DNA from: Geranomyces variabilis
Lineage: Eukaryota > Chytridiomycota > Chytridiomycetes > Spizellomycetales > Powellomycetaceae
DNA length: 64,000 nucleotides
Direction of reading: 5' to 3'
Assembly (NCBI GenBank): GCA_027603065.1
Contig: JADGJP010000043.1
Span: 142,594 to 206,593, forward strand
The notes beneath the pieces are model-generated. The model had not been told where the DNA came from and did no database searches. It was given only the letters and a program-made list of their open reading frames with translations. A program made the position numbers and the translations under genes. Of the stretch, positions 1-64,000 are shown piece by piece. The first letter of the stretch is position 1, and each line of letters begins with the position of its first letter.

Positions 1-1636
1 GCAGAGCGCGCGTCATCGGAACAGACCGATCCATACGATTGCACAATCGCGTCCGCGATGGCGCTCCAAAGCGGTAGATTACATGTTTTAACGGCCGGGA
101 CAGGCGTAGCAACCGAAGTCGCAGCGGATGAAGATGATGCAGGATTCGCGGAGTTTGAGGTAGTCGGCGCTGTTGCGTCTGCACACTGGGAGTTATCGAA
201 CCGGGCCTTTTGAACGCTAATTTGGCCAGTGACGCTGCCGGCAAAGACATGTCCGCGCACGCTGGCACCAGTGGCCACTGTAGTTTAAGAGGAGTTAGAG
301 AAAGCCGCTGACTTTTGCCACGTCTCGGGTGCCGAAGCAGACTCACCGATCTGCGAGCCAGGGGCAAGAATTGTACCCCAGAGAACGGTATTTTTGATGT
401 GAATAGTACCCACATTCACAAAATTCCAAAGAACACGGGAGGGATTTCCGGCAAGCCATCCGGAGTCCAGCCTATCAATCTGGACAATCGGAGGACCGTT
501 GGCGACAGTGATAATAATGGTTTTATCGTTCAATGACGACACGGTCTCGTCGATAACTGAAAATGAAATAAAAGAAAAAGAGGGTGATGAGGTTTTAGAA
601 GTTTGAATAGCAAGCAAGGGGCCCCAATGGTTTGACGGCAAAATGGGTGAGATAGAAGCAAGCGAGCGACGGTATTGTATTACGTATGGTCTTTGCGGTC
701 GCGAGTAGTGCAGAACCGAGTTCCACATACTCGACGGGGCTTTTCGTAAGGCGGATGGTCAGCGTGCCCGAAGGTTCATTTTTGGCAGTGACGGCATGCG
801 TTGTAATGGGTGACCTGTACAGCTGAGTCGAAAACTGGGCGGCAGAATTGGCGACGGCTGCATAATCGACGGCCGCTTTATCAACCTTGATCTTGCACGA
901 GTACGAAGCGGCAGCTTTGAACGCCGCCGGCGCGACGGTGGTCGCGGACGATCCAGATACAATGTGGCCGCCTTTGACAGAGCAGTCTGATGAAACGTCG
1001 ATGCGGTCTCCGGCCAAGAGAACATTCGGGTATTGGTTGGACCCTGCAGGAGCGGAACAACTCGACACGGACACCACTGGCAGAGCATTGCCCACGTTGC
1101 AGCTACGCAATTTGATCTGCGAACCTGCGCCAATGCGCTCTACGCGGATAAGAGGATTCGCAAACAGATGGCGGAGAAAAGAATGAGATATATGGCGGGA
1201 GATTAGCAAGGTTACCAACCAGATGCTCTTTTCTCACATACCTTCAATGCCTTCGGGACAGGTAATGTTCACAGAACCCGATGCAAAGATGCTAAAGTTG
1301 GAAGCGAAGGGACCGAACGGATACGGGTTGCACTGCTGGACGTCCATACCGGCAACTGAGTCGTTTACCGGCGAGCGGACGGTTAAGGGAGAATGAGAAA
1401 GAGAGGGAGAAGGAAGGAGTATAAACAATACGTTGTAAGCACGTTTGTCGGAAAATAGAAAAAGCCTCGTATATGTACTCACGAGGGGCACGAGCAGCAC
1501 GCTTTACAACAGGAGCCTCCCAGGTATTAAGGCAGACATTCTGTTGCGAGACCTTGTGTGCATGTACAGCCTGGCCAAAGGAGACCAGGGCGAGAAGAGC
1601 AACGCCGAGGACCAGAACAACAAGGCGGGTAACCAT
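1..1636 (-). CDS. Choice-of-anchor A family secreted protein (partial, 3' end outside window)
   Basis: The exons on the minus strand are 1636-1483, 1355-1242, 1139-684, 556-347 and 277-1, and reading phase is kept across every junction. The start MVTRLVVLVLGVALLALVS opens a clear signal peptide that ends near AVHA. The body shows the choice-of-anchor A fold: an N-terminal NPYPFGPFASNFSIFASGSV segment, a Cys-containing middle, and the diagnostic run VLWNFVNVGTIHIKNTVLWG-TILAPGSQI followed by ASVRGHVFAGSV. In known members this beta-rich domain is found on secreted or surface-anchored proteins of bacteria and some fungi; its ligand is not known. After the domain comes a Ser/Thr/Ala/Pro-rich linker (about codons 290-325) that may be O-glycosylated. 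The gene runs off the left edge, so any second domain or anchor is unseen. It diverges from the gene starting at 2031. The exon 3 donor (GTAATA at 683) was chosen over GTATGT at 730 because only it keeps the frame. Confidence 0.82.
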
Positions 1637-2030
1637 CAATGAAGAGCAGGAGGAGGACACACCCGACAATGCACGTAGCAATGACATTGTTAAGGGCAAA
1701 GCGAGGAGCCCGATTCAAATGGAGACAGCAGTAATTGGCCTTTTGTACGTGCGTGGTCAAGCGGGTGGGGTAGTGGGGGCGCCGTGAGCTGAGTAAGGTT
1801 TCTGACAGCTCCGACAGCACCGATCGCGCGCGGTTTTCCGGCGGTTTCGGGCCAGCTATACTTAGGAAGGAGGGCCCGCCTCTCCGCCCGTGAGACTAAG
1901 AGCCTAAATCTTTGCGCATGTCGACTCTTGTAGCTTGTGCTGGACATACCCCTCTTACTCTCCCCGCACTCGCCTAGCATCAGTCCCGCGCTCTCTCGCC
2001 CGCAGTCATCGCGTGCGCTACCCGCCCGAG
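1637..2030. promoter_or_regulatory. Divergent intergenic region between two secreted-protein genes
   Basis: These 394 bp separate the start codons of two outward-facing secreted-protein genes. The stretch must hold both promoters. I see no convincing TATA box on either side, and short ORFs within it look random. Confidence 0.4.
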
Positions 2031-5000
2031 ATGCGCACCATCAATCACAATCGCCCGCGCCTGGGCGCCATCTCGATGCTGCTGCTGTTGCCAGTCCTGC
2101 TGGTTTCGATGTTGCTCGGAAGTTTGGTCAATGCCCAGGCTGCTTTTGTCCCAAAGACCTTCACGACGGCTCCCATTATCAATCCCCATATGTTTGCCGA
2201 GATTGGCTTTATCCAAGAGGTGTGTTGCTGCGTGCATCGGCACATAATCAATCAATCGTAGATGTTTTCTTAGAACTGACAGCTTTTGTTGAGAAATCAA
2301 AACTCATAAATGCTCTCGTTTGCCCGACAGATGACACTGAATGAACCCGCGTACTCTGAATGGGTTGCCACGGGAGCCATCTCACAAAAAAATGTACTTG
2401 TAGGTGGCACCGTCACCGTTAATGGCAAGAAAATTATCATTCCCGACAACACGATTGTGACGTTACCGGCTAATTTCGCGACTTGGGCCGAGCTCTGGAG
2501 CCTGTGGCACGTCACCGTGCCTGCGAGCGACGGACCTGCGGCTAACCTTAACATTGCTTGTCCATTGGACGAGTCCATTGCTAGCGACTTGGGCGCCGCC
2601 GCACTTGACCAGAATGCGGTTTACGTCGATATCCAAAGCGTCCAAGCCGCCGTGCAAGATGCCATTACCTTTGCTGCGACTCCAGCCGGCGCGCTCGCTA
2701 GTCCCGCTTTGCTGGCCGCTCTGCCGGCTTTAAACACCCAGCTGTCCAACTGCGTAGGACAGGCCGCTACAATTGCCAGTCCTCTCCAGTCTGCCATCAG
2801 CAACGCGGACCTAGTGCAGAGCAGCTGCCGCTTGGCTTTGACGAAAACCGGAGGTCCCATTGGCGCATTCGGTTCGCTGACAGAGGGCGTCTCCAACGCA
2901 TTAGCTGTCAAAACGTCCCTCGCCACACTTCAGCAAAACGTAGCTGCAATTCAAACCTGCGTTGCCGGCGTTGATGCCGCCTTGGCCAAGATCCTTATAA
3001 ACTCGCCTGTGCCCGCCGCCACGGCTCCTGTATTCCGTCGCCAAGCAGCCGCTGCGGCCGCCGCTGGTGACGGCGCTGCTGCTCCTGCCGCCGGCGGTGG
3101 CACGGCAGCTGGCGGTACTGCAGCTGATCCTGCCGCCGCTGGTGGTGGCGCTGCTGCTCTTGGAGCCGCTGGTGATGCTACGGCAGCTGGTGGAGCCGCA
3201 GCCCCACCTGCCGGCGCTTCTTCAGCTCCGGCCGCTTCTCCCTCCCCTGCCCCTGTCGATCCGGCTTTGGTCGCGGCAAACACGATTTACAGCGACCTCG
3301 CCGGCGCCCGAACCAAACTGTTTTTGACGAGCTCGTCTGCCACCAGGCTATCGCTGGACTTCCGAGCCTCGCAAGCCGCACTCAACAGCCTCGACAGTGC
3401 CGTAGCGGCCCAGATCGCGGTGCAAGCTGAATACGACGTTTTGAGAGCTGCGTTGAATGAGACGACTGCGGCAAATGCTAACCTTCAAAATGCTATCACG
3501 GCCGCCAAGACCGCCTGCCTTCAGGCAAACACAACGGCAACTAACGCCGTGACGGCAGCGCGCGCAGCTGTTAATCTCATGACGACACTGACAAACCCAA
3601 CTACCGCTGAAACCGGTGCCGTTCTTACAGCCGCGAAGCAGGTAGGTGTGCAGGCGACGGCTCTTAATGCGGCAGTGGCCGCGATTAAGCCGCTGCTGAA
3701 TCAAGCCAAGCTGCTATCCGCGGCGGCCGGCGCACCCATTGCCGCCGACGACCTTCTCGCCCGTGCGCTGGTGGTGGAAGGTTCTGCCGTTGAAAAAGCA
3801 CAAACTTGCTCGGACGATGCGCAAGCGTACCAAAACAATGCCGATCTCTACAATCAGGCAAGCGCGCGCGGCGCGTCCGCCTACTATGTGACCGGCACCG
3901 GTCTCGTGGCCAACGCGGTTCCAATTGTTAACAATGTTGGTTATGAAATGGACATTGCTGGCAACGATGTCAGTGGGCGCAGCATCGCGGGCATTGTTAG
4001 GCTGGCGGAGCTGAGCTTGGGTGCCTCGGACGGGCACATCAATTTCATCGATTACGCCACGGGCGAGTTCTACATCAACGGCAGACCAAACGTGAAGGAA
4101 GGGCAGAGGATTCAGATCAACGACCCTGTGGGACGCTACGGGCGAGCTCAGTCCGCCGGTGTGCTATGGTCCGCTGACCCGCAGAACCCAACCATTAGAG
4201 CCACTACGGGATTTCCCATGTGCATTCCTCGAACCGACCCGGCCAAAGCAGACGACCCTCTGTGCCCCCAAAAGAATCGTGTCAAGAACGCCGCAGGAGT
4301 GTACTACTCCATGTTTGAGTTCCCCGACCCGCAAGCGGTGATTAATGTCCCAGCTCGCAATGCGCCGGTGCAAGACAAGGTGCTCGTCGCAGGACCAAAG
4401 TTCCCCAAAACATGGCCAGACGCTTGCCAGCAGGCTCCTTTCGAAGTCGGAGACCATGTCAATGTATTGGGAAACCTGTTCCAGGACGTGCGCGGCTCTT
4501 TCATCGCCGCACACACTGTGGAGGGAAATCTCGGTCTGTATACCGCCAGTGGAACGCTACCGGCTTATATTGGCCTGGAGGTGGCTCTGCAGGGCGTGGG
4601 GGGCATCCCACCGCCTACCGTCGTCGCCGAGGTGACGGCTCGCACTCGCGTGCGGGGGTTCACTACCGACGTGAATTCGGTCATCACAGTATTCGGATTG
4701 GCCATCGAGCCTTGCACTGGTGATTTGACCGTAGGTGTCCTTTTTGGTCCGAGAACAGCAGCCGCAAATCGACCCATTAATTATTCTTTTTTTGTTTCTC
4801 TTTTTTTGCCAGCGCGACTTTTGGGCAACGTCGCCGGTTGACCTTCCGCCCGCCGCTCCCGCTGCTCCCGGCGCGGCCGCAGCTCCCGTTCTACTAGGAA
4901 CCGCCGGGCGCTGGAGGGTGGACCCACCCAAGCAGTTCCTTCCCATCTTTAATCCGGTCAAATACGTGCAAATTGTCAGTTCCAATGTTCTGAACCGGCA

Positions 5001-5922
5001 AGGCACCGACATTGATCCGGCCAAGGTTCTTGTAACGGCCAACGGCTTGCCCGTAGGGCAGTACCTGTCGCCCATTGGTGAATACATTTTCCCCGAAATC
5101 ATTGCCGGCGGCGCGCAACCCACGGCCAATTTGGACGAGTTTCCCTTCCTCACGCAAGGCCAGGGCCCGTGGCTTGGAGGTGATCCCAGCAACCAGTTCA
5201 TCGGGCCAGTCGTCGGGCCTCTCGTCCCGTTCCCTCACGCAGTGCAACCCGTGGCTCCAAAATGCTCATTGCCGACTCGTACCGGCGCTGCGCAGGCAAT
5301 TACAGTGCTTCCGCCCATCGCAATGCCCGGTGCCGACATCACGGTGCAAGCCGGCACGGTCGTGACCCTCGACGGCAGCGCCAGTATTGATCAAAACGAT
5401 CCCGCGCGTCCGCTGACGTACTCGTGGCGCGTAGTTCCTAACGACAGCCCGCTGATCACGCTTGCCACGCCAAAGACGGCGCGCCAAACGTTCACGACGC
5501 CTAAGGCTCCGCAAGGCCTGACTAAAGTTTACGTCTTAGAACTCACGGTGAGCAACGGCGTGCTGTTCTCGGCGCCGGCGCTGGTGAGGGTGACGGCGCA
5601 GCCGGGCAAAATCACTTTGGACGCGCTGGTCCCTACGGCAAACTGGGTTGGTACGCAGAACCGGCTCGTCTTGACGTGCACCAGCACCAATCTGGATGCG
5701 ACGGCCAGGGTGTTTGCATCGATCCAAGGATTGCCCGAGGTGGCGCCGATGGAAATGACGAGGGCGGGTGCAGGGTTCTTCACGCTCACCGCTACGGCGA
5801 TTCCCAACTTTAACCCGCTTGACACGGCTAAAGACCCTCAGCAAAACGTTGCGCTGTTTACGTCAAACCTCGGAGCAAAGGCCAATGTTGTCATGACTGT
5901 GACGAAGATCGTTCCACGTTAA
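2031..5922 (+). CDS. Large Ala-rich secreted protein with C-terminal PKD-like domain
   Basis: There are three exons, 2031-2219, 2331-4730 and 4813-5922, all joined in phase 0, giving 1232 aa. The chosen start follows an in-frame upstream stretch and gives a strong signal peptide (hydrophobic LLLLPVLLVSMLLGSLV, likely cleaved after NAQA). Residues about 60-300 form an Ala-rich, probably helical region. Residues about 299-370 are a low-complexity Ala/Gly/Pro linker. Residues about 640-860 contain a conserved-looking block including YATGEFYINGRPNVKEGQRI. Residues about 1025-1115 match a PKD/Ig-like beta sandwich (VTLDGSASIDQND followed by YSWRV). No catalytic motif and no membrane anchor is visible, so a structural or adhesive role at the wall or outside the cell is the best inference. 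I do not recognise the middle block as a named family. It is transcribed away from the choice-of-anchor A gene. Confidence 0.8.
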
Positions 5923-6963
5923 TTTCACTTTTGGCGATGCAAGCTGCGGAGTGCGCTGGGGTTAATGGAGTTCTCATGGCTTGCATGTCTGCCGCTTGCC
6001 TGATTTTGTTCCCCTCCTTTTAATCATTGCTTTTCCACCCAAAAATTTGAATTCGTGCTCAAGTCCACACATGATAGTCCTTTTCCGGAGAGTCAAAAGA
6101 AACATGATAGGCCAGTGCTGTCCAGTGGTGGCTGTAAGGTCAGGCCAACGGGGGAGAGCTGTCAAAAATCGGGGCCAAAAAGTCCCCTGAGTCTCACTGA
6201 AACCAGGCAGTGCTTCCCCAGTCGCGGCTTTAGATAACACTCCTTGCTCCGCTTTTGAAATACCAACTAATTCCTCCAAATAGATCTTTGATGGTCTCTT
6301 TTCCTCATGGACGATCGAACTTGATCATGCCTTTTCTGAAGCGACACAGTATAATTATTGGACAGCGAGGGACTTCAGACTGCGGCGTGCACGTTGCACC
6401 ATGAACGATGGCCAGCATGCGCATGTGGTCACTTACGCTTTGGACTGCGCCAGCGCATCTGGTCGACATCACGCATCGCTCTTACCACGCATTCTTGGAG
6501 TCGCTGGTGCTGCGATTCCGTGCGGCGGCGGTGCTGGAGCTCCAAATACAGTCCCAAATACAGCCGTACTGAATACTCTAGGCAACATGTACTGGCGGCC
6601 ACCTTGAGGTTTTATGTTGTTGGCCCAGCCGAGCGCTCGACGACGCGAGTCGCCGCGGCAAGCTATCGCCGGTTTTTCGGAAGTGGAAATTATATTTCAG
6701 GAAGTCCATTTACAATCCAACGGAAAGAGGGGACGGACCGGGTATCAAAAATCTACACCGCGCGAATGTCTACAATTACATTCGAGTTGACAAAGGCATC
6801 TGTGGATCCTCGGACTGTTCCGTCACCCCGAGTGCAAATGTCCATTATATGACCGGCGGCCTGTGCCACGTCGTTGCTGAGTACAAATTAAAAGTGATGA
6901 GCGTTTTTGGGCAAATCGTTAATGACAAATGTGGAATGGATGGATGCGTAATGACGAATGTCC
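5923..6963. other. Intergenic stretch, no gene seen
   Basis: Both strands contain only short ORFs without signal peptides, motifs or plausible splice partners. No RNA gene or repeat structure was recognised. Confidence 0.5.
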
Positions 6964-7352
6964 TTACCAAGTTAACGCAACGTTGCCCGGGTCGGATGTC
7001 CCTCCCGCGTTGAGCTGTTTGTTGAGTATCGTGATGGCCGTGTTACCCTGCTGGCAAAGAGTTTTGGCCAGCTGGTCGGCGTTGCAAGCGTCGGAGCCTC
7101 GAGCGGCAAGTTGGTTGATGCAGGACACTGAATCTTGCGCCTGAAAAACACAATACATGCATTCAAGCACGGCAGCTTAAGAGTTTTTTTCTGAGACATG
7201 TCTAGTAATTCACTTACGTTGCCCAATGCGGAAGTGCCAAGATCATCGCGGCAGTCGACTGGTCCAGGGTCGCGAGCCTTGAGGACGGCAGCGGCCTGCG
7301 TGGCGCCGAGAAGAGCAATGAGGTTCAGGCAGGTGGCAAGGACTTTGACCAT
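6964..7352 (-). CDS. Small secreted four-cysteine protein
   Basis: Two exons, 7352-7218 and 7140-6964, are joined in phase 0 and give 103 aa. The N-terminus MVKVLATCLNLIALLGATQA is a clear signal peptide. The mature part has four Cys residues, in DCRDD, SVSCIN, SDACNAD and TLCQQG, enough for two disulfides. It is otherwise small, polar and Gln/Asn/Ala rich. The size, secretion signal and even Cys number fit a small secreted fungal protein. I cannot assign it to hydrophobins, which need eight Cys, or to any other named family. A TATA box lies about 65 bp upstream. The donor GTAAGTG and the acceptor TTTTTCAG are both strong. Confidence 0.72.
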
Positions 7353-7416
7353 TTTTGATGTCGGGGCAATTGTGATATCGAGTTCGTGAATACGTGGAAT
7401 CAGCTTGACCTGCTTG

Positions 7417-7428
7417 ACCTTTTATATT
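7417..7428 (-). promoter_or_regulatory. TATA box of the small secreted protein gene
   Basis: On the minus strand the sequence reads CCAATATAAAAGG, about 65 bp upstream of the start codon at 7352, a usual TATA distance. Confidence 0.55.
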
Positions 7429-7608
7429 GGGCCCATGGGCTTGCGGAGTTCCGGCTGAAGATCGAAATGGGTGGGCTCTGGGCTGAGCACCCGCCTGCAT
7501 TAGTTATTCATGTGATAGTGCGTACACCCCTACGCATAGCTTGGCGCGGCAAATGGGGCAGCTAATTGCGGCTGAAAGGGCTGAGTTTCCCGCCTCCCTC
7601 ATCCCTCG

Positions 7609-7635
7609 CCCCCCCCCCCCACACACACACACCCC
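7609..7635. repeat. Poly-C and CA microsatellite
   Basis: A run of C is followed directly by a (CA)n tract and another C run. It is a simple low-complexity repeat in the gap between two minus-strand genes. Confidence 0.8.
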
Positions 7636-8162
7636 TTTCCCGTGCCCCCGCCCCCGTCCGCTTCTTGTTCTCGCCACTCTCAAATGGCGTTCCTGGTCAT
7701 CTTGCTCTTTGCTGTCGTTTCAGTCTCTTTCTGTGCGCGGTATGCATTGCAAATCGTGTCGGTGTCATTTTTCGACAGCTCCGCGACGCCGCTGGGCCGC
7801 ACATATTGGTTACAAGCTTTCGCACGAAAAAAGAAATCTACAGCATCGATAAAGTCGGATGCGCCTTATCCTTCTTGTTATCTTTCTACGAGGAAACCGG
7901 ACACTCCCTCAGGCAAACTGACAACAAAGTGTGACGTCCAAGAGCAGCGAAATGGATGCTTTAAATGCCCGAGCGGACGATCTCATCCGGCTTTGAGTGG
8001 CGGCGGCTGGGGTTTGCCTCATGAACGCCGCCACAAATCAAGTCGAGTTTCCAAAGGCAAGTTTGGCAAAAAAGAATGTACATTGGCATGCAAACAAACA
8101 TGCCCAACTGAGCGTATTTACGGTGAGTCTCTGACGTTTTCCGCCTGCTCCTACAGATCGGA

Positions 8163-9616
8163 TCACACCATCAGTCTCTCGCCAAACCGCTTTTTGTCAA
8201 GCACAAATTCGTAGGTATCCCCATGGGCCAAGTATACAATCTCCGTTTCGGAGTGCAAGCCGCTATCCAACGCCTCTTTTTTGAAATCGTCCAAGTCGGA
8301 TTTGAACACATCTGATTTCCGCCGCAAAGTTAGAAATTCCTCAAAAACCGGTTGAGACGGGTTGCCGCTCGAAGCTCACCGTAGTCATTGTAGTGAATTG
8401 GGATAGCTGTGTGCGGCTTGATCAAACGAATGCATTCTACTCCCTGCTTGGCGTCCATGGTCACAATGAACGTTCCCAAAATTGTCGTGCCGCCAAGATG
8501 GAACAGTCCCAGGTCGATTTTTGGGAATCTCTTGGGAATGTCCTAACCAAAAGCAAATTTAAGTACAAGAACCTGCTATTTTCTGAGGACATTGGCTTTT
8601 ACCTTGAGCTGTTCCACCATAAGCGTGTCGCCGGAAATGTACATCCTAAACACCTCTTTTGACGCAAAGTCTCCGACGCGTTTCTCGTCCATTTTTGCGT
8701 CGGATTCCTCGTGAGTCGGCGCGAATGTGAGGATGCTTCCCATTGTTTCTGGGAGCGGGAGAGGCATCATGGTTGGGGTATGCTTAGAAAAACATTTTAG
8801 AGTTTGCGTGAGCCCATGGCGGCTGGCCTCTTGAATCTCGAAATAATCACACCTGAGCAGGCATCGCTGTAACGATTATCTTTGAGTCGCCCTTTGCGAT
8901 CAGCGTGCTCTCCCAAGTCTCCATTGGGAACAGCGCCATGAACCCAATTTTGGCGAGTTCTTTTGCCGCTTGGGGTGTTGTGATGATTGGGATGGACTTT
9001 TCCAGATTCTTTTGGACAAGGCTGTCGAAATGATCTGCGAAGGGTGAAACAAGGACTGGGGTTCTAGCGAACAGTGGAAACTCGATGTTTAAGAGAGCTA
9101 GCGTTTTTCCTCACCGTCATGGAAGTGTGATAGGACTGACCGGAGCCGACAAAAAGGTGGTAGTCTTAGTTTCCGAAATGCGGCTCTGCACATCCAAAAC
9201 CGCCGCATTTCTTACTAATAGCATCGATGGGTGGGATATCTTCCAGGTTGATGGCTGGGTTGGTCAGACGCTTAGAGTAGATTCCAGGGCCTAGATGAAC
9301 ATGATCTCCTATGACATGCCGCAACGAGACAGCGGATCAGTTGCTGAAGGCCCTTCACAGATTGCCTCGCACCCTCGCACACAACCATACACACACCTTT
9401 ATGCAAGAAGTTTGGATCAGTCATGAGCGTCAGCCCAGCCCATCTGATGATGCATGTTGCCGTGCCGACAAAGAAAACTGAGCCGTTGATGAATTTTTCT
9501 GCGTCCTCCGGGCGTGACAGCTTTGGCGCCGGGCTTGACGGGTCATTGTCTTCCAGATGCAGACGGTGGGCAAACAGCTTTGTGGGATCCAGCTGGGCGG
9601 TATCGTTTTCAAACAT
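8163..9616 (-). CDS. Metallo-beta-lactamase-fold hydrolase (UlaG/NAPE-PLD-like)
   Basis: Seven exons (9616-9397, 9308-9216, 9135-9115, 9034-8853, 8782-8603, 8542-8380, 8311-8163) give 335 aa with phase kept throughout. The fold signature is complete. There is an early strand plus metal-side motif GTATCIIRWAGLTLMTDPNF, then SHFHDDHFD with H108, H110, D112 and H113 of HxHxDH, then FRMYISGDT, and a late IPIHYND that supplies the last His. This is the arrangement of lactonase- or phosphodiesterase-like MBL proteins of the UlaG/NAPE-PLD type; the substrate cannot be read from sequence. No signal peptide is present, so it is probably cytosolic. Exon 3 is only 21 nt and, with the joints on either side, carries most of HxHxDH. 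The start is the least certain part, because the reading frame stays open upstream to a methionine near 9715. Confidence 0.85.
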
Positions 9617-11029
9617 CTCTTTTTGGTATGATGTTTTTGCTGGGGACGTCGGGGTGTCTCTGAAGTTACAAACAGGCGGGCAGTGAGTGACGTCGCGCTC
9701 GCATACATCATCCACGTGACCTGTCCAGAATATTTCCCCCGCAACCCATTGCTATTCGAATGTGTACCCTCAGAAATGGCCCGCTGATAATCAGGTCAGC
9801 TGACTATCAGCAGAATAAAGTCCACGTTTCCTGGGTTATTAGAGACCGGCACCTACCCTTTTTGTTTGTGTGTTTTCGGGCTTTGTCTGCAAAATCTATC
9901 TGCGCTGTCCTGCCCTTTTCGTGATTACCTCCACATTGTGGAAGGCCTAAGGCTTTGTGTGGATCGCGCGTGCATTGCCCCCACGCAAAAGTACGCTATC
10001 CCTCTTGCGAAAGAACGATCAAGCTAATTGCAAAATGTATGCTGTTATTTGTGGGAGCGCTTTTTCAGAAGGATTCCAAAAGCGCAAGAGCTAACTAACA
10101 GGAACAAAATGCAAAGCTCCACAAAAAGACGGTAATGCAAAACACATGCAAGAAAAGACCGCTTTTTTCCTCCTATGTTGAGGTTGCCGTGTTCTTCTGT
10201 CTCACATGTACGCTGCAGCTGGAAGTTTGAGAAAAGGAAAATAGTTTTGTGATTTTCATGGGAAACAACGAAGGGCTCTACTGCGGTCTGTAATACTTGT
10301 CTTCTGCTCCCACTCCTTGATGATTGACTCGTCGGCAGCGCTCTGATCGATCATAGGCGCTTTGGACACTCTGGCTCGAGATATGAGGTTTAAGGGTCAA
10401 GAACGAGAATGCATTTATGGACTAAGAGGGAGGATGAGTCACACAATAAACACAGCGAGATGGAATGTTTTTTTTTTCGGGCCGTTTGCTTCGCCTCTGA
10501 CCCCACACTGCAAACCGATCAAAATCTCGTCGCCCGGCAACCGGCGGCACGACTGACGGCCCGCCATTGTCCGCCCGTTTGTGCACGAGAATGACGGCGT
10601 TGGGGAAGATAGCAACGTGCCGTGGGTGAAAATTCCATTTTTTTCACCACAAGCGCGTGGCTTGGCGCGTTTCGACAGCTACAAGGGGCATGCGTATTGT
10701 TGAACCAGGACCAAACAAGCAAACAAACCCTCGACTCGAGTCGACCCCCCGCAAAATGACGTTAAGCTGCACATGGCGACCTCGTTTTATCTCCACATGC
10801 AAACCCATTCTGAATCTGAAGTTCCTTCTTTCTCGTCGCAGATCTCTTTTTTTTTCCTTGTTGCCAGTCCATGCGGTATTTTAGCCACACATCCGCCGAT
10901 GTCGACGTCATGTAACGCTTAACGGGAACGTGCAGAGAGAGGGCATATAAAAAGCACGGTAGGGGAGGGATAGTCTTAGCTGCTTCTCTTCATCCTCCTC
11001 TCCCTGGAGTCTACCGTACTCGACGAAAA
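9617..11029. other. Intergenic stretch with AT-rich tracts
   Basis: No coding region with splice or motif support was found on either strand between the hydrolase and the peroxygenase. The right end holds the peroxygenase promoter. Confidence 0.5.
10944..10953 (+). promoter_or_regulatory. TATA box of the peroxygenase gene
   Basis: CATATAAAAA lies about 80 bp before the ATG at 11030 in otherwise GC-balanced sequence. Confidence 0.6.
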
Positions 11030-11915
11030 ATGGTCAACGTCCTCTTCACTCCGACTCTCTTCTTCGTCGCAACCGCCGGAGCGTTGCTTGCGCAGGCCGC
11101 AAGCATTCCCGCTGCGATCCCTGAATGGATCGCTCCTGGTCCCGGCGACGTCCGTGGACCGTGCCCGATGATGAACAGCCTCGCGAACCACGGTCTCATT
11201 CCCCGCAGCGGACGCAACATCACCAACAAGCAGTACCTCGACGGCCTGAAGCAGGTCTCGTGCGGTGTTGACCTGGCTGGCGTGTTCCTCACCGGCGCCG
11301 CAGTTCTTGGCGTCCCGCACCGTGCCGATGGAAGCTTTGGTCTTGACGATCTGCGCAAACATTCGACTATTGAGCATGATGCTTCGCTCACGAGGAATGA
11401 CTTTAATCTGAGCCCCGAGCACGACAACTGGACGTTCAACCAGACGCTGTACGACCAGATGAGGGCGTTTGCCAATACTGATGGGTTCCTGGACATCCAC
11501 AGCATGGCGCTCGCGAGACTTAATCGCCAAAAGGACTCGGCCCTGCGCAACCCGGGCAATGATGTCGGCGTTCGTCAGGTATGAAGAAAAAGGCTATATG
11601 CTGTCCACCTTCGTTAAATTGAACTTTATCTGACATTCTGTGCGTGTCTTTTTTGTCCTCGCTTTGCAGGGTCTGATCGCCCACGGCGAAGCTGCGGTGC
11701 TGCTCGAGTTTTTTGGCTGGCAACAGTCCAAGGTCAATAACAAGGTGCCGCTCGCGTATGCCGACTCGCTGTTCCAAAACGAGCGGTTCCCGTATCACCT
11801 CGGCTGGGCGCCACCGCCGATCCCGGTCACTGTTGCGCAGACGAGCTTTGTGAACTCGTTGATCATTGCTGAAGAGGTCAAGATTGCTGGACCCTTCCCC
11901 CCTGGCGGGCTATAG
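11030..11915 (+). CDS. Heme-thiolate peroxygenase / chloroperoxidase family, secreted
   Basis: Two exons, 11030-11578 and 11670-11915, join in phase 0 and give 264 aa, the size of the short unspecific peroxygenases. The N-terminus is a signal peptide ending near AQAAS. The heme-ligand motif is RGPCPMMNSLANHG with Cys45 as proximal ligand. STIEHDASLTR carries the E-H-D cation/heme motif at 115-117, the form found in short UPOs and chloroperoxidase rather than the EGD of long UPOs. The exon 2 start, GLIAHGEAA, places a Glu near 190 that may be the acid-base residue. Known members use hydrogen peroxide to oxygenate or halogenate many organic compounds outside the cell. An N-glycosylation-rich NLSPEHDNWTFNQT segment fits secretion. 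The hydrogen peroxide could come from the glyoxal oxidase encoded next door. Confidence 0.93.
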
Positions 11916-12079
11916 ACTGGGAGCATTGTGTTATATTAAGGAGCTCCTCCATCATTTGTTCATCAGACTTCAAAGCTCAAAAAAATTGAATAATGAAACA
12001 TCGAACAGGAGGTCCTTTTTCGTTTCATTCAGTCATATTCATGCCAATCTTCTGCAAGCTTAGGTCATTCGCCCTTCCC

Positions 12080-15000
12080 TTAAGCGTTCTCGGGGTGCCA
12101 GCCGGCCGTAATAGCAGGAACATTGCCAATTTGCACCCAGTACGCGTCCTGAGTGGAGGGAAAGGGATAGGGCGGGGCCATCAGTTGTTAGACATTGTGG
12201 CAATCATTCTGCACAGAAAACGCATTTTTATCAACGTACCATGCAGGGCATGTTATTTTCAACAACCCACAACATGTAGTAACCTTGAAGGGCAACCCAG
12301 GCGCTCTTCGGGGCACGCACAGTGAAAACAAAGGTGTTGGCGGGAGCGTTGGCGGCGGTGCTGGGGACCACGTTGGTAACCTTCAGGTAAACCATGTTTT
12401 GACCCATGTGATTGGCGTGCGTGATGAAACCTCCTGAGAAACCGATGCAATCATGTTAGCAAGCTCTGCAACCCCCTTCAAGTAGGTCATGCGACTTTTC
12501 ACCTGTGATGATGTTCAACTTGACGTTCGCCGGGTTGCCTGAAGGGATTACTGCAGTGACAGTGTATGACTTGTCGTATGTCCAGCTGTACGTGTTGGGG
12601 TCGAAAGTTACGGCTGAGATGGAAGGTTTGGCGCCCTTGTAGTCTTTATAGGCTGGGACGTATGCCTCGATCCGGTACTCGTCCGGCCAGATGGGGCCCT
12701 GTGAACGGGAGTGAGGAAAAGACAACAGCCGGTGAGATGAGCCCGTGATTGCGCATGCAATGTGACTGCGACACGGCAAAGTATTACAAAGTCGTTGATA
12801 TTTGAGTCGGCGTTGGGCGTGGAACCGAGAACGAAAACGCGGCCATCCGGAGAGAGCACTGCCAAGGAATGGTAGAGTCTGGCGATGGGGCTCGTAGCAA
12901 CTACGGTGAAGCGGGTTCCAGCCGGCGCCGAGGAGTTGTAGATCAAAGCTGACGTGACGGGGTTCTGGGCGGCTGCGAAACCAGACCAGCCTTTAGCCGC
13001 GCCGTTGATGATGAGCACTGTGCCGTCGGGAAGATGCACCAGGTCAGGGAACAAGCGAGGAGTGGGCTTGAAACGATGAAAAGAATGTAAATTCAGCCAA
13101 CGGACAGGACGGCGCAGCTTTTTCTTACTCAATATTTGCAATGCACTCTACCATTCTCTCCAGCGTCCAAGCGGTGTTCGGGCCCTGCTGTGGAAATCCT
13201 CTCACACAAGTGTCGACGGCCGTTGCGTTGATGTTATAGTTCGTGCTGCCACCGCAAATCATTATTTCCATTGGCAATGGCACGTTGTTTGCATCAGGTA
13301 CCACCGGGAGGGTCACCAATCCGCCCGCCAGTGGATACACTCGTTGCCCGTAAATGTCGGGGTTTGCAATAGGCACCTGGCTGGACCTGAACAGCTCGAT
13401 CAGAGTCCCGGGTGTGGTTGTCACGTCATAGTAGGCAATCCGGTTGTTGGCAAAAATGGCTAATGCACCAGGAGCTGGAATCTGACCGCCAGCCGGTACA
13501 TTGAAAACAAATGGATACAGATTGTTGCCATCGGTCTGCGATTGAGGAATGGATGTGAGGATGCGGGAGCTGAAGGTGAACTAGAAAAAGTGATTGTTCT
13601 TACATCAATCAAAAACTGCAAGGTCTGAGGAGGCCGTTGCGGGGTAGCGCCGAAAAACTCAATGCTAGGCTGATTGACTCCCGGAGGTTGGACATCGGTA
13701 GTTCCGCCAACCACAATGATGCGGCCGTCAGGCAGAACGCTAATTGTTGGGTACCATCTCGGCACTTGGAGTGAGAGCTTGGCCGCATTCTCGAACCAGT
13801 CGGTAGTACCGGGCACACCGGGGGCACCGCTCGGGGTAAAGATCCGAGCTCCCGTCAAAGCCTGTCCCGATTGAGCGTCATTGGTGTATCCCCCAAAGCT
13901 GACAACGCGGCCATCCGAAAGCAGGAACCCGCCAGAGCAAAAGATGTCGGTGACGACATGGAGTGCCCTGAAAGTGAGCGCGTTGTAGTCAAACTCGTAC
14001 ACATGAGTCGTCCCAACCTTGCCGCCGGCGAAACGCTCAATGACCAGGATCTTTCCGGTGTTCGGCAGGAGCACGGTAGCCCATGCCGCAACCGGAGCAG
14101 TGGCCATTGTGTAGAAGAATCCGGGAGTGGGCGTGGTTGCAGCCAGCGTTGTGGCCACGTCGGAGCCAGGTTGAGGGCTTCCCGGGGTGAAGCAGTAGGG
14201 TCCCGGCACACCCGCAGCCAAGGGGCTCCAGCAGCATCCTGCGGCCTGACAGGTCGCAGCCGTGGTCTGAGCGTCACCACAATTGACGCGCGTGGCCGGA
14301 GCTGGCAGCGCGAAGGAAAAAAATGTGAGTGTGGCAGCAACAGGAGGTTGTTAGTGCAACAGTTGATTTACTTTGAACACATTGGCCAGAGGGAGCGTCT
14401 GGGATCTTGTAACACCACGGCCCGGCCGTTCCCGCGGTCAGACTCCTGCAGACAGATATAGCCGTTAGCATCATGCATGTCATATGCGAAAAAAGGACGC
14501 ACAAAGCTCGTCATTACCCCCAACAACAGTTGTTAGCGACGCATTGTGCTTGAGTCATTCCGTTGAATCCACAATCAACTCTCTTTGCCGGATCTGAGGT
14601 TCTGGTCAGTACGAGCACGCCCAAGCGATGCTAGAACATATACGCGTACCTTGGGCGACGGCCGGGCATGTCGCTGGATTGGCGGTGTTGGCGACCGGTC
14701 CGAACGACGGATTGTAGCAAAATGGGCCAGGAGTGCCTGCAGGTAAGACACCCCAACAGGCGCCACTGGCGGTGCATGATGCGGCCGTGGTGTTGACATT
14801 TCCGGCATCCACCCTGTTTGGTGCATCTACTGCGCATGATCCGGCGTTGTAGCAGTAAGGACCGGCTGTCCCGGCCGGCAGCGGAACCCAGCAGCATCCA
14901 GAAGCCGCACAGGATGTGGCGGTAGTACTCGCATTCCCACAATCGACTCTCTGGGCCGCAGCTGGATGTTTAAATCCCTCTTTAGCAACGGATCCCACAT

Positions 15001-16165
15001 GATAGTTTCGAGCACCTGCATTAGGACTTACAAGTGGTCTTGCATGCAAAGTTTGGCAACGGAGTTGTGCTGAAACAGCTTGGGCCGCCGGCTGTGGGGT
15101 TCCAACAACAGTTCGAAGCCGCACACTGGGCCTGGGTGGTCCCAGCCACACCACAATCCACTCGCTTAGTTATGTCTAATGAGAGGAAACAGACATTGAG
15201 CAGACGCTCGAGAGGGGGGGGGGGCAGGGAGCGTGCTTTTTTCAATAATCGAAGTGTGCGGAAGACCACTGACCAATCTGACAAGCCGAAGCCGGGGGCG
15301 CGTCCCGTCTGGAGAGTTTTGTACCAGACACAATGTTTTGCAAGGCCGAAATTTGAGAAGGACTCAGTGGTTTGTTGGCGTTGGGGTCCGCCTTTTTGTC
15401 GGGCCTAGGAATAGTGTGCGCGTGCTTGCTCTTTTGCTTTGGAGGCACATAGCAGCTGTCGAAAAAAAGATAGATAAATAATTTAAACACACAGGACGAG
15501 CATTGGTTAAGCAAAGGCCGCAAAGGTATAGATGGTTTCAGGTCATGAGAAGGAAGGAACCAACCTTGGTCCCGCCTTGGCAGGAGACCAGCAACAGCGC
15601 GCAGCAATGCAGTCGTCTATGGTCATATCCTCATTGCCACACCGCATGCGATGTTTGGCGCCTGCGGCTGGAACAGGACACGCTGAAATGGGATACAAGT
15701 GTTCTGCGGAAACCTCAGCTTGCTTGACTTTGTATGGGTCTGGCTTAAAGTCCTTCAAAACTTTATCCGTGGATTTGGCGGAACTGATGACTCCACGCAA
15801 ATTTCTGCTGACAAGGCCGTCCTTTGTGCCAGCCAGTCCGCCCAAGCCAACTTTCTCGAGAGAAAGAGGCCCAAAGACGAATAGGGATGCGAGTGCAGCT
15901 ACCGCGATCAAGCTAATTGCTCCCACGCCAAATCGGCTCTCGCGTCGGGCGGGCCGAGGAGGAAGGGTACCAGAGCTGTATGCGCAGCACCGGGAAGCGA
16001 AAAAGAGACGTAAGATTCGTTGCACACAGTTAGATGAGAGATGAGCGTCGGCGAGATGAAAGCCAAGTGTTTTTTTGTGGCGCTGCTGCGCACGCACCTG
16101 CCATCGGCGGCCGAGGCGCCAGTAGCCTTTCCAGGGCGCTTGCGTACGGATGCAGCGTCGCTCAT
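12080..16165 (-). CDS. Membrane-anchored glyoxal oxidase with six P-type trefoil domains
   Basis: Thirteen exons: 16165-16098, 15975-15565, 15455-15274, 15175-15032, 14961-14650, 14593-14518, 14445-14372, 14301-13604, 13535-13152, 13066-12788, 12698-12503, 12433-12240, 12148-12080; 1028 aa. A short basic N-terminus precedes one membrane span (AISLIAVAALASLFVFGPL), so it is a type II protein. Six trefoil units follow, each of the form RVDCG-x8-C-x4-CCW; unit 4 lacks two Cys. The catalytic part is glyoxal/galactose oxidase: DIFCSGGFLLSDGR gives the Cys, VPRWYPTISVLPDGR the cross-linked Tyr, ARLYHSLAVLSPDGR the Tyr-His pair, and GGFITHANHMGQ the last copper His, with the DUF1929-type C-terminal Ig domain. 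Known glyoxal oxidases turn aldehydes and oxygen into acids and hydrogen peroxide. Trefoils bind carbohydrate in other proteins, so wall or mucin anchoring of the oxidase is a reasonable inference. Confidence 0.92.
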
Positions 16166-16550
16166 ATCCGAGACGGAGAGGGGAGTTGCGGAATTGGGCG
16201 GTTTTGCACGGACAGTAAGTGTTGCGAAACGAACTCTTGCGGAGGGTTTCGAGGGTGTAGCGAGGGTGGTAGGTCCCCACCGCCTTTTAAATATACGAAG
16301 AAGAAGCCACGATCTGCCTTCCCCGTTCGCTGGCGGGGTTAATTGCCAGGGGGCGGGCGAGCGGGCATACACGTACGTAATCAACACGCGTTCTTCAACT
16401 TTGAATAGGAAACAAAGAAAGCTGTCGGGGCCTGCGATCCTGAGGCGATTATTTATCGAGTGCCTGCCTGCCGTTGTGCCTCTCTCTCTCTCTCTCTCTC
16501 TCTCCTTCCTCTGTTGCCATCTGGTTGCCGTACTACTGCCGGCTGCCAAA
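16166..16550. promoter_or_regulatory. Bidirectional promoter between glyoxal oxidase and alpha-glucan synthase
   Basis: Only 385 bp separate the two outward-facing start codons. A TATA-like TATATTTAAAAGG lies on the minus strand at 16283-16295, about 120 bp before the oxidase start. A (TC)n tract at 16481-16504 lies just before the synthase ATG, typical of pyrimidine-rich fungal leaders. Confidence 0.55.
16481..16504 (+). repeat. (TC)n tract upstream of alpha-glucan synthase
   Basis: An uninterrupted TC dinucleotide run ends about 45 bp before the ATG at 16551. Confidence 0.85.
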
Positions 16551-19500
16551 ATGAGGGGACAACTCAACAGGCTGCTCGTCACCTTCGCATTCGCGCAGCA
16601 CTTGTTGCAAATTGCAGGCGTCCTTGCCGCGCCCTGGACGGCCGCAAACTCGCCGAGAAACCTAAACCAAAACCAAGCAGGCACTACAGATCCGCTTCAG
16701 TACAGCGGCAAGTGGGAGGGCCACTCATTCAACCCGTCGCCCGACAACTGGCGCGCGGTCCCCTTCTACTCGCTGCTTCTCGACCGCTTTGCCGACGGGG
16801 ATCCGACAAACAACGACGCGTCGGGGACCCCTTTCGAGACTGACCCACTCGAGACTACCTTTCGACACGGCGGCGATGCCCAAGGGATCATTGATCGCAT
16901 TCCCTATCTCAGCGCACTCGGCGCTAAAGGCGTCTACATCGCCGGCACAATCTTCGAAAATTTGCCTTGGGATTCCCATGGTTACAATGCATTGGACTTT
17001 ACCCTCGTGGACGCGCACGGAGGCACCATCGACCAATGGCGTGCACTCTCTGATGCTCTGCATTCCCGCGGAATGTATCTCATGCTAGATGTTACCGTTG
17101 GAACGCTGGGCGACCTGATATACTCAGAAGGGTAAAAATGCAAACAAAAGAAAAAAAAAGTCAAAACCTTACCATATCTAATAATGTTCATAACCCCGGT
17201 ATCCCTTTGACGCGTAGATACCTCAACAAATCCGCGCCGTTCAACCTGAAAGGGTACCGCTCGTTTTACAAGAATCCTCTGCTCACTTACGCCGACTTTC
17301 ATGTATGGAGTGAGGCCGATTTGTGTTTTGGCGGAAAATCTCTCCCGGCTGTCGGTTTGACTTTTTGATTTTTTTTCTCAATCGCAGATTGACAACACCT
17401 GGAACGCAACTTGCGAGCTGCCTCGCTTTTGGGGTGAAGATGGCTTGCCGCTGGTCGTTGAACATCAGGGCTGCTACAACAGTGACTTTGATCAGTTCGG
17501 CTCAGTCGAGGCCTTTGGAGTGCATCCGCCCTGGCAGCGGCAGCTGGCGAAGTTCAACGACGTGCAAGATCGCCTGCGTGACTGGTCAGACCCCGTTGCT
17601 GAAAAAAGCATCAAATTTGCATGTCTGTTGATCCAACAAGTGGACATTGATGCCCTGCGAATTGACAAGGCGACGCAAATGTCGCTAGACTTCGTCGCAA
17701 AGTTTGGAAAAGCCATGCGCGCGTGCGCTGCAGAGGTTGGAAAAGCAAACTTTTTCATCACTGGCGAGGTAACTGGCGGCGGAGATTTCGGCGCTGTATT
17801 TGTGGGACGGGGCCGCCAGCCCGACCAGAGACCTTCTTCCATGTCAAACGCCGTGACCGCCACGGGGTCGGAAAGCTACTATATCCGGGATGTGGCTTCA
17901 AATGCCTTAGATTCTGTCGCTTACCATTACTCGTAAGGCTATTCCATATTCGCAAGTGCCGCCTGTTCCGATATCGCTATTAACCACCGCCGTGCATTTG
18001 CAACAGCATCTACCGCGCCCTTACGCGGCTTTTGGGAATGCAAGGCAATCTCGAAGTTGCTTACGACTTGGATACGGACTTTGTCACAGCGTGGAATCAA
18101 ATGGTTACCGCGGACGACATGCTCAACCCATCCACAAAGCAATTTGATCCTCGTCATATGTACGGAATGACAAACCACGACATTTTCCGGTGGCCTAGCC
18201 TGGTCAACGGTGTTGAGAGGCTTCACCTCGGCTTGTTTGTCACCAATCTGTTGCTGCCCGGGATTCCCTTGGTGAGCGGTCTTAGTGCGATGGGAGGCCG
18301 CGGTTCTATCCACCACGATATACGCTGACTACCATTCGTGACACAATCAGGTCTACTATGGCGAGGAGCAGCAGCTGTATCTTCTAGACACATATTCCTC
18401 GAACTACCTGTATGGCAGACAGCCCATGACCTCGAACCTGGCCTGGCAAATGCATGGCTGTTTCCAGGGAACGTCAGATCAGTATCCTCACATGCCTTGG
18501 GGCAAAGTTCGAGATGGGTGCAATGACGATAAAGTTTCGCTCGATCATTCCGACGTCACCAATCCCAGCTTCCTTTATGTCGCTCGCCTTTTCGCTTTAC
18601 GCGCTGCCTATCCGGTCCTTCAGGACGGTATGAGCCTTGTAAGCCTTGGGACTTGGACGCAACCTGTGGTTCTGGAAGGAAATAGCGGCGTGCCGACAAA
18701 CTACGGCGTGTGGTCTACTGTTCGAGGTGCCCTTCCTGGGCAACCAAACGCTGCCAAGGTTGCTGACAAGAGGGCGTGGTTCCTATACAGTAACCAGGGG
18801 CAGTCCGTGACTGTCACCCAGCCGTGCGACGGCCAGAACGCAATACTCGCTCCGTACGCCGCCGGCACTTCGGTGACAAACTTGATGTATCCTTATGAGA
18901 CATACGTCCTCGGCGCGTCAACTACCGCATTGAACCCTGGAGACCCACTCACCATGGCGGGGTGCCTTCCTTCGCTGACATTGAGACCTTGGGGCATGCG
19001 CCTTTACGTGCCCACTGCCGACGTCGTACCTCTGGCGCCAACATTGGTCACGGCGTCTCCTGGACATGACGAGCGCATCAAATCGACCGGCGCGAGTTTT
19101 GACCTGTCACTTTCGCTTCATTTCTCGGAGGAAATGGACTGTGGCTCTGTAACGGCTGATCTCGCTGTTTCAGTCAATGTGCCGGGGGCTTCTGCTCCAA
19201 CCGTCGACCCATTCTCCGTCGTTTGCCAAGTTCTGCCCGCTCAACCTGACCCAGACTGGGCCGGCGTTCCAGTTGCTACATGGTCATGGAGTGCCAAAGT
19301 GAGGTCGGCGCCCGATGGTCACTACCAACTGACGCTAGGCGGGAAGGCCACAGCGACAGCCTCGAAACTCGCGATGAACGTAGGTGTTTCGCCCGAAGGC
19401 AAGACGTCATCACTGCGACTGCTACTACAACGCTCACAAATTTTTTTTGCAGAGGGTCATAAATCATTCGTTCCGCGTTGGCTCTGCGAAAAACCCGTAC

Positions 19501-22500
19501 GTGTTTCCACAAACGAACACATTGAGCACGACCCTGTTGCAGGTAGACCGCAACGGAGTTCCCTTCCTGTCCCATTCTGCTGTCGGAGCCGACTCCTTCC
19601 GGTACTCAACAGACTTTGGACGGACGTGGTCATCATGGCAAAGCTATTCGGCTACCCCGCAACAGCTGCCGAAAAACACAGCATCTGTTGTCGTCAATGT
19701 GAGTAGACTAAAAATGGGCGCGCAATTATCGTTGATGTTATCAAACTAATCGGTAATTCTTCATCAGTATTGGAGCCGTTGGTCTGGATCGGCTGCTCAC
19801 GTAGTTCATGGCAGCTTGGCGTCCGCGTCCCCCCGGAATTTCGGCGCCCTGCAACTGTCCGGCGAGTTCAATTCCTGGGGTACCGATGGTGGCATTGCCA
19901 ATCAAATGGATCTGGATTCAAACTCGACATGGGAGCTTCCTGTCTCTTATTTCTGGCCGTCCGCTCTTCAAGTCACTTCGCATAACGACGATTCCTTCTT
20001 GTATGGCGATTTAGACCAAGACGGCGTCTTGGATCGGATTTCACCCGGAAATCAAGGTACGATAGTACTGCAAATCTGACCACGCAACCGTAGATAATAC
20101 TAATATTTATGTGTTAAATCAGCGCCAAATGCTGTCAACTTCTCCGCCCCTCCGGCGCCGTATTTAACGTGGAAAGTGCGGATTAGTGACAGTTCCCGGC
20201 GCTACTGGGTGACGCCTGTTGGCTCCTACAGCACTGGCGCAGTCCTCCTTGGCGTTTTGGCCCTAGGACCAGTCATTCTCGCCTACATTGGCGTGACGGC
20301 GTTCCGTTTCCAGCGATACAAGGTCCGGTTTAACCAGGTCGGCCGAGAACGCGACTCGTTTTTCCAAAAAGCTGTCAAGAAAGCAGGGTCGCGCGAGGAC
20401 ATGCTCGTTGTCGATTCGAGCATTTTAGTGCCCTCTTTGAATTTGGTGCGAAACGCTAGCTCGAGTACGCTTTCATCGCTGGACACAGGTCCACGAACAC
20501 GAGGTCTTGGTACCGATGCGGCATCGGCGTCTGCCGAGGACGCAGTTGTTCTGAGTCAGCCAAATGCTGGAAGGTTAAAGATTCTCATGGCCACCATGGA
20601 ATATGATATTCCAGTGTGGAAAATCAAGGTAAGAAGGAACCGTTTGAGGCTTTCCCTTCCAACAAAAAATGTCTCAAAGGTTGCATAGGTCCGAATTGGA
20701 GGGCTTGGCGTCGTCGCCAATCTGATGGCGCAAAGAATGACAGACAAGTAAGGCGTTGTCGGCGCAATTTATCATCTCACGTTTAGAACTAATCGGGTTT
20801 TCTTAACAGTGACATTGTCTGGGTGATTCCCAAAGTGAAGGACGTGGACTATCCGGAAGCCGAGCACTCCGAGTCGATCCATGTCACAATCCTTGGGCGT
20901 GTTTTCGAGGTCGATGTCGATGTTTTACAGCAAAACCATGTGAAATTTGTCTTGCTGGATGCCGGGGTTTTCAGAGGTCGTACAACCAAGGAACCCTATC
21001 CTCCTCGTATGGATGACCTTGAATCGGCAGTCTACTACTCCGCGTGGTAAGAAGCATAGAGTGGGATGATCTGCTGAGGTTTTGGACTGCTCATGACGCA
21101 TACGGCTCTATAGGAATCAGTGCATTGCTGAAGTCATTCGTCGCGAGAATGTTGATCTGTATCACATCAACGACTATCATGGGGCAGTTGCGCCGCTGTA
21201 CCTGCTGCCGCGCACGATACCCGTTGTGCTGGTGCTGCACAACGCGGAATTTCAAGGGCTTTGGCCAATGCGAAATGGAAAAGAGGATCACCAGGTTTGC
21301 TCAGCTTTCGATATACCCAAACACGTGGCCAGGCAGTATATCAAGTACGGCACGACATTCAACATGTTGCACGCCGCTGCTTCGTACATACGGCTCCATC
21401 AACGAGGCGTTGGAGTTGTCGGTGTCTCTGATCGCTATGGTGGCCGCTCATGGGCGCGCTACCCGGTCCTTTGGGGTTTGCCTGTTGTTCACGGACTCGC
21501 AAATCCCAATCCGTCAGACATTGGGGAAACCGCGATCTTCCGTGAGCAAGACGCCGTCGAAGATGCTGCGGGGCGCGCAGCGCGTAAGCTGGAAGCGCAA
21601 GCCTGGGCTGGTCTTACTCAGGATGCCACGGCCGATTTGATTGTCTTTGTGGGGCGTTGGAGCAAGCAGAAGGGCTTAGACCTCATTGCTGATCTACTAC
21701 CGAGCGTGCTATCGCAATATCCAAAGGCGCAAGTCATTGCTGTCGGGCCCATCATCGATGCGCATGGCCACTTGGCTTCCATCAAGCTTGCAAGACTCAT
21801 GGACCTGTTTCCCGGGCGGGTTTACTCCAAGCCTGAGTTTACGATGGTGCCTAAGTCTGTGTTTGAGTCATGCGACTTTGTGTTTATCCCATCTCGGGAT
21901 GAGCCTTTTGGGTAAGAAACCGTTGTAGTGCATTTCATATGGAAGTAAGTTTCCACATCTGACAGCTTTTGTTGCCCATTTGAATTGCAGATTGGTGGCT
22001 GTAGAATTTGGACGGTATGGAGCGCTTGGCATTGGCTCTTTCGTGGGCGGCTTGGGGTCCATGCCCGGCTGGTGGTTCCCCATCGAGTCGTCCGAAACTA
22101 CGCATCTGCTCAATCAATTCAAGAAAAGTATCAGAGCGGCCCTAGATTGCCCGCCTGACAAGCGCGCGAAACTGCGTCAAGCCGCACGGCAGCAGCGGTT
22201 CCCAGTCGAGGAATGGCTGCAAAAGATGAACTTGCTGTATCGAAACGCTCTGAGGGCCGTGATTACGGCGAAAAAGCTTAAAAGCTCCGCTGTTCCGACT
22301 ATTGAGCCTTCCGCAGAGGCTGGTCCAAACGTCGGCCAGGAAGCTCCTGCTGAGTCCCAGGGTGATCTGGCGCCTGATCCGGAGGGCATAGAACAGGTTA
22401 ACAGAGTGATGGATGGCAATCCTTCGCACAGTCCGGCGGTCGCTGAGCAAAGGCAGACCGTCAACTTTACTCTTGGTAGCGACGACGACAGTATCACTAC

Positions 22501-24505
22501 TGCAGACAGCCCCTCAGAGAACTCAATCACGTTGGCAACCAACCCTAACGTCCAACATTCGGATCCAGCGGAGGAAGCAGCGCGCGAGGCCACCGCCGAG
22601 GAACAGGCCAACAGTTTGTCGACGCGATACCAACTACGGGCATCCTTTATGCCACTCCCGACGGCGATGAAGCGCGTAAGCAGTTCCGCAATGTTAAACG
22701 TGCAGGCCATTCAGGCGTACAAGGACTTTGTGACTACCGAAGCAGCAGTCGACTTTGAAGGTCAAAAGGACGAAGTGGCGACTGAGTACGAAACACGAAT
22801 CAAAGCCTTGGATGTCAAAGCGCTGCAGAAGTCGCAGTTGATCGACGAATATATCACGAAACGCGAGCAAGCCTTCCACAGGCAAGCCAAGAAAGCCACA
22901 CAGCGTCCTGCTTCTTTGAATACGCAGGACCCGGCTGCACTGGAAGCGTCTCCGCCCACGGCCTCCCAAATGACGGCATCCGTTTACGCCAGTCAAACGG
23001 GTGACATTCCTGCGCCGCTGACTCGTGCGGCGCGACTTCTGCGCCGCCAAATCGGGGGCTGGTACTTGTATTCGATTTTGTTTGCCCTCGGTCAACTCCT
23101 CTCTGCGACCGCGTTTCAACTGGTTTTGTTCTCGCACCGTGCATCTGCGGAGGACAATATGGTGTACTCGGTCAGCACTTGCTTCATCATTGGGACGCTT
23201 TGTTGGTGGCTCTTGTACACCACTTGTTCAGCAAGGACCGTCCTGGCGCTGCCATTCGCGGTTTACGCGCTGGCCCTTATAGCCGTTGGCATCCCGCGGT
23301 TCTTTGATCAAGACGGCCGCGACTGGAGCTTATTGAATAACATTGCCATGTGGATTTACGCGTTTGCGTCTGGATCGGGATCGTTCTACTTTGCGCTCAA
23401 CTTTGGCGAAGAGGCGGGCTCGTCAACGCGGGTGTGGATCATGCGCGCCTCGTTTGTCGACGGGCTCAGACTTCTTTGGATCTCGCTGCTTTACTATTGG
23501 GCTTACACGATCACCCGCGTCGTGCCACGCGGCACAGTTGTCTCTAACGTGCCATTGGCGATAGTGCTCATCTGCTGGATTGGAGCCGCAGTACTGTTTG
23601 CCATCGCGACTATCCTGTTCACTTCCTTGCCGTCGTACTACACAACGCGGTCGCCTTCAATTCCCAACTTTGTCAACTTTCTTTTGAGAAGGTACATGTT
23701 TTTAAGAAGCAGCCATTTTAACGAATTTGACCAAAGCAACTAATGCTTCACCCTCTACGTCCTATACAACTCCAGGAAAGTGGTGCAATGGTGGCTCATT
23801 TCGGAAGTGTTCCGGAACTTTTGGCTCTCACCCAGTTATGGCCGCAATTGGATCTACCTATGGAGGGCGCCGCTGCCCGACTGGGGCACTTTTGTTATGA
23901 TCTTTGGGTTCTTTGTCCTGGTGTGGTGGGCAGTGATGATGCTGATGTACAAGAACAGCGGCGTTCATTCGTGGTATTTGCCGATTTTGGGATGCGCGTT
24001 GGGCGCACCTCGCTGGGCGCAGATGATATGGGCCATGAGCGGCGTAGCCTGGGCCGTTCCCTTCTTCGGTGCGGCGGGACCTTGGATTGGAGTTGGCGTT
24101 TGGCTGTGGCTCGGTGTCTTGGACGCGGTGCAGATGACTGGCATGGGCATGATTTTGCTCCAGACGCTGACGCGGGTTCACGTTTTGGCCACGGTACGTT
24201 TGTCGGCGATTCTCTAATCGTTGTCTGTTTTTCTTTTTTTTGATCTCTTACTTTCCCAATTTGTTTGTCATTATTAGTTGGTGATTGCGCAGGTCCTGGG
24301 CGCTGGCGTTGTTATGCTGTCCAAGGGCGTGGCGCCGAACCGCGTCTCGCCCTCTCCGGTATTTCCAGACTTTGCAACGTGGGACTGGAAGGCCGGAGCT
24401 GGACCACTTGCGTCGTGGGAATTTTGGGTTTGTCTGGTGATGCAGATCGCTATTCCGGTGGGAATGATTGTGTTTTTCAGAAACGAGCAGTTGACTAAGG
24501 CTTGA
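16551..24505 (+). CDS. ags1: Cell-wall alpha-1,3-glucan synthase
   Basis: Fourteen exons: 16551-17131, 17218-17302, 17388-17932, 18007-18271, 18351-19379, 19453-19698, 19768-20056, 20123-20628, 20689-20747, 20810-21046, 21114-21911, 21991-23691, 23776-24193, 24278-24505; 2328 aa, close to the usual ~2400. It has the full family architecture. A signal peptide (to about 26) leads into an extracellular GH13 amylase-like domain, with DALRIDKATQ and FFITGEVTGG carrying the nucleophile and acid, and MTNHD. A single span at about 1050-1072 (AVLLGVLALGPVILAYIGV) follows. The cytosolic GT5 starch-synthase-like domain opens with VRIGGLGVVANLM near 1182 and includes HNAEFQGLWP and FIPSRDEPFG. A multi-span C-terminus runs from about 1900. 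The known role is polymerisation, export and processing of alpha-1,3-glucan at the plasma membrane. All motifs and the frame are intact, so it looks functional. Confidence 0.97.
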
Positions 24506-25080
24506 GAGGAAATATAAAATGAATGGGGCCTAGAGTTTTGCTTGTTCTTGTTTCCGCGCATATTTAAAAAAGCGCCATAAAAGTGATATCGGGAGCAAAT
24601 GTACTGGGGAAAATATGGTTTCCTGCTGCACAATGCAACGATGCATATCGAGTTGGCAGCTGCCAGCCGGCATGCCCGCACGTGCGGGCGTGTGAGTCAG
24701 CACCCATATCAAATAAGGTTTTAGGGCACACAAGCATTTAAGGTTTTTCAGACCTTGTGTTTTCTTTTCTTTTCCGACAGACAGACAGCCAAGCACCGCA
24801 TCGCAGCAGCGCACGTTGTTGGGCAGCTCGAGTTACTCAGGATATTACTCGACAGACAGTCGTCACGGGCGCTCGCTCCTTCCCCGTTCCCAAACACTTT
24901 CCCTCGCATCCATCTCTCTTGCCTTTTCGTCACGGCTCGCCTCCCATGCACGCACGCACGTGCGGCCGACCGACCGCCTACTTAACACCCCGCTCGCAGC
25001 CTGGCGTTTCCCGCGAGTCTTTCGCCAGAGCACCCTCTCATCCCTCATACCGCTCGCACTCTCCATCGCTTGCTCGCAGC
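24506..25080. other. Intergenic, promoter of the transporter gene
   Basis: No gene is seen. The right half is rich in CT and CCGC leader-like sequence. The reading frame is open upstream of 25081 but its residues are Arg/Ser/Pro-rich, without family character. Confidence 0.45.
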
Positions 25081-26840
25081 ATGTCTTCAAACACCACCCT
25101 CGACCAACCGGCTGCTAAAATGAACGCACCACAGACCCAGAACCGGAACCAGACCGACGCCCGCTCGCCCGTCAACATCGAGTCAGCCGCTCCCTCCAGA
25201 TCCTTCATTCCGTCATTCACCGCTGCCGAAACCCGCAACATTATCTTCTATATCATCGGAATAATGTGTTACAAGTTTGCCCTCGAATCTTTCAACGGAA
25301 CCATCAAGGCGCTGGCGCTGGATCGGTTAGCAAAGGCCGAAAAATACACCTGGACCGGCTACCTCGACGGCTTTAACCAGGCCGCCCAGTGCATTGGGTC
25401 CATCCTCATTGCTCCGCTTGTCAAGCGGTTCCCGACTCGCACTGTCCTCGCCGCTGCCGTCGCCGTCTTTTCAGTCGTCGCTTCGCTCGGCATGATTATC
25501 GAGGTCGCTACTGGCGGCAAGACCCCGCAGCAGTCATCCACAGGCAAAGCCATTGCCGGCGACTGGAACCCGCGCATTATTATTGGAATCTTTGCCCTCG
25601 CTGGAATCTCGCACGGCATGGTTGAGCTGATCCGCCGCGTCATCCCTGCGGACATCGTCGGCGGCAACGTCATGAAGCTCAAGAGAATGGACGCCACCGT
25701 GCATATCATGTACGAGGTCGCTGGAACCGGCGGTGCCTTCTTTGCTACATTCATGGCCCTCCGCATGGGCAAAGCCTATGCGCCCATCGCCACACCCATC
25801 GGATTTTTCTTTGCCGCACTTTTCTGGTCGCGCATCCGCGTCGAGCCCATCACCGCCTCGGCCCTCTCTGCGCTCGAGGCCCGCGAACAGCGCCGGCACG
25901 GCAACGTTGTCCTCAATGTTGCTAAGGACATTGTCGCATCGTTCGCGTCATTTGGAGTCAGCATTGTCGAAGGCGCGAAAATCATCTTTGGCAACCGCAA
26001 GTTCTCGTGGCTCATCCTTGGATACTCGCTGCCGCTCGTGCTTCACCGATACCTCGAGAACGGCCTCGCCGCCAACTTTTCATCCCTCGTGCTGAAAGAG
26101 TCAGCGTATGGATCTATCCTCGTCGGCGGGTCAAACTTTGGCGAGCTTTGCGGCGCGGCGTTTGTCTTTCTCTTCACCAACGCCATCAGGACCCCGCTGC
26201 CTTGGCTTCGTCTCGACGCTGTGACTCTGTCAATAGGGTGGGCGTTCTACAAGCGCACACCTGAGGGCTTTGGCGTCTCGCCTCTTGCCACCGCGTGGAT
26301 CATGGCCGCCATTCTTGTGCCTGTTTCGTTCGGCTGGGCCGCTGGCGACGTCTCTCTCAGGTAAGATAATTTTATCTCGAAGATTTCTATTCATCCCAAA
26401 ACCTTAACTCATCTCACACCTCTTTTCCCACCTCTTTCAGCGCATTTGTCCAATCCCACGTGTCCCGCCTCAAGCGCAAATCGTCCGTCTCGCCGCTCGG
26501 TAGCGTCATGGCATTCCTCTACTGCACCTACATTGTCATCTACGCAATCGCGAATCCCGTCATTGGCAAGTGGCTTGACAACATGGTCAAGGACGAAACG
26601 AAACTTGCTGGCGGCAACGCCAAACTCGGCGAGCTCGCCGCCGCCGAGCAGTATTTCAAGATCATTGGCGGAATCATGTTTTCGTGCCTTGGCGTCGTGA
26701 TCTTTGCTGCGACGTTTTTGCCAAAGGGAAGCTGGGCGTTCAACCCGTCGTTGGAAGAAGACTACCCGCAGCATCACGATGAGGCGGAGGATGAGTACGA
26801 CCCGAATTACAAGGCCAAGGCGATTGAGACCATCGGATAG
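25081..26840 (+). CDS. MFS-like multi-span membrane transporter
   Basis: Two exons, 25081-26360 and 26441-26840, give 559 aa with a phase-2 junction. A polar 50-residue N-terminus precedes about ten to twelve hydrophobic segments, for example NIIFYIIGIMCYKFALES, TVLAAAVAVFSVVASLGMII, IIIGIFALAGISHGMVELI and GAFFATFMALRM. The final span, IGGIMFSCLGVVIFAATFL, is followed by an acidic tail. The pattern of spans around a central cytosolic loop fits the major facilitator superfamily, in a fungal branch I cannot name. Substrate unknown. The start at 25081 was preferred to the longer open frame from 24757, whose extra residues look like translated leader. It lies tail to tail with the mitochondrial carrier. 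Confidence 0.75.
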
Positions 26841-27240
26841 CGATTTTCGTTTGCATCTCTCCCTCCTCCAATCCATCTTCATTTGTGCATTAGTCATAAG
26901 TCTCTCATATCAGATTTTCTTTCTGCCGGCATAACGGGGAGGCGGGGCTTGGGGGGAAGGGGGGGCGAGATTGGGTTCTGACAGGGCTGTTAGGCTGTCA
27001 TCCGGCTTGCGTCTCGTTACACACTTACCGGGCGTGGTGCCGCTCGCTGCTGGCATCATTGTCGCAGGCACGATGTTGTCGAAGTTCATTTCAGGCATTT
27101 CGTGAAGTCGGGTCGAAAAACAGGGTTGCTGGGATGTGAGAGCTCAGTGGCGAGATCCTATTGTAGTGACCTGCGGCTCGATTGTACCGAGGCTTGGGCA
27201 CTTTTAAACTTGTTTTCAATCTATTCAAATCATGAAAAAT
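26841..27240. other. Intergenic region between convergent genes
   Basis: This holds the 3' ends of the transporter (plus) and carrier (minus) genes. Small minus-strand ORFs here have no support. A G-rich run lies near 26937-26970. Confidence 0.5.
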
Positions 27241-28745
27241 CTATATTGGAGCTATGCCTGATAACTTCCTGAGTTGCTCAAAGGCAAGAAGCGAAAGCAC
27301 GCTATGCGGCCACAGCCGAACAAACGACATAGCGAACCCACGGTCTAAAGAAAAAGAAAAAAAAAATAAAAGAAAAAACAAGCCGTAACTTCAGTATAGG
27401 CCCGCGGTGCGGTCAAAAAGAATAACAGGAACTGACAGAACGCGAAAACCCCTGCGTTGCAAAAACTTGTTAGCCTTTGAATATTTGGGAGAGGCAATTG
27501 AGAGCGGAAGTGAGCTGAGACTGACCTTCTTGACGAAACACTGTGGCAACACAATGCAGGGAGCTGCGGTATTTATGAGATTTGTCCGCCATGATTCTGG
27601 TTTTCACCACGTCAACTAAGCGGGAGTCAACCCAGGTCAGCTTTACAGGTCAATAAGGAGTCGAAGCAATCACACAAAGGCTGCTAACCTGGTGCCGACA
27701 CGGCGGAGCACACGAAACCTGCCGCGCCTGACGCAGCCAAGTGGGTCGCAAATCCTTCTTGGAATACATTTGGAAAATCGTCCAGCAACCTGCACAGTAA
27801 CCAAGCAGTCGTTAAAGTCAAACTCTGCCAGGCCGATCGCGGACTGTGGAGCGCTTACAAGTATTTCACAAAATCGTAGGTGCCCAGTTGTGAGCTCGTG
27901 AGAATGCCCGCCCGCACAACAGTTGGACCAACCGCGCGATACAAGCCCTTGACCCCACCCTCTGTGCGAATGATGGTTGTAAAATGTTGTGCAAGCGAGC
28001 CAGTCGCATTTGGCGTTTGCATCCTGACCTTGAGCTGTTGTGAAAAACAAATAATGTCTCCATCAGCGTAGCGTGGCAGCCGTCTGTGAAGGGCCAGCAC
28101 GTACCAAATCCGCTGGATTCGCTATCGCCGCACCAATCATTCCACTTGCCATTCCTCCTCCCAGCTTTACAGCTAAACCTCCGCCGTTGCGACGCTTCTC
28201 TCCATCGCCGCTAATGGCTAATATGGTGGCCTTACATGCGTCGTATCCTCCCATTCGAATGCCAGAGTAGGTTCCTTCGCGCAGAAGCGAGGCCGAAAGA
28301 CCTTTATAGACGCTGCGCAGGCCTTCAGTGCGCACGAGGTTGATGAGAGTTGTGTACCAATTCGGGGAACGACTGGTTGCAGTCGACGTGGCCGTTGTAT
28401 GGGAGAGCTGTTGGCGCACTTTGACCCTGTAACCAAGCGACAAAGCGAGAGAGAAGAGAGAGGCAAGCGATCAGGATTGGGGAACGGTGCGGCAAGTTCC
28501 TGTTGCTGGTTTACAGGTCAAAAGGGTTTGTGAAGCAAGCGGCAATCTTGAAACGAAAATTCCGACAGTCAGCCTAAATTTCGTCGGGTCATGAGCGGAA
28601 TGCGAGTCTGTTGTTGACTCGCCATGTTAGAGCACCCAGCAAGGACAATCTTTGGCAGCAAAGAGTGCTGGGCCAGTGGAGGTGCCGGCTGCAGCCCGGC
28701 GACGGCAGGGCCTGCCACTGGCACGGCTTCTCTGGACGGCGACAT
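27241..28745 (-). CDS. Mitochondrial carrier (SLC25; dicarboxylate/UCP-type)
   Basis: Eight exons (28745-28623, 28546-28515, 28426-28105, 28034-27859, 27789-27689, 27615-27526, 27451-27437, 27344-27241) give 320 aa. All three carrier repeats are recovered with their signatures: TNPFDLVKVRQQL, ANPADLLKVRMQ and APVDVVKTRIM, matching Px[DE]xx[KR]. Repeat-end elements EGLRSVYKGLSASLLRE, GGVKGLYRAVGPTVVR and EGVFAFYRGFAMSFVR are also present, and the protein ends FEQLRKL. This defines six spans in the inner mitochondrial membrane. The signatures are nearest the dicarboxylate, oxoglutarate and UCP branch, but substrate contact residues were not compared. Two splice features stand out: intron 1 needs a GC-AG donor (ATG|GCGAGT), and exon 7 is only 15 nt. 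Both are required to keep carrier motifs in frame. Confidence 0.88.
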
Positions 28746-28987
28746 TTGTTGTATTGACTACGAAGGGTTTTGAACCGAAAGAGGGTCGCGCGAGGTCGCG
28801 TTGTCCGTTGCGCATCTGCCATTTACTACGCCCCGTAAATCCCGTGCACCAGGTCTAACCCGCTTGTGCTTCGCTCGCTTCTTGTCACCGCCACTTCGTA
28901 GCCTTTCAAGTGCCCAGGAAGAATAATGCGTTTGTTGTGTGGTGGATGGCGCCCCGATTCCCCGATTCCCCATTCCCCCTGAAGCAA

Positions 28988-29468
28988 ATGACCAGCCAGC
29001 TCCCGGCTGCCATCCGCCGCCACCACCCAACACTCTTGGTGTTCCTGGCGCAATTCACCATCATCCTGGTCTTGGCTCTCTTTGGTGTACACACCTTTCC
29101 TGGCCAGTGTCTTTGCGATGATGCAAGACAGCCAGACTACGAACGCTTTTCAACGCCAGGGCTCTTTGTCAGGTACTAATCACAAGCAACGCAGCCAAGC
29201 ACAGCTTGTTTCTCTGATATTTCTTTCGCTCAATTGCTTTTCTCAAAGTGACGCAACTTGTGCGCAGCGTGCAGAATCCAAGGGCTGGGGGCAGTATTGC
29301 TTTCCAGGGGCTTCCGGGTACATGGCCGTCGTGCCCGACTTGGCTTCTCCAGCCTACTCCACCTGGGTTCTCCTGCTTGTCTTCCTTGGGGGAGTCGTTC
29401 CCGTGATCATGCTTTGTGCAGTAAATCCAGGTCTCCGCAGGAAGTTTTATGGGAACTTGTGTGATTAG
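28988..29468 (+). CDS. Two-pass membrane protein, divergent member of the Cys-loop family
   Basis: Two exons, 28988-29172 and 29249-29468, join in phase 2 and give 134 aa. A first span (LLVFLAQFTIILVLALFGV) is followed by a Cys-bearing loop (GQCLCDDARQ, then SDATCAQR and QYCFPG). A second span (WVLLLVFLGGVVPVIMLCAV) and a short basic tail (NPGLRRKFYGN) complete it. Span-loop-span layout, a CxC near the first span and a phase-2 intron just before the next Cys are shared with the genes at 35105, 36229 and 61102. The proline-rich LPxY tail is missing here. A broken copy of its first exon lies at 42.6 kb. Function unknown. The homology rests on layout and intron position more than on residue identity. 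Confidence 0.6.
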
Positions 29469-29856
29469 CCCGTGCGCGGGTAGCAGTGGCCAAAACCAAC
29501 AGACGTTCCGAGTGCTGGACACTTCACCCGTTTGCATACACTACTGCTCAAGCGTTAGATATACTGTATATAGCATCATCTGAAAAAAAAATAGAATGGT
29601 CCCGGGTTTTGTCGGAGTATTCCAGTTCAAACACGGCCCGCTTTGGCGGGGGAAGGTCTTGCGGTCACCGCCGTTTCCGCGCGAGGGCGGTCGCGCGTGT
29701 CAGCCACATACTGTAAAACAACCAACAGCACCGCCATAATGCGCAGGTGCCTTCACCACCACGCACTTGGCACTTGTTCTGCATGCTGACGACCCGTATC
29801 GCCGTCACGGCACGCTCCCCTGGCAAAGACTTTCAAGCAGCGACCGTTTCAAAAGG

Positions 29857-30330
29857 TCAGTAGCGCGAGAAGGTCAACGCGGAACGATGTAAGGCATCTC
29901 GTCGGTCTCCGGGACTGGCCACATTATTATTATTGCTATCGGTGGTTCCCTCCGGCGTGCAACGCTCAATGAGCCGGGCACGGGCATCAGGCGCATGATG
30001 CGTGTCAAGCGTGTCGTGCGAAAAGTTAGTCTTCCTTCCCGAGCCCCTCCCCTTCGGCGGTTGGGCAAGCGATTGAGTGCTTTCCTGTTGCTGGGCAGCC
30101 AGTCCCAAAAGAGTATCGAAGGATGTTTTTATTGCTTTTTTCCTCCTTCGGCGTGCAACGCTCGTCACCCTACATGGGATCGCATCCGCGATAAAATTGA
30201 TGAGCCGGGCACGGGCATCAGGCGCATGATGCGTGTCAAGCGTGTCGTGCGAAAAGATAGTCTTCCTTCCTGAGCCCCTCCCCTTCGGCGGTTGGGCAAG
30301 CGATTGAGTGCTTTCCTGTTGCCGACCCAT
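29857..30330 (-). CDS. Hypothetical basic protein with in-frame internal duplication
   Basis: Read from the first ATG at 30330 the ORF gives 157 aa. It contains two nearly identical copies of a segment beginning QQESTQSLAQPPKGRGSGRK and ending HDTLDTHHAPDARARLI, offset by exactly 231 bp, or 77 codons. Frame-preserving duplication and near-identity suggest a translated sequence, but no domain is recognised. It is rich in Arg, Gln and Ser. The frame stays open upstream without an ATG, so an upstream exon is possible. It could also be non-coding repeat that is open by chance. Confidence 0.35.
   Translation of the reverse strand: MGRQQESTQSLAQPPKGRGSGRKTIFSHDTLDTHHAPDARARLINFIADAIPCRVTSVARRRRKKAIKTSFDTLLGLAAQQQESTQSLAQPPKGRGSGRKTNFSHDTLDTHHAPDARARLIERCTPEGTTDSNNNNVASPGDRRDALHRSALTFSRY
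29970..30090. repeat. Direct repeat, copy 1 (121 bp)
   Basis: This copy begins TGAGCCGGGCACGGGCATCA and ends CTTTCCTGTTG. Copy 2 lies at 30201-30321 with only a few mismatches. Confidence 0.9.
30201..30321. repeat. Direct repeat, copy 2 (121 bp)
   Basis: This is the second copy of the 29970-30090 unit, offset 231 bp. The flanking CGGCGTGCAACGCTC is shared too, but here about 35 bp of extra sequence separates it from the repeat core. Confidence 0.9.
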
Positions 30331-30772
30331 TTTGGTCGCGACTTTGGTATGAAAGCTGACTTTTGTGGTTTGAAGACTCAGCGTTACTGACCATGGCCCT
30401 TGGTTTTCGAGCCCACTTTGCAGAGACGCATTGAACTTAAGGCCGTGAACCTGGCATATACCTTTTTCGCATGTGCAAAGTCGGCATGGCAATTCATCGC
30501 TATTAGGTACGATTAATTCTCATACAGCGCCCTTCGCTCCGCGGAACCTTGTCTGACCTTCTGGAAAGTGTAGCGGCCCTTGAAGACCCCTCGCTGTTAG
30601 TGAATCCGCAATTGAGTTAACGGCGCCGCCATTGCTTCACAGAGCATCCCGCGCGGCCCGCGCCAACTCTTAGGTACGAGGAATTAGGCCTGTCTGTGCA
30701 GGCGGCGCTGAGCGAAAGCTAGTCTGGCGCATATGACAGTGTGGAACTCTGGGGACAAAAGAGGCGACAGGT

Positions 30773-31064
30773 CTAATTCACGATATCACCGGCGAGTCCT
30801 CGCACGCACATTACACGATGTTGTATGACCGCAGTCAGTATATGAATAGTATTGTGCCACCAACAGTTGTATTGGTCGGCAATGAAATATACAAAGTCCC
30901 TCTCGCTACCGCGCTTCACCTCGTGTATCACGTACAGCTCTGGTGAAAACTGGACCGTTACGTAGAACGACACCTCGCGGTCCAGGATGTGAAAGGAAGG
31001 CACAATAATCTTGTCGGCAACAGCCGGGCGGTGCGCAATCAGCCGCCGGATTTGTGCCCTGGAA
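30773..31064 (-). pseudogene. Gene fragment of unknown family
   Basis: An open minus-strand stretch with coding character reads VPSFHILDREVSFYVTVQFS, then ELYVIHEVKRGSERDFVYF, and ends at a stop. No ATG starts it. The frame is cut on its 5' side by the long inverted repeat at 31065. It may be the detached 3' part of the decayed gene to its right. I do not recognise the family. Confidence 0.35.
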
Positions 31065-31165
31065 CAGCCAGTGGACAAAAGTCGGAGATGCCCCACAGCC
31101 GCCAAGCAGTGCACTCTCTTCCTGCGAAGATTTTTGGGGGATCTCCGACTTTTGTCCTCTGGCTG
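31065..31165. repeat. Perfect-looking hairpin: ~29 bp inverted repeat arms, 42 nt loop
   Basis: The left arm starts at 31065 (CAGCCAGTGGACAAAAGTCG and on to 31094). The right arm is its reverse complement at 31137-31165 (CGACTTTTGTCCTCTGGCTG at its end), with about two mismatches. It looks like a miniature inverted-repeat element or a palindromic junction. Confidence 0.85.
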
Positions 31166-31323
31166 TAGTTTTTGCCAGACTCAGATAATCGCTTTTGGCG
31201 TGCTTCAAATGCAGCCGTGCTCCCGGTCCAGAGTTCTCCGCACATCCATGCTCCCGCTCAGCAATGGTGAAGTCAACATTTTTGCCTCGGCGGGCTGCAC
31301 CCGAGCGTTCCGTCTTCTCGCTC

Positions 31324-32280
31324 TAGTCAGATGTCGACATCATGTCGCCATACGTCAACTTAGGCATACCGGGAACCTCAGCAAATGCCAGCGCTGCCTG
31401 AGCATCGAAGGGACGCTCGCCCAGTGAGTATTGCGCGTACTTGCTAATGTACGCTGCCATTGCTTGGAGACATTTCACAATGTACCGCACGTCGGCATTG
31501 CCGCCAAGGTAAGAGCCTGCACCGCAGCAATACATGCCGACTGCCAGTCTGTCGCTGATGCACGGTGAACACCTGTAAGTTCTTGCGCTTTCTGCAAGAC
31601 GTTTCACTCAGATTAAAAAGAAAACGCGGCGAAGTTTTGCAGATCGTAATTTGTACGTGCCAATGACCGGGCCCGGTAGGCCTCAAGTCCAACCTTACAA
31701 CCCACAAGGACGGATGCGAAAAAGATCTCACAAACTGAAGGGGTGGTCGCAGGAGGCGGCCGAAATAAAGGCCAAATGCATAAGGGGGTTGATCGTCGGA
31801 CTCGTGTACAAACTGGAGCGAGTGCGAGGGGTTCCCATTGTTGTCGTGCGATAAGAAAAAAAACATTTCTTCACATTGGTAAGCACGCCGAAAACGCCAG
31901 CTTGTGCTTTCTTTGCCCTGCGCCTGGCGTGACATGTAATCGCCATATCGCCATATACGTCAAGAGCTGCTTGCGGCCGGCGGGTGTTATCGCTGTCTTG
32001 GCTGCGATAATCAGGGAAACGTTTTCCACTTTGACCCCGGCTGGTTCGCCGATAGACCAGACAGTAGTCAGCGTCTCCATTGAGGGTAAGCTGGGCTTCT
32101 CCGTAATGTTTGAGGGGGTTTGGGATTGGAACCCAGACGAGCGACGTGTTCCATCGCTTCGGTCAAGCACATGTCGATCTTACTTGCGATCCAGAAAGGA
32201 TAGGGAAGCGTCCACGGCCGGAAGCTGATTCAGTTTCTGAAGGTCCAGAAGGTACGGGCGCGACGTAGCGCTCGAGTGGA
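31324..32280 (-). pseudogene. Decayed PD-(D/E)xK-like (Crinkler-type) protein gene
   Basis: Coding traces change frame several times. From right to left they read LQKLNQLPAVDASLSFLDR, AQLTLNGDADYC, then (next frame) VKVENVSLIIAAKT followed by RKQLLTYMAIW, VFGVLTNVKKC, then after a shift in a T8 run FFLSHDNNGN and SLQFVHES, and finally KCLQAMAAYISKYAQYSL near the stop at 31324. A GDADY strand followed by LIIAAKT resembles the D...ExK core of PD-(D/E)xK nuclease folds seen in Crinkler-like proteins of chytrids and oomycetes. Here the Glu of ExK would be Ala. At least two frameshifts and no intact start make it a pseudogene. The family assignment is tentative. Confidence 0.45.
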
Positions 32281-32650
32281 GACTCGACGTCGACACCCGT
32301 CACAGTTTGGGCTTGGTCAGCGGCCAGATTGCGACGGAGAATTGTTGCCGGTCAGCCCCACGGCGCTGAGAAGTTCTTGGGCGTTCGCGCCGCGACTCAG
32401 CCTGTTGTTGTAGCTTTCCAGAAGGGACGGACGGCAAGGACGAGGAGTCGCGGAAAGCCGCAGGCTACAACGCCGACGCAGGAAAGAAAGCGCGACTTGC
32501 CGCTTGTGGTCGGTGACTTGTGGGCGCATGTTCTTCCTTCTTCCTTCTACGAATCCTCGTCCCAAAGAGGCTGTTGCAGTGCACTCACTGTTCCTGACTT
32601 TTCGCCCCCACGAACACCTCGTACCGTTTTTGTTTGCGGCTGCAATGGCG

Positions 32651-32661
32651 AGATATAAAAG
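32651..32661 (+). promoter_or_regulatory. TATA box of the chitin deacetylase gene
   Basis: AGATATAAAAG lies about 85 bp upstream of the ATG at 32739. Confidence 0.6.
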
Positions 32662-32738
32662 ACGCAGAGCGGTGGTCGCTGCCCGCCTTCTTGCCTGCAG
32701 CAGCCTCGTTTCTCCACTCTCAGCCTAGACCGACGGAA

Positions 32739-34169
32739 ATGAAGCTCTCACTGGTGCTGTCCCTTGCTTTGGCCGGGAATGCCCTCGCGCACCCTAAGAA
32801 ATGTCATCACGGCGGAGCGGCGGTGACCTTGACAGCCTCGCCCATCGAAATTCCCACCGGAACTGGCGACGAGCCAGGATACCCCAGCGGACCCCAGCCC
32901 ACCTACGCTGGCAACAACGCCCCGTCAGTGACCGTTCTTCCCGGTTCGACCAAAACAGTTGTTGTGGCCTCGACCTTTGTTTCTACCCTCCCCGGGACTG
33001 TTGCCACAATCTCGACCGGTCACGGATCGACAGTTATCTCACGCCCTCCGGTCACGACCACAGTCTCAACCGCACACACCATTGTCACCGTGGTTCCCGG
33101 CTCTACCTCGTCCGTTGCCGTCACTCCGGCCTCGCACAGCACTTTGGCTCCGTCGTCGACGTCGACCCGCATCGTTCCGACCGGAACCCCCGGTCCCGAC
33201 GGTCAATGCGGCGTGAAGGGTTGGATCTGCGGCAAGGGTGAATGCTGCTCCAGCAGCGGCTACTGCGGAACCACCGCGGATTACTGCGGCAACGGCTGCA
33301 ATCCCGCCGCGGGTTTCTGCCTCCCCACCCCACCTTTGCCCCCCGTGCCCACTGACATTTCGGGACGCGACTCCAACGTCCCCGCCAAGGTCATCGAGAA
33401 CTGCGTGAACAAGGGCGACGCTGCTTTCACATTTGATGATGGACCGGGAGTCTACAATACAGAGCTGCTGGCCGTCTTGAAAAAGTACAACGTCAAGGCT
33501 ACCTTTTTCATGAACGGTAACAACTACCAGTGTGCCCTCGAAGAGAAAGGCGCGGCAAGCGTTCGCGCTGTGCTCGCTGCCGGCCACCAGCTTGCTAGGT
33601 AAAGCACGGCTTCGCTCGCTGCTTTGGCTTTTATGGTTTTACTCAGTGACTAACACCTTGGCTTCCCCACCAGCCACACCTGGTCGCACCCGATGCCGTT
33701 CAACGAACAATCTGCCGGACAGACGCTTTATCAAGTGCGCAAGAATGAAGACATGTTTGTCCGTCTTATCGGCGAAACCCCCAAGTATTTCCGCCCTCCT
33801 CAAGGCCAAATCAATGACGCCCAAGTCAAGCAGATCGCTGCCCTCGGGTACAAGATTATCAACTGGTCGATCGACACTGAAGACTCATTGGGTAAAACCT
33901 GGCAAACTTCCGAAAAGACCATCCAGACCGAGCTCGACGTCAACAAGCAGCAGCACCCATTGATCCTCAACCATGAAGTTATCGAAAACACTGTTCGCAA
34001 GGTCATTCCCTGGTTCCTCGAGAAATACAGCAAGCGCTTCAACTGGGTTACCGTCGCCGAGTGCCTCGGAGACCACTCCAAGCCTTACATGACGGTTCCC
34101 CTGCTCGCCGGCTCCAGCGGCACCTGTGTCGATTCTGACAAGGACGGCTCGCTCCTTCCTGGCCAGTAA
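32739..34169 (+). CDS. Secreted chitin deacetylase with CBM18 chitin-binding domain
   Basis: Two exons, 32739-33598 and 33674-34169, join in phase 2 (451 aa). A signal peptide (LSLVLSLALAGNALA) leads to a Ser/Thr/Val-rich linker likely to be O-glycosylated. One hevein-type CBM18 follows at about 157-195 (QCGVKGWICGKGECC, then SGYCG and DYCG). The NodB deacetylase domain carries all five motifs: AFTFDDGP (metal and base Asp), SHTWSHP (metal His pair), YFRPPQGQ, INWSIDTED and LILNHEV. Members of CE4 remove acetyl groups from chitin to give chitosan in the wall or periplasm. No C-terminal GPI signal is seen, so it is probably soluble or bound through the CBM. It is intact, with its own TATA box, beside decayed sequence on both sides. 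Confidence 0.95.
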
Positions 34170-35104
34170 AGCAGGACGGTGTTACCCTCTTCCTTATGAC
34201 TCTTCCTCCCTCATGGCGTATGCGGTCGTTCTTCCGCCCTTGCCGCATTATCCCCCTGTTGCATAGACTAGGGCGTAAAAACCACCCCCGCTATACTTAG
34301 ACGCGCTGTTATGGAAAGTAAGAATTGCCCCATCGCTTTTCTATCGCGCTCTGTTTTTGAAATACAGTAGTAGCCTTGCCGGACCATAGCCTGGCCGGAC
34401 CAGGACACGAAAACTCTGGCACCGGGTAAAATTCCCTTGCAGCCGCCGATACAAGGGCTTGCTCAACGTCGCGCTTGCGATCTGACGATTGCTTGGATTT
34501 GCCCGTATACTCCTGTCGCTGTGAACTACGAACGCCTTACTTTAAATCCGGAGTTTACTGAGGATTGAGGCCGGCAATACATATGCCAGCGTTGAAGAAC
34601 AAGGCAGTCAGCGGTCGCGAAAAGCGCAGCGGCTTCGAGCCGCATTGTGGGAGGGGCCGACACTTTCGTTAGGGTAAGATGCCAGACCACTACCATGCTA
34701 GGTATCGCCCGCCGCAAACCTTGACGAGCTTTTCTTCAAAAAACTGGAAATTCACGCCACTCCGATCACTCTACGGTCCACCGTCACTCCCGCTCCTGCC
34801 CCTAACGCTGCCGTAATGCGCTCTATGGTCGGAAGGGTCGAAAAGAATACTCTGTGCGATTCAAGTACTCGAAGCTACGGAGTGTCGCACAAGTGCTTCA
34901 CCCATGGCTTGACTGTACCGGGCCAAGCCGCTTGTGTTAAGTAGCCCAATGTGCCCGCTTGCACTTCATGGTCGCCGATCGGACCTAAAGACGCGACTTG
35001 CCTCAGTCTGCGCTCATCGCCACGAATATTTGCTACCCTATATTTCCAAAAAGTTTGTCTATGTCTACGGATATCGCGACATGTATGTTCCTTTGAGATG
35101 ATTT
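34170..35104. repeat. Subtelomeric decayed sequence; partial copy of the 62.46-62.83 kb region
   Basis: No gene is intact. 34683-34720 (GACCACTACCATGCT...) matches the 3' end of the lectin-like gene at 62457. 34830-34980 (CGAAAAGAATACTC, TCGAAGCTACGGAGTGTC, GGCCAAGCCGCTTG, TTCATGGTCGCC) matches 62655-62832 in the same order. The CGGCTTCGAGCCGCATTGT block at 34628 recurs at 35910. Confidence 0.7.
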
Positions 35105-35677
35105 CTACTTTTTGGGCGCAACATACGACGGTGGTGGCCGCATCTCATCCTTGCCACCCGGGGATTGCGCGGCCGCAAGGTAAGATGGAAGGTATTCCAT
35201 CGCCATTCCAGCTTGGTTTCGTGCCTCCACACTACCCTGATTGGCCGACTCCCGCCGCGAACGAGAGAAGAAGTAGGCCGTGCTTATCAATCCGCCCAGC
35301 GCACAGACACAAAAAATGCCGAGGAGGATGAGATTGTAGCCCTGGTTGGAGCAGGTTGCGATCCAATAAAGCCCTGGGCCATCGCATTTTTCGATCATGC
35401 CATTTCGGTTGAGCACGCCTTGCTTGAGTGCTTCATCTGGACACTCGCTTGTGTGGCTTTGCGTAAAGAACATAAAGGAGACGTGAGCAAAACGAGCATC
35501 TCGATTGTTTTTCGTCTTCGACAACCCGTACATAATTAACTTCCGGGCAACTTTGATGTGCACGTAATCCTCAAAACACCAGCATTGACACTCGGACTGA
35601 AGGTACAGGGCCAAGAAGAGGCCCAGAAAGATGAGCGCCGGAAGAAACGACAATAGGGTAGCGCACAGGGTATGCAT
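35105..35677 (-). CDS. Two-pass Cys-loop membrane protein with LPxY and PPxY tail
   Basis: Exons 35677-35532 and 35456-35105 give 165 aa. The first span, LIFLGLFLALYL, is followed by SECQCWCFEDY and a loop with further Cys (SECPDE, EKCDG, ATCSNQ). The second span, LILLGIFCVCALGGLISTAY, is followed by a basic stop-transfer (SRSRRES) and a Pro/Ala tail with YLPSYLA (LPxY) and PPPSYVAP (PPxY). LPxY and PPxY are known ligands of WW domains in Nedd4/Rsp5 ubiquitin ligases. The intron is inferred although the frame stays open through it, because removing it restores the Cys spacing of the relatives at 36229 and 61102 and puts a phase-2 junction at the same site. Without splicing the product would be 190 aa. 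Function unknown. Confidence 0.72.
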   Translation of the reverse strand: MHTLCATLLSFLPALIFLGLFLALYLQSECQCWCFEDYVHIKVARKLIMYGLSKTKNNRDARFAHVSFMFFTQSHTSECPDEALKQGVLNRNGMIEKCDGPGLYWIATCSNQGYNLILLGIFCVCALGGLISTAYFFSRSRRESANQGSVEARNQAGMAMEYLPSYLAAAQSPGGKDEMRPPPSYVAPKK

Positions 35678-35697
35678 GACGAAAGCCGGAGGTTTAC

Positions 35698-35891
35698 AAG
35701 TCTTTTCGGGGCTTTCCGCACGCCCTTTCCCTACCGCCGGAGGCTGGAGGTGAAGACTGTACGTATTTTATTCTACAGTAGAAAATGGTGAGGGAGGGGG
35801 GGGGGGAAGGAAAGGAGGGGTTGGTCTCTACGGATAAGTAAGTGCCCGCTCCGCAGGCAGCACGTTTGCGACAACTCAGTCCGCATGCGGT
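35698..35891. repeat. Dispersed subtelomeric repeat, copy 1
   Basis: About 190 bp match 60905-61087: ACGCCTTTCCCTA-CGCCGGA near the start, GACTGTAC, a G-rich run, then GTGCCCGCTCCGCA and GCAGCACGTTTG. Both copies are in the same orientation. Confidence 0.75.
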
Positions 35892-36060
35892 GGGAAACCC
35901 GCAAACCCGCAGCGGCTTCGAGCCGCATTGTTGGCGGGCCGCAACTTGCAAGTTGTGGCCGCTTGCGACCCCCCCACCTTAGGTGTGTCTGTATACAGTA
36001 AAGCCGCAAGCCGTCGGACCGCAAACGCAGACCGCATCTGGTGCCAGCTTGATGGAGTGA

Positions 36061-36160
36061 CAAAAAAAATAGGGGTCCACTTTATTCGGCCGCTACAGAT
36101 GCAACGATGGCGGTGCTGGTGGGCAGCGGCAAAGGGATGGTCCGACTCACCGCTGCCGGC
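36061..36160 (+). pseudogene. Remnant of the lectin-like gene promoter and first codons
   Basis: GGTCCACTTTATTCGGCCGC matches 61941-61965, and CAAAGGGATGGTCCGACTCA matches the start-codon region of the lectin-like gene at 62069 (MVQLT there, MVRLT here). Homology stops after about ten codons and the frame is not the gene's thereafter. Confidence 0.65.
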
Positions 36161-36228
36161 CCGCCACCGACATTACAGCCCTCCCTCGCACGCACTCGCA
36201 TTTGCAGCCTCCGCGATTGCGATTGCAC

Positions 36229-36845
36229 ATGGCCCCCACGCCGCCGCCTGCATGGCGCTCCTTCATTCCCGCCGGCGTCGTCCTGCTCCTGCTTGTCGTC
36301 TTTTACCTCGCCCAGAACTGCCAGTGCTGGTGTTTCAATGACGACTACCTCGTCGATGCCGGCCGCAACCTAATACTGTAATTGCCCTCCCGCCTGCACC
36401 CAGCCCCCCCTCACCCCCCTCCTTCGTCGTTCCCGCCCCTTCTCACTCCCTTCTTGTCTCCGCCTGCAGCTCCCCCTCCATGTGCTCAGGCCACGATACC
36501 AAGCCCCACGGCAGCCCTTGCTTCGACAACTATTGGGTGCCGAGTTGCCCGCTCCAGTCCTTCATATACGGCGCACTTGGCCTGCTCGCTGTTTGCGTGC
36601 TTGGTGGTCTGATGAACGTTGGCTGCTGTGTGCCCCGCTGGAGACGGGCCATGGAAAGACGGGGTCAGCCCGCCCAGGCCACAGACGACCAGAGCGATGC
36701 CGCCAGTGCGTCCCACCCGCAGCAGCGCGCATCCGACCTTGAACTTCCGCCCTACGCCGCCGCCTCCCACAACCACGTGTCGGCCGCTGCTGCGCCTGCA
36801 TACACTACTGCCGTCGATGCAAAGGAAGATACACGCTGGCCGTGA
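36229..36845 (+). CDS. Two-pass Cys-loop membrane protein with LPxY tail
   Basis: Exons 36229-36377 and 36470-36845 join in phase 2 and give 174 aa. The first span is FIPAGVVLLLLVVFYLA, then NCQCWCFNDDY, a loop with Cys in SPSMCSG, GSPCFDN and VPSCPLQ, the second span FIYGALGLLAVCVLGGLM, a C-x-VPRW stop-transfer and an Ala/His-rich tail with DLELPPYAAAS (LPxY). It matches the 61102 protein in CQCxC, the R-x-LI run before the intron, the CVLGxL second span and FVPRW/CVPRW. The 3' part of the tail is low-complexity Ala. It starts about 70 bp after a remnant of the lectin-like gene, in a duplicated block. The function is unknown; membrane signalling or trafficking through WW-domain partners is inference from the tail. 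Confidence 0.72.
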
Positions 36846-37115
36846 CACATCTCGTCGCTCGACCTAGGAGGGGACTCACGGAAACATGCACGCGAAATAG
36901 TGCACAACAGCTCGCGAGCCTCAGCCGCGAAATCTCCCATCTCAATGTGCCGAGCCTCGGGCATTGCTTTTCGCACCCGAGCGGGGGTGTGCTGGTGGGC
37001 TGAGCAGGGGCAGTGGAAGTGGAAGTGGTGGGCACGGCGGGGAGACTGCAAGAGGACAGGCAGAGACCCTGACGATGCATGATGAGCGCGCAGTTGAGGC
37101 CCGGGTTGAAGGCAC

Positions 37116-37565
37116 TCAGATGGTCCGTCGTGATGCCGTCGGGATGCCTGCGGTGTTAGCAATTGCCCAGCAAGCGTCGCCAGTTTTCACAGTGTAACGC
37201 TGGCACACGGTGGTAGCCGCGCAAGCACCGCAGACGCAAGTGTTCCCGCTGCGGCAGGGGGTTTTGGTGTTACAGCCCCAACTAGCGCAGCCCCAGGTAC
37301 ATGGCTTGCAAACATTGTCGAGACACTCCTTTTGGCCGGGCAAGGACGGGTAGCGTGGCACTGCGATATCGAAGCCGGAGCGACCCCTGAGATGCAATAA
37401 CCGTTGGAACAGCTATTTCCTGCACGGCAAGGCTGCTAGCAGAGCACGACCAGCCGGCGCATCCCCAAGAGCAAGCTCTGCAGAAGCCGTTGAGGCAATC
37501 TTTGTCGCTAGCGCAGCGGCGCGTGGTATCGCACTCGGCGCCGGTTCCGGCAGAGAGGCGACAAA
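37116..37565 (-). pseudogene. Truncated Cys-rich / LysM protein gene
   Basis: Read right to left, a Cys-rich segment (AECDTTRRC, DCLNGFCRACSWGCAGWSC) is followed after a one-base frame change by CRAGNSCSNGYC. A second, parallel Cys unit (ECLDNVCKPCTWGCASWGC, CRSGNTC) leads into CQRYTVKTGDACWAIANTAG, the opening of a LysM chitin-binding domain. The frame then drifts and stops at 37116. The 5' end, with any signal peptide, is missing: the coding trace stops at a short telomere repeat at 37566. It is a secreted chitin-binding protein relic by family knowledge of LysM. Confidence 0.6.
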
Positions 37566-37582
37566 TAGGGTTAGGGTTAGGG
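37566..37582 (+). repeat. Interstitial telomeric repeat
   Basis: TAGGGTTAGGGTTAGGG gives nearly three TTAGGG units in the same orientation as the chromosome-end telomere 26 kb away. Confidence 0.85.
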
Positions 37583-37893
37583 CGTCAACGACGATGCAGA
37601 TATAATCAAGTAGAGAGTGGGGCCCGAGTGAGGTTGGGAACCAGCATTATGGAGACGACAGAACTCTAGAGCTGCGCCAGACAGTTTTTGACAAAAATTC
37701 AAAGCAAAAGCAGGCCCCTACTCGTACGCGCCATGTCTATTTCTGACCCCCGTTTTTAAGTTGACAATTGCCACGGCTGAGGCTCGAGCCTCTCCATAAT
37801 GTAGTCGATGTTGCGCTTCTATTTGCCTGATTTGCTTTGTTTCTCCTTCTTGAATCGCCCTTGATGGCGTGGATTCTAAGCCCCCGGTGTATA

Positions 37894-39354
37894 TTACATC
37901 TCAGGTTCTGAGCCTCGGCTGTGACCGCCCCGCTTGGCGATCAGCAGTGGTGCACCGTTCTGGGCCCAAAGACCGGCGCACACCTCCTTGTGCAGCCACT
38001 TGAGGGCAGGGAACCCAGAGCTATAGCGCGCCGCTGTGACGAGCGCCTCATCTTCTTGCGTTCGCATGCCGACGCCGCAGTCTCGTAGATACGCAAGACA
38101 CGCTGCATTTCCCTTTAAAAGGAGCGCAAATAGGAGTCAGTTGTCGCGATTTGATTGGCTGCCAACGGTGCCAGGTGAGCTCAGGTTAAAGCCAAGAGTC
38201 TCGTGCAGGTATGGGATTGTTTCCATGGCATTTGCTCCGTTGTGCGCCGCCTTGAAGGCGATCTTGTCCAGGTGTGGCAACAGGTTCACTTTGCATACTT
38301 CGTGCAAGAAGCGAACAATCGCCAATTTTCCACGAAATGCTGCGACAAAATCCTTTTCCAAGCGCGCAGAAACTCCGCAGCGCAAGGCTGCAACAACCAC
38401 AGAAGCTCCGATACGCGCCGTTCGAAACCGATGGTGAAGGCACGCATACGCAAATCGTCAAGCTCCTCACTGCACTCGTCGTCGCCGTTCTCGTTTGCCA
38501 TTTGAACGAGGTACACAAGGATGCGGAAAACCAAATTAGGCCACTGCTCTGGATCTTTCTGATATACATCTGAGCGCGGATTGACCGGCACTTCGAGCAA
38601 TTCTACTGCCAGGCTAAACTAGAGGCAAAGCCAATCAGAAGAGCTTTCTGCCCCTTGCTCAGTTAAGTGCCGGACAAGCTTCACGCTTCCTGACTTGGCC
38701 GCTAGCTCCAGTGACAATTCAAGTCCATCCTGTTCCAGCAGTGTCGAGCAAAGTACGTGCTTCTCGCAGTAATCGAGAATTCGAATGTGTCAGTCTCCCA
38801 ACGCTCCACATCAAAGAAATCCTGCGTCAAGGACCACCGCGAGTCGTAGGTCAGCGAGGGTGAGATGGGATCGGCGCTGGTCACCGGGCACTTATTTGGC
38901 CCGCAGTTTTCGATACAGTGACGTTCAAGATACTGGAAAGCTTCAAAGTGCGAGGCCAGCAGCGCAGCCTGCCGAGGGGTCCTGGCGTATTCACATTCGC
39001 CCAATTCTCTCTGGTTGTCGTGGCACACACGGATTTCGCGTTCCTGGGTGTATTCAAACTGTCCATCCGTGGGGTGCCGGCAGGGCGAGACCTTTACGCG
39101 CTCGGCGACGAACGACCCAGCCAGAGTACACAAAACCCTTCGCGGTAGGTTTCCGTATTTCGTGCGAACCAGTCGCGCAAGCGGTCGGGGACGACCGAGA
39201 GGAGGTAATCTAGGCCATCGGGCGCACGGTGCTTGTTGCAGCAGTAGTCCAGAAGCCGGGGCAAGTGGAAGTTGTGCGAAAACCCCATGTCAGCACGAGT
39301 CGACGCCCGCGCCGCAAGGGGGAGCTGAAGCCTGGCCGACAGCTTAAAATTCAA
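37894..39354 (-). pseudogene. Decayed F-box/ankyrin-like paralogue
   Basis: Coding traces in changing frames run from 39354 down to a stop at 37894. They are MGFSHNFHLPRLLDYCCNKH; after a shift near 39125, ARTPRQAALLASHFEAFQYL then ERHCIENC; after a shift near 38785, RILDYCEKHVLCSTLLEQ and LELSLELAAKSGSVKLVRHL; then FVAAFRGKLAIVRFLHEVCK; and finally LLLKGNAACLAYLRDCGVG with ALVTAARYSSGFPALKWLH. PRQAALLAS-x9-YLE-x-C is the same as PREAALLAS-x8-YLEDWCADNC in the intact gene at 54894. The N-terminal F-box is missing and at least three frame changes are not explained by introns, so it is a pseudogene. Confidence 0.7.
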
Positions 39355-39462
39355 AATTGCTCAAAACCGATGAGAGCAACTCAGAAGTTGCTCCGCCCTA
39401 AGCACGAACCTTGCTGAACACTATTTGAAATCTATAGGTGTTTCTGTAGGTTTACGTGTGCA

Positions 39463-40928
39463 ATGACTGCAGAATGTCTACCGGTAAATTGGACACGGTA
39501 CTCTCTCATCGCCTTTCTCGTCCAGGCAACAAGAATGTCCGGCTTACCTATGGAACGTTTGCCTTCTGTCGTGCTCTCGTCCGTTGCCGACTTTATCAAT
39601 GACCTGTCCACGTTCCTTGCCTACACTTCGACATGCCGCGCTATCAGGGCTGTCGTGCGGCCCCACCATTATGCCGGCCTCGTCGCCCGTATGTACGCTG
39701 ACGCAGAGGACGACTGGTTTGACGACATGAAAATCCCGCTTCTATACTCCATGCTATACGCATACGTGCGAGACCCAGGCCCTCCTTGGGCAGGCGACGA
39801 GGAAGCGCCGCTCGAGGGTCGCGGTCCCGTCTTCCTTCCCTCTTTACGTCCGGACGGCGACTCTGTAGCAACCCAGCCTGGCCAATCGTCTCTTAAAGCT
39901 TCCCCTTTCTTCTTTGCCATCTTGGAAAACGTCAAGGCGCTGGACCTAAAGGGTCACTGGAGGCCAGGGTCCTACGGCGCCGAGCGCGCACTGCTTCTAG
40001 CGATGCGGTGGAACATCCTGCCTCTCGCAAAATGGATGACTGCCAACGGCGCGGTCTGTCGAGGCTCCGACCCTTTGCTATTTGCCGCAAGGTCGGGCAA
40101 TATTGATATGGTGCGATGGGCTGTCCAAGAGAAACTTTTCGCAACCTATCTCGATCGCGAGCGCACTGGCACGGCTAAATACGGTGCGCTCGACGAGGCG
40201 TATCAGATGGAAAAACCAGAAATGTTGAACTTTCTTTTAAAGGTGAGAGCTTCTGTGCTTCAAGGGCTCTTCCGGCAGCTTCTCACAGGTGTTCAACCCT
40301 CGTTCATTTATAGACAATACATACCGAGCCGGAAATCGCTTACATTGTTCGCGATTTAGATTTGTCCACACTTGAGAAGGCCGTAAAACACTCCGACGTG
40401 ATCTTCCTTAAAAAGGTGCTAGCTGGCGGTAATGACGGAATTGACGCATCTAGGTACGCTGGCAATGACCTCAATGTCGCAGTTACGAGCCTTCTGCATA
40501 ACTATAAGGTCGACCTTGAAAACGCTTTCTGTGCCGCAGCCGGTCGTCACGCCGGCTCAGCTTTGGAAGTTATCGAATACCTTGACCTTATTCAAGGTTT
40601 GCTCGGTGATACTCACGATTTCCAGCCGTGGCTTGACCGAGCGCTTTCAAATGCTTTTTGGGCACGCAAGCTTGAGATTGTACGGCACCTTCTATCGCAA
40701 GGGGCACAATTATCTGCTATCGGCGGGATGGACGGTTTCGCCTTAGCTGTGTTAAGCTCCAAGAATGACGAGGAATTTTTCTTTGCAGCGATGAGCGCCG
40801 GTCAGGGTCAGACTTGGAATTGGGAGAAAATGTTGCCATTCTGGACGGTAACCGAGGAGGAGGACGACGCCGCGATGGCTGCGAAAAAAGAGGAGCTTTC
40901 TGAAAAACTTGCCGCACTGTACAGGTGA
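39463..40928 (+). CDS. F-box-like protein with ankyrin-like repeats
   Basis: Two exons, 39463-40242 and 40314-40928, join in phase 0 and give 464 aa; starting at the second methionine (MSGLPMERLPS, 39535) would give 440. The F-box-like helix set is LPSVVLSSVADFINDLSTFLA. A low-similarity linker and ankyrin-like helix pairs follow, for example ALLLAMRWNILPLAKWMTAN, LLFAARSGNIDMVRWAV and ARKLEIVRHLLSQGAQL. F-box proteins are substrate receptors of SCF ubiquitin ligases and ankyrin repeats bind targets; the target is unknown. It diverges from the decayed paralogue on its left. Confidence 0.75.
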
Positions 40929-41351
40929 TTTTGAAAGCTGGATCCCGCCGCCCAACGGCTGTATTCCAATATTCATATATATGTCGACCGTCTTTTTGTG
41001 ATGCGCACGTCCGGTCTCAACCAGGCTTTCCTCTATCGTCAAAACTGCCTTTGTTCCCTGTCGAGCCCGGAAACAAGCATGATGGTCAGCTGGGACCGTC
41101 CGTTCGCAAGCGCCGGGTTGATACAGTTAATGTAACCTCGGGCCCCCTTTCCTGCGGCAGACCGAGCGCGAGCGCCTGCTTGCACAGCTCTACAGCATCT
41201 CTTCAATGCGCTCGTCTTTATAAGAAAACAGCCCGCCGCTGTCAGGTCCTTTTCGCGGAACCACCTAGCCCCAGGTTGAGAAAGGTTCATTTGCCGGCTC
41301 GTACCGCCACCCATTGTCGACGAACCACTTGTTGCAGCCCCCGCGTGAGTA

Positions 41352-42077
41352 ATGCCCGGTGTGCATCTTCAATGCGCGGCGAGGATGCTCTTGGCGTCGT
41401 CCCGCACTGTGTGTCGCACCACCAGGGCCCGCTTGCTGCACCTCCCGCCCGCACTGCCCGATCTGTCCACCAACCGCTGTCATGCGCTGCCTCAATACAT
41501 CTCGCGGTCTCCGTACCCAGTCTTCCTCCTTCGCAACGTTCTCACCACAGCACAGTGTGATGCACTTGTTGCCGCGACGGAATACATTGGCTACGTGCCC
41601 GCCCTCACCAACGACGGCACTGGCGCTGAGGCCTACAAGCCGCACCTCCGCAGCTCGCTGCGCTGTATCGTCGACGCACCGCTCTTTGCAGACCAGCTTT
41701 ATGGCATCGTTCGGTCGGCGCTTAATGATCTGGACACGCACGTACGCGGGCTGAACCCGCGGCTGAGGGTTCTGAAGTACGCGGTCGGCGACCGGTTTGT
41801 TCGGCACAGGGACGGCGTCTACGTCGCGGCAGATGGCGCAAGCGAGTCGCGATACACAATGCAGTTGTACCTAAATGATGGATACACCGGCGGGCGCACC
41901 GCAGTGTGGGTGCCGATGGGAGAGGGGGCGGCGACGCGGAAGGCGCCGGTCGAGATTGAGGTGGAGAAGGGCATGGCCGTGGTGTTTGATCATCGCGTGC
42001 TGCATGAAGGGAAGGCGGTGGAGGATGGGATGAAGTACGCTGTACGGATGGACGTAATGGTTGGGACGGGTCGCTAG
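41352..42077 (+). CDS. Prolyl-4-hydroxylase-like 2OG-Fe(II) dioxygenase
   Basis: A single exon of 241 aa. The double-stranded beta-helix iron triad is visible: H152 and D154 in FVRHRDG, and H218 in VLHEG. The 2-oxoglutarate-binding basic residue lies at K228 or R232 (KYAVRMD). SRYTMQLYLNDGYTGGRTAV is the usual strand between them. Enzymes of this type hydroxylate proline or other residues with oxygen, iron and 2-oxoglutarate. The short Arg-rich N-terminus (about 1-30) could be a mitochondrial or other presequence; a second methionine at residue 12 is an alternative start. No neighbour suggests a substrate. Confidence 0.85.
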   Translation: MPGVHLQCAARMLLASSRTVCRTTRARLLHLPPALPDLSTNRCHALPQYISRSPYPVFLLRNVLTTAQCDALVAATEYIGYVPALTNDGTGAEAYKPHLRSSLRCIVDAPLFADQLYGIVRSALNDLDTHVRGLNPRLRVLKYAVGDRFVRHRDGVYVAADGASESRYTMQLYLNDGYTGGRTAVWVPMGEGAATRKAPVEIEVEKGMAVVFDHRVLHEGKAVEDGMKYAVRMDVMVGTGR

Positions 42078-42557
42078 CATTTGTGTGGCGGGCAAAGTAT
42101 GTACAGTAGCAGGAGGTTTCCGACTCTAGCGAAAATGTGATATCTATGGTACGATCAGTATCTATAGGTATACACAGATATCTCTCTCTGTCAAACCTCG
42201 GGCGAGCGAGGCGTTAGTGCCGCCAGAACCGTAGACATCAGGCCGTGCTGCGGGCCGCCGGTGCACGGACTAACATAGCGTCAACCCTCTCGAGACAGTT
42301 GTGACATTTAAACTGCTGGATCGCCAAGGACCAACGTGTCCATCGCTGTGATTTGAAGATGCCGATCATGCACTTTCCCGGCGGACATCACCTTCTGACA
42401 AAGTCAACCATCAAAACTAATCAGTCGGAACCCCGAAACAACACAACAGTCTCGCGAATCCGCTAAATGCCCGCTTGAATAGGTCCTTGGCCGGTTTACA
42501 ATTGGTCCCAGGGGGTCTGTCGGACGATGTGATTGCTCTTCGGGTGAACTGCACGCA

Positions 42558-42818
42558 GTGGTCATCGTGTCGGAGTCTCACAAAAGTTATGTACCCGCCC
42601 CGATTCCCCATTCCCCATTCCCCCCAAAGCAAACGACCACCCAGCCCCCGCCCGCCATCCGCCGCCACTACCTAACACTCTTGGTGTTCCTGGCGCAATT
42701 GTCTGCTGCGTCTTCTGCGTCTGCTGAAGACTTGTTCACTTGCAAGAAACAAAAAACGGCGAATAGTCGCCACCGGAGAGACGGAAGGTCGATTTCAAGA
42801 TGTAACTCCTATCACTGA
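42558..42818 (+). pseudogene. Broken copy of the 28988 membrane protein's first exon
   Basis: 42597-42700 matches 28966-29060: GATTCCCCATTCCCC, then GCCATCCGCCGCCAC and ACTCTTGGTGTTCCTGGCGC. It encodes IRRHYLTLLVFLAQ as in IRRHHPTLLVFLAQ. After that point the sequences diverge and no second exon follows. Confidence 0.7.
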
Positions 42819-43309
42819 TTGCCGCGCTGCCGTAAAAATATGAACGTCGTTCTCGCCCTCATTGATGTCGAATCCTTTTAATAGACCAATGAACGAATTG
42901 GGCTTAAAGACGAAGATAGGTGTTCAAGCTCTTTGGCGTACTCTGATCAGTTCTGGGGCTCGGCCATTTGGCCTTTGTTGTCGAAAAACGTCCCTGCTGA
43001 GGTTGGTGAAATGTTTGAACAACACGCGCGGGGTGGTGAGTCATCTCCAAAAGCGCGCGTCGGGAAAGCCGGAAAGTGGGACCAAGCCTCACCGGCGGCT
43101 CGCCGCAAGGAACAAGACTTAGGTTGCAGGACAACAGGACAACAGGACAACAGCACAGCTGAGAAACGAACAAATTTGACATCGGTGTTACCGTCTTCAG
43201 CGGGCGGCTGCAGTGCTGCGGCGATGGCCGGTACGGTATTTCTGGCTGGCACTTTGCTTGTCGGCCTGAGTCGGCCTGTCGCGTTAACACTTTTAACTTG
43301 TATAGACAC

Positions 43310-45342
43310 ATGCAAAGCCTCGGCAACTACTCGCTCTTGGCAGCGGCAATCCTCTCGGTGACACTCATCTGGCCAGCCTCTGCGATCACAAATGCCGGGT
43401 TTCAAAGATACAACGCGATCCAGGCAGTGGCCGGAGATTCCTTGTTCATCTTGGGCGGAGGCAACTGGGTGTCCACTTTCAACAATGCCACCATCGTCAA
43501 TTTGAAGAGTTGGACTGTAGAGAATCATCCTCTCGCACCGGGGAGCAACATTTCGTTCGGAGCTGGAGCTTCGTGCTTCGCAACAGGGAACACGGAAATC
43601 ACTTGCATCGGCGGGGAAGGGCCGTACAATGGTCCAACGTCCAACATAGGGAAGATCGATTTCGCCAATCCGGCTGCAATATCTGTTAGCGTCGTTAGCG
43701 CCGGTGTGCAGGGTCTCCCGCCTGTAAAGAACTATGGTGCCGCTCGGTTGGGAAACTCTGTCTTTCTTTATGCGGGCCAATCACGTAAGAAAAAAAGAGA
43801 GAGAGAGAGATATGCGAATGCACCTCAGGTGACATTTCTCTCATTTCCATAGCAATCTTTTTCTCGTGGCAGAATTTTACCAGATCGACAACCTGTTGGC
43901 ATTGCCTGCGGTGGCACGCAGTGTTGCGGACCCCACGACCCCGACGGATCAAGGCTCGCATTGCATGGTGGCGATAAACAATAATGCTTTTTTCGTGCAA
44001 CCGACAAACACGAGCGGAAGCGCGGACGCCTTCATCTACATGGTCGGAAGCGGCTGGCAGACCGTTTCCCGGGCCGTCCCCGAAGCAATTCGGAAGAGAG
44101 AGTTCACAACTTGTGTGTTTTCCGAGAGCGATCAGAACGTTTCATGTTCGGTTCTTGGTCGCAGACTCAACCGCTCCAAAACGATCTGTGGGTTTTCAGC
44201 ATGCAGACCCGCGAATGGCGCCAGGTGCGGACGGCGGGAGCGATGCCTGCGCTGGCACATGAGTGGGGCCTTTTGTCGGCGGGAAAGTATTTATTGGCGT
44301 TCAATGGGGCGAGCTCCAATTTGTACGTCTTTGACGTTGCAAAAACCGCTTGGGTTTCCAACGCGTCTGGGATACCGTCAACGCCGTCCGATCCTGCACC
44401 CGCAGGCGGGCCGACCACACCCGTACCCTTGCCGTCAGGCGGACCGCATGATGGAGGGTCAGGTATGAAGAGCAGATTTGAACCGAGGGAGTTTGTTATC
44501 TTGACATGATTTTTCCACCATTTCTGTTCGGTGTTTTCGATTTCCAGATCACGGACGCTTTCCGATTGCAGGAGTCGCAACTGGTTGCGCTCTTTTCGCT
44601 CTTGTCGTCGCCGTTGTCATCGCGGGTGTAGTATGGCATCGAAAAAGACAAAGAAGCCGGCAAGCGGACAAGTTGGTTTCGTTTCATGCGTCGCCTGATC
44701 AACATGCCCGAGAAACGCCTCTTCCTGTCCGCGATGATGCGGAACGCGGCGCAGCTGCAGCTGCAGGCCCGGAAATGCGAGACTCGGAATATCAACCGGT
44801 ACACCTGTCCACGCTGAAGCTTTTTGAAGCTTCCGTCGGCGCTCCAGTGGTGGCAACGGCGTCACAAAGCGATGCACCTCCTTCGTATGTCGAAGCTTCC
44901 GCCAGCCGAGCAGCTCTTGCTAGAGGTTCCTCCAGGGGGTACGAAGGATCGTCGAGCATGCGTCAGAGTTTGGAAAAGGGAGCGGCAACAATTCAAGCTC
45001 TGCCGCGGAATCCCTACGTGGCGGCCACCAGATTCCAGGGCTCTGCCCCAGACGAGTTGACATTGGAAGTTGGTGACATTGTGTGGATCACGAAAAGGAG
45101 GATGACTTTTGTGAGAAAGAAAGAGTTTTGTTGCTGACTGACTTTTCCGCAGATCTGAAAATTCCGACGGGTGGGTGCAAGGTACCAATATCACTCGGAA
45201 TACAAAAGGCGTCTTCCCAGCTTCCTGCGCCCAGCCAAAAACGGTGAGCGGGGGAAACAAGGTTCAGGCTTCTTTCTTTAAGTTAACCATTTTTTCTTTC
45301 TCCCTGCAGTTGTGGGACGCAAAGGCGGTTTCATCTTCTTGA
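43310..45342 (+). pseudogene. Kelch-TM-SH3 membrane protein gene with frame lesions
   Basis: Coding parts are 43310-43784, 43873 to about 44146, about 44148-44467, 44549 to about 45095, 45153-45247 and 45310-45342. The signal peptide LLAAAILSVTLIWPASA leads to Kelch-like blades (SLFILGGGNW, NDLWVFSMQTREW, GKYLLAFNGASSNLYVFD). A Pro/Gly-rich linker and one span (GCALFALVVAVVIAGVVW) follow. The cytosolic tail has APPSYVE (PPxY) and an SH3 domain (YVAATRFQGSAPDELTLEVGDI, SDGWVQG, GVFPASC). One T appears to be missing near 44146, shifting the frame inside a Kelch blade, and the SH3 exon lacks a GT donor at the phase needed for SENSDGW. A sequencing error is possible; otherwise it is a recent pseudogene of a wall- or stress-sensing receptor type. 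Confidence 0.7.
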
Positions 45343-46421
45343 AGCTCACTCGAGAACAGATGGACTGGTAGAATAGAAATTTTAGCTTTTAAATTTCCGC
45401 GCGGACAAGTGCTTCGCCCACATCTGGAATAGGAGTAGAACTGAGATCAGACAGCCCGAGATTATACGGCTCGTTTTAACCGCAACACCGTTCGGTCCTG
45501 TGAATCTACGTTGAGGGTTCATTATCGAGGCGGTGAGGATCACTCCCGCTTCTGCACAGCCGGCAAACTGATGACCGTCGAATGGCTGTCCCATGTCGTT
45601 CAGGCGGAGCCGGCAGCATGCATTCCATTGCCTCGCCCGTCCCCATACAATTTTTATACGATCCTCGCAACCGGTAGGTAGCCGGCCCGCGTCCGTCAGT
45701 CAAGTGATTCTGTGGCCCACACCATGGGATCTACGTTATGGGAAGACCGCTGGAATGACAAAACATGCCGTAGTTTACTGGTAAATAACACGTCCCGTTT
45801 TTTCTGGACAAGAGGGCGGTGCTGTGGCTCACGCAATCGAGCGTCAGAGCGCAACCTGGCTAACGCCTGAAGCCGCCGCCCGATCTTGGCTCAATGCCAG
45901 CCCCTAGCTCAAAAAAGCGCTCACGTGGCGCTGTCTCCGTGCCTCTTGAAAATGGGGATGAATTGAGAGTAGTTGGGAGAGGACAGGAGTGTCGTCTCCC
46001 ACACACGGGAACGGTCACTGTGACTCACTGTCCGACTTCCGCTTGCGAATGCGACAACTGGCTCAGCCGGCGGCGTTTCTACTGCCCGCGCGACGGTCAA
46101 AGTAATAACCAACATATACTTCCATTCTTACATGGTAACACCACCTAGTTGAGACTACACAACCTCATAACAACAATGCCTCCAAGCGCCCGTTGTTGCC
46201 ATGTCTTTTTCAAGTGACCACGTAATCTACGGGCCTCATCCGGAAATCAACCGATATTCCGTTTACCATGGACATCGTCTTCGTCCGTTTTGCGGAATAC
46301 CGTTTTTTCAAACTGGACGCGGAACGGCCCAGAAAAGTCGCTCCTACTCTGACCCCGGGCCGACGGGAACTGGTAGGCCTTTGCTACAGGCCTCTTTGCA
46401 GACTTTTCAACACCCGAAGGC
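45343..46421. other. Intergenic stretch, no gene seen
   Basis: Only short ORFs without motif support were seen on either strand, and no repeat partner elsewhere in the window was recognised. Confidence 0.45.
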
Positions 46422-47258
46422 TTGATAGATGAAAACCCCGAACACGGGATCGGTTTCTTGCAGGTTAGTCAGGAGTACGTTTTCGGCCTTGGAGACTACT
46501 CGAGCGGCGGCTGGCGTCCTGTCCGGGCTGGCGAAGAAGAGGGAGGCGCCCTAACCTTGGAGGATTTCGACGACCAGGAAAGCGACGAAGAGGTACCTTC
46601 GCCCACCCGCATCAGCGGCAACGCTCACGATCTGGACCACGATCCCGCGTACTGCATCGATGGCGCGTATGCTCTGACGGAAATAGATAGCGGCGGAGTA
46701 GGCGTTCTTGCTGTTCATCTGGGCTGTCTGCGCTTGGCTTGCGCTTGGACCGAAAAGGAGAGTGGTCAAGAGCTATTCACTCACCCTACCGGTGGCTGCA
46801 TTCTCCCATGCTCATGCCTATCACAAAGTTTCGGCCCGGGTATCAGAGACGACGAAGGGGCTTCCCGCGCCGAGATTAACCAAGAGCGGAAAGCCGCTGG
46901 ACTCTTTGATTTCCAACACTGCCAACTGGGACGGCATTCCCTGCATAAACAACCGTGGGATCCAAGCCCGGCACAAAACCGGTACTTTAGCGACCGCGCC
47001 AGATTCCACGGGGTCGACTTTGACGTCCCCTTTGAGATCATGAGATGGGATGATTGGTACAATGTGTACGAATTCACGCTGGAATACGGTTGCTCCACAA
47101 ATCGCCCGGCTTTCCACTTGCCCGACAAGGACGAGTGGGTTATGGCCCCCCCTGAGCGTTTTCCGAGTCTGCCTGCGCTGCCGAAATCCTCACGATCGCT
47201 ACAGTCGTTGCTGCTGTTACCGCCAGTGTCGGCGGCTGTCAATCGGCATCGTCGGTGA
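46422..47258 (+). other. Long ORF of unclear coding status (278 codons)
   Basis: The plus strand is open for 278 codons and gives an acidic, Gly/Pro-rich sequence (EEEGGALTLEDFDDQESDEE; PFEIMRWDDWYNVYEF) without a recognised domain. The opposite strand over the same bases also reads as plausible protein (MPSQLAVLEIKESSGFPLL; IYFRQSIRAIDAVRGIVV). I cannot decide which strand is coding, and either or both could be relics. Confidence 0.25.
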
Positions 47259-47271
47259 CAGCCTCACACCT

Positions 47272-47931
47272 TCACGCGAGCACCATCCTCGCAGTCAACC
47301 TTGGATCATTACAGACCGAAGGCACTCCGCAAATCAGGTCTTTGTGTGTGCGGCCGATACAAGCGACCTCGCTATGGCGCATCACTGCCCCGGAGCTTGG
47401 ATTGGCACCGTACATAGGGAGCGAAGCAAAAATGTCATTCGCAAAGCCAATTAAATACCGGTTCTGATCCAGGTTTCGCTCAAACGACAACCGTCCGCAC
47501 CCTTCAGACATAGCCGCCACCGCATCTTGTTCTGCTTTGTATGCTGTCTCGCCCGTCGCAGGCTTCCCGGCGAGAGTGCGACGCTTGTCTTGTTGCGCGA
47601 TGGCCGCATATTTTGCTTTGTTTCCGCGTGACCTGTCTGCTTCCATATTCTTTCGGATTTCCTTTGGAAGTGCAAGAACCGTAGGTAAGCTCCAAACAAA
47701 ATGAGATGCCACGTATTGCTCAGTCTCATCACTGTGGCTCTCAAACGGGTGACATCGGCAATGGCCTCAACGTCCGTTCCCAAGTCCGTCAGGAGGCGCG
47801 ACAAAGCTTTGGTCTCATCCGTTCCGACCGCCGTGAGACTTGCCGCCGCTTCGTTCAGAATCATTTTCATTTTCATGCACTTCACCGTCGCCTTCATTGC
47901 GGCATTAAACTTTGCCGATGATCGCAAGTAG
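47272..47931 (-). pseudogene. Fragmentary gene of unknown family
   Basis: Two overlapping minus-strand frames look coding in turn: first a helical AAMKATVKCMKMKMILNEAA with ALSRLLTDLGTDVEAIADV, then in another frame AEQDAVAAMSEGCGRL and RNLDQNRYLIGFANDIF to a stop at 47272. A frame change near 47700 could be an intron (GTGGCATC) or a lesion. No family recognised. Confidence 0.3.
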
Positions 47932-48377
47932 TCGAGCGTAGCGACAACCGACTTTTTAGTGACGCATAGCAGTTGCTCGTGCGTGCGTCACAATCTCGTT
48001 TGTTCCCAAGTATCCAGGTTCCCCACGCCTTGAACAGGCTTGCCTCCAACGTCATCCGCGGCAAGACCCTCGCTTCCCTGTGCTTCTGGCCATTGACGAT
48101 TCTAACTCGGGAGCATCCACGCGTTCAGCAATGAAGGTCCTCGTCGTGCAGCACGAGCTTCTCATGTTGGCGCTGTTCCGCGTGGCGTGTTCCGTCTTTG
48201 CGTGATGCTATGCATATTGCCCGTGAGTGCAGCGGGAGGGAAGGGAGTGCCGGCCGTCAATCCTGCGGCAAAGTACCGGGTGCAAGCGAAGGGGATGGGT
48301 CACGACGCGAGAGAGCCACCTGTTATAGATACGGTACTCTGACGAACCCCGAGTGACGGCCCCGCAATAATACTCCA

Positions 48378-48674
48378 ATGCCCCCAAAACTCGACGAGCG
48401 TAAACCGCGATACCGCATTGACGTCACCGCGGCAACAGAGCTATTGCGCAACGACAAACTGCTGCTCGCAACGGTTGGAACGTGCGCTGATTGTGGTGAC
48501 AGTGCACGGTTCATGGCAAAAGGCGCAAAGGTAGCGTGTACCGACGCTGAACTGGCCGCGCAGCTGGGATTGGTGTCAAATGGGCACCCGTCTGGGCAGC
48601 AGTGGACAATAAACTCAATAGAAGCTGTCATGCTGGAAGCGGAGCGTCTCCGGATGACCTTCTGGGGTCGTTAG
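48378..48674 (+). CDS. Small hypothetical protein overlapping a dispersed repeat
   Basis: An ATG-started ORF of 98 aa with a CxxC (GTCADCGDSARF) and a polar helical C-terminus (EAVMLEAERLRMTFW). The last third is encoded by a repeat that also occurs at 53612, where no similar ORF leads into it. That suggests either a repeat-derived C-terminus or a chance ORF. No named family. Confidence 0.3.
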   Translation: MPPKLDERKPRYRIDVTAATELLRNDKLLLATVGTCADCGDSARFMAKGAKVACTDAELAAQLGLVSNGHPSGQQWTINSIEAVMLEAERLRMTFWGR

Positions 48675-48753
48675 CAGGTACAGTACGTTAGGTCCGAACG
48701 CGCCCGCCATCTAGGATTCCTAACCATTTTAGCGCTCATCCTCACCAGCGCGG
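48616..48753. repeat. Dispersed repeat, copy 1 (~138 bp)
   Basis: From CAATAGAAGCTGTCATGCTG to CCAGCGCGG it matches 53612-53755 at roughly 85-90 percent by eye, including CCATCTAGGATTCCTAACCA. Confidence 0.85.
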
Positions 48754-48950
48754 GCGACAGTCTTATGTGAGCGACCACAGTGCTCATGCTCACTCTCTCG
48801 AACCTCCTGAACTCAGCTCACTGCTCCCTGCACATTCGTCCCCGCTGCGCCACTTCCGCTTGCACACCCTGTGAGAGCCGAGACTCAACGGCCCGGCGGG
48901 CACTTGACTTGTTTTCTTAGCTAGACCCCTGCTCTTCTAATATCCCAACC

Positions 48951-49877
48951 ATGGTGAACTTCAATATCAATGCCATCAGGGCCCTTATGAGACGCCGTCA
49001 GGCGCGACAACGTAATCATCTCGGTGAAGAGCTGTTTGAAATCGACCGGATCAGGAGGCGTATGGAACGCTGCGGCCGACCCAAAGCCAACTGCGGTTTG
49101 CACCGACGATGTCCTGAACTCGGGGAAGAGCAGAAGGCAGAGTCCGGCGGCGAGACCGCTATCGACACGACGGACGATGCAGCATCCACTGTAGACAACT
49201 CACCATCTTTCGCCACGCTACCAACTGAGATATGGCTTATCATCATTGCATGGTTGGCACCCTCCTTCAACGAACCAGAGCGCCACTTAGTTAACTTGGG
49301 ACAGAGTTGTAGACGCATGAAGTCTCTCGTCGCACCAAAACTGTACTTCCACACAGCGTTTTACTCCCATAGCTGTCTGCGGCACTTTGCAGACACGGTC
49401 GCATCTAATCCCGGGATGGCCGGGCAAGTGCGACACTTTACGGACAATGTTGACGAACTCCATGCACACCATCTGCGACGTATTTGCGGCGCTTGCTCAA
49501 ACCTCTTGAGTTTGCACTTGGGTCGCTGTTCAAATCTCACCGACAAGGCTCTACGCGACGTCACCTATCGATCTACGCGCCTGAAGGCGCTCACTATTCA
49601 AGAAGCCGATGGGATAACGGACGAGGGCCTCATGAGCGTGGGCAAACGCTGTGCGTCGCTTGAATATTTAAACGTCTGCAATGTGGTGCATATTACGGGC
49701 CGATCGATTGTTGCCATTGTAGACGGATGCCCACTTCTGCGCGGCGTCATTCTGCGCGGCTGCAGACGCATCGCAGCTCGGTCCATCCAATATCTGATGC
49801 TTAAAGCTACGCATCTTCGGGAGCTCACTTTGATTGACTGCGATGACCTTTGGTTGAAGGTCTACTGTAAACAGTAG
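48951..49877 (+). CDS. F-box/LRR (AMN1-like) protein
   Basis: A single exon of 308 aa. A basic N-terminus and an acidic Ser/Thr linker precede an F-box at about 85-130 (FATLPTEIWLIIIAWLAPS, then LVNLGQSCRRMKSLVAPKLY). Cysteine-containing LRRs follow (CSNLLSLHLGRCSNLTDKAL, SLEYLNVCNVVHITGRSI, LRGVILRGCRRIAARSIQYL). This is the F-box plus LRR-CC type that recruits substrates to SCF ubiquitin ligases. The LRR array is short (about six units) and stops at LKVYCKQ, so the C-terminus may be truncated compared with longer relatives. Confidence 0.85.
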   Translation: MVNFNINAIRALMRRRQARQRNHLGEELFEIDRIRRRMERCGRPKANCGLHRRCPELGEEQKAESGGETAIDTTDDAASTVDNSPSFATLPTEIWLIIIAWLAPSFNEPERHLVNLGQSCRRMKSLVAPKLYFHTAFYSHSCLRHFADTVASNPGMAGQVRHFTDNVDELHAHHLRRICGACSNLLSLHLGRCSNLTDKALRDVTYRSTRLKALTIQEADGITDEGLMSVGKRCASLEYLNVCNVVHITGRSIVAIVDGCPLLRGVILRGCRRIAARSIQYLMLKATHLRELTLIDCDDLWLKVYCKQ

Positions 49878-50101
49878 AGTCTGTCTCACGTTTGAAGCCC
49901 CTCGCCACAATAAGTGCTGCGCAGCAGCTGTCGGTCTGCGGATCTATACTATTGTAGGCGAGCGGCTGAAGGTGTTCCATAAAGAGGTGCATGTGTCTCA
50001 GGTCCTATCTAATTCCTGCGACAAACGAGTGAAAACTTGAAGCAGCAGCAGCAGCAGCTCCGCGACTGCCTCCTCGCCTTCACATCTTGTAACGCTTCAA
50101 T

Positions 50102-52822
50102 ATGTTTGCTCAGCACCCCTTGCTGTTCCCAGCGATCCTCGCCGATGTCGCAAGACTCTCAAAGGACTACGAGGTCACCCTCAACCTGGCCCGAACGTCC
50201 AGCTCCGTGTACCACGCCATCGGCTCTCGGACTCTGCTCCGTCTTGCGTTGCAACATTACGTGCTGAGTTCGCAATTTCGTTCGCTGCATCCCATTCCAG
50301 ATAGCAGGTAAGTGGCCACTGCTCCCCTCTCTACCGCACCTGCTGACCCGTTCCCCGTAGGATGCTCGAGGCGTGCATCTGTCTCGCCTCAGACTTTCCA
50401 GAGACTCTCTCAAAATTTATGCTCGAACAAGCCTTTGAGCGTGCAGTCTGGCACCGGAACCTTCCAGTCGCCCGATGGGTATACCAGCACGACCCGGACG
50501 TTGTCCTCAAGCTCGTCCGTCTCCAACATCCGCCGGAGATGGTCGGGGGCGGAGAATCGGTGGAACGTCTGGAGTCTCGCTGCTACCTGGTTCGCTTTGC
50601 TATCATGGACTGGCTGGACGGTGTCAAGTGGCTCGTGGAGGAACTGGGATTTGATCCCTGCGATCCCCGGTACCTCAAAGCGGACGCCGATCTGGACGAA
50701 GAGGTGGAGCGCAACTGGTACGAACTTTATGGACATCTCGGTTGCGACGGAGGGGGATACGAGTTTCACCCCAACGACACCTGGAGGGTCAAATCGCCGC
50801 TCCAGGGGGCTTTCCTCATGAAGTCCTACGAGTGCGCTGTCTGGCTCTCCAACTGGTGTGCCGACCACTGCAAACTCCTCGATCAAGAGCATAGTGATTC
50901 AGAGGGTGGATCCCAAAGCGGAAACAAGGACGCGGACACTGAATCCGAAAGCGGAGGTGAGGACGACTATGAGTCAGAAGTGGAGGAGAATGATTCGGAC
51001 GGCAACGAGTCTCTTGAAGGGAAGCCTGCGGACGGGTTGAAATGGAACAGGAAAGCAAAGATCATCGACGGCATCATTTGGTGTGGCCGCGCTGGCACAC
51101 CGTCGCAGCTGCTGGAGCTGATCCCAGCAAGATACTGCGAGGAGTCGCAGTCGGTGACGGAGTGGGCTCAGAGCACACTCAAGCTCTTTGACTGGTTCTT
51201 GCCACATTGCAACATCAACCGGGCAAACTGGGCACCCCGTCTGGTCCTAGTGGCCCTTGCCGGGTGCTCCATTGCTGTCATGAAGTACGTCACAGGCTTC
51301 TTCGACGGCCCCGTTTTGTTGGGCTGCGAGTTAGACATAGTGAGTTCTGTCCATGAGGTCGACAGCAGCCGGTTCTGGAGGACTCACGAGGGAGGCCAAC
51401 ACACTTTCAACCCCGAAATGCACGGGCTTGCGCAGGATGTCCTCATATACTTGGTCGGCAAGATTCATGAAGACGAGCCCAAGCTCCAGAAACAGTTGCT
51501 GGACGGAGCCAGAGTGGCCATCGAGCTCGGACTGGACGAGTTTCTCGAGTACTTGTGGCCGAGGGTCAGCGACGCTCTCGCCGCCGATCCCCTCCCAACT
51601 GTGGAAGCCTTGATGCGGCGAGGCAACAACGACCGGGACGAGTCCTTATTGGAAGACCGTGACTTCGCTATTTTGGAGCGGGTCGCCGGTATCATCGACC
51701 TCCGACCCCACGCTGCAAGACTTTTCGACATCCGCAACAAAACATTCGACCCCGCAGGTCGCCAGGGTATCGAACGTCTGAAGAACTTTGTCAAGGACCG
51801 TCTTAACTATAATCCTGAAGCCAGACAACTAATGGCGTTTGCGTCGCGCCACAGGCCATGCCGACGCTGAGGCTAAGGCAAGGGCTGTCGTGCTTACTAG
51901 CAACCCTTACGTCATCAAGCAGGCCGGCGATTGGCATGCCAATGAGGACCCACTTCTCTGGATGCTTGAAGCCCTGACGGGGGACGACGCCGACATGGCC
52001 CTGCGTCTGTCGAGCGCCAAACGAGCCATCGACCGCGGCTTTGTAAAGGATTTTAAACATCTTTCTCCGCACGTGGGCCACGTCCTCGCCGCCGATCCGG
52101 AAGGGACGCTCAAGCTGTTGAAGGTTGACGACCGTTACAGCGAAATCAAGGTGGCGATGCTGGACGCCGTGGCCGCTGTTCCAATCGATCTCGGGCCCGT
52201 CGCCGACTCGATCCTGGAGAAGGTCATCTCAAACACATGGTACAGAGGCAACGGGTCCAGTCGACTCGCGATCCTCGAGTGGGTTCACACCCATCTCGGA
52301 TACGACCTCGCATGCCGCGACGGCTGGCTGATCGTCGCCTGCCTCGGTGAGTTTGGAATCTTCCCGGAGTCTGTCGAGTACCTGGTGGCCAACGGAGTGG
52401 AGATCAATCGAGCCGTCTCCACCGACATGCTCTGGAGGATCCGAGACAACGTGTTTCTCGAGAACGTCAAGTGGTTGCGTGAGAACGCAGAAGCCGACTT
52501 GCGCATCCACGGGAAGGAACTCCTCATTCGCGCATGCGACGGACACGACCAGAAGTTGGTCCTGTACCTGGGAGAGCAGCTCGGGTTTGACCTCTACCGC
52601 GTGGACGACGACGCACCGGTGAAGGCAGCGCTTGCAGCTGAAGGGTACGGCACGTCTAAAGATCGCGTCGTCGAGGTCCTGCACTCGCACGGCGTGCCTT
52701 TCGACATTGACGACATGTCCGAGCTCGAGGAGTGGGACGAGGATAGTTACCTGAAGCAACATAAGATTGGAGCTGGATGCACGTGCGTTGCCGATTACGA
52801 GGCGCGAAGTCTGAATTTGTAG
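50102..52822 (+). CDS. Large F-box-like / ankyrin-like repeat protein
   Basis: Three exons, 50102-50307, 50361-51766 and 51855-52822, give 859 aa. The F-box-like N-terminus is LLFPAILADVARLSKDYEVT-LNLARTS. A block shared with the gene at 54894 follows: FERAVWHRNLPVARWVYQHD, WLDGVKWLVEELGFDPCD, SPLQGAFLMKSYECAVWLSN then WCADHC. A highly acidic Ser/Asp/Glu stretch (about 260-300) interrupts it. The C-terminal third has ankyrin-like helix pairs (LLIRACDGHDQKLVLYLGEQ, FPESVEYLVANGVEINRAV). The second intron (GGTATCG donor, CACAG acceptor) is inferred because it joins two long frames in phase; without it there would be a frameshift. It is probably an SCF substrate receptor. Confidence 0.75.
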
Positions 52823-54893
52823 GACACTATTGGCGTATCAGCAGCGGTTAGGATAGCGATATTAACTGTGATTGTAGACTATATAGAGGCCGAGCCATAG
52901 AGAATAGGAATAAGAGTTTAGGAGTGACAAAGAACCGAAGACTTAGTCACATGAGGCCAAACCCCTCGGCGTTTTCGATGGCCGTGACGGGACGATCCTT
53001 TGGAGTGGCCTCTAATTGCTCAACTCTGGTTCCTCATCGCCCCGCTAACTGTTGTGCGTAGAAACGTCGTACGAGGCGTTTGTTACTGTGACATCTGATT
53101 GCTGGTTCCTCGTTGCTCCGCTAACTGTTGCAAAAACTTGTATCTATCTACTCAATGCGCTCGTATTATTTTTATCATATCAGACAAAACAGCCCGCTGT
53201 CGTCGTTCCTTCTATGATACCTTGGCCCTCCCACTATCTCTCTTCGGTTCTCTAACTGTATCCTAGTATATTCCTCCGCCGCGCCCCTCGCGGACCTCGG
53301 CGCGCGAGGCTCGTGGTCGAGGTCGCCGAACGGCCCGCGCTCGCCTTAGATCGTTTCGTGCGTGCCCTCTGAAGAGACCGTGTCTCCACCCGCGAGGGGT
53401 ATCTCCAGCCGCCGCCTTCTCCTCCACGGCCCCTGCCACCGCCGCCTTCCCCCTCACCGCTGGTGCCGCCGCTGGGCCCGCCCTCACCGCCGTCACCGCC
53501 AGGGTGGCCACCTTCGCCGCCGCCAGCGCCGGGTTTGCCGGTGCACTCGTCCCCGAAACCTCGCTTGCTCTTGCATCCCGCCTACGCGACTGGGGCAATT
53601 TGTTGTCCACCCAATAGAAGCTTTCATGCTGGAAGCGGAGCGCCTCCGGATGACGTTCTGGGCTGAGCTGTCGTGGCAGGTACAGTACGTTGGGTCCGAA
53701 TGCGCCCGCCATCTAGGATTCCTAACCATTTTCGCGCGCATCCTTACCAGCGCGGAAGCCAAAGGGGTTGTACATCCTTTCGTATTGCATAATCAAAAGA
53801 CAACATACGGAGTTATCATTGCCGGATTTGCTTGAGCCGGTTGGCGCGCGCGCCGTTTGTAGCTGGACACCGTCAAGCCTCAAAGATGCCGCACGAGCCG
53901 AAAACCGCACTGGGTAGTGAATGTAGCCTCCCCTCATTGCCTCGCGATATAGACAAGGAATCCGTCGAGGTCCACGCACGTGAATAAACAAGCCCAAAAC
54001 TCAGCCGGTGTGCTTGCGGCAAGCAAGGCCCGTTGTAAACATAAATATTGTTCGGACGCAACGCTTGGAAGCCCCGTACTCCTCAGGGACTGAATGCCTT
54101 GCTAAGCACGGCACTTCTGGCCAAGTGTTTGAAAAGTCACAAGAGGCGGGACACGTCTGGTGGACATAAGTAAGATTTATCGGCCATCCGACGGGGGGCC
54201 AGACCTGTGGAATCTACCAACTATTAGCTCCGTGCCTCAGATACCTATCTAAGCGCAATATGAATGTCTGTCCCTGGCAATTCCCTTGCCACGCGCGGCG
54301 GCTGCTCGGCCCTATGCATCCCCAGTACCAGTCTGCCCTTATTTCTCCTTTTACGAGTGGCTAATACCAGTAGCGGCCGCAATAATTGCAACAACATTGC
54401 GAGGGGCACGCTTTCAAATCATGTGACCGACGCAGTCAAAGCATCAGTAACATGACTGAAGCAGACAGAACAAGCGACACACATGACCTGTTCTTTTCTA
54501 GCGAGAGAATCGCATGGAGGTGTGGACTCTCAGTTAAGTCACACACCCAAGAATATACTCTATTGTTTCACCTCGCACCCTTTCTCCTCCTAATGTCCTA
54601 AATAAATGCCTGTATGATGCTCAAAACCCTCGCGCGACTCCGACAACCGCATTCCGTGCTACAACTGTGAAATCTGGCGTCATCTGATGAAGGAAAGAAA
54701 ATGGGACTAACACCAAGCACTCTTTACAGGCGACCCCGACAGGCCTGGCAAGTTCTGCTCTGAGTTCTGCTCGACGGGGTCTGCACGGGCGCGAGCGACC
54801 TAATTCTAGCATAGCAAAATATCTCGAGAGTTTCAAGGTTCGCCGCAGAGAGCACAGCACAGAATTGCTTCCTCATGACCCGGAAATTCCAAA
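52823..54893. other. Intergenic stretch with GC-rich block and a dispersed repeat
   Basis: No gene is supported. 53270-53560 is GC-rich and proline/arginine-codon biased in all frames, which creates spurious ORFs. 53612-53755 is a dispersed repeat. The rest is AT-richer without features. Confidence 0.5.
53612..53755. repeat. Dispersed repeat, copy 2 (~144 bp)
   Basis: Partner of 48616-48753 in the same orientation, five kilobases apart. It has no ORF entering from the left comparable to copy 1. Confidence 0.85.
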
Positions 54894-56503
54894 ATGACCT
54901 CGAGCCCATCCCAGCTCTTCTCAGAGCGCTCACCCCGGCTCTTCCCAGAGATCCTCGCTAGAGTCGCCCAGTTCGCAGACTTCGCCGATGCCCTCAACCT
55001 CGCCTGCGCTTCCCGCGAGACCTATGCGGCAGTCGGCTCCCGCACACTCTGCTACCGCCTTGTCCACCGCTGGTTTTCTCAAAACTCAGACGGCCCGTAC
55101 CTCTTTGAATGTTACCAGTCATGGATCCCCGCCCACATGTAAGAACAACCCCTGACTATCCGCCCGCCACTGCCTTTCCTGGTCCTGACTTCTCTTCCAG
55201 GTACCTCGACGTCGTGTCGGCCATGGTCCTCGCTTACGGGAAGGAGAGTGCCCTGCACAACTTCGAGCTCATCCTCTCTCGCGCCGCCCAGCTCAAAGAC
55301 ATGGCTATCGTCCGCTTTGTTTACGACCAGGGGCCCGAGTTTCTGCGCGAACATCTTCGCCGCACTCTCGACGAGGAAGAGTACAACCGCGACCACACGT
55401 GGTGGCTCGTGGCATTTGCCATACGAGGCTTTGTCGACGGCGTCAAGTGGCTGGTCGAGGATATGGGCCACAGCCCCTGTGACCTGGTATATCTCACCGA
55501 CGTAGAGCGCAACCCGTTTCAGAACATGATCGGGTATGACTGGTCGCCGTTCCGCCTCACCGTGCGCTCGCCCCGGGAAGCCGCGCTGCTGGCCTCCGAG
55601 TACGACGTCGTCGTCTACCTGGAGGACTGGTGCGCCGACAACTGCCCGGGAGGCGACGCCTGCGGAGGCCGCCCCCGCCATGCATTCAAGTACGCAGCAG
55701 CGTTCTACGGACCCGTTTCGCTGTGCCGCATCGCCCAGTGGGACATTGACACGGTCGACATCCTCGAGTTCATCCACCCCTGCATCCCGGCCTCCCACTC
55801 CAATGGCTGGATTATCGAAGTCATGGACGAGGCTGGCCGAAGTGGCTCGCTCCCCGTCATCAAGCTCCTGATCGACTGGTACGGCGAGCCGCTGGACCCC
55901 GGCTACCTCCCCCTCGACACCGCTCCCCTGGGCCAGTACCAGCGCTTCAGTTACCGCGGCCAGTCTGGTCGTGCCCCAGACGCCACCATGCGTGACCGCT
56001 GCGAGGATGTCCTCATCCACCTCCTGGAAATCATGGTTGAGAGCCCTGACGAGCTGCAAGGCTGGCGCGCCCATGCCCAGATTTATGCCCTGCGTGAACA
56101 GCTCGTCCGTGTCCTCGCCTTCCTGGCCCCGTTTGTCGGCAACCGCCTCACCCTCCCTGCCGCCCTTGACGAGCTGTTCGACGAAATCTACCCGTTCCGC
56201 AAATCTTTGCTGCAACACCTTGCTGCACTGTCCCTGGACATTGCCCCGTACGCCGAGCGGATATTGGTGCACAACCAGGATTGCTGGACCGCGGGGCGGA
56301 ACGAGGACAAGGCGGACCTGCTGGCGTACTTGCATGACCTTGCCCAATGGGATCTGGCTGTGGACGACGTGGGACTGCGCTTGGTCGAGATGTACGGACG
56401 ACACTCTGACTGGAAGGACGAGCGCCGCGCGTGCCTCGAGTACCTGCGGAACAATGGGGCGCCGGCCCCCGAAAAGGGTTGGGCGGCTTTGATCGGCGGT
56501 TAA
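54894..56503 (+). CDS. F-box-like / ankyrin-like repeat protein
   Basis: Two exons, 54894-55138 and 55201-56503, join in phase 2 and give 515 aa. The F-box-like part is LFPEILARVAQFADFADALN. Shared blocks with the 50102 gene are VDGVKWLVEDMGHSPCDLVY and SPREAALLASEYDVVVYLED-WCADNC, so the two are paralogues. The remaining repeats (LPVIKLLIDWYGEPLDPGYL) are ankyrin-like. Codon use is strongly GC-biased in third positions and the opposite strand is therefore also open. The plus strand is preferred because of its splice sites and paralogue matches. Confidence 0.78.
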
Positions 56504-58348
56504 GTTGCCAAGTCCCCCCTGCCACACCACATCAAATCACCTGTCCCGCTGCCGATCACACACACCACACCTAATTCGTTAGAATCCAGAACGTTTTGGA
56601 AAATGAAATCAAATTACTTCTCTATCTTTCGTACGCCGATGAAGGGGCAGTGAGTGGTTAATGGGGAGCACTCTTGTTCTATCAAGTTTAATCCTCTATG
56701 GGTCAAGGGAGGGGACGACAGCGGATTGCATTTCTTCAAGCGCCAATGACGGTGGGCTCGGACGTGCAGATAAGCTCTGCGACGAAAGGACGGCTGCATC
56801 CGAAAGCACTGCTGAATGATCCGCGGGTGAATCCAGCCGCGAACAACAACTACGCCATGAAGGCGGCGCGCCGAAAGCGCCTCTACACCCGCCCAAAAAC
56901 GACCGCCTCCCAAGGCTGTCTCGCTTCGGACACAGGCGAATCGGACGCGACACGAAGCCGTTACAGCTCAGCTGATTGATTTGCTGTCAGAGATGGAAGA
57001 AGCGCGGATGGTGGAGGTACGTCGTTTGCGCGCGGAGGCGGCAACGGATAGCCGCGCGGCTCTTTAAGAAGCCGGGCTTTAAGCAGAGGCTTCCAATGAG
57101 GCGCTGCTGGAGATGGTGGCAAGGCTGATATTGATGGGCAGGGGAGGTTATGGGCACGGGATTCATGAACGGCACGCGTAATAAACAAAAAACCGGTGAC
57201 AACAACACGCTCTCATGGCTTCATCGCCGTCTTCTTGTGGAGGCGGCAGCTGCAACCGAGCTCCCGATCTTCCCGTGACCACCGCCCCCATCACAGCTCC
57301 TGCCCCTACTCCTGCTCCCACTGCTGCTCATGCACAACGCGCCCGCCACCGAAACGGATGCACGAGAACGGCGTACAGCGAATCTGACCGGTCGGAGCCT
57401 GATGACTGAAAGCGATGAAGACGGGGAGGAAGAGGACGACGTTCGAACGAGCCCGGATGTGGAAGATGATGGGGTTGCGGAGCCCCATGAGGACGACGTG
57501 TAATTGGTAGTCAGTGATGACGAGATCTGATGAGAAGGAAGGCGTGCTCGGGCAGAGGGGGAGGGGGGTCATCTGGAAATTTCATTTGCGGAGCATAGCT
57601 CTGTCTTGTAAATAATGTCCTTTTTTTGGAACCGTTTCAAAAAATATGTCGCTTTGTAGCCTGTCTCATATCGTCAGTCGAGGCGCCCTCCAGAGTAGGT
57701 CGGCAGTAGTATCACGCTGAGCCTTCGCCGCGACCCTTTCCACGCTAGTTGACACTTGAAATAGGCGCCCCACTGCTCAACGATCGCCTTCCATATCCAG
57801 CTCCACCCAGCGATCAAGATGCGGACAATCATCTCGGTTTGAGGCCAGGTTATGCAGTATTATGCAAGCATAAGTGATGATAAAGGCTCTTTTGGCACAG
57901 TCGCGCTAATTTGTTCTCTGCTTTTCTCTCTCTTCCACACATACCGCCGAAAATCGCCGTCAATCCACTGCTCGAGCGGTAGTTACGCCTGCGCCGTCTG
58001 CCGTCTGTCGTTTCAACACATTTCTCTCCGTTAGTCCGTCCACCGCACCAGATTTCGACACGGTAATTACAATCGATCCGCAGCTTGAGTTGTTTGTTTG
58101 TATTAACGTTCTCACCCCCAAGCGTTCGAAGTTCCGCTCCCACTCGGCCCATGCCTCGTTCCCCTCTTCCGCTTCATCTACCACATCACCGGCTCCTTCC
58201 GTGTCAACCTTCGCCAGCATCCTCGCCATCCTTTTTTTGAACCCTTCCATGTAGAGGTCAATCCCGCGCTGCGCTAGAGGGGCGTATACGTCCTGGTGGA
58301 GCCTGCAGCTCGTTCCTCCTCCTTCGAATCCACGTATTTTGATTGCAG
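56504..58348. other. Intergenic with decayed coiled-coil/acidic coding traces
   Basis: Plus-strand traces read AQLIDLLSEMEEARMVEVRR near 56966-57065, AEASNEALLEMVARLILMG near 57080-57140, and an acidic MTESDEDGEEEDD run to a stop at 57500. They are out of frame with each other and separated by stops. They look like one dead gene with a heptad-rich middle and acidic tail. On the minus strand at 57960-58300 a helical stretch (YMEGFKKRMARMLAKVDTEG) could be a lost exon of the next gene. Confidence 0.4.
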
Positions 58349-59494
58349 TCATGGCCCTTCCCAAACAAAATCAAGCCCCTCTTCTGAATCCTCCAAGTAC
58401 TGCCGCATAGTCGGAAGGTACGCGTTGTACAGTCCAAGAATTCGGCGTCTGTTTCGCGCGCTGGGCGACTTCATCCAGTTAGACACAATTTTCCAAAGGT
58501 GCAATTTGTCACCGTGCGCCATGAACTCTTGCCGAGCCGCTTCGTCGGTCGGGTCGGGCTTTTCTAATAAACGGCCAGATTCAAGCTGGATGCGAGTGGC
58601 AGTCCAAAAACTTTCGCCAAGGTAGTATTTCCAGTAATACTCGGCAATATGCGGTGCCATGAGGCGCGCGCGGATGGCCATGCACGAAGATTGCAAAGCG
58701 ACAACGCCCCTCAGTCCCGCATTGCCTTCTAGATAGTTTATATCGCGCAAGAGTTCCAGGATCATAAACAGGATCTCGTCCGGAAGGGTCGCCAAGGGGT
58801 GATCGGTTTTTCCTTGTGACGACGGCCGGATGACTCTAGTGACGACAGCAGGCGACCCTGCGGGCGCAGGAGGCAAGTCTTGAAGCGAGTATGGTGCGAG
58901 GACCCAGATGTCTTCAGGTCGATGGAGCAAGATCACCGGCACATTGTCGGAGTAATGTTTGTCCTCAACGAGATACCTGAGCGGGCCGTAGGGATTTTTG
59001 GCCCCAGCGGGAGATTCGAAATACCCATAGGGTGCACATTTGTCGATGTAGAAACGATATGCCTGACCAAGAGTAAGACCGTCATCCTCCAGCGCCTGAC
59101 GAAGCTCCTTTACACAGTAAGGGTGAATAGGAATGGCGACGCCATAGCCAACTTCTTCGGGGTCACCAAAGTAGTTGAAACGCAGGTCAAACGGATTCTG
59201 GCCGCTGCCCGTCCAACCGTAGTTGCGTTTTCCCTCGCCGTATCCGCCATTCACATAATCGAAAACGGCAGATAACGAACCGTCTCGAAGGATGCCCTGA
59301 ACGCCGTCGAGCCACGAGGTATCGTAGTTAGCGAAGTCTGGGGCAAGTGTGATTGGCGAGCGTTCGTTAGGGACGCTAAAGGAAGGGGAGGGGAGCGAGG
59401 AGGGGCTTGGAGGGCCGACCGTAGCAATTCTGTTTCCGATTGGAGTGGAAATGAGGCCGCAAAAGACGCACGGACTGTATAGCTGGTGCATCAT
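58349..59494 (-). CDS. Hypothetical protein with F-box-like C-terminal half
   Basis: The longest supported reading starts at MMHQLYSPCVFCGLISTPIG (59494) and gives 381 aa. The frame is open further upstream to 59674 but with low-complexity Ala. A CxxC lies at the N-terminus and a Pro/Ser linker follows. The middle block is rich in aromatic residues (GYGVAIPIHPYCVKELRQAL). The F-box-like segment is LATLPDEILFMILELLRDI, followed by LQSSCMAIRARLMAPHIAEY, the usual F-box pattern of an LPDEI start and a C-x-R-x3 helix. It ends with a Trp-rich helical region. A C-terminal extension through an intron near 58350 is possible because helical coding sequence continues on the same strand. Confidence 0.65.
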   Translation of the reverse strand: MMHQLYSPCVFCGLISTPIGNRIATVGPPSPSSLPSPSFSVPNERSPITLAPDFANYDTSWLDGVQGILRDGSLSAVFDYVNGGYGEGKRNYGWTGSGQNPFDLRFNYFGDPEEVGYGVAIPIHPYCVKELRQALEDDGLTLGQAYRFYIDKCAPYGYFESPAGAKNPYGPLRYLVEDKHYSDNVPVILLHRPEDIWVLAPYSLQDLPPAPAGSPAVVTRVIRPSSQGKTDHPLATLPDEILFMILELLRDINYLEGNAGLRGVVALQSSCMAIRARLMAPHIAEYYWKYYLGESFWTATRIQLESGRLLEKPDPTDEAARQEFMAHGDKLHLWKIVSNWMKSPSARNRRRILGLYNAYLPTMRQYLEDSEEGLDFVWEGP

Positions 59495-59790
59495 GACGGC
59501 GGCGGCGGCGGCAGCGGGCTCGGTGCGCACGCAGCCTGAGGCCCCCTGGGTAAACGCTACTGCACCCACCACCATTTCAACCCCAGACGCTTCAGTGTGT
59601 GCGAGAACTACGAGTCCCGCTTGCTCGCAGGAGTTCCTATCGGGTCGCCAACCCTTCCTCTTCCCCCTCCCCATTCCTCTCCGAGCCCCTCTCAGTCTAC
59701 CCTATTGAAACTTGTGGCTTCGCAGGTGCTCATGGGGAAAGTACAAAGAGAAACTCTCTCTTCCCCCCCACCACCACCACCACGCAGACA

Positions 59791-60057
59791 ATGAGCCTGG
59801 TCTCAATCACCGCCGCCCCTTCTGCCCTCGCCACCCCACAACCCACCTATGCTTCGCCTTTGGATTCTCCAGACTACGACAAGGACTACACCGGCGACAC
59901 CTCGGGCAAAGCCCTTCGCCCGATACTGGCAGTCTGCTTCTTCGGCGGCATCCTCCTTGCCGGGCTCACCCTCGCGGCCTGCCTTGTCCGTAGCAGGCGA
60001 AGGGCCAACAAGCGCCTGGATCCAATGACCGGCGACGTCCTCGTCGGTGAGCGATAA
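59791..60057 (+). CDS. Small single-span membrane protein
   Basis: An ORF of 88 aa from ATG to stop. The N-terminus is a Ser/Thr/Pro-rich extracellular-type segment (SPLDSPDYDKDYTGDTSGKA). One span follows (PILAVCFFGGILLAGLTLAA), then a Cys and a strongly basic stop-transfer (RSRRRANKRLD) with a short tail. The orientation is N-out by the positive-inside rule. No family recognised. It diverges from the F-box-like gene 297 bp away. Confidence 0.5.
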   Translation: MSLVSITAAPSALATPQPTYASPLDSPDYDKDYTGDTSGKALRPILAVCFFGGILLAGLTLAACLVRSRRRANKRLDPMTGDVLVGER

Positions 60058-61101
60058 GGAGCGTTGCTGTCAAACGAGCACCGTTGCTGTTTCCAAAACG
60101 CAAAGGCCCCGAGCAGGCCCCGCGAAATCCACTTAGCAGGCCTCCTTCAAGCGCGTCCGCTACATACCCCCCCCCCCCTCCCTGCCCTGCGCTGGCGTAA
60201 CGTGGGCTGCTGCGTAGATGCGGGCATTGAAAAGCATGCAGATCATAGCAAGGATAGACCGTAAGCGTTGTCTACGGTAATATATTCTGCTTGTTAAACT
60301 ATACAATGACAAATGTGAACGGACCCACCCTATGATCTCTGTCTGGGCGCGGCGCCTGTCGCGGGTGTAAGGATGCGAGACCGTGTCCGATGACCACCCT
60401 GTAAAAGGGCTTCGACCGTGCCTACTGCTCCGCGGCGATCGTCGTCCCAACGGACGGGTGCAGGCGGACTCGATCGTGTCGCCTGCCCAGTACCGATCAA
60501 GTCGACGCAGGCACCGACATTTGTGATGGACGTTCGGTCAACGACCTCCCGCTAATGACGATCTTCAAGTAAGCAGCTTTGTCAACTCTGATTTGGACCC
60601 TAGCACGAAATTCCGAAACACATCGTCAGCCGGACGGACAGCGCGGCTCTCCAACTGTCGAACTGTTGAAGATCGGAGACGCGTTGAAAGCCGTTCCGGC
60701 GCTGACGTGACTTTTGCTGCGAGAGCTGAACAAAATCGACCCGATTTGATTTCGAAATGAACAAGGGAGCTGACCCTCAAGCCTTGATGCTGGTGTTGGC
60801 TGGCGGAAAATGGCCATCCACTCGTCTAGTGGCAGGCGACTTTCTTGAAGCCAAAGGAGGTCAAGCACCGCGGCCTTCCGCCGCGCTGCACTCTTATCGC
60901 TCCTCACACGTCTTTTTGGAGCTTCCGGCACGCCTTTCCCTATCGCCGGAAGCAGGAAGTGATGACTGTACATATATAATTTTAAAAAAATGGGGGAGGG
61001 GGGCAAGCATGCGGCGTGGAATGGTCGGTTCCAATGCAAAACGTGCCCGCTCCGCATGCAGCACGTTTGAGACAACTCAATCGCATGAATTACTCGTGTG
61101 T
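60058..61101. other. Subtelomeric non-coding stretch
   Basis: No intact gene. It holds a poly-C run near 60168-60180 and, at its right end, the dispersed subtelomeric repeat copy 2. Confidence 0.5.
60905..61087. repeat. Dispersed subtelomeric repeat, copy 2
   Basis: Partner of 35698-35891 in the same orientation. Here it lies after the stop codon of the Cys-loop gene, whereas copy 1 lies before the start codon of its paralogue, so the repeat moved or was duplicated independently of the gene. Confidence 0.75.
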
Positions 61102-61636
61102 CTACTTTCCACCAGCAGCGGACACTGGTGGCGGCGGCGGCGCAACATAAGGCGGAAGATGCTCGGAGTCATCTAGGCCTTGATCTTGTTGCTGCACATT
61201 CGCAGCCCGATTGCCCTTTTGCCAGCGAGGGACAAAGCAACGGACCTTTATCAATGCGCCAAGCACGCAGAGCCCAAAAACGCCAAGAAGGTAACCACTT
61301 AAGTCTTGAGTATTGCAATGCGCAAGCCATTGGCTGCATTTCTCGGTATCGCCATGGGAGTTGCGGAAGTTATGCTTGATGGCTTGTGATTCGCAATCGC
61401 TCTCGCGGCTTTGGGAAAACAAAACTCAAATGTGAGCAAAAATGGGGTGCTCGAACAACTTTGCACAGAAACCCATCCATTTACAAGATCAAGAATCGGT
61501 CAACGATGTAGAGCATGTTGTCGCCGTAGCACGAGCACTGACACTCTGTCTCTGCATACACCACGAAGAATAAAGAGAGACAGAGGAACGCCGGAATGCA
61601 CGAAAGAAGAAACAAACGCAGAGTGGAGGGAGGCAT
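61102..61636 (-). CDS. Two-pass Cys-loop membrane protein with LPxY tail (telomere-proximal member)
   Basis: Exons 61636-61485 and 61408-61102 join in phase 2 and give 152 aa. The first span is LFLLSCIPAFLCLSLFFVVY, then TECQCSCYGDN, RFLIF before the intron site, loop Cys in ESDCESQ, TEKCSQW and LAHCNTQ, the second span YLLGVFGLCVLGALI, FVPRWQKGNR as stop-transfer, and a tail SEHLPPYVAPPPPP (LPxY plus polyproline). This member is the cleanest: without its intron the frame would break. It is transcribed away from the lectin-like gene at 62069 with 432 bp between start codons. WW- or SH3-domain partners are suggested by the tail motifs; function is otherwise unknown. Confidence 0.78.
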
Positions 61637-61993
61637 TGCTACGGTAAAGGGGTCGATCAAGACATATTGGAATGGGCCGGGAGAAAGGAAACCGTCCAGC
61701 GGCGGAAAACCATGCAGCGGCAGCAAGCCGCTAGCCGCAACTTGCAAGTTGTGGTTCCGGGTGGGCGACCTGCGGTTGTAAAGTTGGGGTTCGAAAATCG
61801 ACGGTGTGTCCGTTACGGTATGGCCACTAGTAGCCTTCCAGCCCGCGAACGCGACAATTCTCAATTCTCACCAGTTCCGCGGTGGAACAGCCGCATTCCA
61901 TAGTAATTCCACTACAAAAAAATTAAAAAATAAAAAATAGGGTCCACTTTTATTCGGCCGCTACGATTGAACGATGCCGCTGAATGATGGGGC

Positions 61994-62004
61994 GGGTATA
62001 AAGA
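61994..62004 (+). promoter_or_regulatory. TATA box of the lectin-like gene
   Basis: GGGTATAAAGA lies about 70 bp before the ATG at 62069. Confidence 0.6.
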
Positions 62005-62068
62005 CCCGTCACAAGTTTTGGAAGCTCGCCCGGCACCGCTAACTACGCCAATCCGGAGCGACAAAGGG

Positions 62069-62521
62069 ATGGTCCAACTCACCCCTGCCGTTTTGCTCGG
62101 TTTGGCTGCCGTGTCAGCATCGGCTCAAGTCGTTGGCAATTTCCAGAACTCTCAAACGAGGACTTCGAAGTGTCTGGGTGCTACACAAAACGGCACAAGG
62201 TTTGCCCTTACTTTCAGTGCATGCGATTTCCCAGCTGCCGCTGGGTGGGGCAACTCCGCTCAAACGTGGTTCTACAACTCCGAGCGCGCCCTGCTTGTCA
62301 ACAACAAAACTGTGGAGGTCTTGACAAGAAGCGGTTTCCGTGACTTCTCGGAGAACTGGCCTGTGGATCAAAATGTCAAGGTCTGGAACATCAGTAGAGC
62401 TTCGAACAGTACTGTCGCTGACACACTTCCTTTACAATGTCTGACCAGCAGCCAGACCACTACCATGCTGGGGTATGGCCGCCGCAACCTTTATTCGTTT
62501 TGCTGGCAACTGTATAATTGA
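62069..62521 (+). CDS. Secreted ricin-B-lectin-like protein
   Basis: A single exon of 150 aa. A signal peptide (TPAVLLGLAAVSASAQ) is followed by a domain with beta-trefoil lectin hallmarks: SKCLGATQNGTRFALTFSAC resembles the CL...NGT.V.L..C of a ricin-B repeat, and SAQTWFYNSERALLVNNKT carries the QxW element. A second, weaker repeat follows, with CLTSSQTTTM. Four or five Cys and several N-glycosylation sequons (NGT, NKT, NIS, NST) fit a secreted glycoprotein. Ricin-B domains bind sugars; nothing suggests an attached enzymatic or toxic domain. A decayed 3' copy lies at 34.68 kb and a 5' remnant at 36.1 kb. Confidence 0.65.
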   Translation: MVQLTPAVLLGLAAVSASAQVVGNFQNSQTRTSKCLGATQNGTRFALTFSACDFPAAAGWGNSAQTWFYNSERALLVNNKTVEVLTRSGFRDFSENWPVDQNVKVWNISRASNSTVADTLPLQCLTSSQTTTMLGYGRRNLYSFCWQLYN

Positions 62522-63924
62522 CCTCCCAATCTTGCTTGATAAACACAGTCCATGCCAGAACAGTCCTGCAGAAAGTTGGATGTTTCATGCCATTCCCCAT
62601 CATTACAATCCACCCGTTGACTCTATTCCAGCGCCGAATGCTAATGTTACGTGCTCCAAGGTCAAAAGGGTTGAAAAGAACACTACTTGCGATTCAATTA
62701 CTCGGAGCTACGGAATGTCTTGAAAGTGGCTTACGCAATTGAACCCCTGGCTTGAATGCACGGCTCTCTATCCAGGCCAAGCCGCTTGAGTCAGGCAGTC
62801 CAACGTGACCCGCTTGCAATTCATGGTTGCCGCTTTTACCCAAAGGTGTGACGTGCGCTAGCGCAGCTCAAATCAACAAGCTCAACCGCACCACGCTCTT
62901 GCACCTAAACCTTTACCTCGACTGCACGCAGACTTTGGTAAAAGCGTTCTGCCGCGCTCAGAACATTGTAGGCCGGACGGAAACTGACAGCTTTGCTCAC
63001 TCATGTACTTTTAGAAATCCTACTCAATTTACATATCAGACTCAGCAAACGCAACGCGTGGCACGCCCGAGCCTCCCCTTCCGTCAAACACCCCGGCCCC
63101 CGTACTTTGCGGAGAGTTCACTATGTTGGTACTCTTGTTATCGACCTCATCAGCAAAAGTACAGATTCCTCTTTTGTGACTTGGGCCTCTTGCAAGGCTC
63201 TTCGCGCTCTTGGGGCACTTGGGGCAGCCGGCAGCCTCTTTGGGGTTACTTGGTGGGCCCATCAAGGGCTCTTTGGGTTACCCTAGCAGTACGTGTAAAG
63301 TGCCGCTTGATAGAGGCCTTTTTATAAAGTGAAAAGCAGAGGAGTCGAACCTCCCTTGTCCTTGGGGCCGTCCCCTCTTATGTGGAAGAAGAACGGGCGG
63401 CCCATACTGCATCTAGGACCGCCTAGATACTGTATAGCAGTGCTGCGCGCAGCGACAGGCTTGCACAGCTGTGCAGCAGGCGCAGTAACGGTACCGGTAT
63501 CCCTACATTACACCCCCCTCAGGTTCGACTCTACAGGAGCCGAACCTTCTAGAGGTGCGGTACCGGCCCAGAAGGATGCTACACAGGCGCCCCTCGAGCT
63601 ACAGGCTTGTTCACCCACGGGTGCCCATGGGCGGGCATTACCATTGCCCAGGTCACTTTAGGCGACCAGGCTTGGAGTCTTTTCATGGGTTGCGGTGAGA
63701 CCCTCATGCACGGTTCAACTACAGGTCAAACCCCGTCGACACACCTAGTGTTGAGGCTCTATGCGGCCAATCACCTAGACCCACTGGTCATCTTGGGCCG
63801 ATTGCTTAAGCCCTGGAGTTCGCGAGCAACGCTCAGCAGCCCTCCATTGCCTCACCTAAGGTAACTCCGGACCTTGCAGCGGTCCCTTGCAGGCGACCGT
63901 CCTCCACGGGCCCTCCCCCACCGC
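62522..63924. other. Telomere-adjacent non-coding sequence
   Basis: No gene is intact. It contains runs such as GGGGCACTTGGGGCAGC near 63212, short dyads (AGGTTCG/CGAACCT at 63520-63548), and a block resembling group II intron domain V at 63675-63715. Confidence 0.5.
63675..63715 (+). other. Group II intron domain V-like sequence (tentative)
   Basis: GAGTC...GCGGTGAGACCCTCATGCACGGTTC resembles the 3' strand and loop of domain V (typically GGTGAAAxxCTCATGxACGGTTC). The 5' strand pairs only in part, so this is a resemblance, not a fold. Confidence 0.2.
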
Positions 63925-64000
63925 AGGGTTAGGGTTAGGGTTAGGGTTAGGGTTAGGGTTAGGGTTAGGGTTAGGGTTAGGGTTAGGGTTAGGGTTAGGG
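63925..64000 (+). repeat. Telomere, (TTAGGG)n
   Basis: About 12.7 uninterrupted units running to the end of the window, with the G-rich strand 5' to 3' toward the terminus. It shows that this is a true chromosome end. Confidence 0.98.

What the first reader, a model, noticed from the sequence alone, without database searches (positions are those of the whole stretch)
28988..61636. Undescribed subtelomeric family of two-pass Cys-loop membrane proteins with LPxY/PPxY tails
Four genes (28988-29468, 35105-35677, 36229-36845, 61102-61636) encode 134-174 aa proteins with the layout span - CxC(xC) loop - phase-2 intron - further loop Cys - span - tail. Three share CQCxC[FY], an R-x-LI run just before the intron, a CVLG/CALG second span and a tail with LPxY, one also with PPxY. 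LPxY/PPxY are established ligands of WW domains in Rsp5/Nedd4 ligases. A lineage-specific receptor- or adaptor-like family amplified near a telomere is inferred.
Basis: partly seen in the sequence, partly recalled or inferred. Interest (0 to 1): 0.82.

Follow-up and report, generated by a model that had tools for sequence, protein, structure and literature searches.

The report
Chytrid membrane adaptor-like gene trio
Near one chromosome end of the chytrid fungus Geranomyces variabilis lie three related genes for small membrane proteins with a cysteine-rich loop and a tail carrying a likely docking motif for a protein-disposal enzyme; relatives were found only in other strains of the same species, and a fourth gene proposed as a member does not clearly belong.

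Summary
The sequence observation holds almost letter for letter. The window is the telomeric end of a contig of the chytrid Geranomyces variabilis. Genes B (35105-35677), C (36229-36845) and D (61102-61636) form one family: about 32-39% identical, same phase-2 intron place, exactly six cysteines between two hydrophobic spans, and a tail with LPxY (B also PPxY). No pair's alignment score was reached by any of 2000 segment-preserving shuffles. Gene A (28988-29468) is real (84% identical in another strain), but membership is not supported: 759, 46 and 168 of 2000 shuffles reach its scores against B, C and D; it has four loop cysteines and no PY tail. Homologues were found only in G. variabilis. 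Broken-looking fragments (three B/C-type, two A-type) lie elsewhere in the genome. One of six HECT loci found carries three WW domains, as in Rsp5/NEDD4. Best reading: lineage-restricted PY-tailed membrane adaptors for that ligase, working like yeast Bsd2/Rcr1 or animal Shisa/WBP1/CYYR1 proteins, but not members of the Shisa-like or RCR families by cysteine order or profile. The mechanism is inferred; binding and expression were not shown.

The parts
35105..35677 (-). Gene B (NCBI HDU88_006359), 165 aa: span 1 (8-26), six loop Cys 30,32,34,54,73,84, span 2 (91-109), tail with LPSY and PPSY; 75-nt phase-2 intron that is in frame without a stop
   Evidence: homologue P0002 142 of 165 identical, 9 of 9 Cys and both PY motifs kept
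36229..36845 (+). Gene C, 174 aa: span 1 (11-29), six loop Cys 31,33,35,55,67,76, span 2 (86-104), tail with LPPY; 92-nt phase-2 intron
   Evidence: no closer homologue than B and D types was returned
61102..61636 (-). Gene D, 152 aa: span 1 (8-26), six loop Cys 32,34,36,56,75,82, span 2 (92-110), tail with LPPY; 76-nt phase-2 intron; about 2.3 kb from the telomere repeat
   Evidence: homologue P0003 (strain HDU87; model lacks most of exon 1) 91 of 112 identical, LPPY kept, 4 of 5 aligned Cys kept, the lost one (108) at the end of span 2
28988..29468 (+). Gene A, 134 aa: two spans, four loop Cys (41, 43, 66, 79), phase-2 intron of 76 nt, no PY tail; membership not supported
   Evidence: homologue P0004 (labelled partial) 112 of 133 identical, 6 of 6 Cys kept
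42596..42700 (+). Fragment of the 5' end of gene A (91% DNA identity over 106 columns), ACG at the place of the start codon
63929..64000 (+). Telomere repeat TTAGGG, 12 units

Best explanation
B, C and D encode a Geranomyces-restricted family of small PY-tailed membrane adaptors. The N-terminal span (signal anchor or signal peptide) puts a six-cysteine loop into the secretory lumen or outside, where it recognises a membrane or secreted cargo. The second span anchors the protein, and the cytosolic LPxY (in B also PPxY) binds the WW domains of the Rsp5/NEDD4-type ligase, so that cargo or the adaptor itself is ubiquitinated and sorted to the vacuole. Shown: gene models, family, six cysteines, hydrophobic spans, conserved motif, presence of a three-WW HECT gene, no relatives outside G. 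variabilis within the searches made. Inferred: orientation, WW binding, cargo recognition, sorting.
For: LPxY aligns at one place in all three paralogues at 33-39% identity and is kept in both strain homologues that cover it, P0002 and P0003. It is rare in shuffled tails (1.2, 0.6, 0.9%; LPSY-type plus PPSY-type together in B 0.022%). Arg/Lys cluster directly after span 2 (RSRRE, PRWRR, PRWQK), as expected for a cytosolic side (positive-inside rule, recalled). Third codon positions differ most in all three pairs (0.64, 0.52, 0.61 against 0.41-0.50 at positions 1 and 2), as under selection on the protein. Of six HECT loci found, one (C78:135.7-137.7 kb) has WW domains beside it, three of them. 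Yeast precedent: Rsp5 has three WW domains that recognise PPXY or LPXY, and the membrane proteins Bsd2, Tre1/2, Ear1, Ssh4 and possibly Rcr1/2 are adaptors with such motifs (PMC2810449, passages).
Against: No expression, localisation or binding data. C and D have one LPxY each, a motif weaker than PPxY as far as I recall. The AlphaFold model of B is not usable (mean pLDDT 53.7), so the loop fold is unknown. Cargo is unknown. No closer homologue of C was returned, and D has only one partial-looking model. A DNA comparison of introns with exon 1 was uninformative: gapped identity 0.61-0.71 for introns (shuffled 0.62-0.71) and 0.71-0.77 for exon 1.
Confidence: 0.5

Rival explanations
1. The PY tail is only a self-removal signal: B-D are six-cysteine surface or receptor-like proteins that are themselves cargo of the Rsp5-type ligase, and the loop, not the recruitment of the ligase to others, is the function.
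For: The sequence evidence is the same as for the adaptor reading; six loop cysteines kept in B between strains; the loop varies in length between paralogues.
Against: Proteins with little besides loop, span and PY tail resemble known adaptors more than receptors; no known domain found.
Confidence: 0.27
2. Fast-turnover subtelomeric orphan genes with little or no present function; the PY motif is inherited but no longer matters.
For: Three B/C-type and two A-type fragments elsewhere; A, C and D of the window strain do not appear among the predicted proteins returned; D lies inside a copy of the B-C intergenic DNA.
Against: Frames and splice sites intact in three paralogues at 32-39% identity; third-position excess; motifs kept in the strain homologues.
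Confidence: 0.15
3. The proteins are true, very diverged members of the Shisa-like/STMC6 or RCR families.
For: Same layout as Shisa-like proteins: cysteine-rich luminal part, span, PY tail (PMC5578492 section 6).
Against: Cysteine order CxCxC-C-C-C without adjacent pairs, against C*C*CC*CC; no Shisa_N or RCR match in a Pfam scan at E up to 1, whose filters drop most matches above about 0.1.
Confidence: 0.06

Closest known systems
Yeast membrane-bound Rsp5 adaptors (Bsd2, Tre1/2, Ear1, Ssh4, possibly Rcr1/Rcr2)
   Same: Fungal membrane proteins with PY motifs that bring Rsp5 to cargo (PMC2810449 passages; Rcr1 and Rcr2 carry PPSY and VPEY, PMC5578492 section 6).
   Different: B-D match no RCR profile. 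That the yeast proteins lack a six-cysteine loop is recalled, not tested.
Animal Shisa-like (STMC6) adaptors: Shisa, WBP1, WBP1L, VOPP1, CYYR1, TMEM92
   Same: Short proteins with a cysteine-rich luminal part, a span and a PY-bearing tail; CYYR1 binds WWP1 through PPxY and sends it to lysosomes (PMC11399591 abstract and passages).
   Different: Cysteine order differs: C*C*CC*CC for most Shisa-like proteins (PMC5578492), C*C*CC*C*CC*C in zebrafish Shisa (PMC10531659 passages); B-D have no adjacent loop cysteines. No profile match, no Shisa_N match in the genome; first span perhaps uncleaved.
Drosophila Commissureless / human PRRG4
   Same: Short single-span proteins with an LPSY motif and a further PY motif (PMC5578492 section 6 and passages), as in B (LPSY then PPSY).
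   Different: Comm lacks extracellular cysteines (same section); no sequence link was tested directly.

Membership tests
The B/C/D family itself | Similarity beyond composition and span layout | tested here: met
   B-C z 9.80, B-D 14.21, C-D 11.96; 0 of 2000 shuffles each
The B/C/D family: gene A | Similarity beyond composition and span layout | tested here: inconclusive
   759, 46, 168 of 2000 shuffles reach the scores against B, C, D; hhalign probability 3%, E 0.015; phase-2 intron shared
The B/C/D family: gene A | Six loop cysteines and LPxY tail | tested here: not met
   four loop Cys (41, 43, 66, 79), no LPxY in its sequence
Shisa-like / STMC6 | Six luminal cysteines | tested here: met
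   B 30,32,34,54,73,84; C 31,33,35,55,67,76; D 32,34,36,56,75,82 lie between the spans; that the loop is luminal is inferred
Shisa-like / STMC6 | C*C*CC*CC order | tested here: not met
   order is CxCxC-x19-C-x(11-18)-C-x(6-10)-C; pattern from PMC5578492
Shisa-like / STMC6 | Signal peptide plus single span | tested here: inconclusive
   two hydrophobic windows; no cleavage predictor available
Shisa-like / STMC6 | Profile match (Pfam Shisa_N PF13908) | tested here: not met
   no match for A-D in the Pfam scan at E up to 1; none in the genome at E up to 1
RCR (Rcr1/Rcr2) | Profile match PF12273 | tested here: not met
   no match for A-D at E up to 1; the genome has one match under the cut-off, on contig C54 (E 0.056)
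PY-motif adaptor of Rsp5/NEDD4 | [LP]PxY in the tail | tested here: met
PY-motif adaptor of Rsp5/NEDD4 | WW-HECT ligase in the same genome | tested here: met
   C78: three WW and a HECT domain side by side
PY-motif adaptor of Rsp5/NEDD4 | Binds WW domains and promotes ubiquitination of cargo | not testable with these tools
   needs bench work

The most novel reading that the evidence does not exclude
A chytrid lineage has independently built a counterpart of the animal Shisa-like adaptors: a six-cysteine luminal loop, span and LPxY tail with a different cysteine order, evolving by birth and death at a telomere. It would be a lineage-specific way to re-aim the conserved Rsp5-type ligase at surface proteins.
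Probability: 0.3. Interest if true: 0.6.

Novelty: new variant of a known kind. Interest (0 to 1): 0.4.

Why it matters
If right, it shows ligase adaptors arising as young, species-restricted genes at a chromosome end, convergent in layout with animal Shisa-like proteins, and gives a small testable set of adaptors in an early-diverging fungus. If ordinary, it is still a clean example of an orphan gene family with intact copies and fragments in one genome.

Tried and rejected
Gene A as a fourth member: rejected for lack of support, though its intron phase and the cysteine five residues into exon 2 agree with the family. A mobile element carrying the genes: not supported, not excluded. Similarity of the B-type (C27) and C-type (C33) fragments begins 16 and 5 bases before the start codon, but the C27 copy runs about 33 bases into the intron, so it was not made from spliced RNA. 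DNA searches with 28500-29700, 34600-37100 and 60700-62500 gave 4, 5 and 4 matches, themselves included; that search skips simple repeats and very common words, so a common repeat could be missed. AlphaFold of B with seven rows: mean pLDDT 53.7, pTM 0.25, so no fold search was made. Solved structures: two weak hits, E 0.69 and 0.84, both to an acetylcholine receptor, taken as chance. Pfam: only hits under the curated cut-off (best SteA-like_C for A, E 0.0041). The LPSY at 23627 was set aside: it lies among hydrophobic stretches of a long frame, not in a tail; LP*Y at 1535 holds a stop.

Literature: six searches gave no title or abstract start, among those listed, about such a family: 'Geranomyces variabilis' + genome (7 papers), Shisa-like/transmembrane adaptor/PPxY (33, 20 listed), Rsp5 + adaptor + LPxY + transmembrane (10), chytrid + subtelomeric + gene family (14), Shisa + STMC6 (4), Rcr1/Rcr2/Rsp5/PPxY (5). 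Beyond listings I saw: section 6 and passages of PMC5578492, and passages of PMC10531659, PMC11399591 and PMC2810449. The STMC6 paper PMC3295595 is not held and was not read.
Full report
What and where. The window is the end of contig C38 (window = C38:142594-206593) of a 23.8-Mb genome in 91 contigs. NCBI's protein HDU88_006359 of Geranomyces variabilis, on a contig of 206,593 bases, equals gene B letter for letter, so the source is this chytrid (Spizellomycetales). The last 72 bases are 12 TTAGGG units.

Gene models. Each of the four stretches gives a complete frame after removal of one GT..AG intron in phase 2: A 76, B 75, C 92, D 76 nt, with products of 134, 165, 174 and 152 aa. NCBI's protein for B is the spliced one, and its homologue in another strain (P0002) has the same length. 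Whether those models rest on RNA was not seen. The B intron is a multiple of three without a stop, so an unspliced 190-residue form is possible.

Family. B, C and D are 32-39% identical. Against shuffles that keep the make-up of each segment (N end, span 1, loop, span 2, tail), scores stand at z = 9.80 (B-C), 14.21 (B-D) and 11.96 (C-D), reached by 0 of 2000 shuffles each. Each has exactly six cysteines between the spans. B, C, D and the strain homologues P0002 and P0003 (5 of 5) carry LPxY at the same alignment place, and B and P0002 add PPSY. In shuffled tails LPxY occurs in 1,229, 581 and 912 of 100,000 (B, C, D), and LPxY together with PPxY in B in 22 of 100,000. The three genes are homologous, so these are not independent events. 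Codon positions differ by 0.50/0.43/0.64 (B-C), 0.41/0.41/0.52 (B-D) and 0.44/0.43/0.61 (C-D), against 0.71-0.75 for random codon pairing. A comparison of introns with exon 1 at the DNA level said little: introns 0.61-0.71 identical by gapped alignment (shuffled 0.62-0.71), exon 1 0.71-0.77.

Strain homologues. B against P0002: 142 of 165 identical, 9 of 9 Cys kept. D against P0003: 91 of 112, 4 of 5 Cys kept; P0003 lacks most of exon 1, so its CxCxC part cannot be judged. A against P0004 (labelled partial): 112 of 133, 6 of 6 Cys kept. The homologues of A and B both show a longest contig of 248,783 bases, so they are probably neighbours there too.

Gene A. It has the spans, a CxC, a phase-2 intron and four loop cysteines, but ends 14 residues after span 2 without a PY motif. 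Its scores against B, C and D are reached by 759, 46 and 168 of 2000 shuffles, and profile comparison gives probability 3%, E 0.015. Whether it is a distant member is open.

Spread. Three protein searches (queries A2, A and A3) gave 3, 1 and 3 hits at E up to 10: four distinct proteins, all of G. variabilis, one being the window's own B. The two alignment searches scored only the 7,995 and 7,999 candidates sharing most words, and the method needs shared five-letter words, so distant relatives can be missed. In the own genome, protein searches with C (from residue 29), B, D and A gave, besides the window genes, C27:190610 (B exon 1, GTG at the start place), C4:290291 (B exon-2-like, a stop within, no exon 1 seen nearby), C5:371849 (A 3' end) and the A 5' piece at window 42596-42700. 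A DNA search added C33:218440 (C exon 1, first loop cysteines lost), and a short match of A's upstream flank on C40. That all five are dead fragments is my reading. Their differences by codon position are few and about even (B/C27 3,3,4 of 49,48,48; C/C33 6,6,9 of 42 each; A/42.6 kb 2,4,1 of 23,23,22), too few for a test.

Locus history. Window 34794-35001 matches 62627-62856 (70%), 35696-35887 matches 60906-61087 (74%), and 36064-36115 matches 61932-61982 (87%). D therefore sits inside a rearranged copy of the B-C neighbourhood, which can explain local multiplication.

Machinery. HECT matches fall at six loci (C8, C9, C14, C45, C56, C78); the one with WW domains directly beside it is C78:135,696-137,729, with three. 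Pfam confirms two WW plus a partial HECT in one frame and one WW in the next. By layout this is the expected Rsp5/NEDD4 counterpart; no tree was made and its C2 domain was not tested.

How it may work. Arg/Lys-rich stretches right after span 2 place the tail in the cytosol (positive-inside rule, recalled), so the six-cysteine loop is luminal or outside. Yeast Rsp5 has three WW domains that bind PPXY or LPXY, and several membrane proteins use such motifs to help ubiquitinate transporters (PMC2810449, passages). In animals, CYYR1, an STMC6 protein, binds WWP1 by PPxY and leads it to lysosomes (PMC11399591, abstract and passages). The most likely role of B-D is the same kind of recruitment, with the loop choosing the cargo. 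Every step after the sequence facts is inference. The AlphaFold model of B (mean pLDDT 53.7) does not help.

Membership. Most Shisa-like proteins share six cysteines in the order C*C*CC*CC (PMC5578492, section 6 and passages); B-D have CxCxC-C-C-C and match neither Shisa_N nor RCR (genome-wide). They may work like these adaptors but are not filed as members.

Verdict. A real three-gene family, not found outside G. variabilis and not found in print in the listings, with an adaptor-like layout; the four-member claim is not supported; the mechanism is plausible and untested.

Noticed in passing
window 34794-36115 and 60906-62856: The B-C neighbourhood and the D neighbourhood are rearranged copies of each other; D sits inside the copied intergenic DNA.
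   Followed up: partly
window 43310-45134: Kelch-like protein with a span, a PPSY motif (44877) and an SH3-like stretch in the tail (kelch and SH3 by eye; no Pfam hit for the pieces 43833-44465 and 44505-45134): another, apparently unrelated PY-tailed membrane gene in the window.
   Followed up: partly
window 32739-34170: Secreted-looking chitin-binding polysaccharide deacetylase (Pfam PF01522 and PF00187 on 32598-33599), between genes A and B.
   Followed up: no
window 29969-30091 and 30200-30322: Direct repeat of 123 bases, 98% identical, downstream of gene A.
   Followed up: no
L034 4800-5071 (C5:371800-372070): Words of the A-type 5' flank (CCCGCCCCGATTCCCC) stand directly before the A 3' end: looks like a copy of A lacking the coding middle.
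   Followed up: partly
window 62069-62521: Small secreted-looking protein next to the telomere, no Pfam match; a stretch at its start also matches 36125-36158, between B and C.
   Followed up: no
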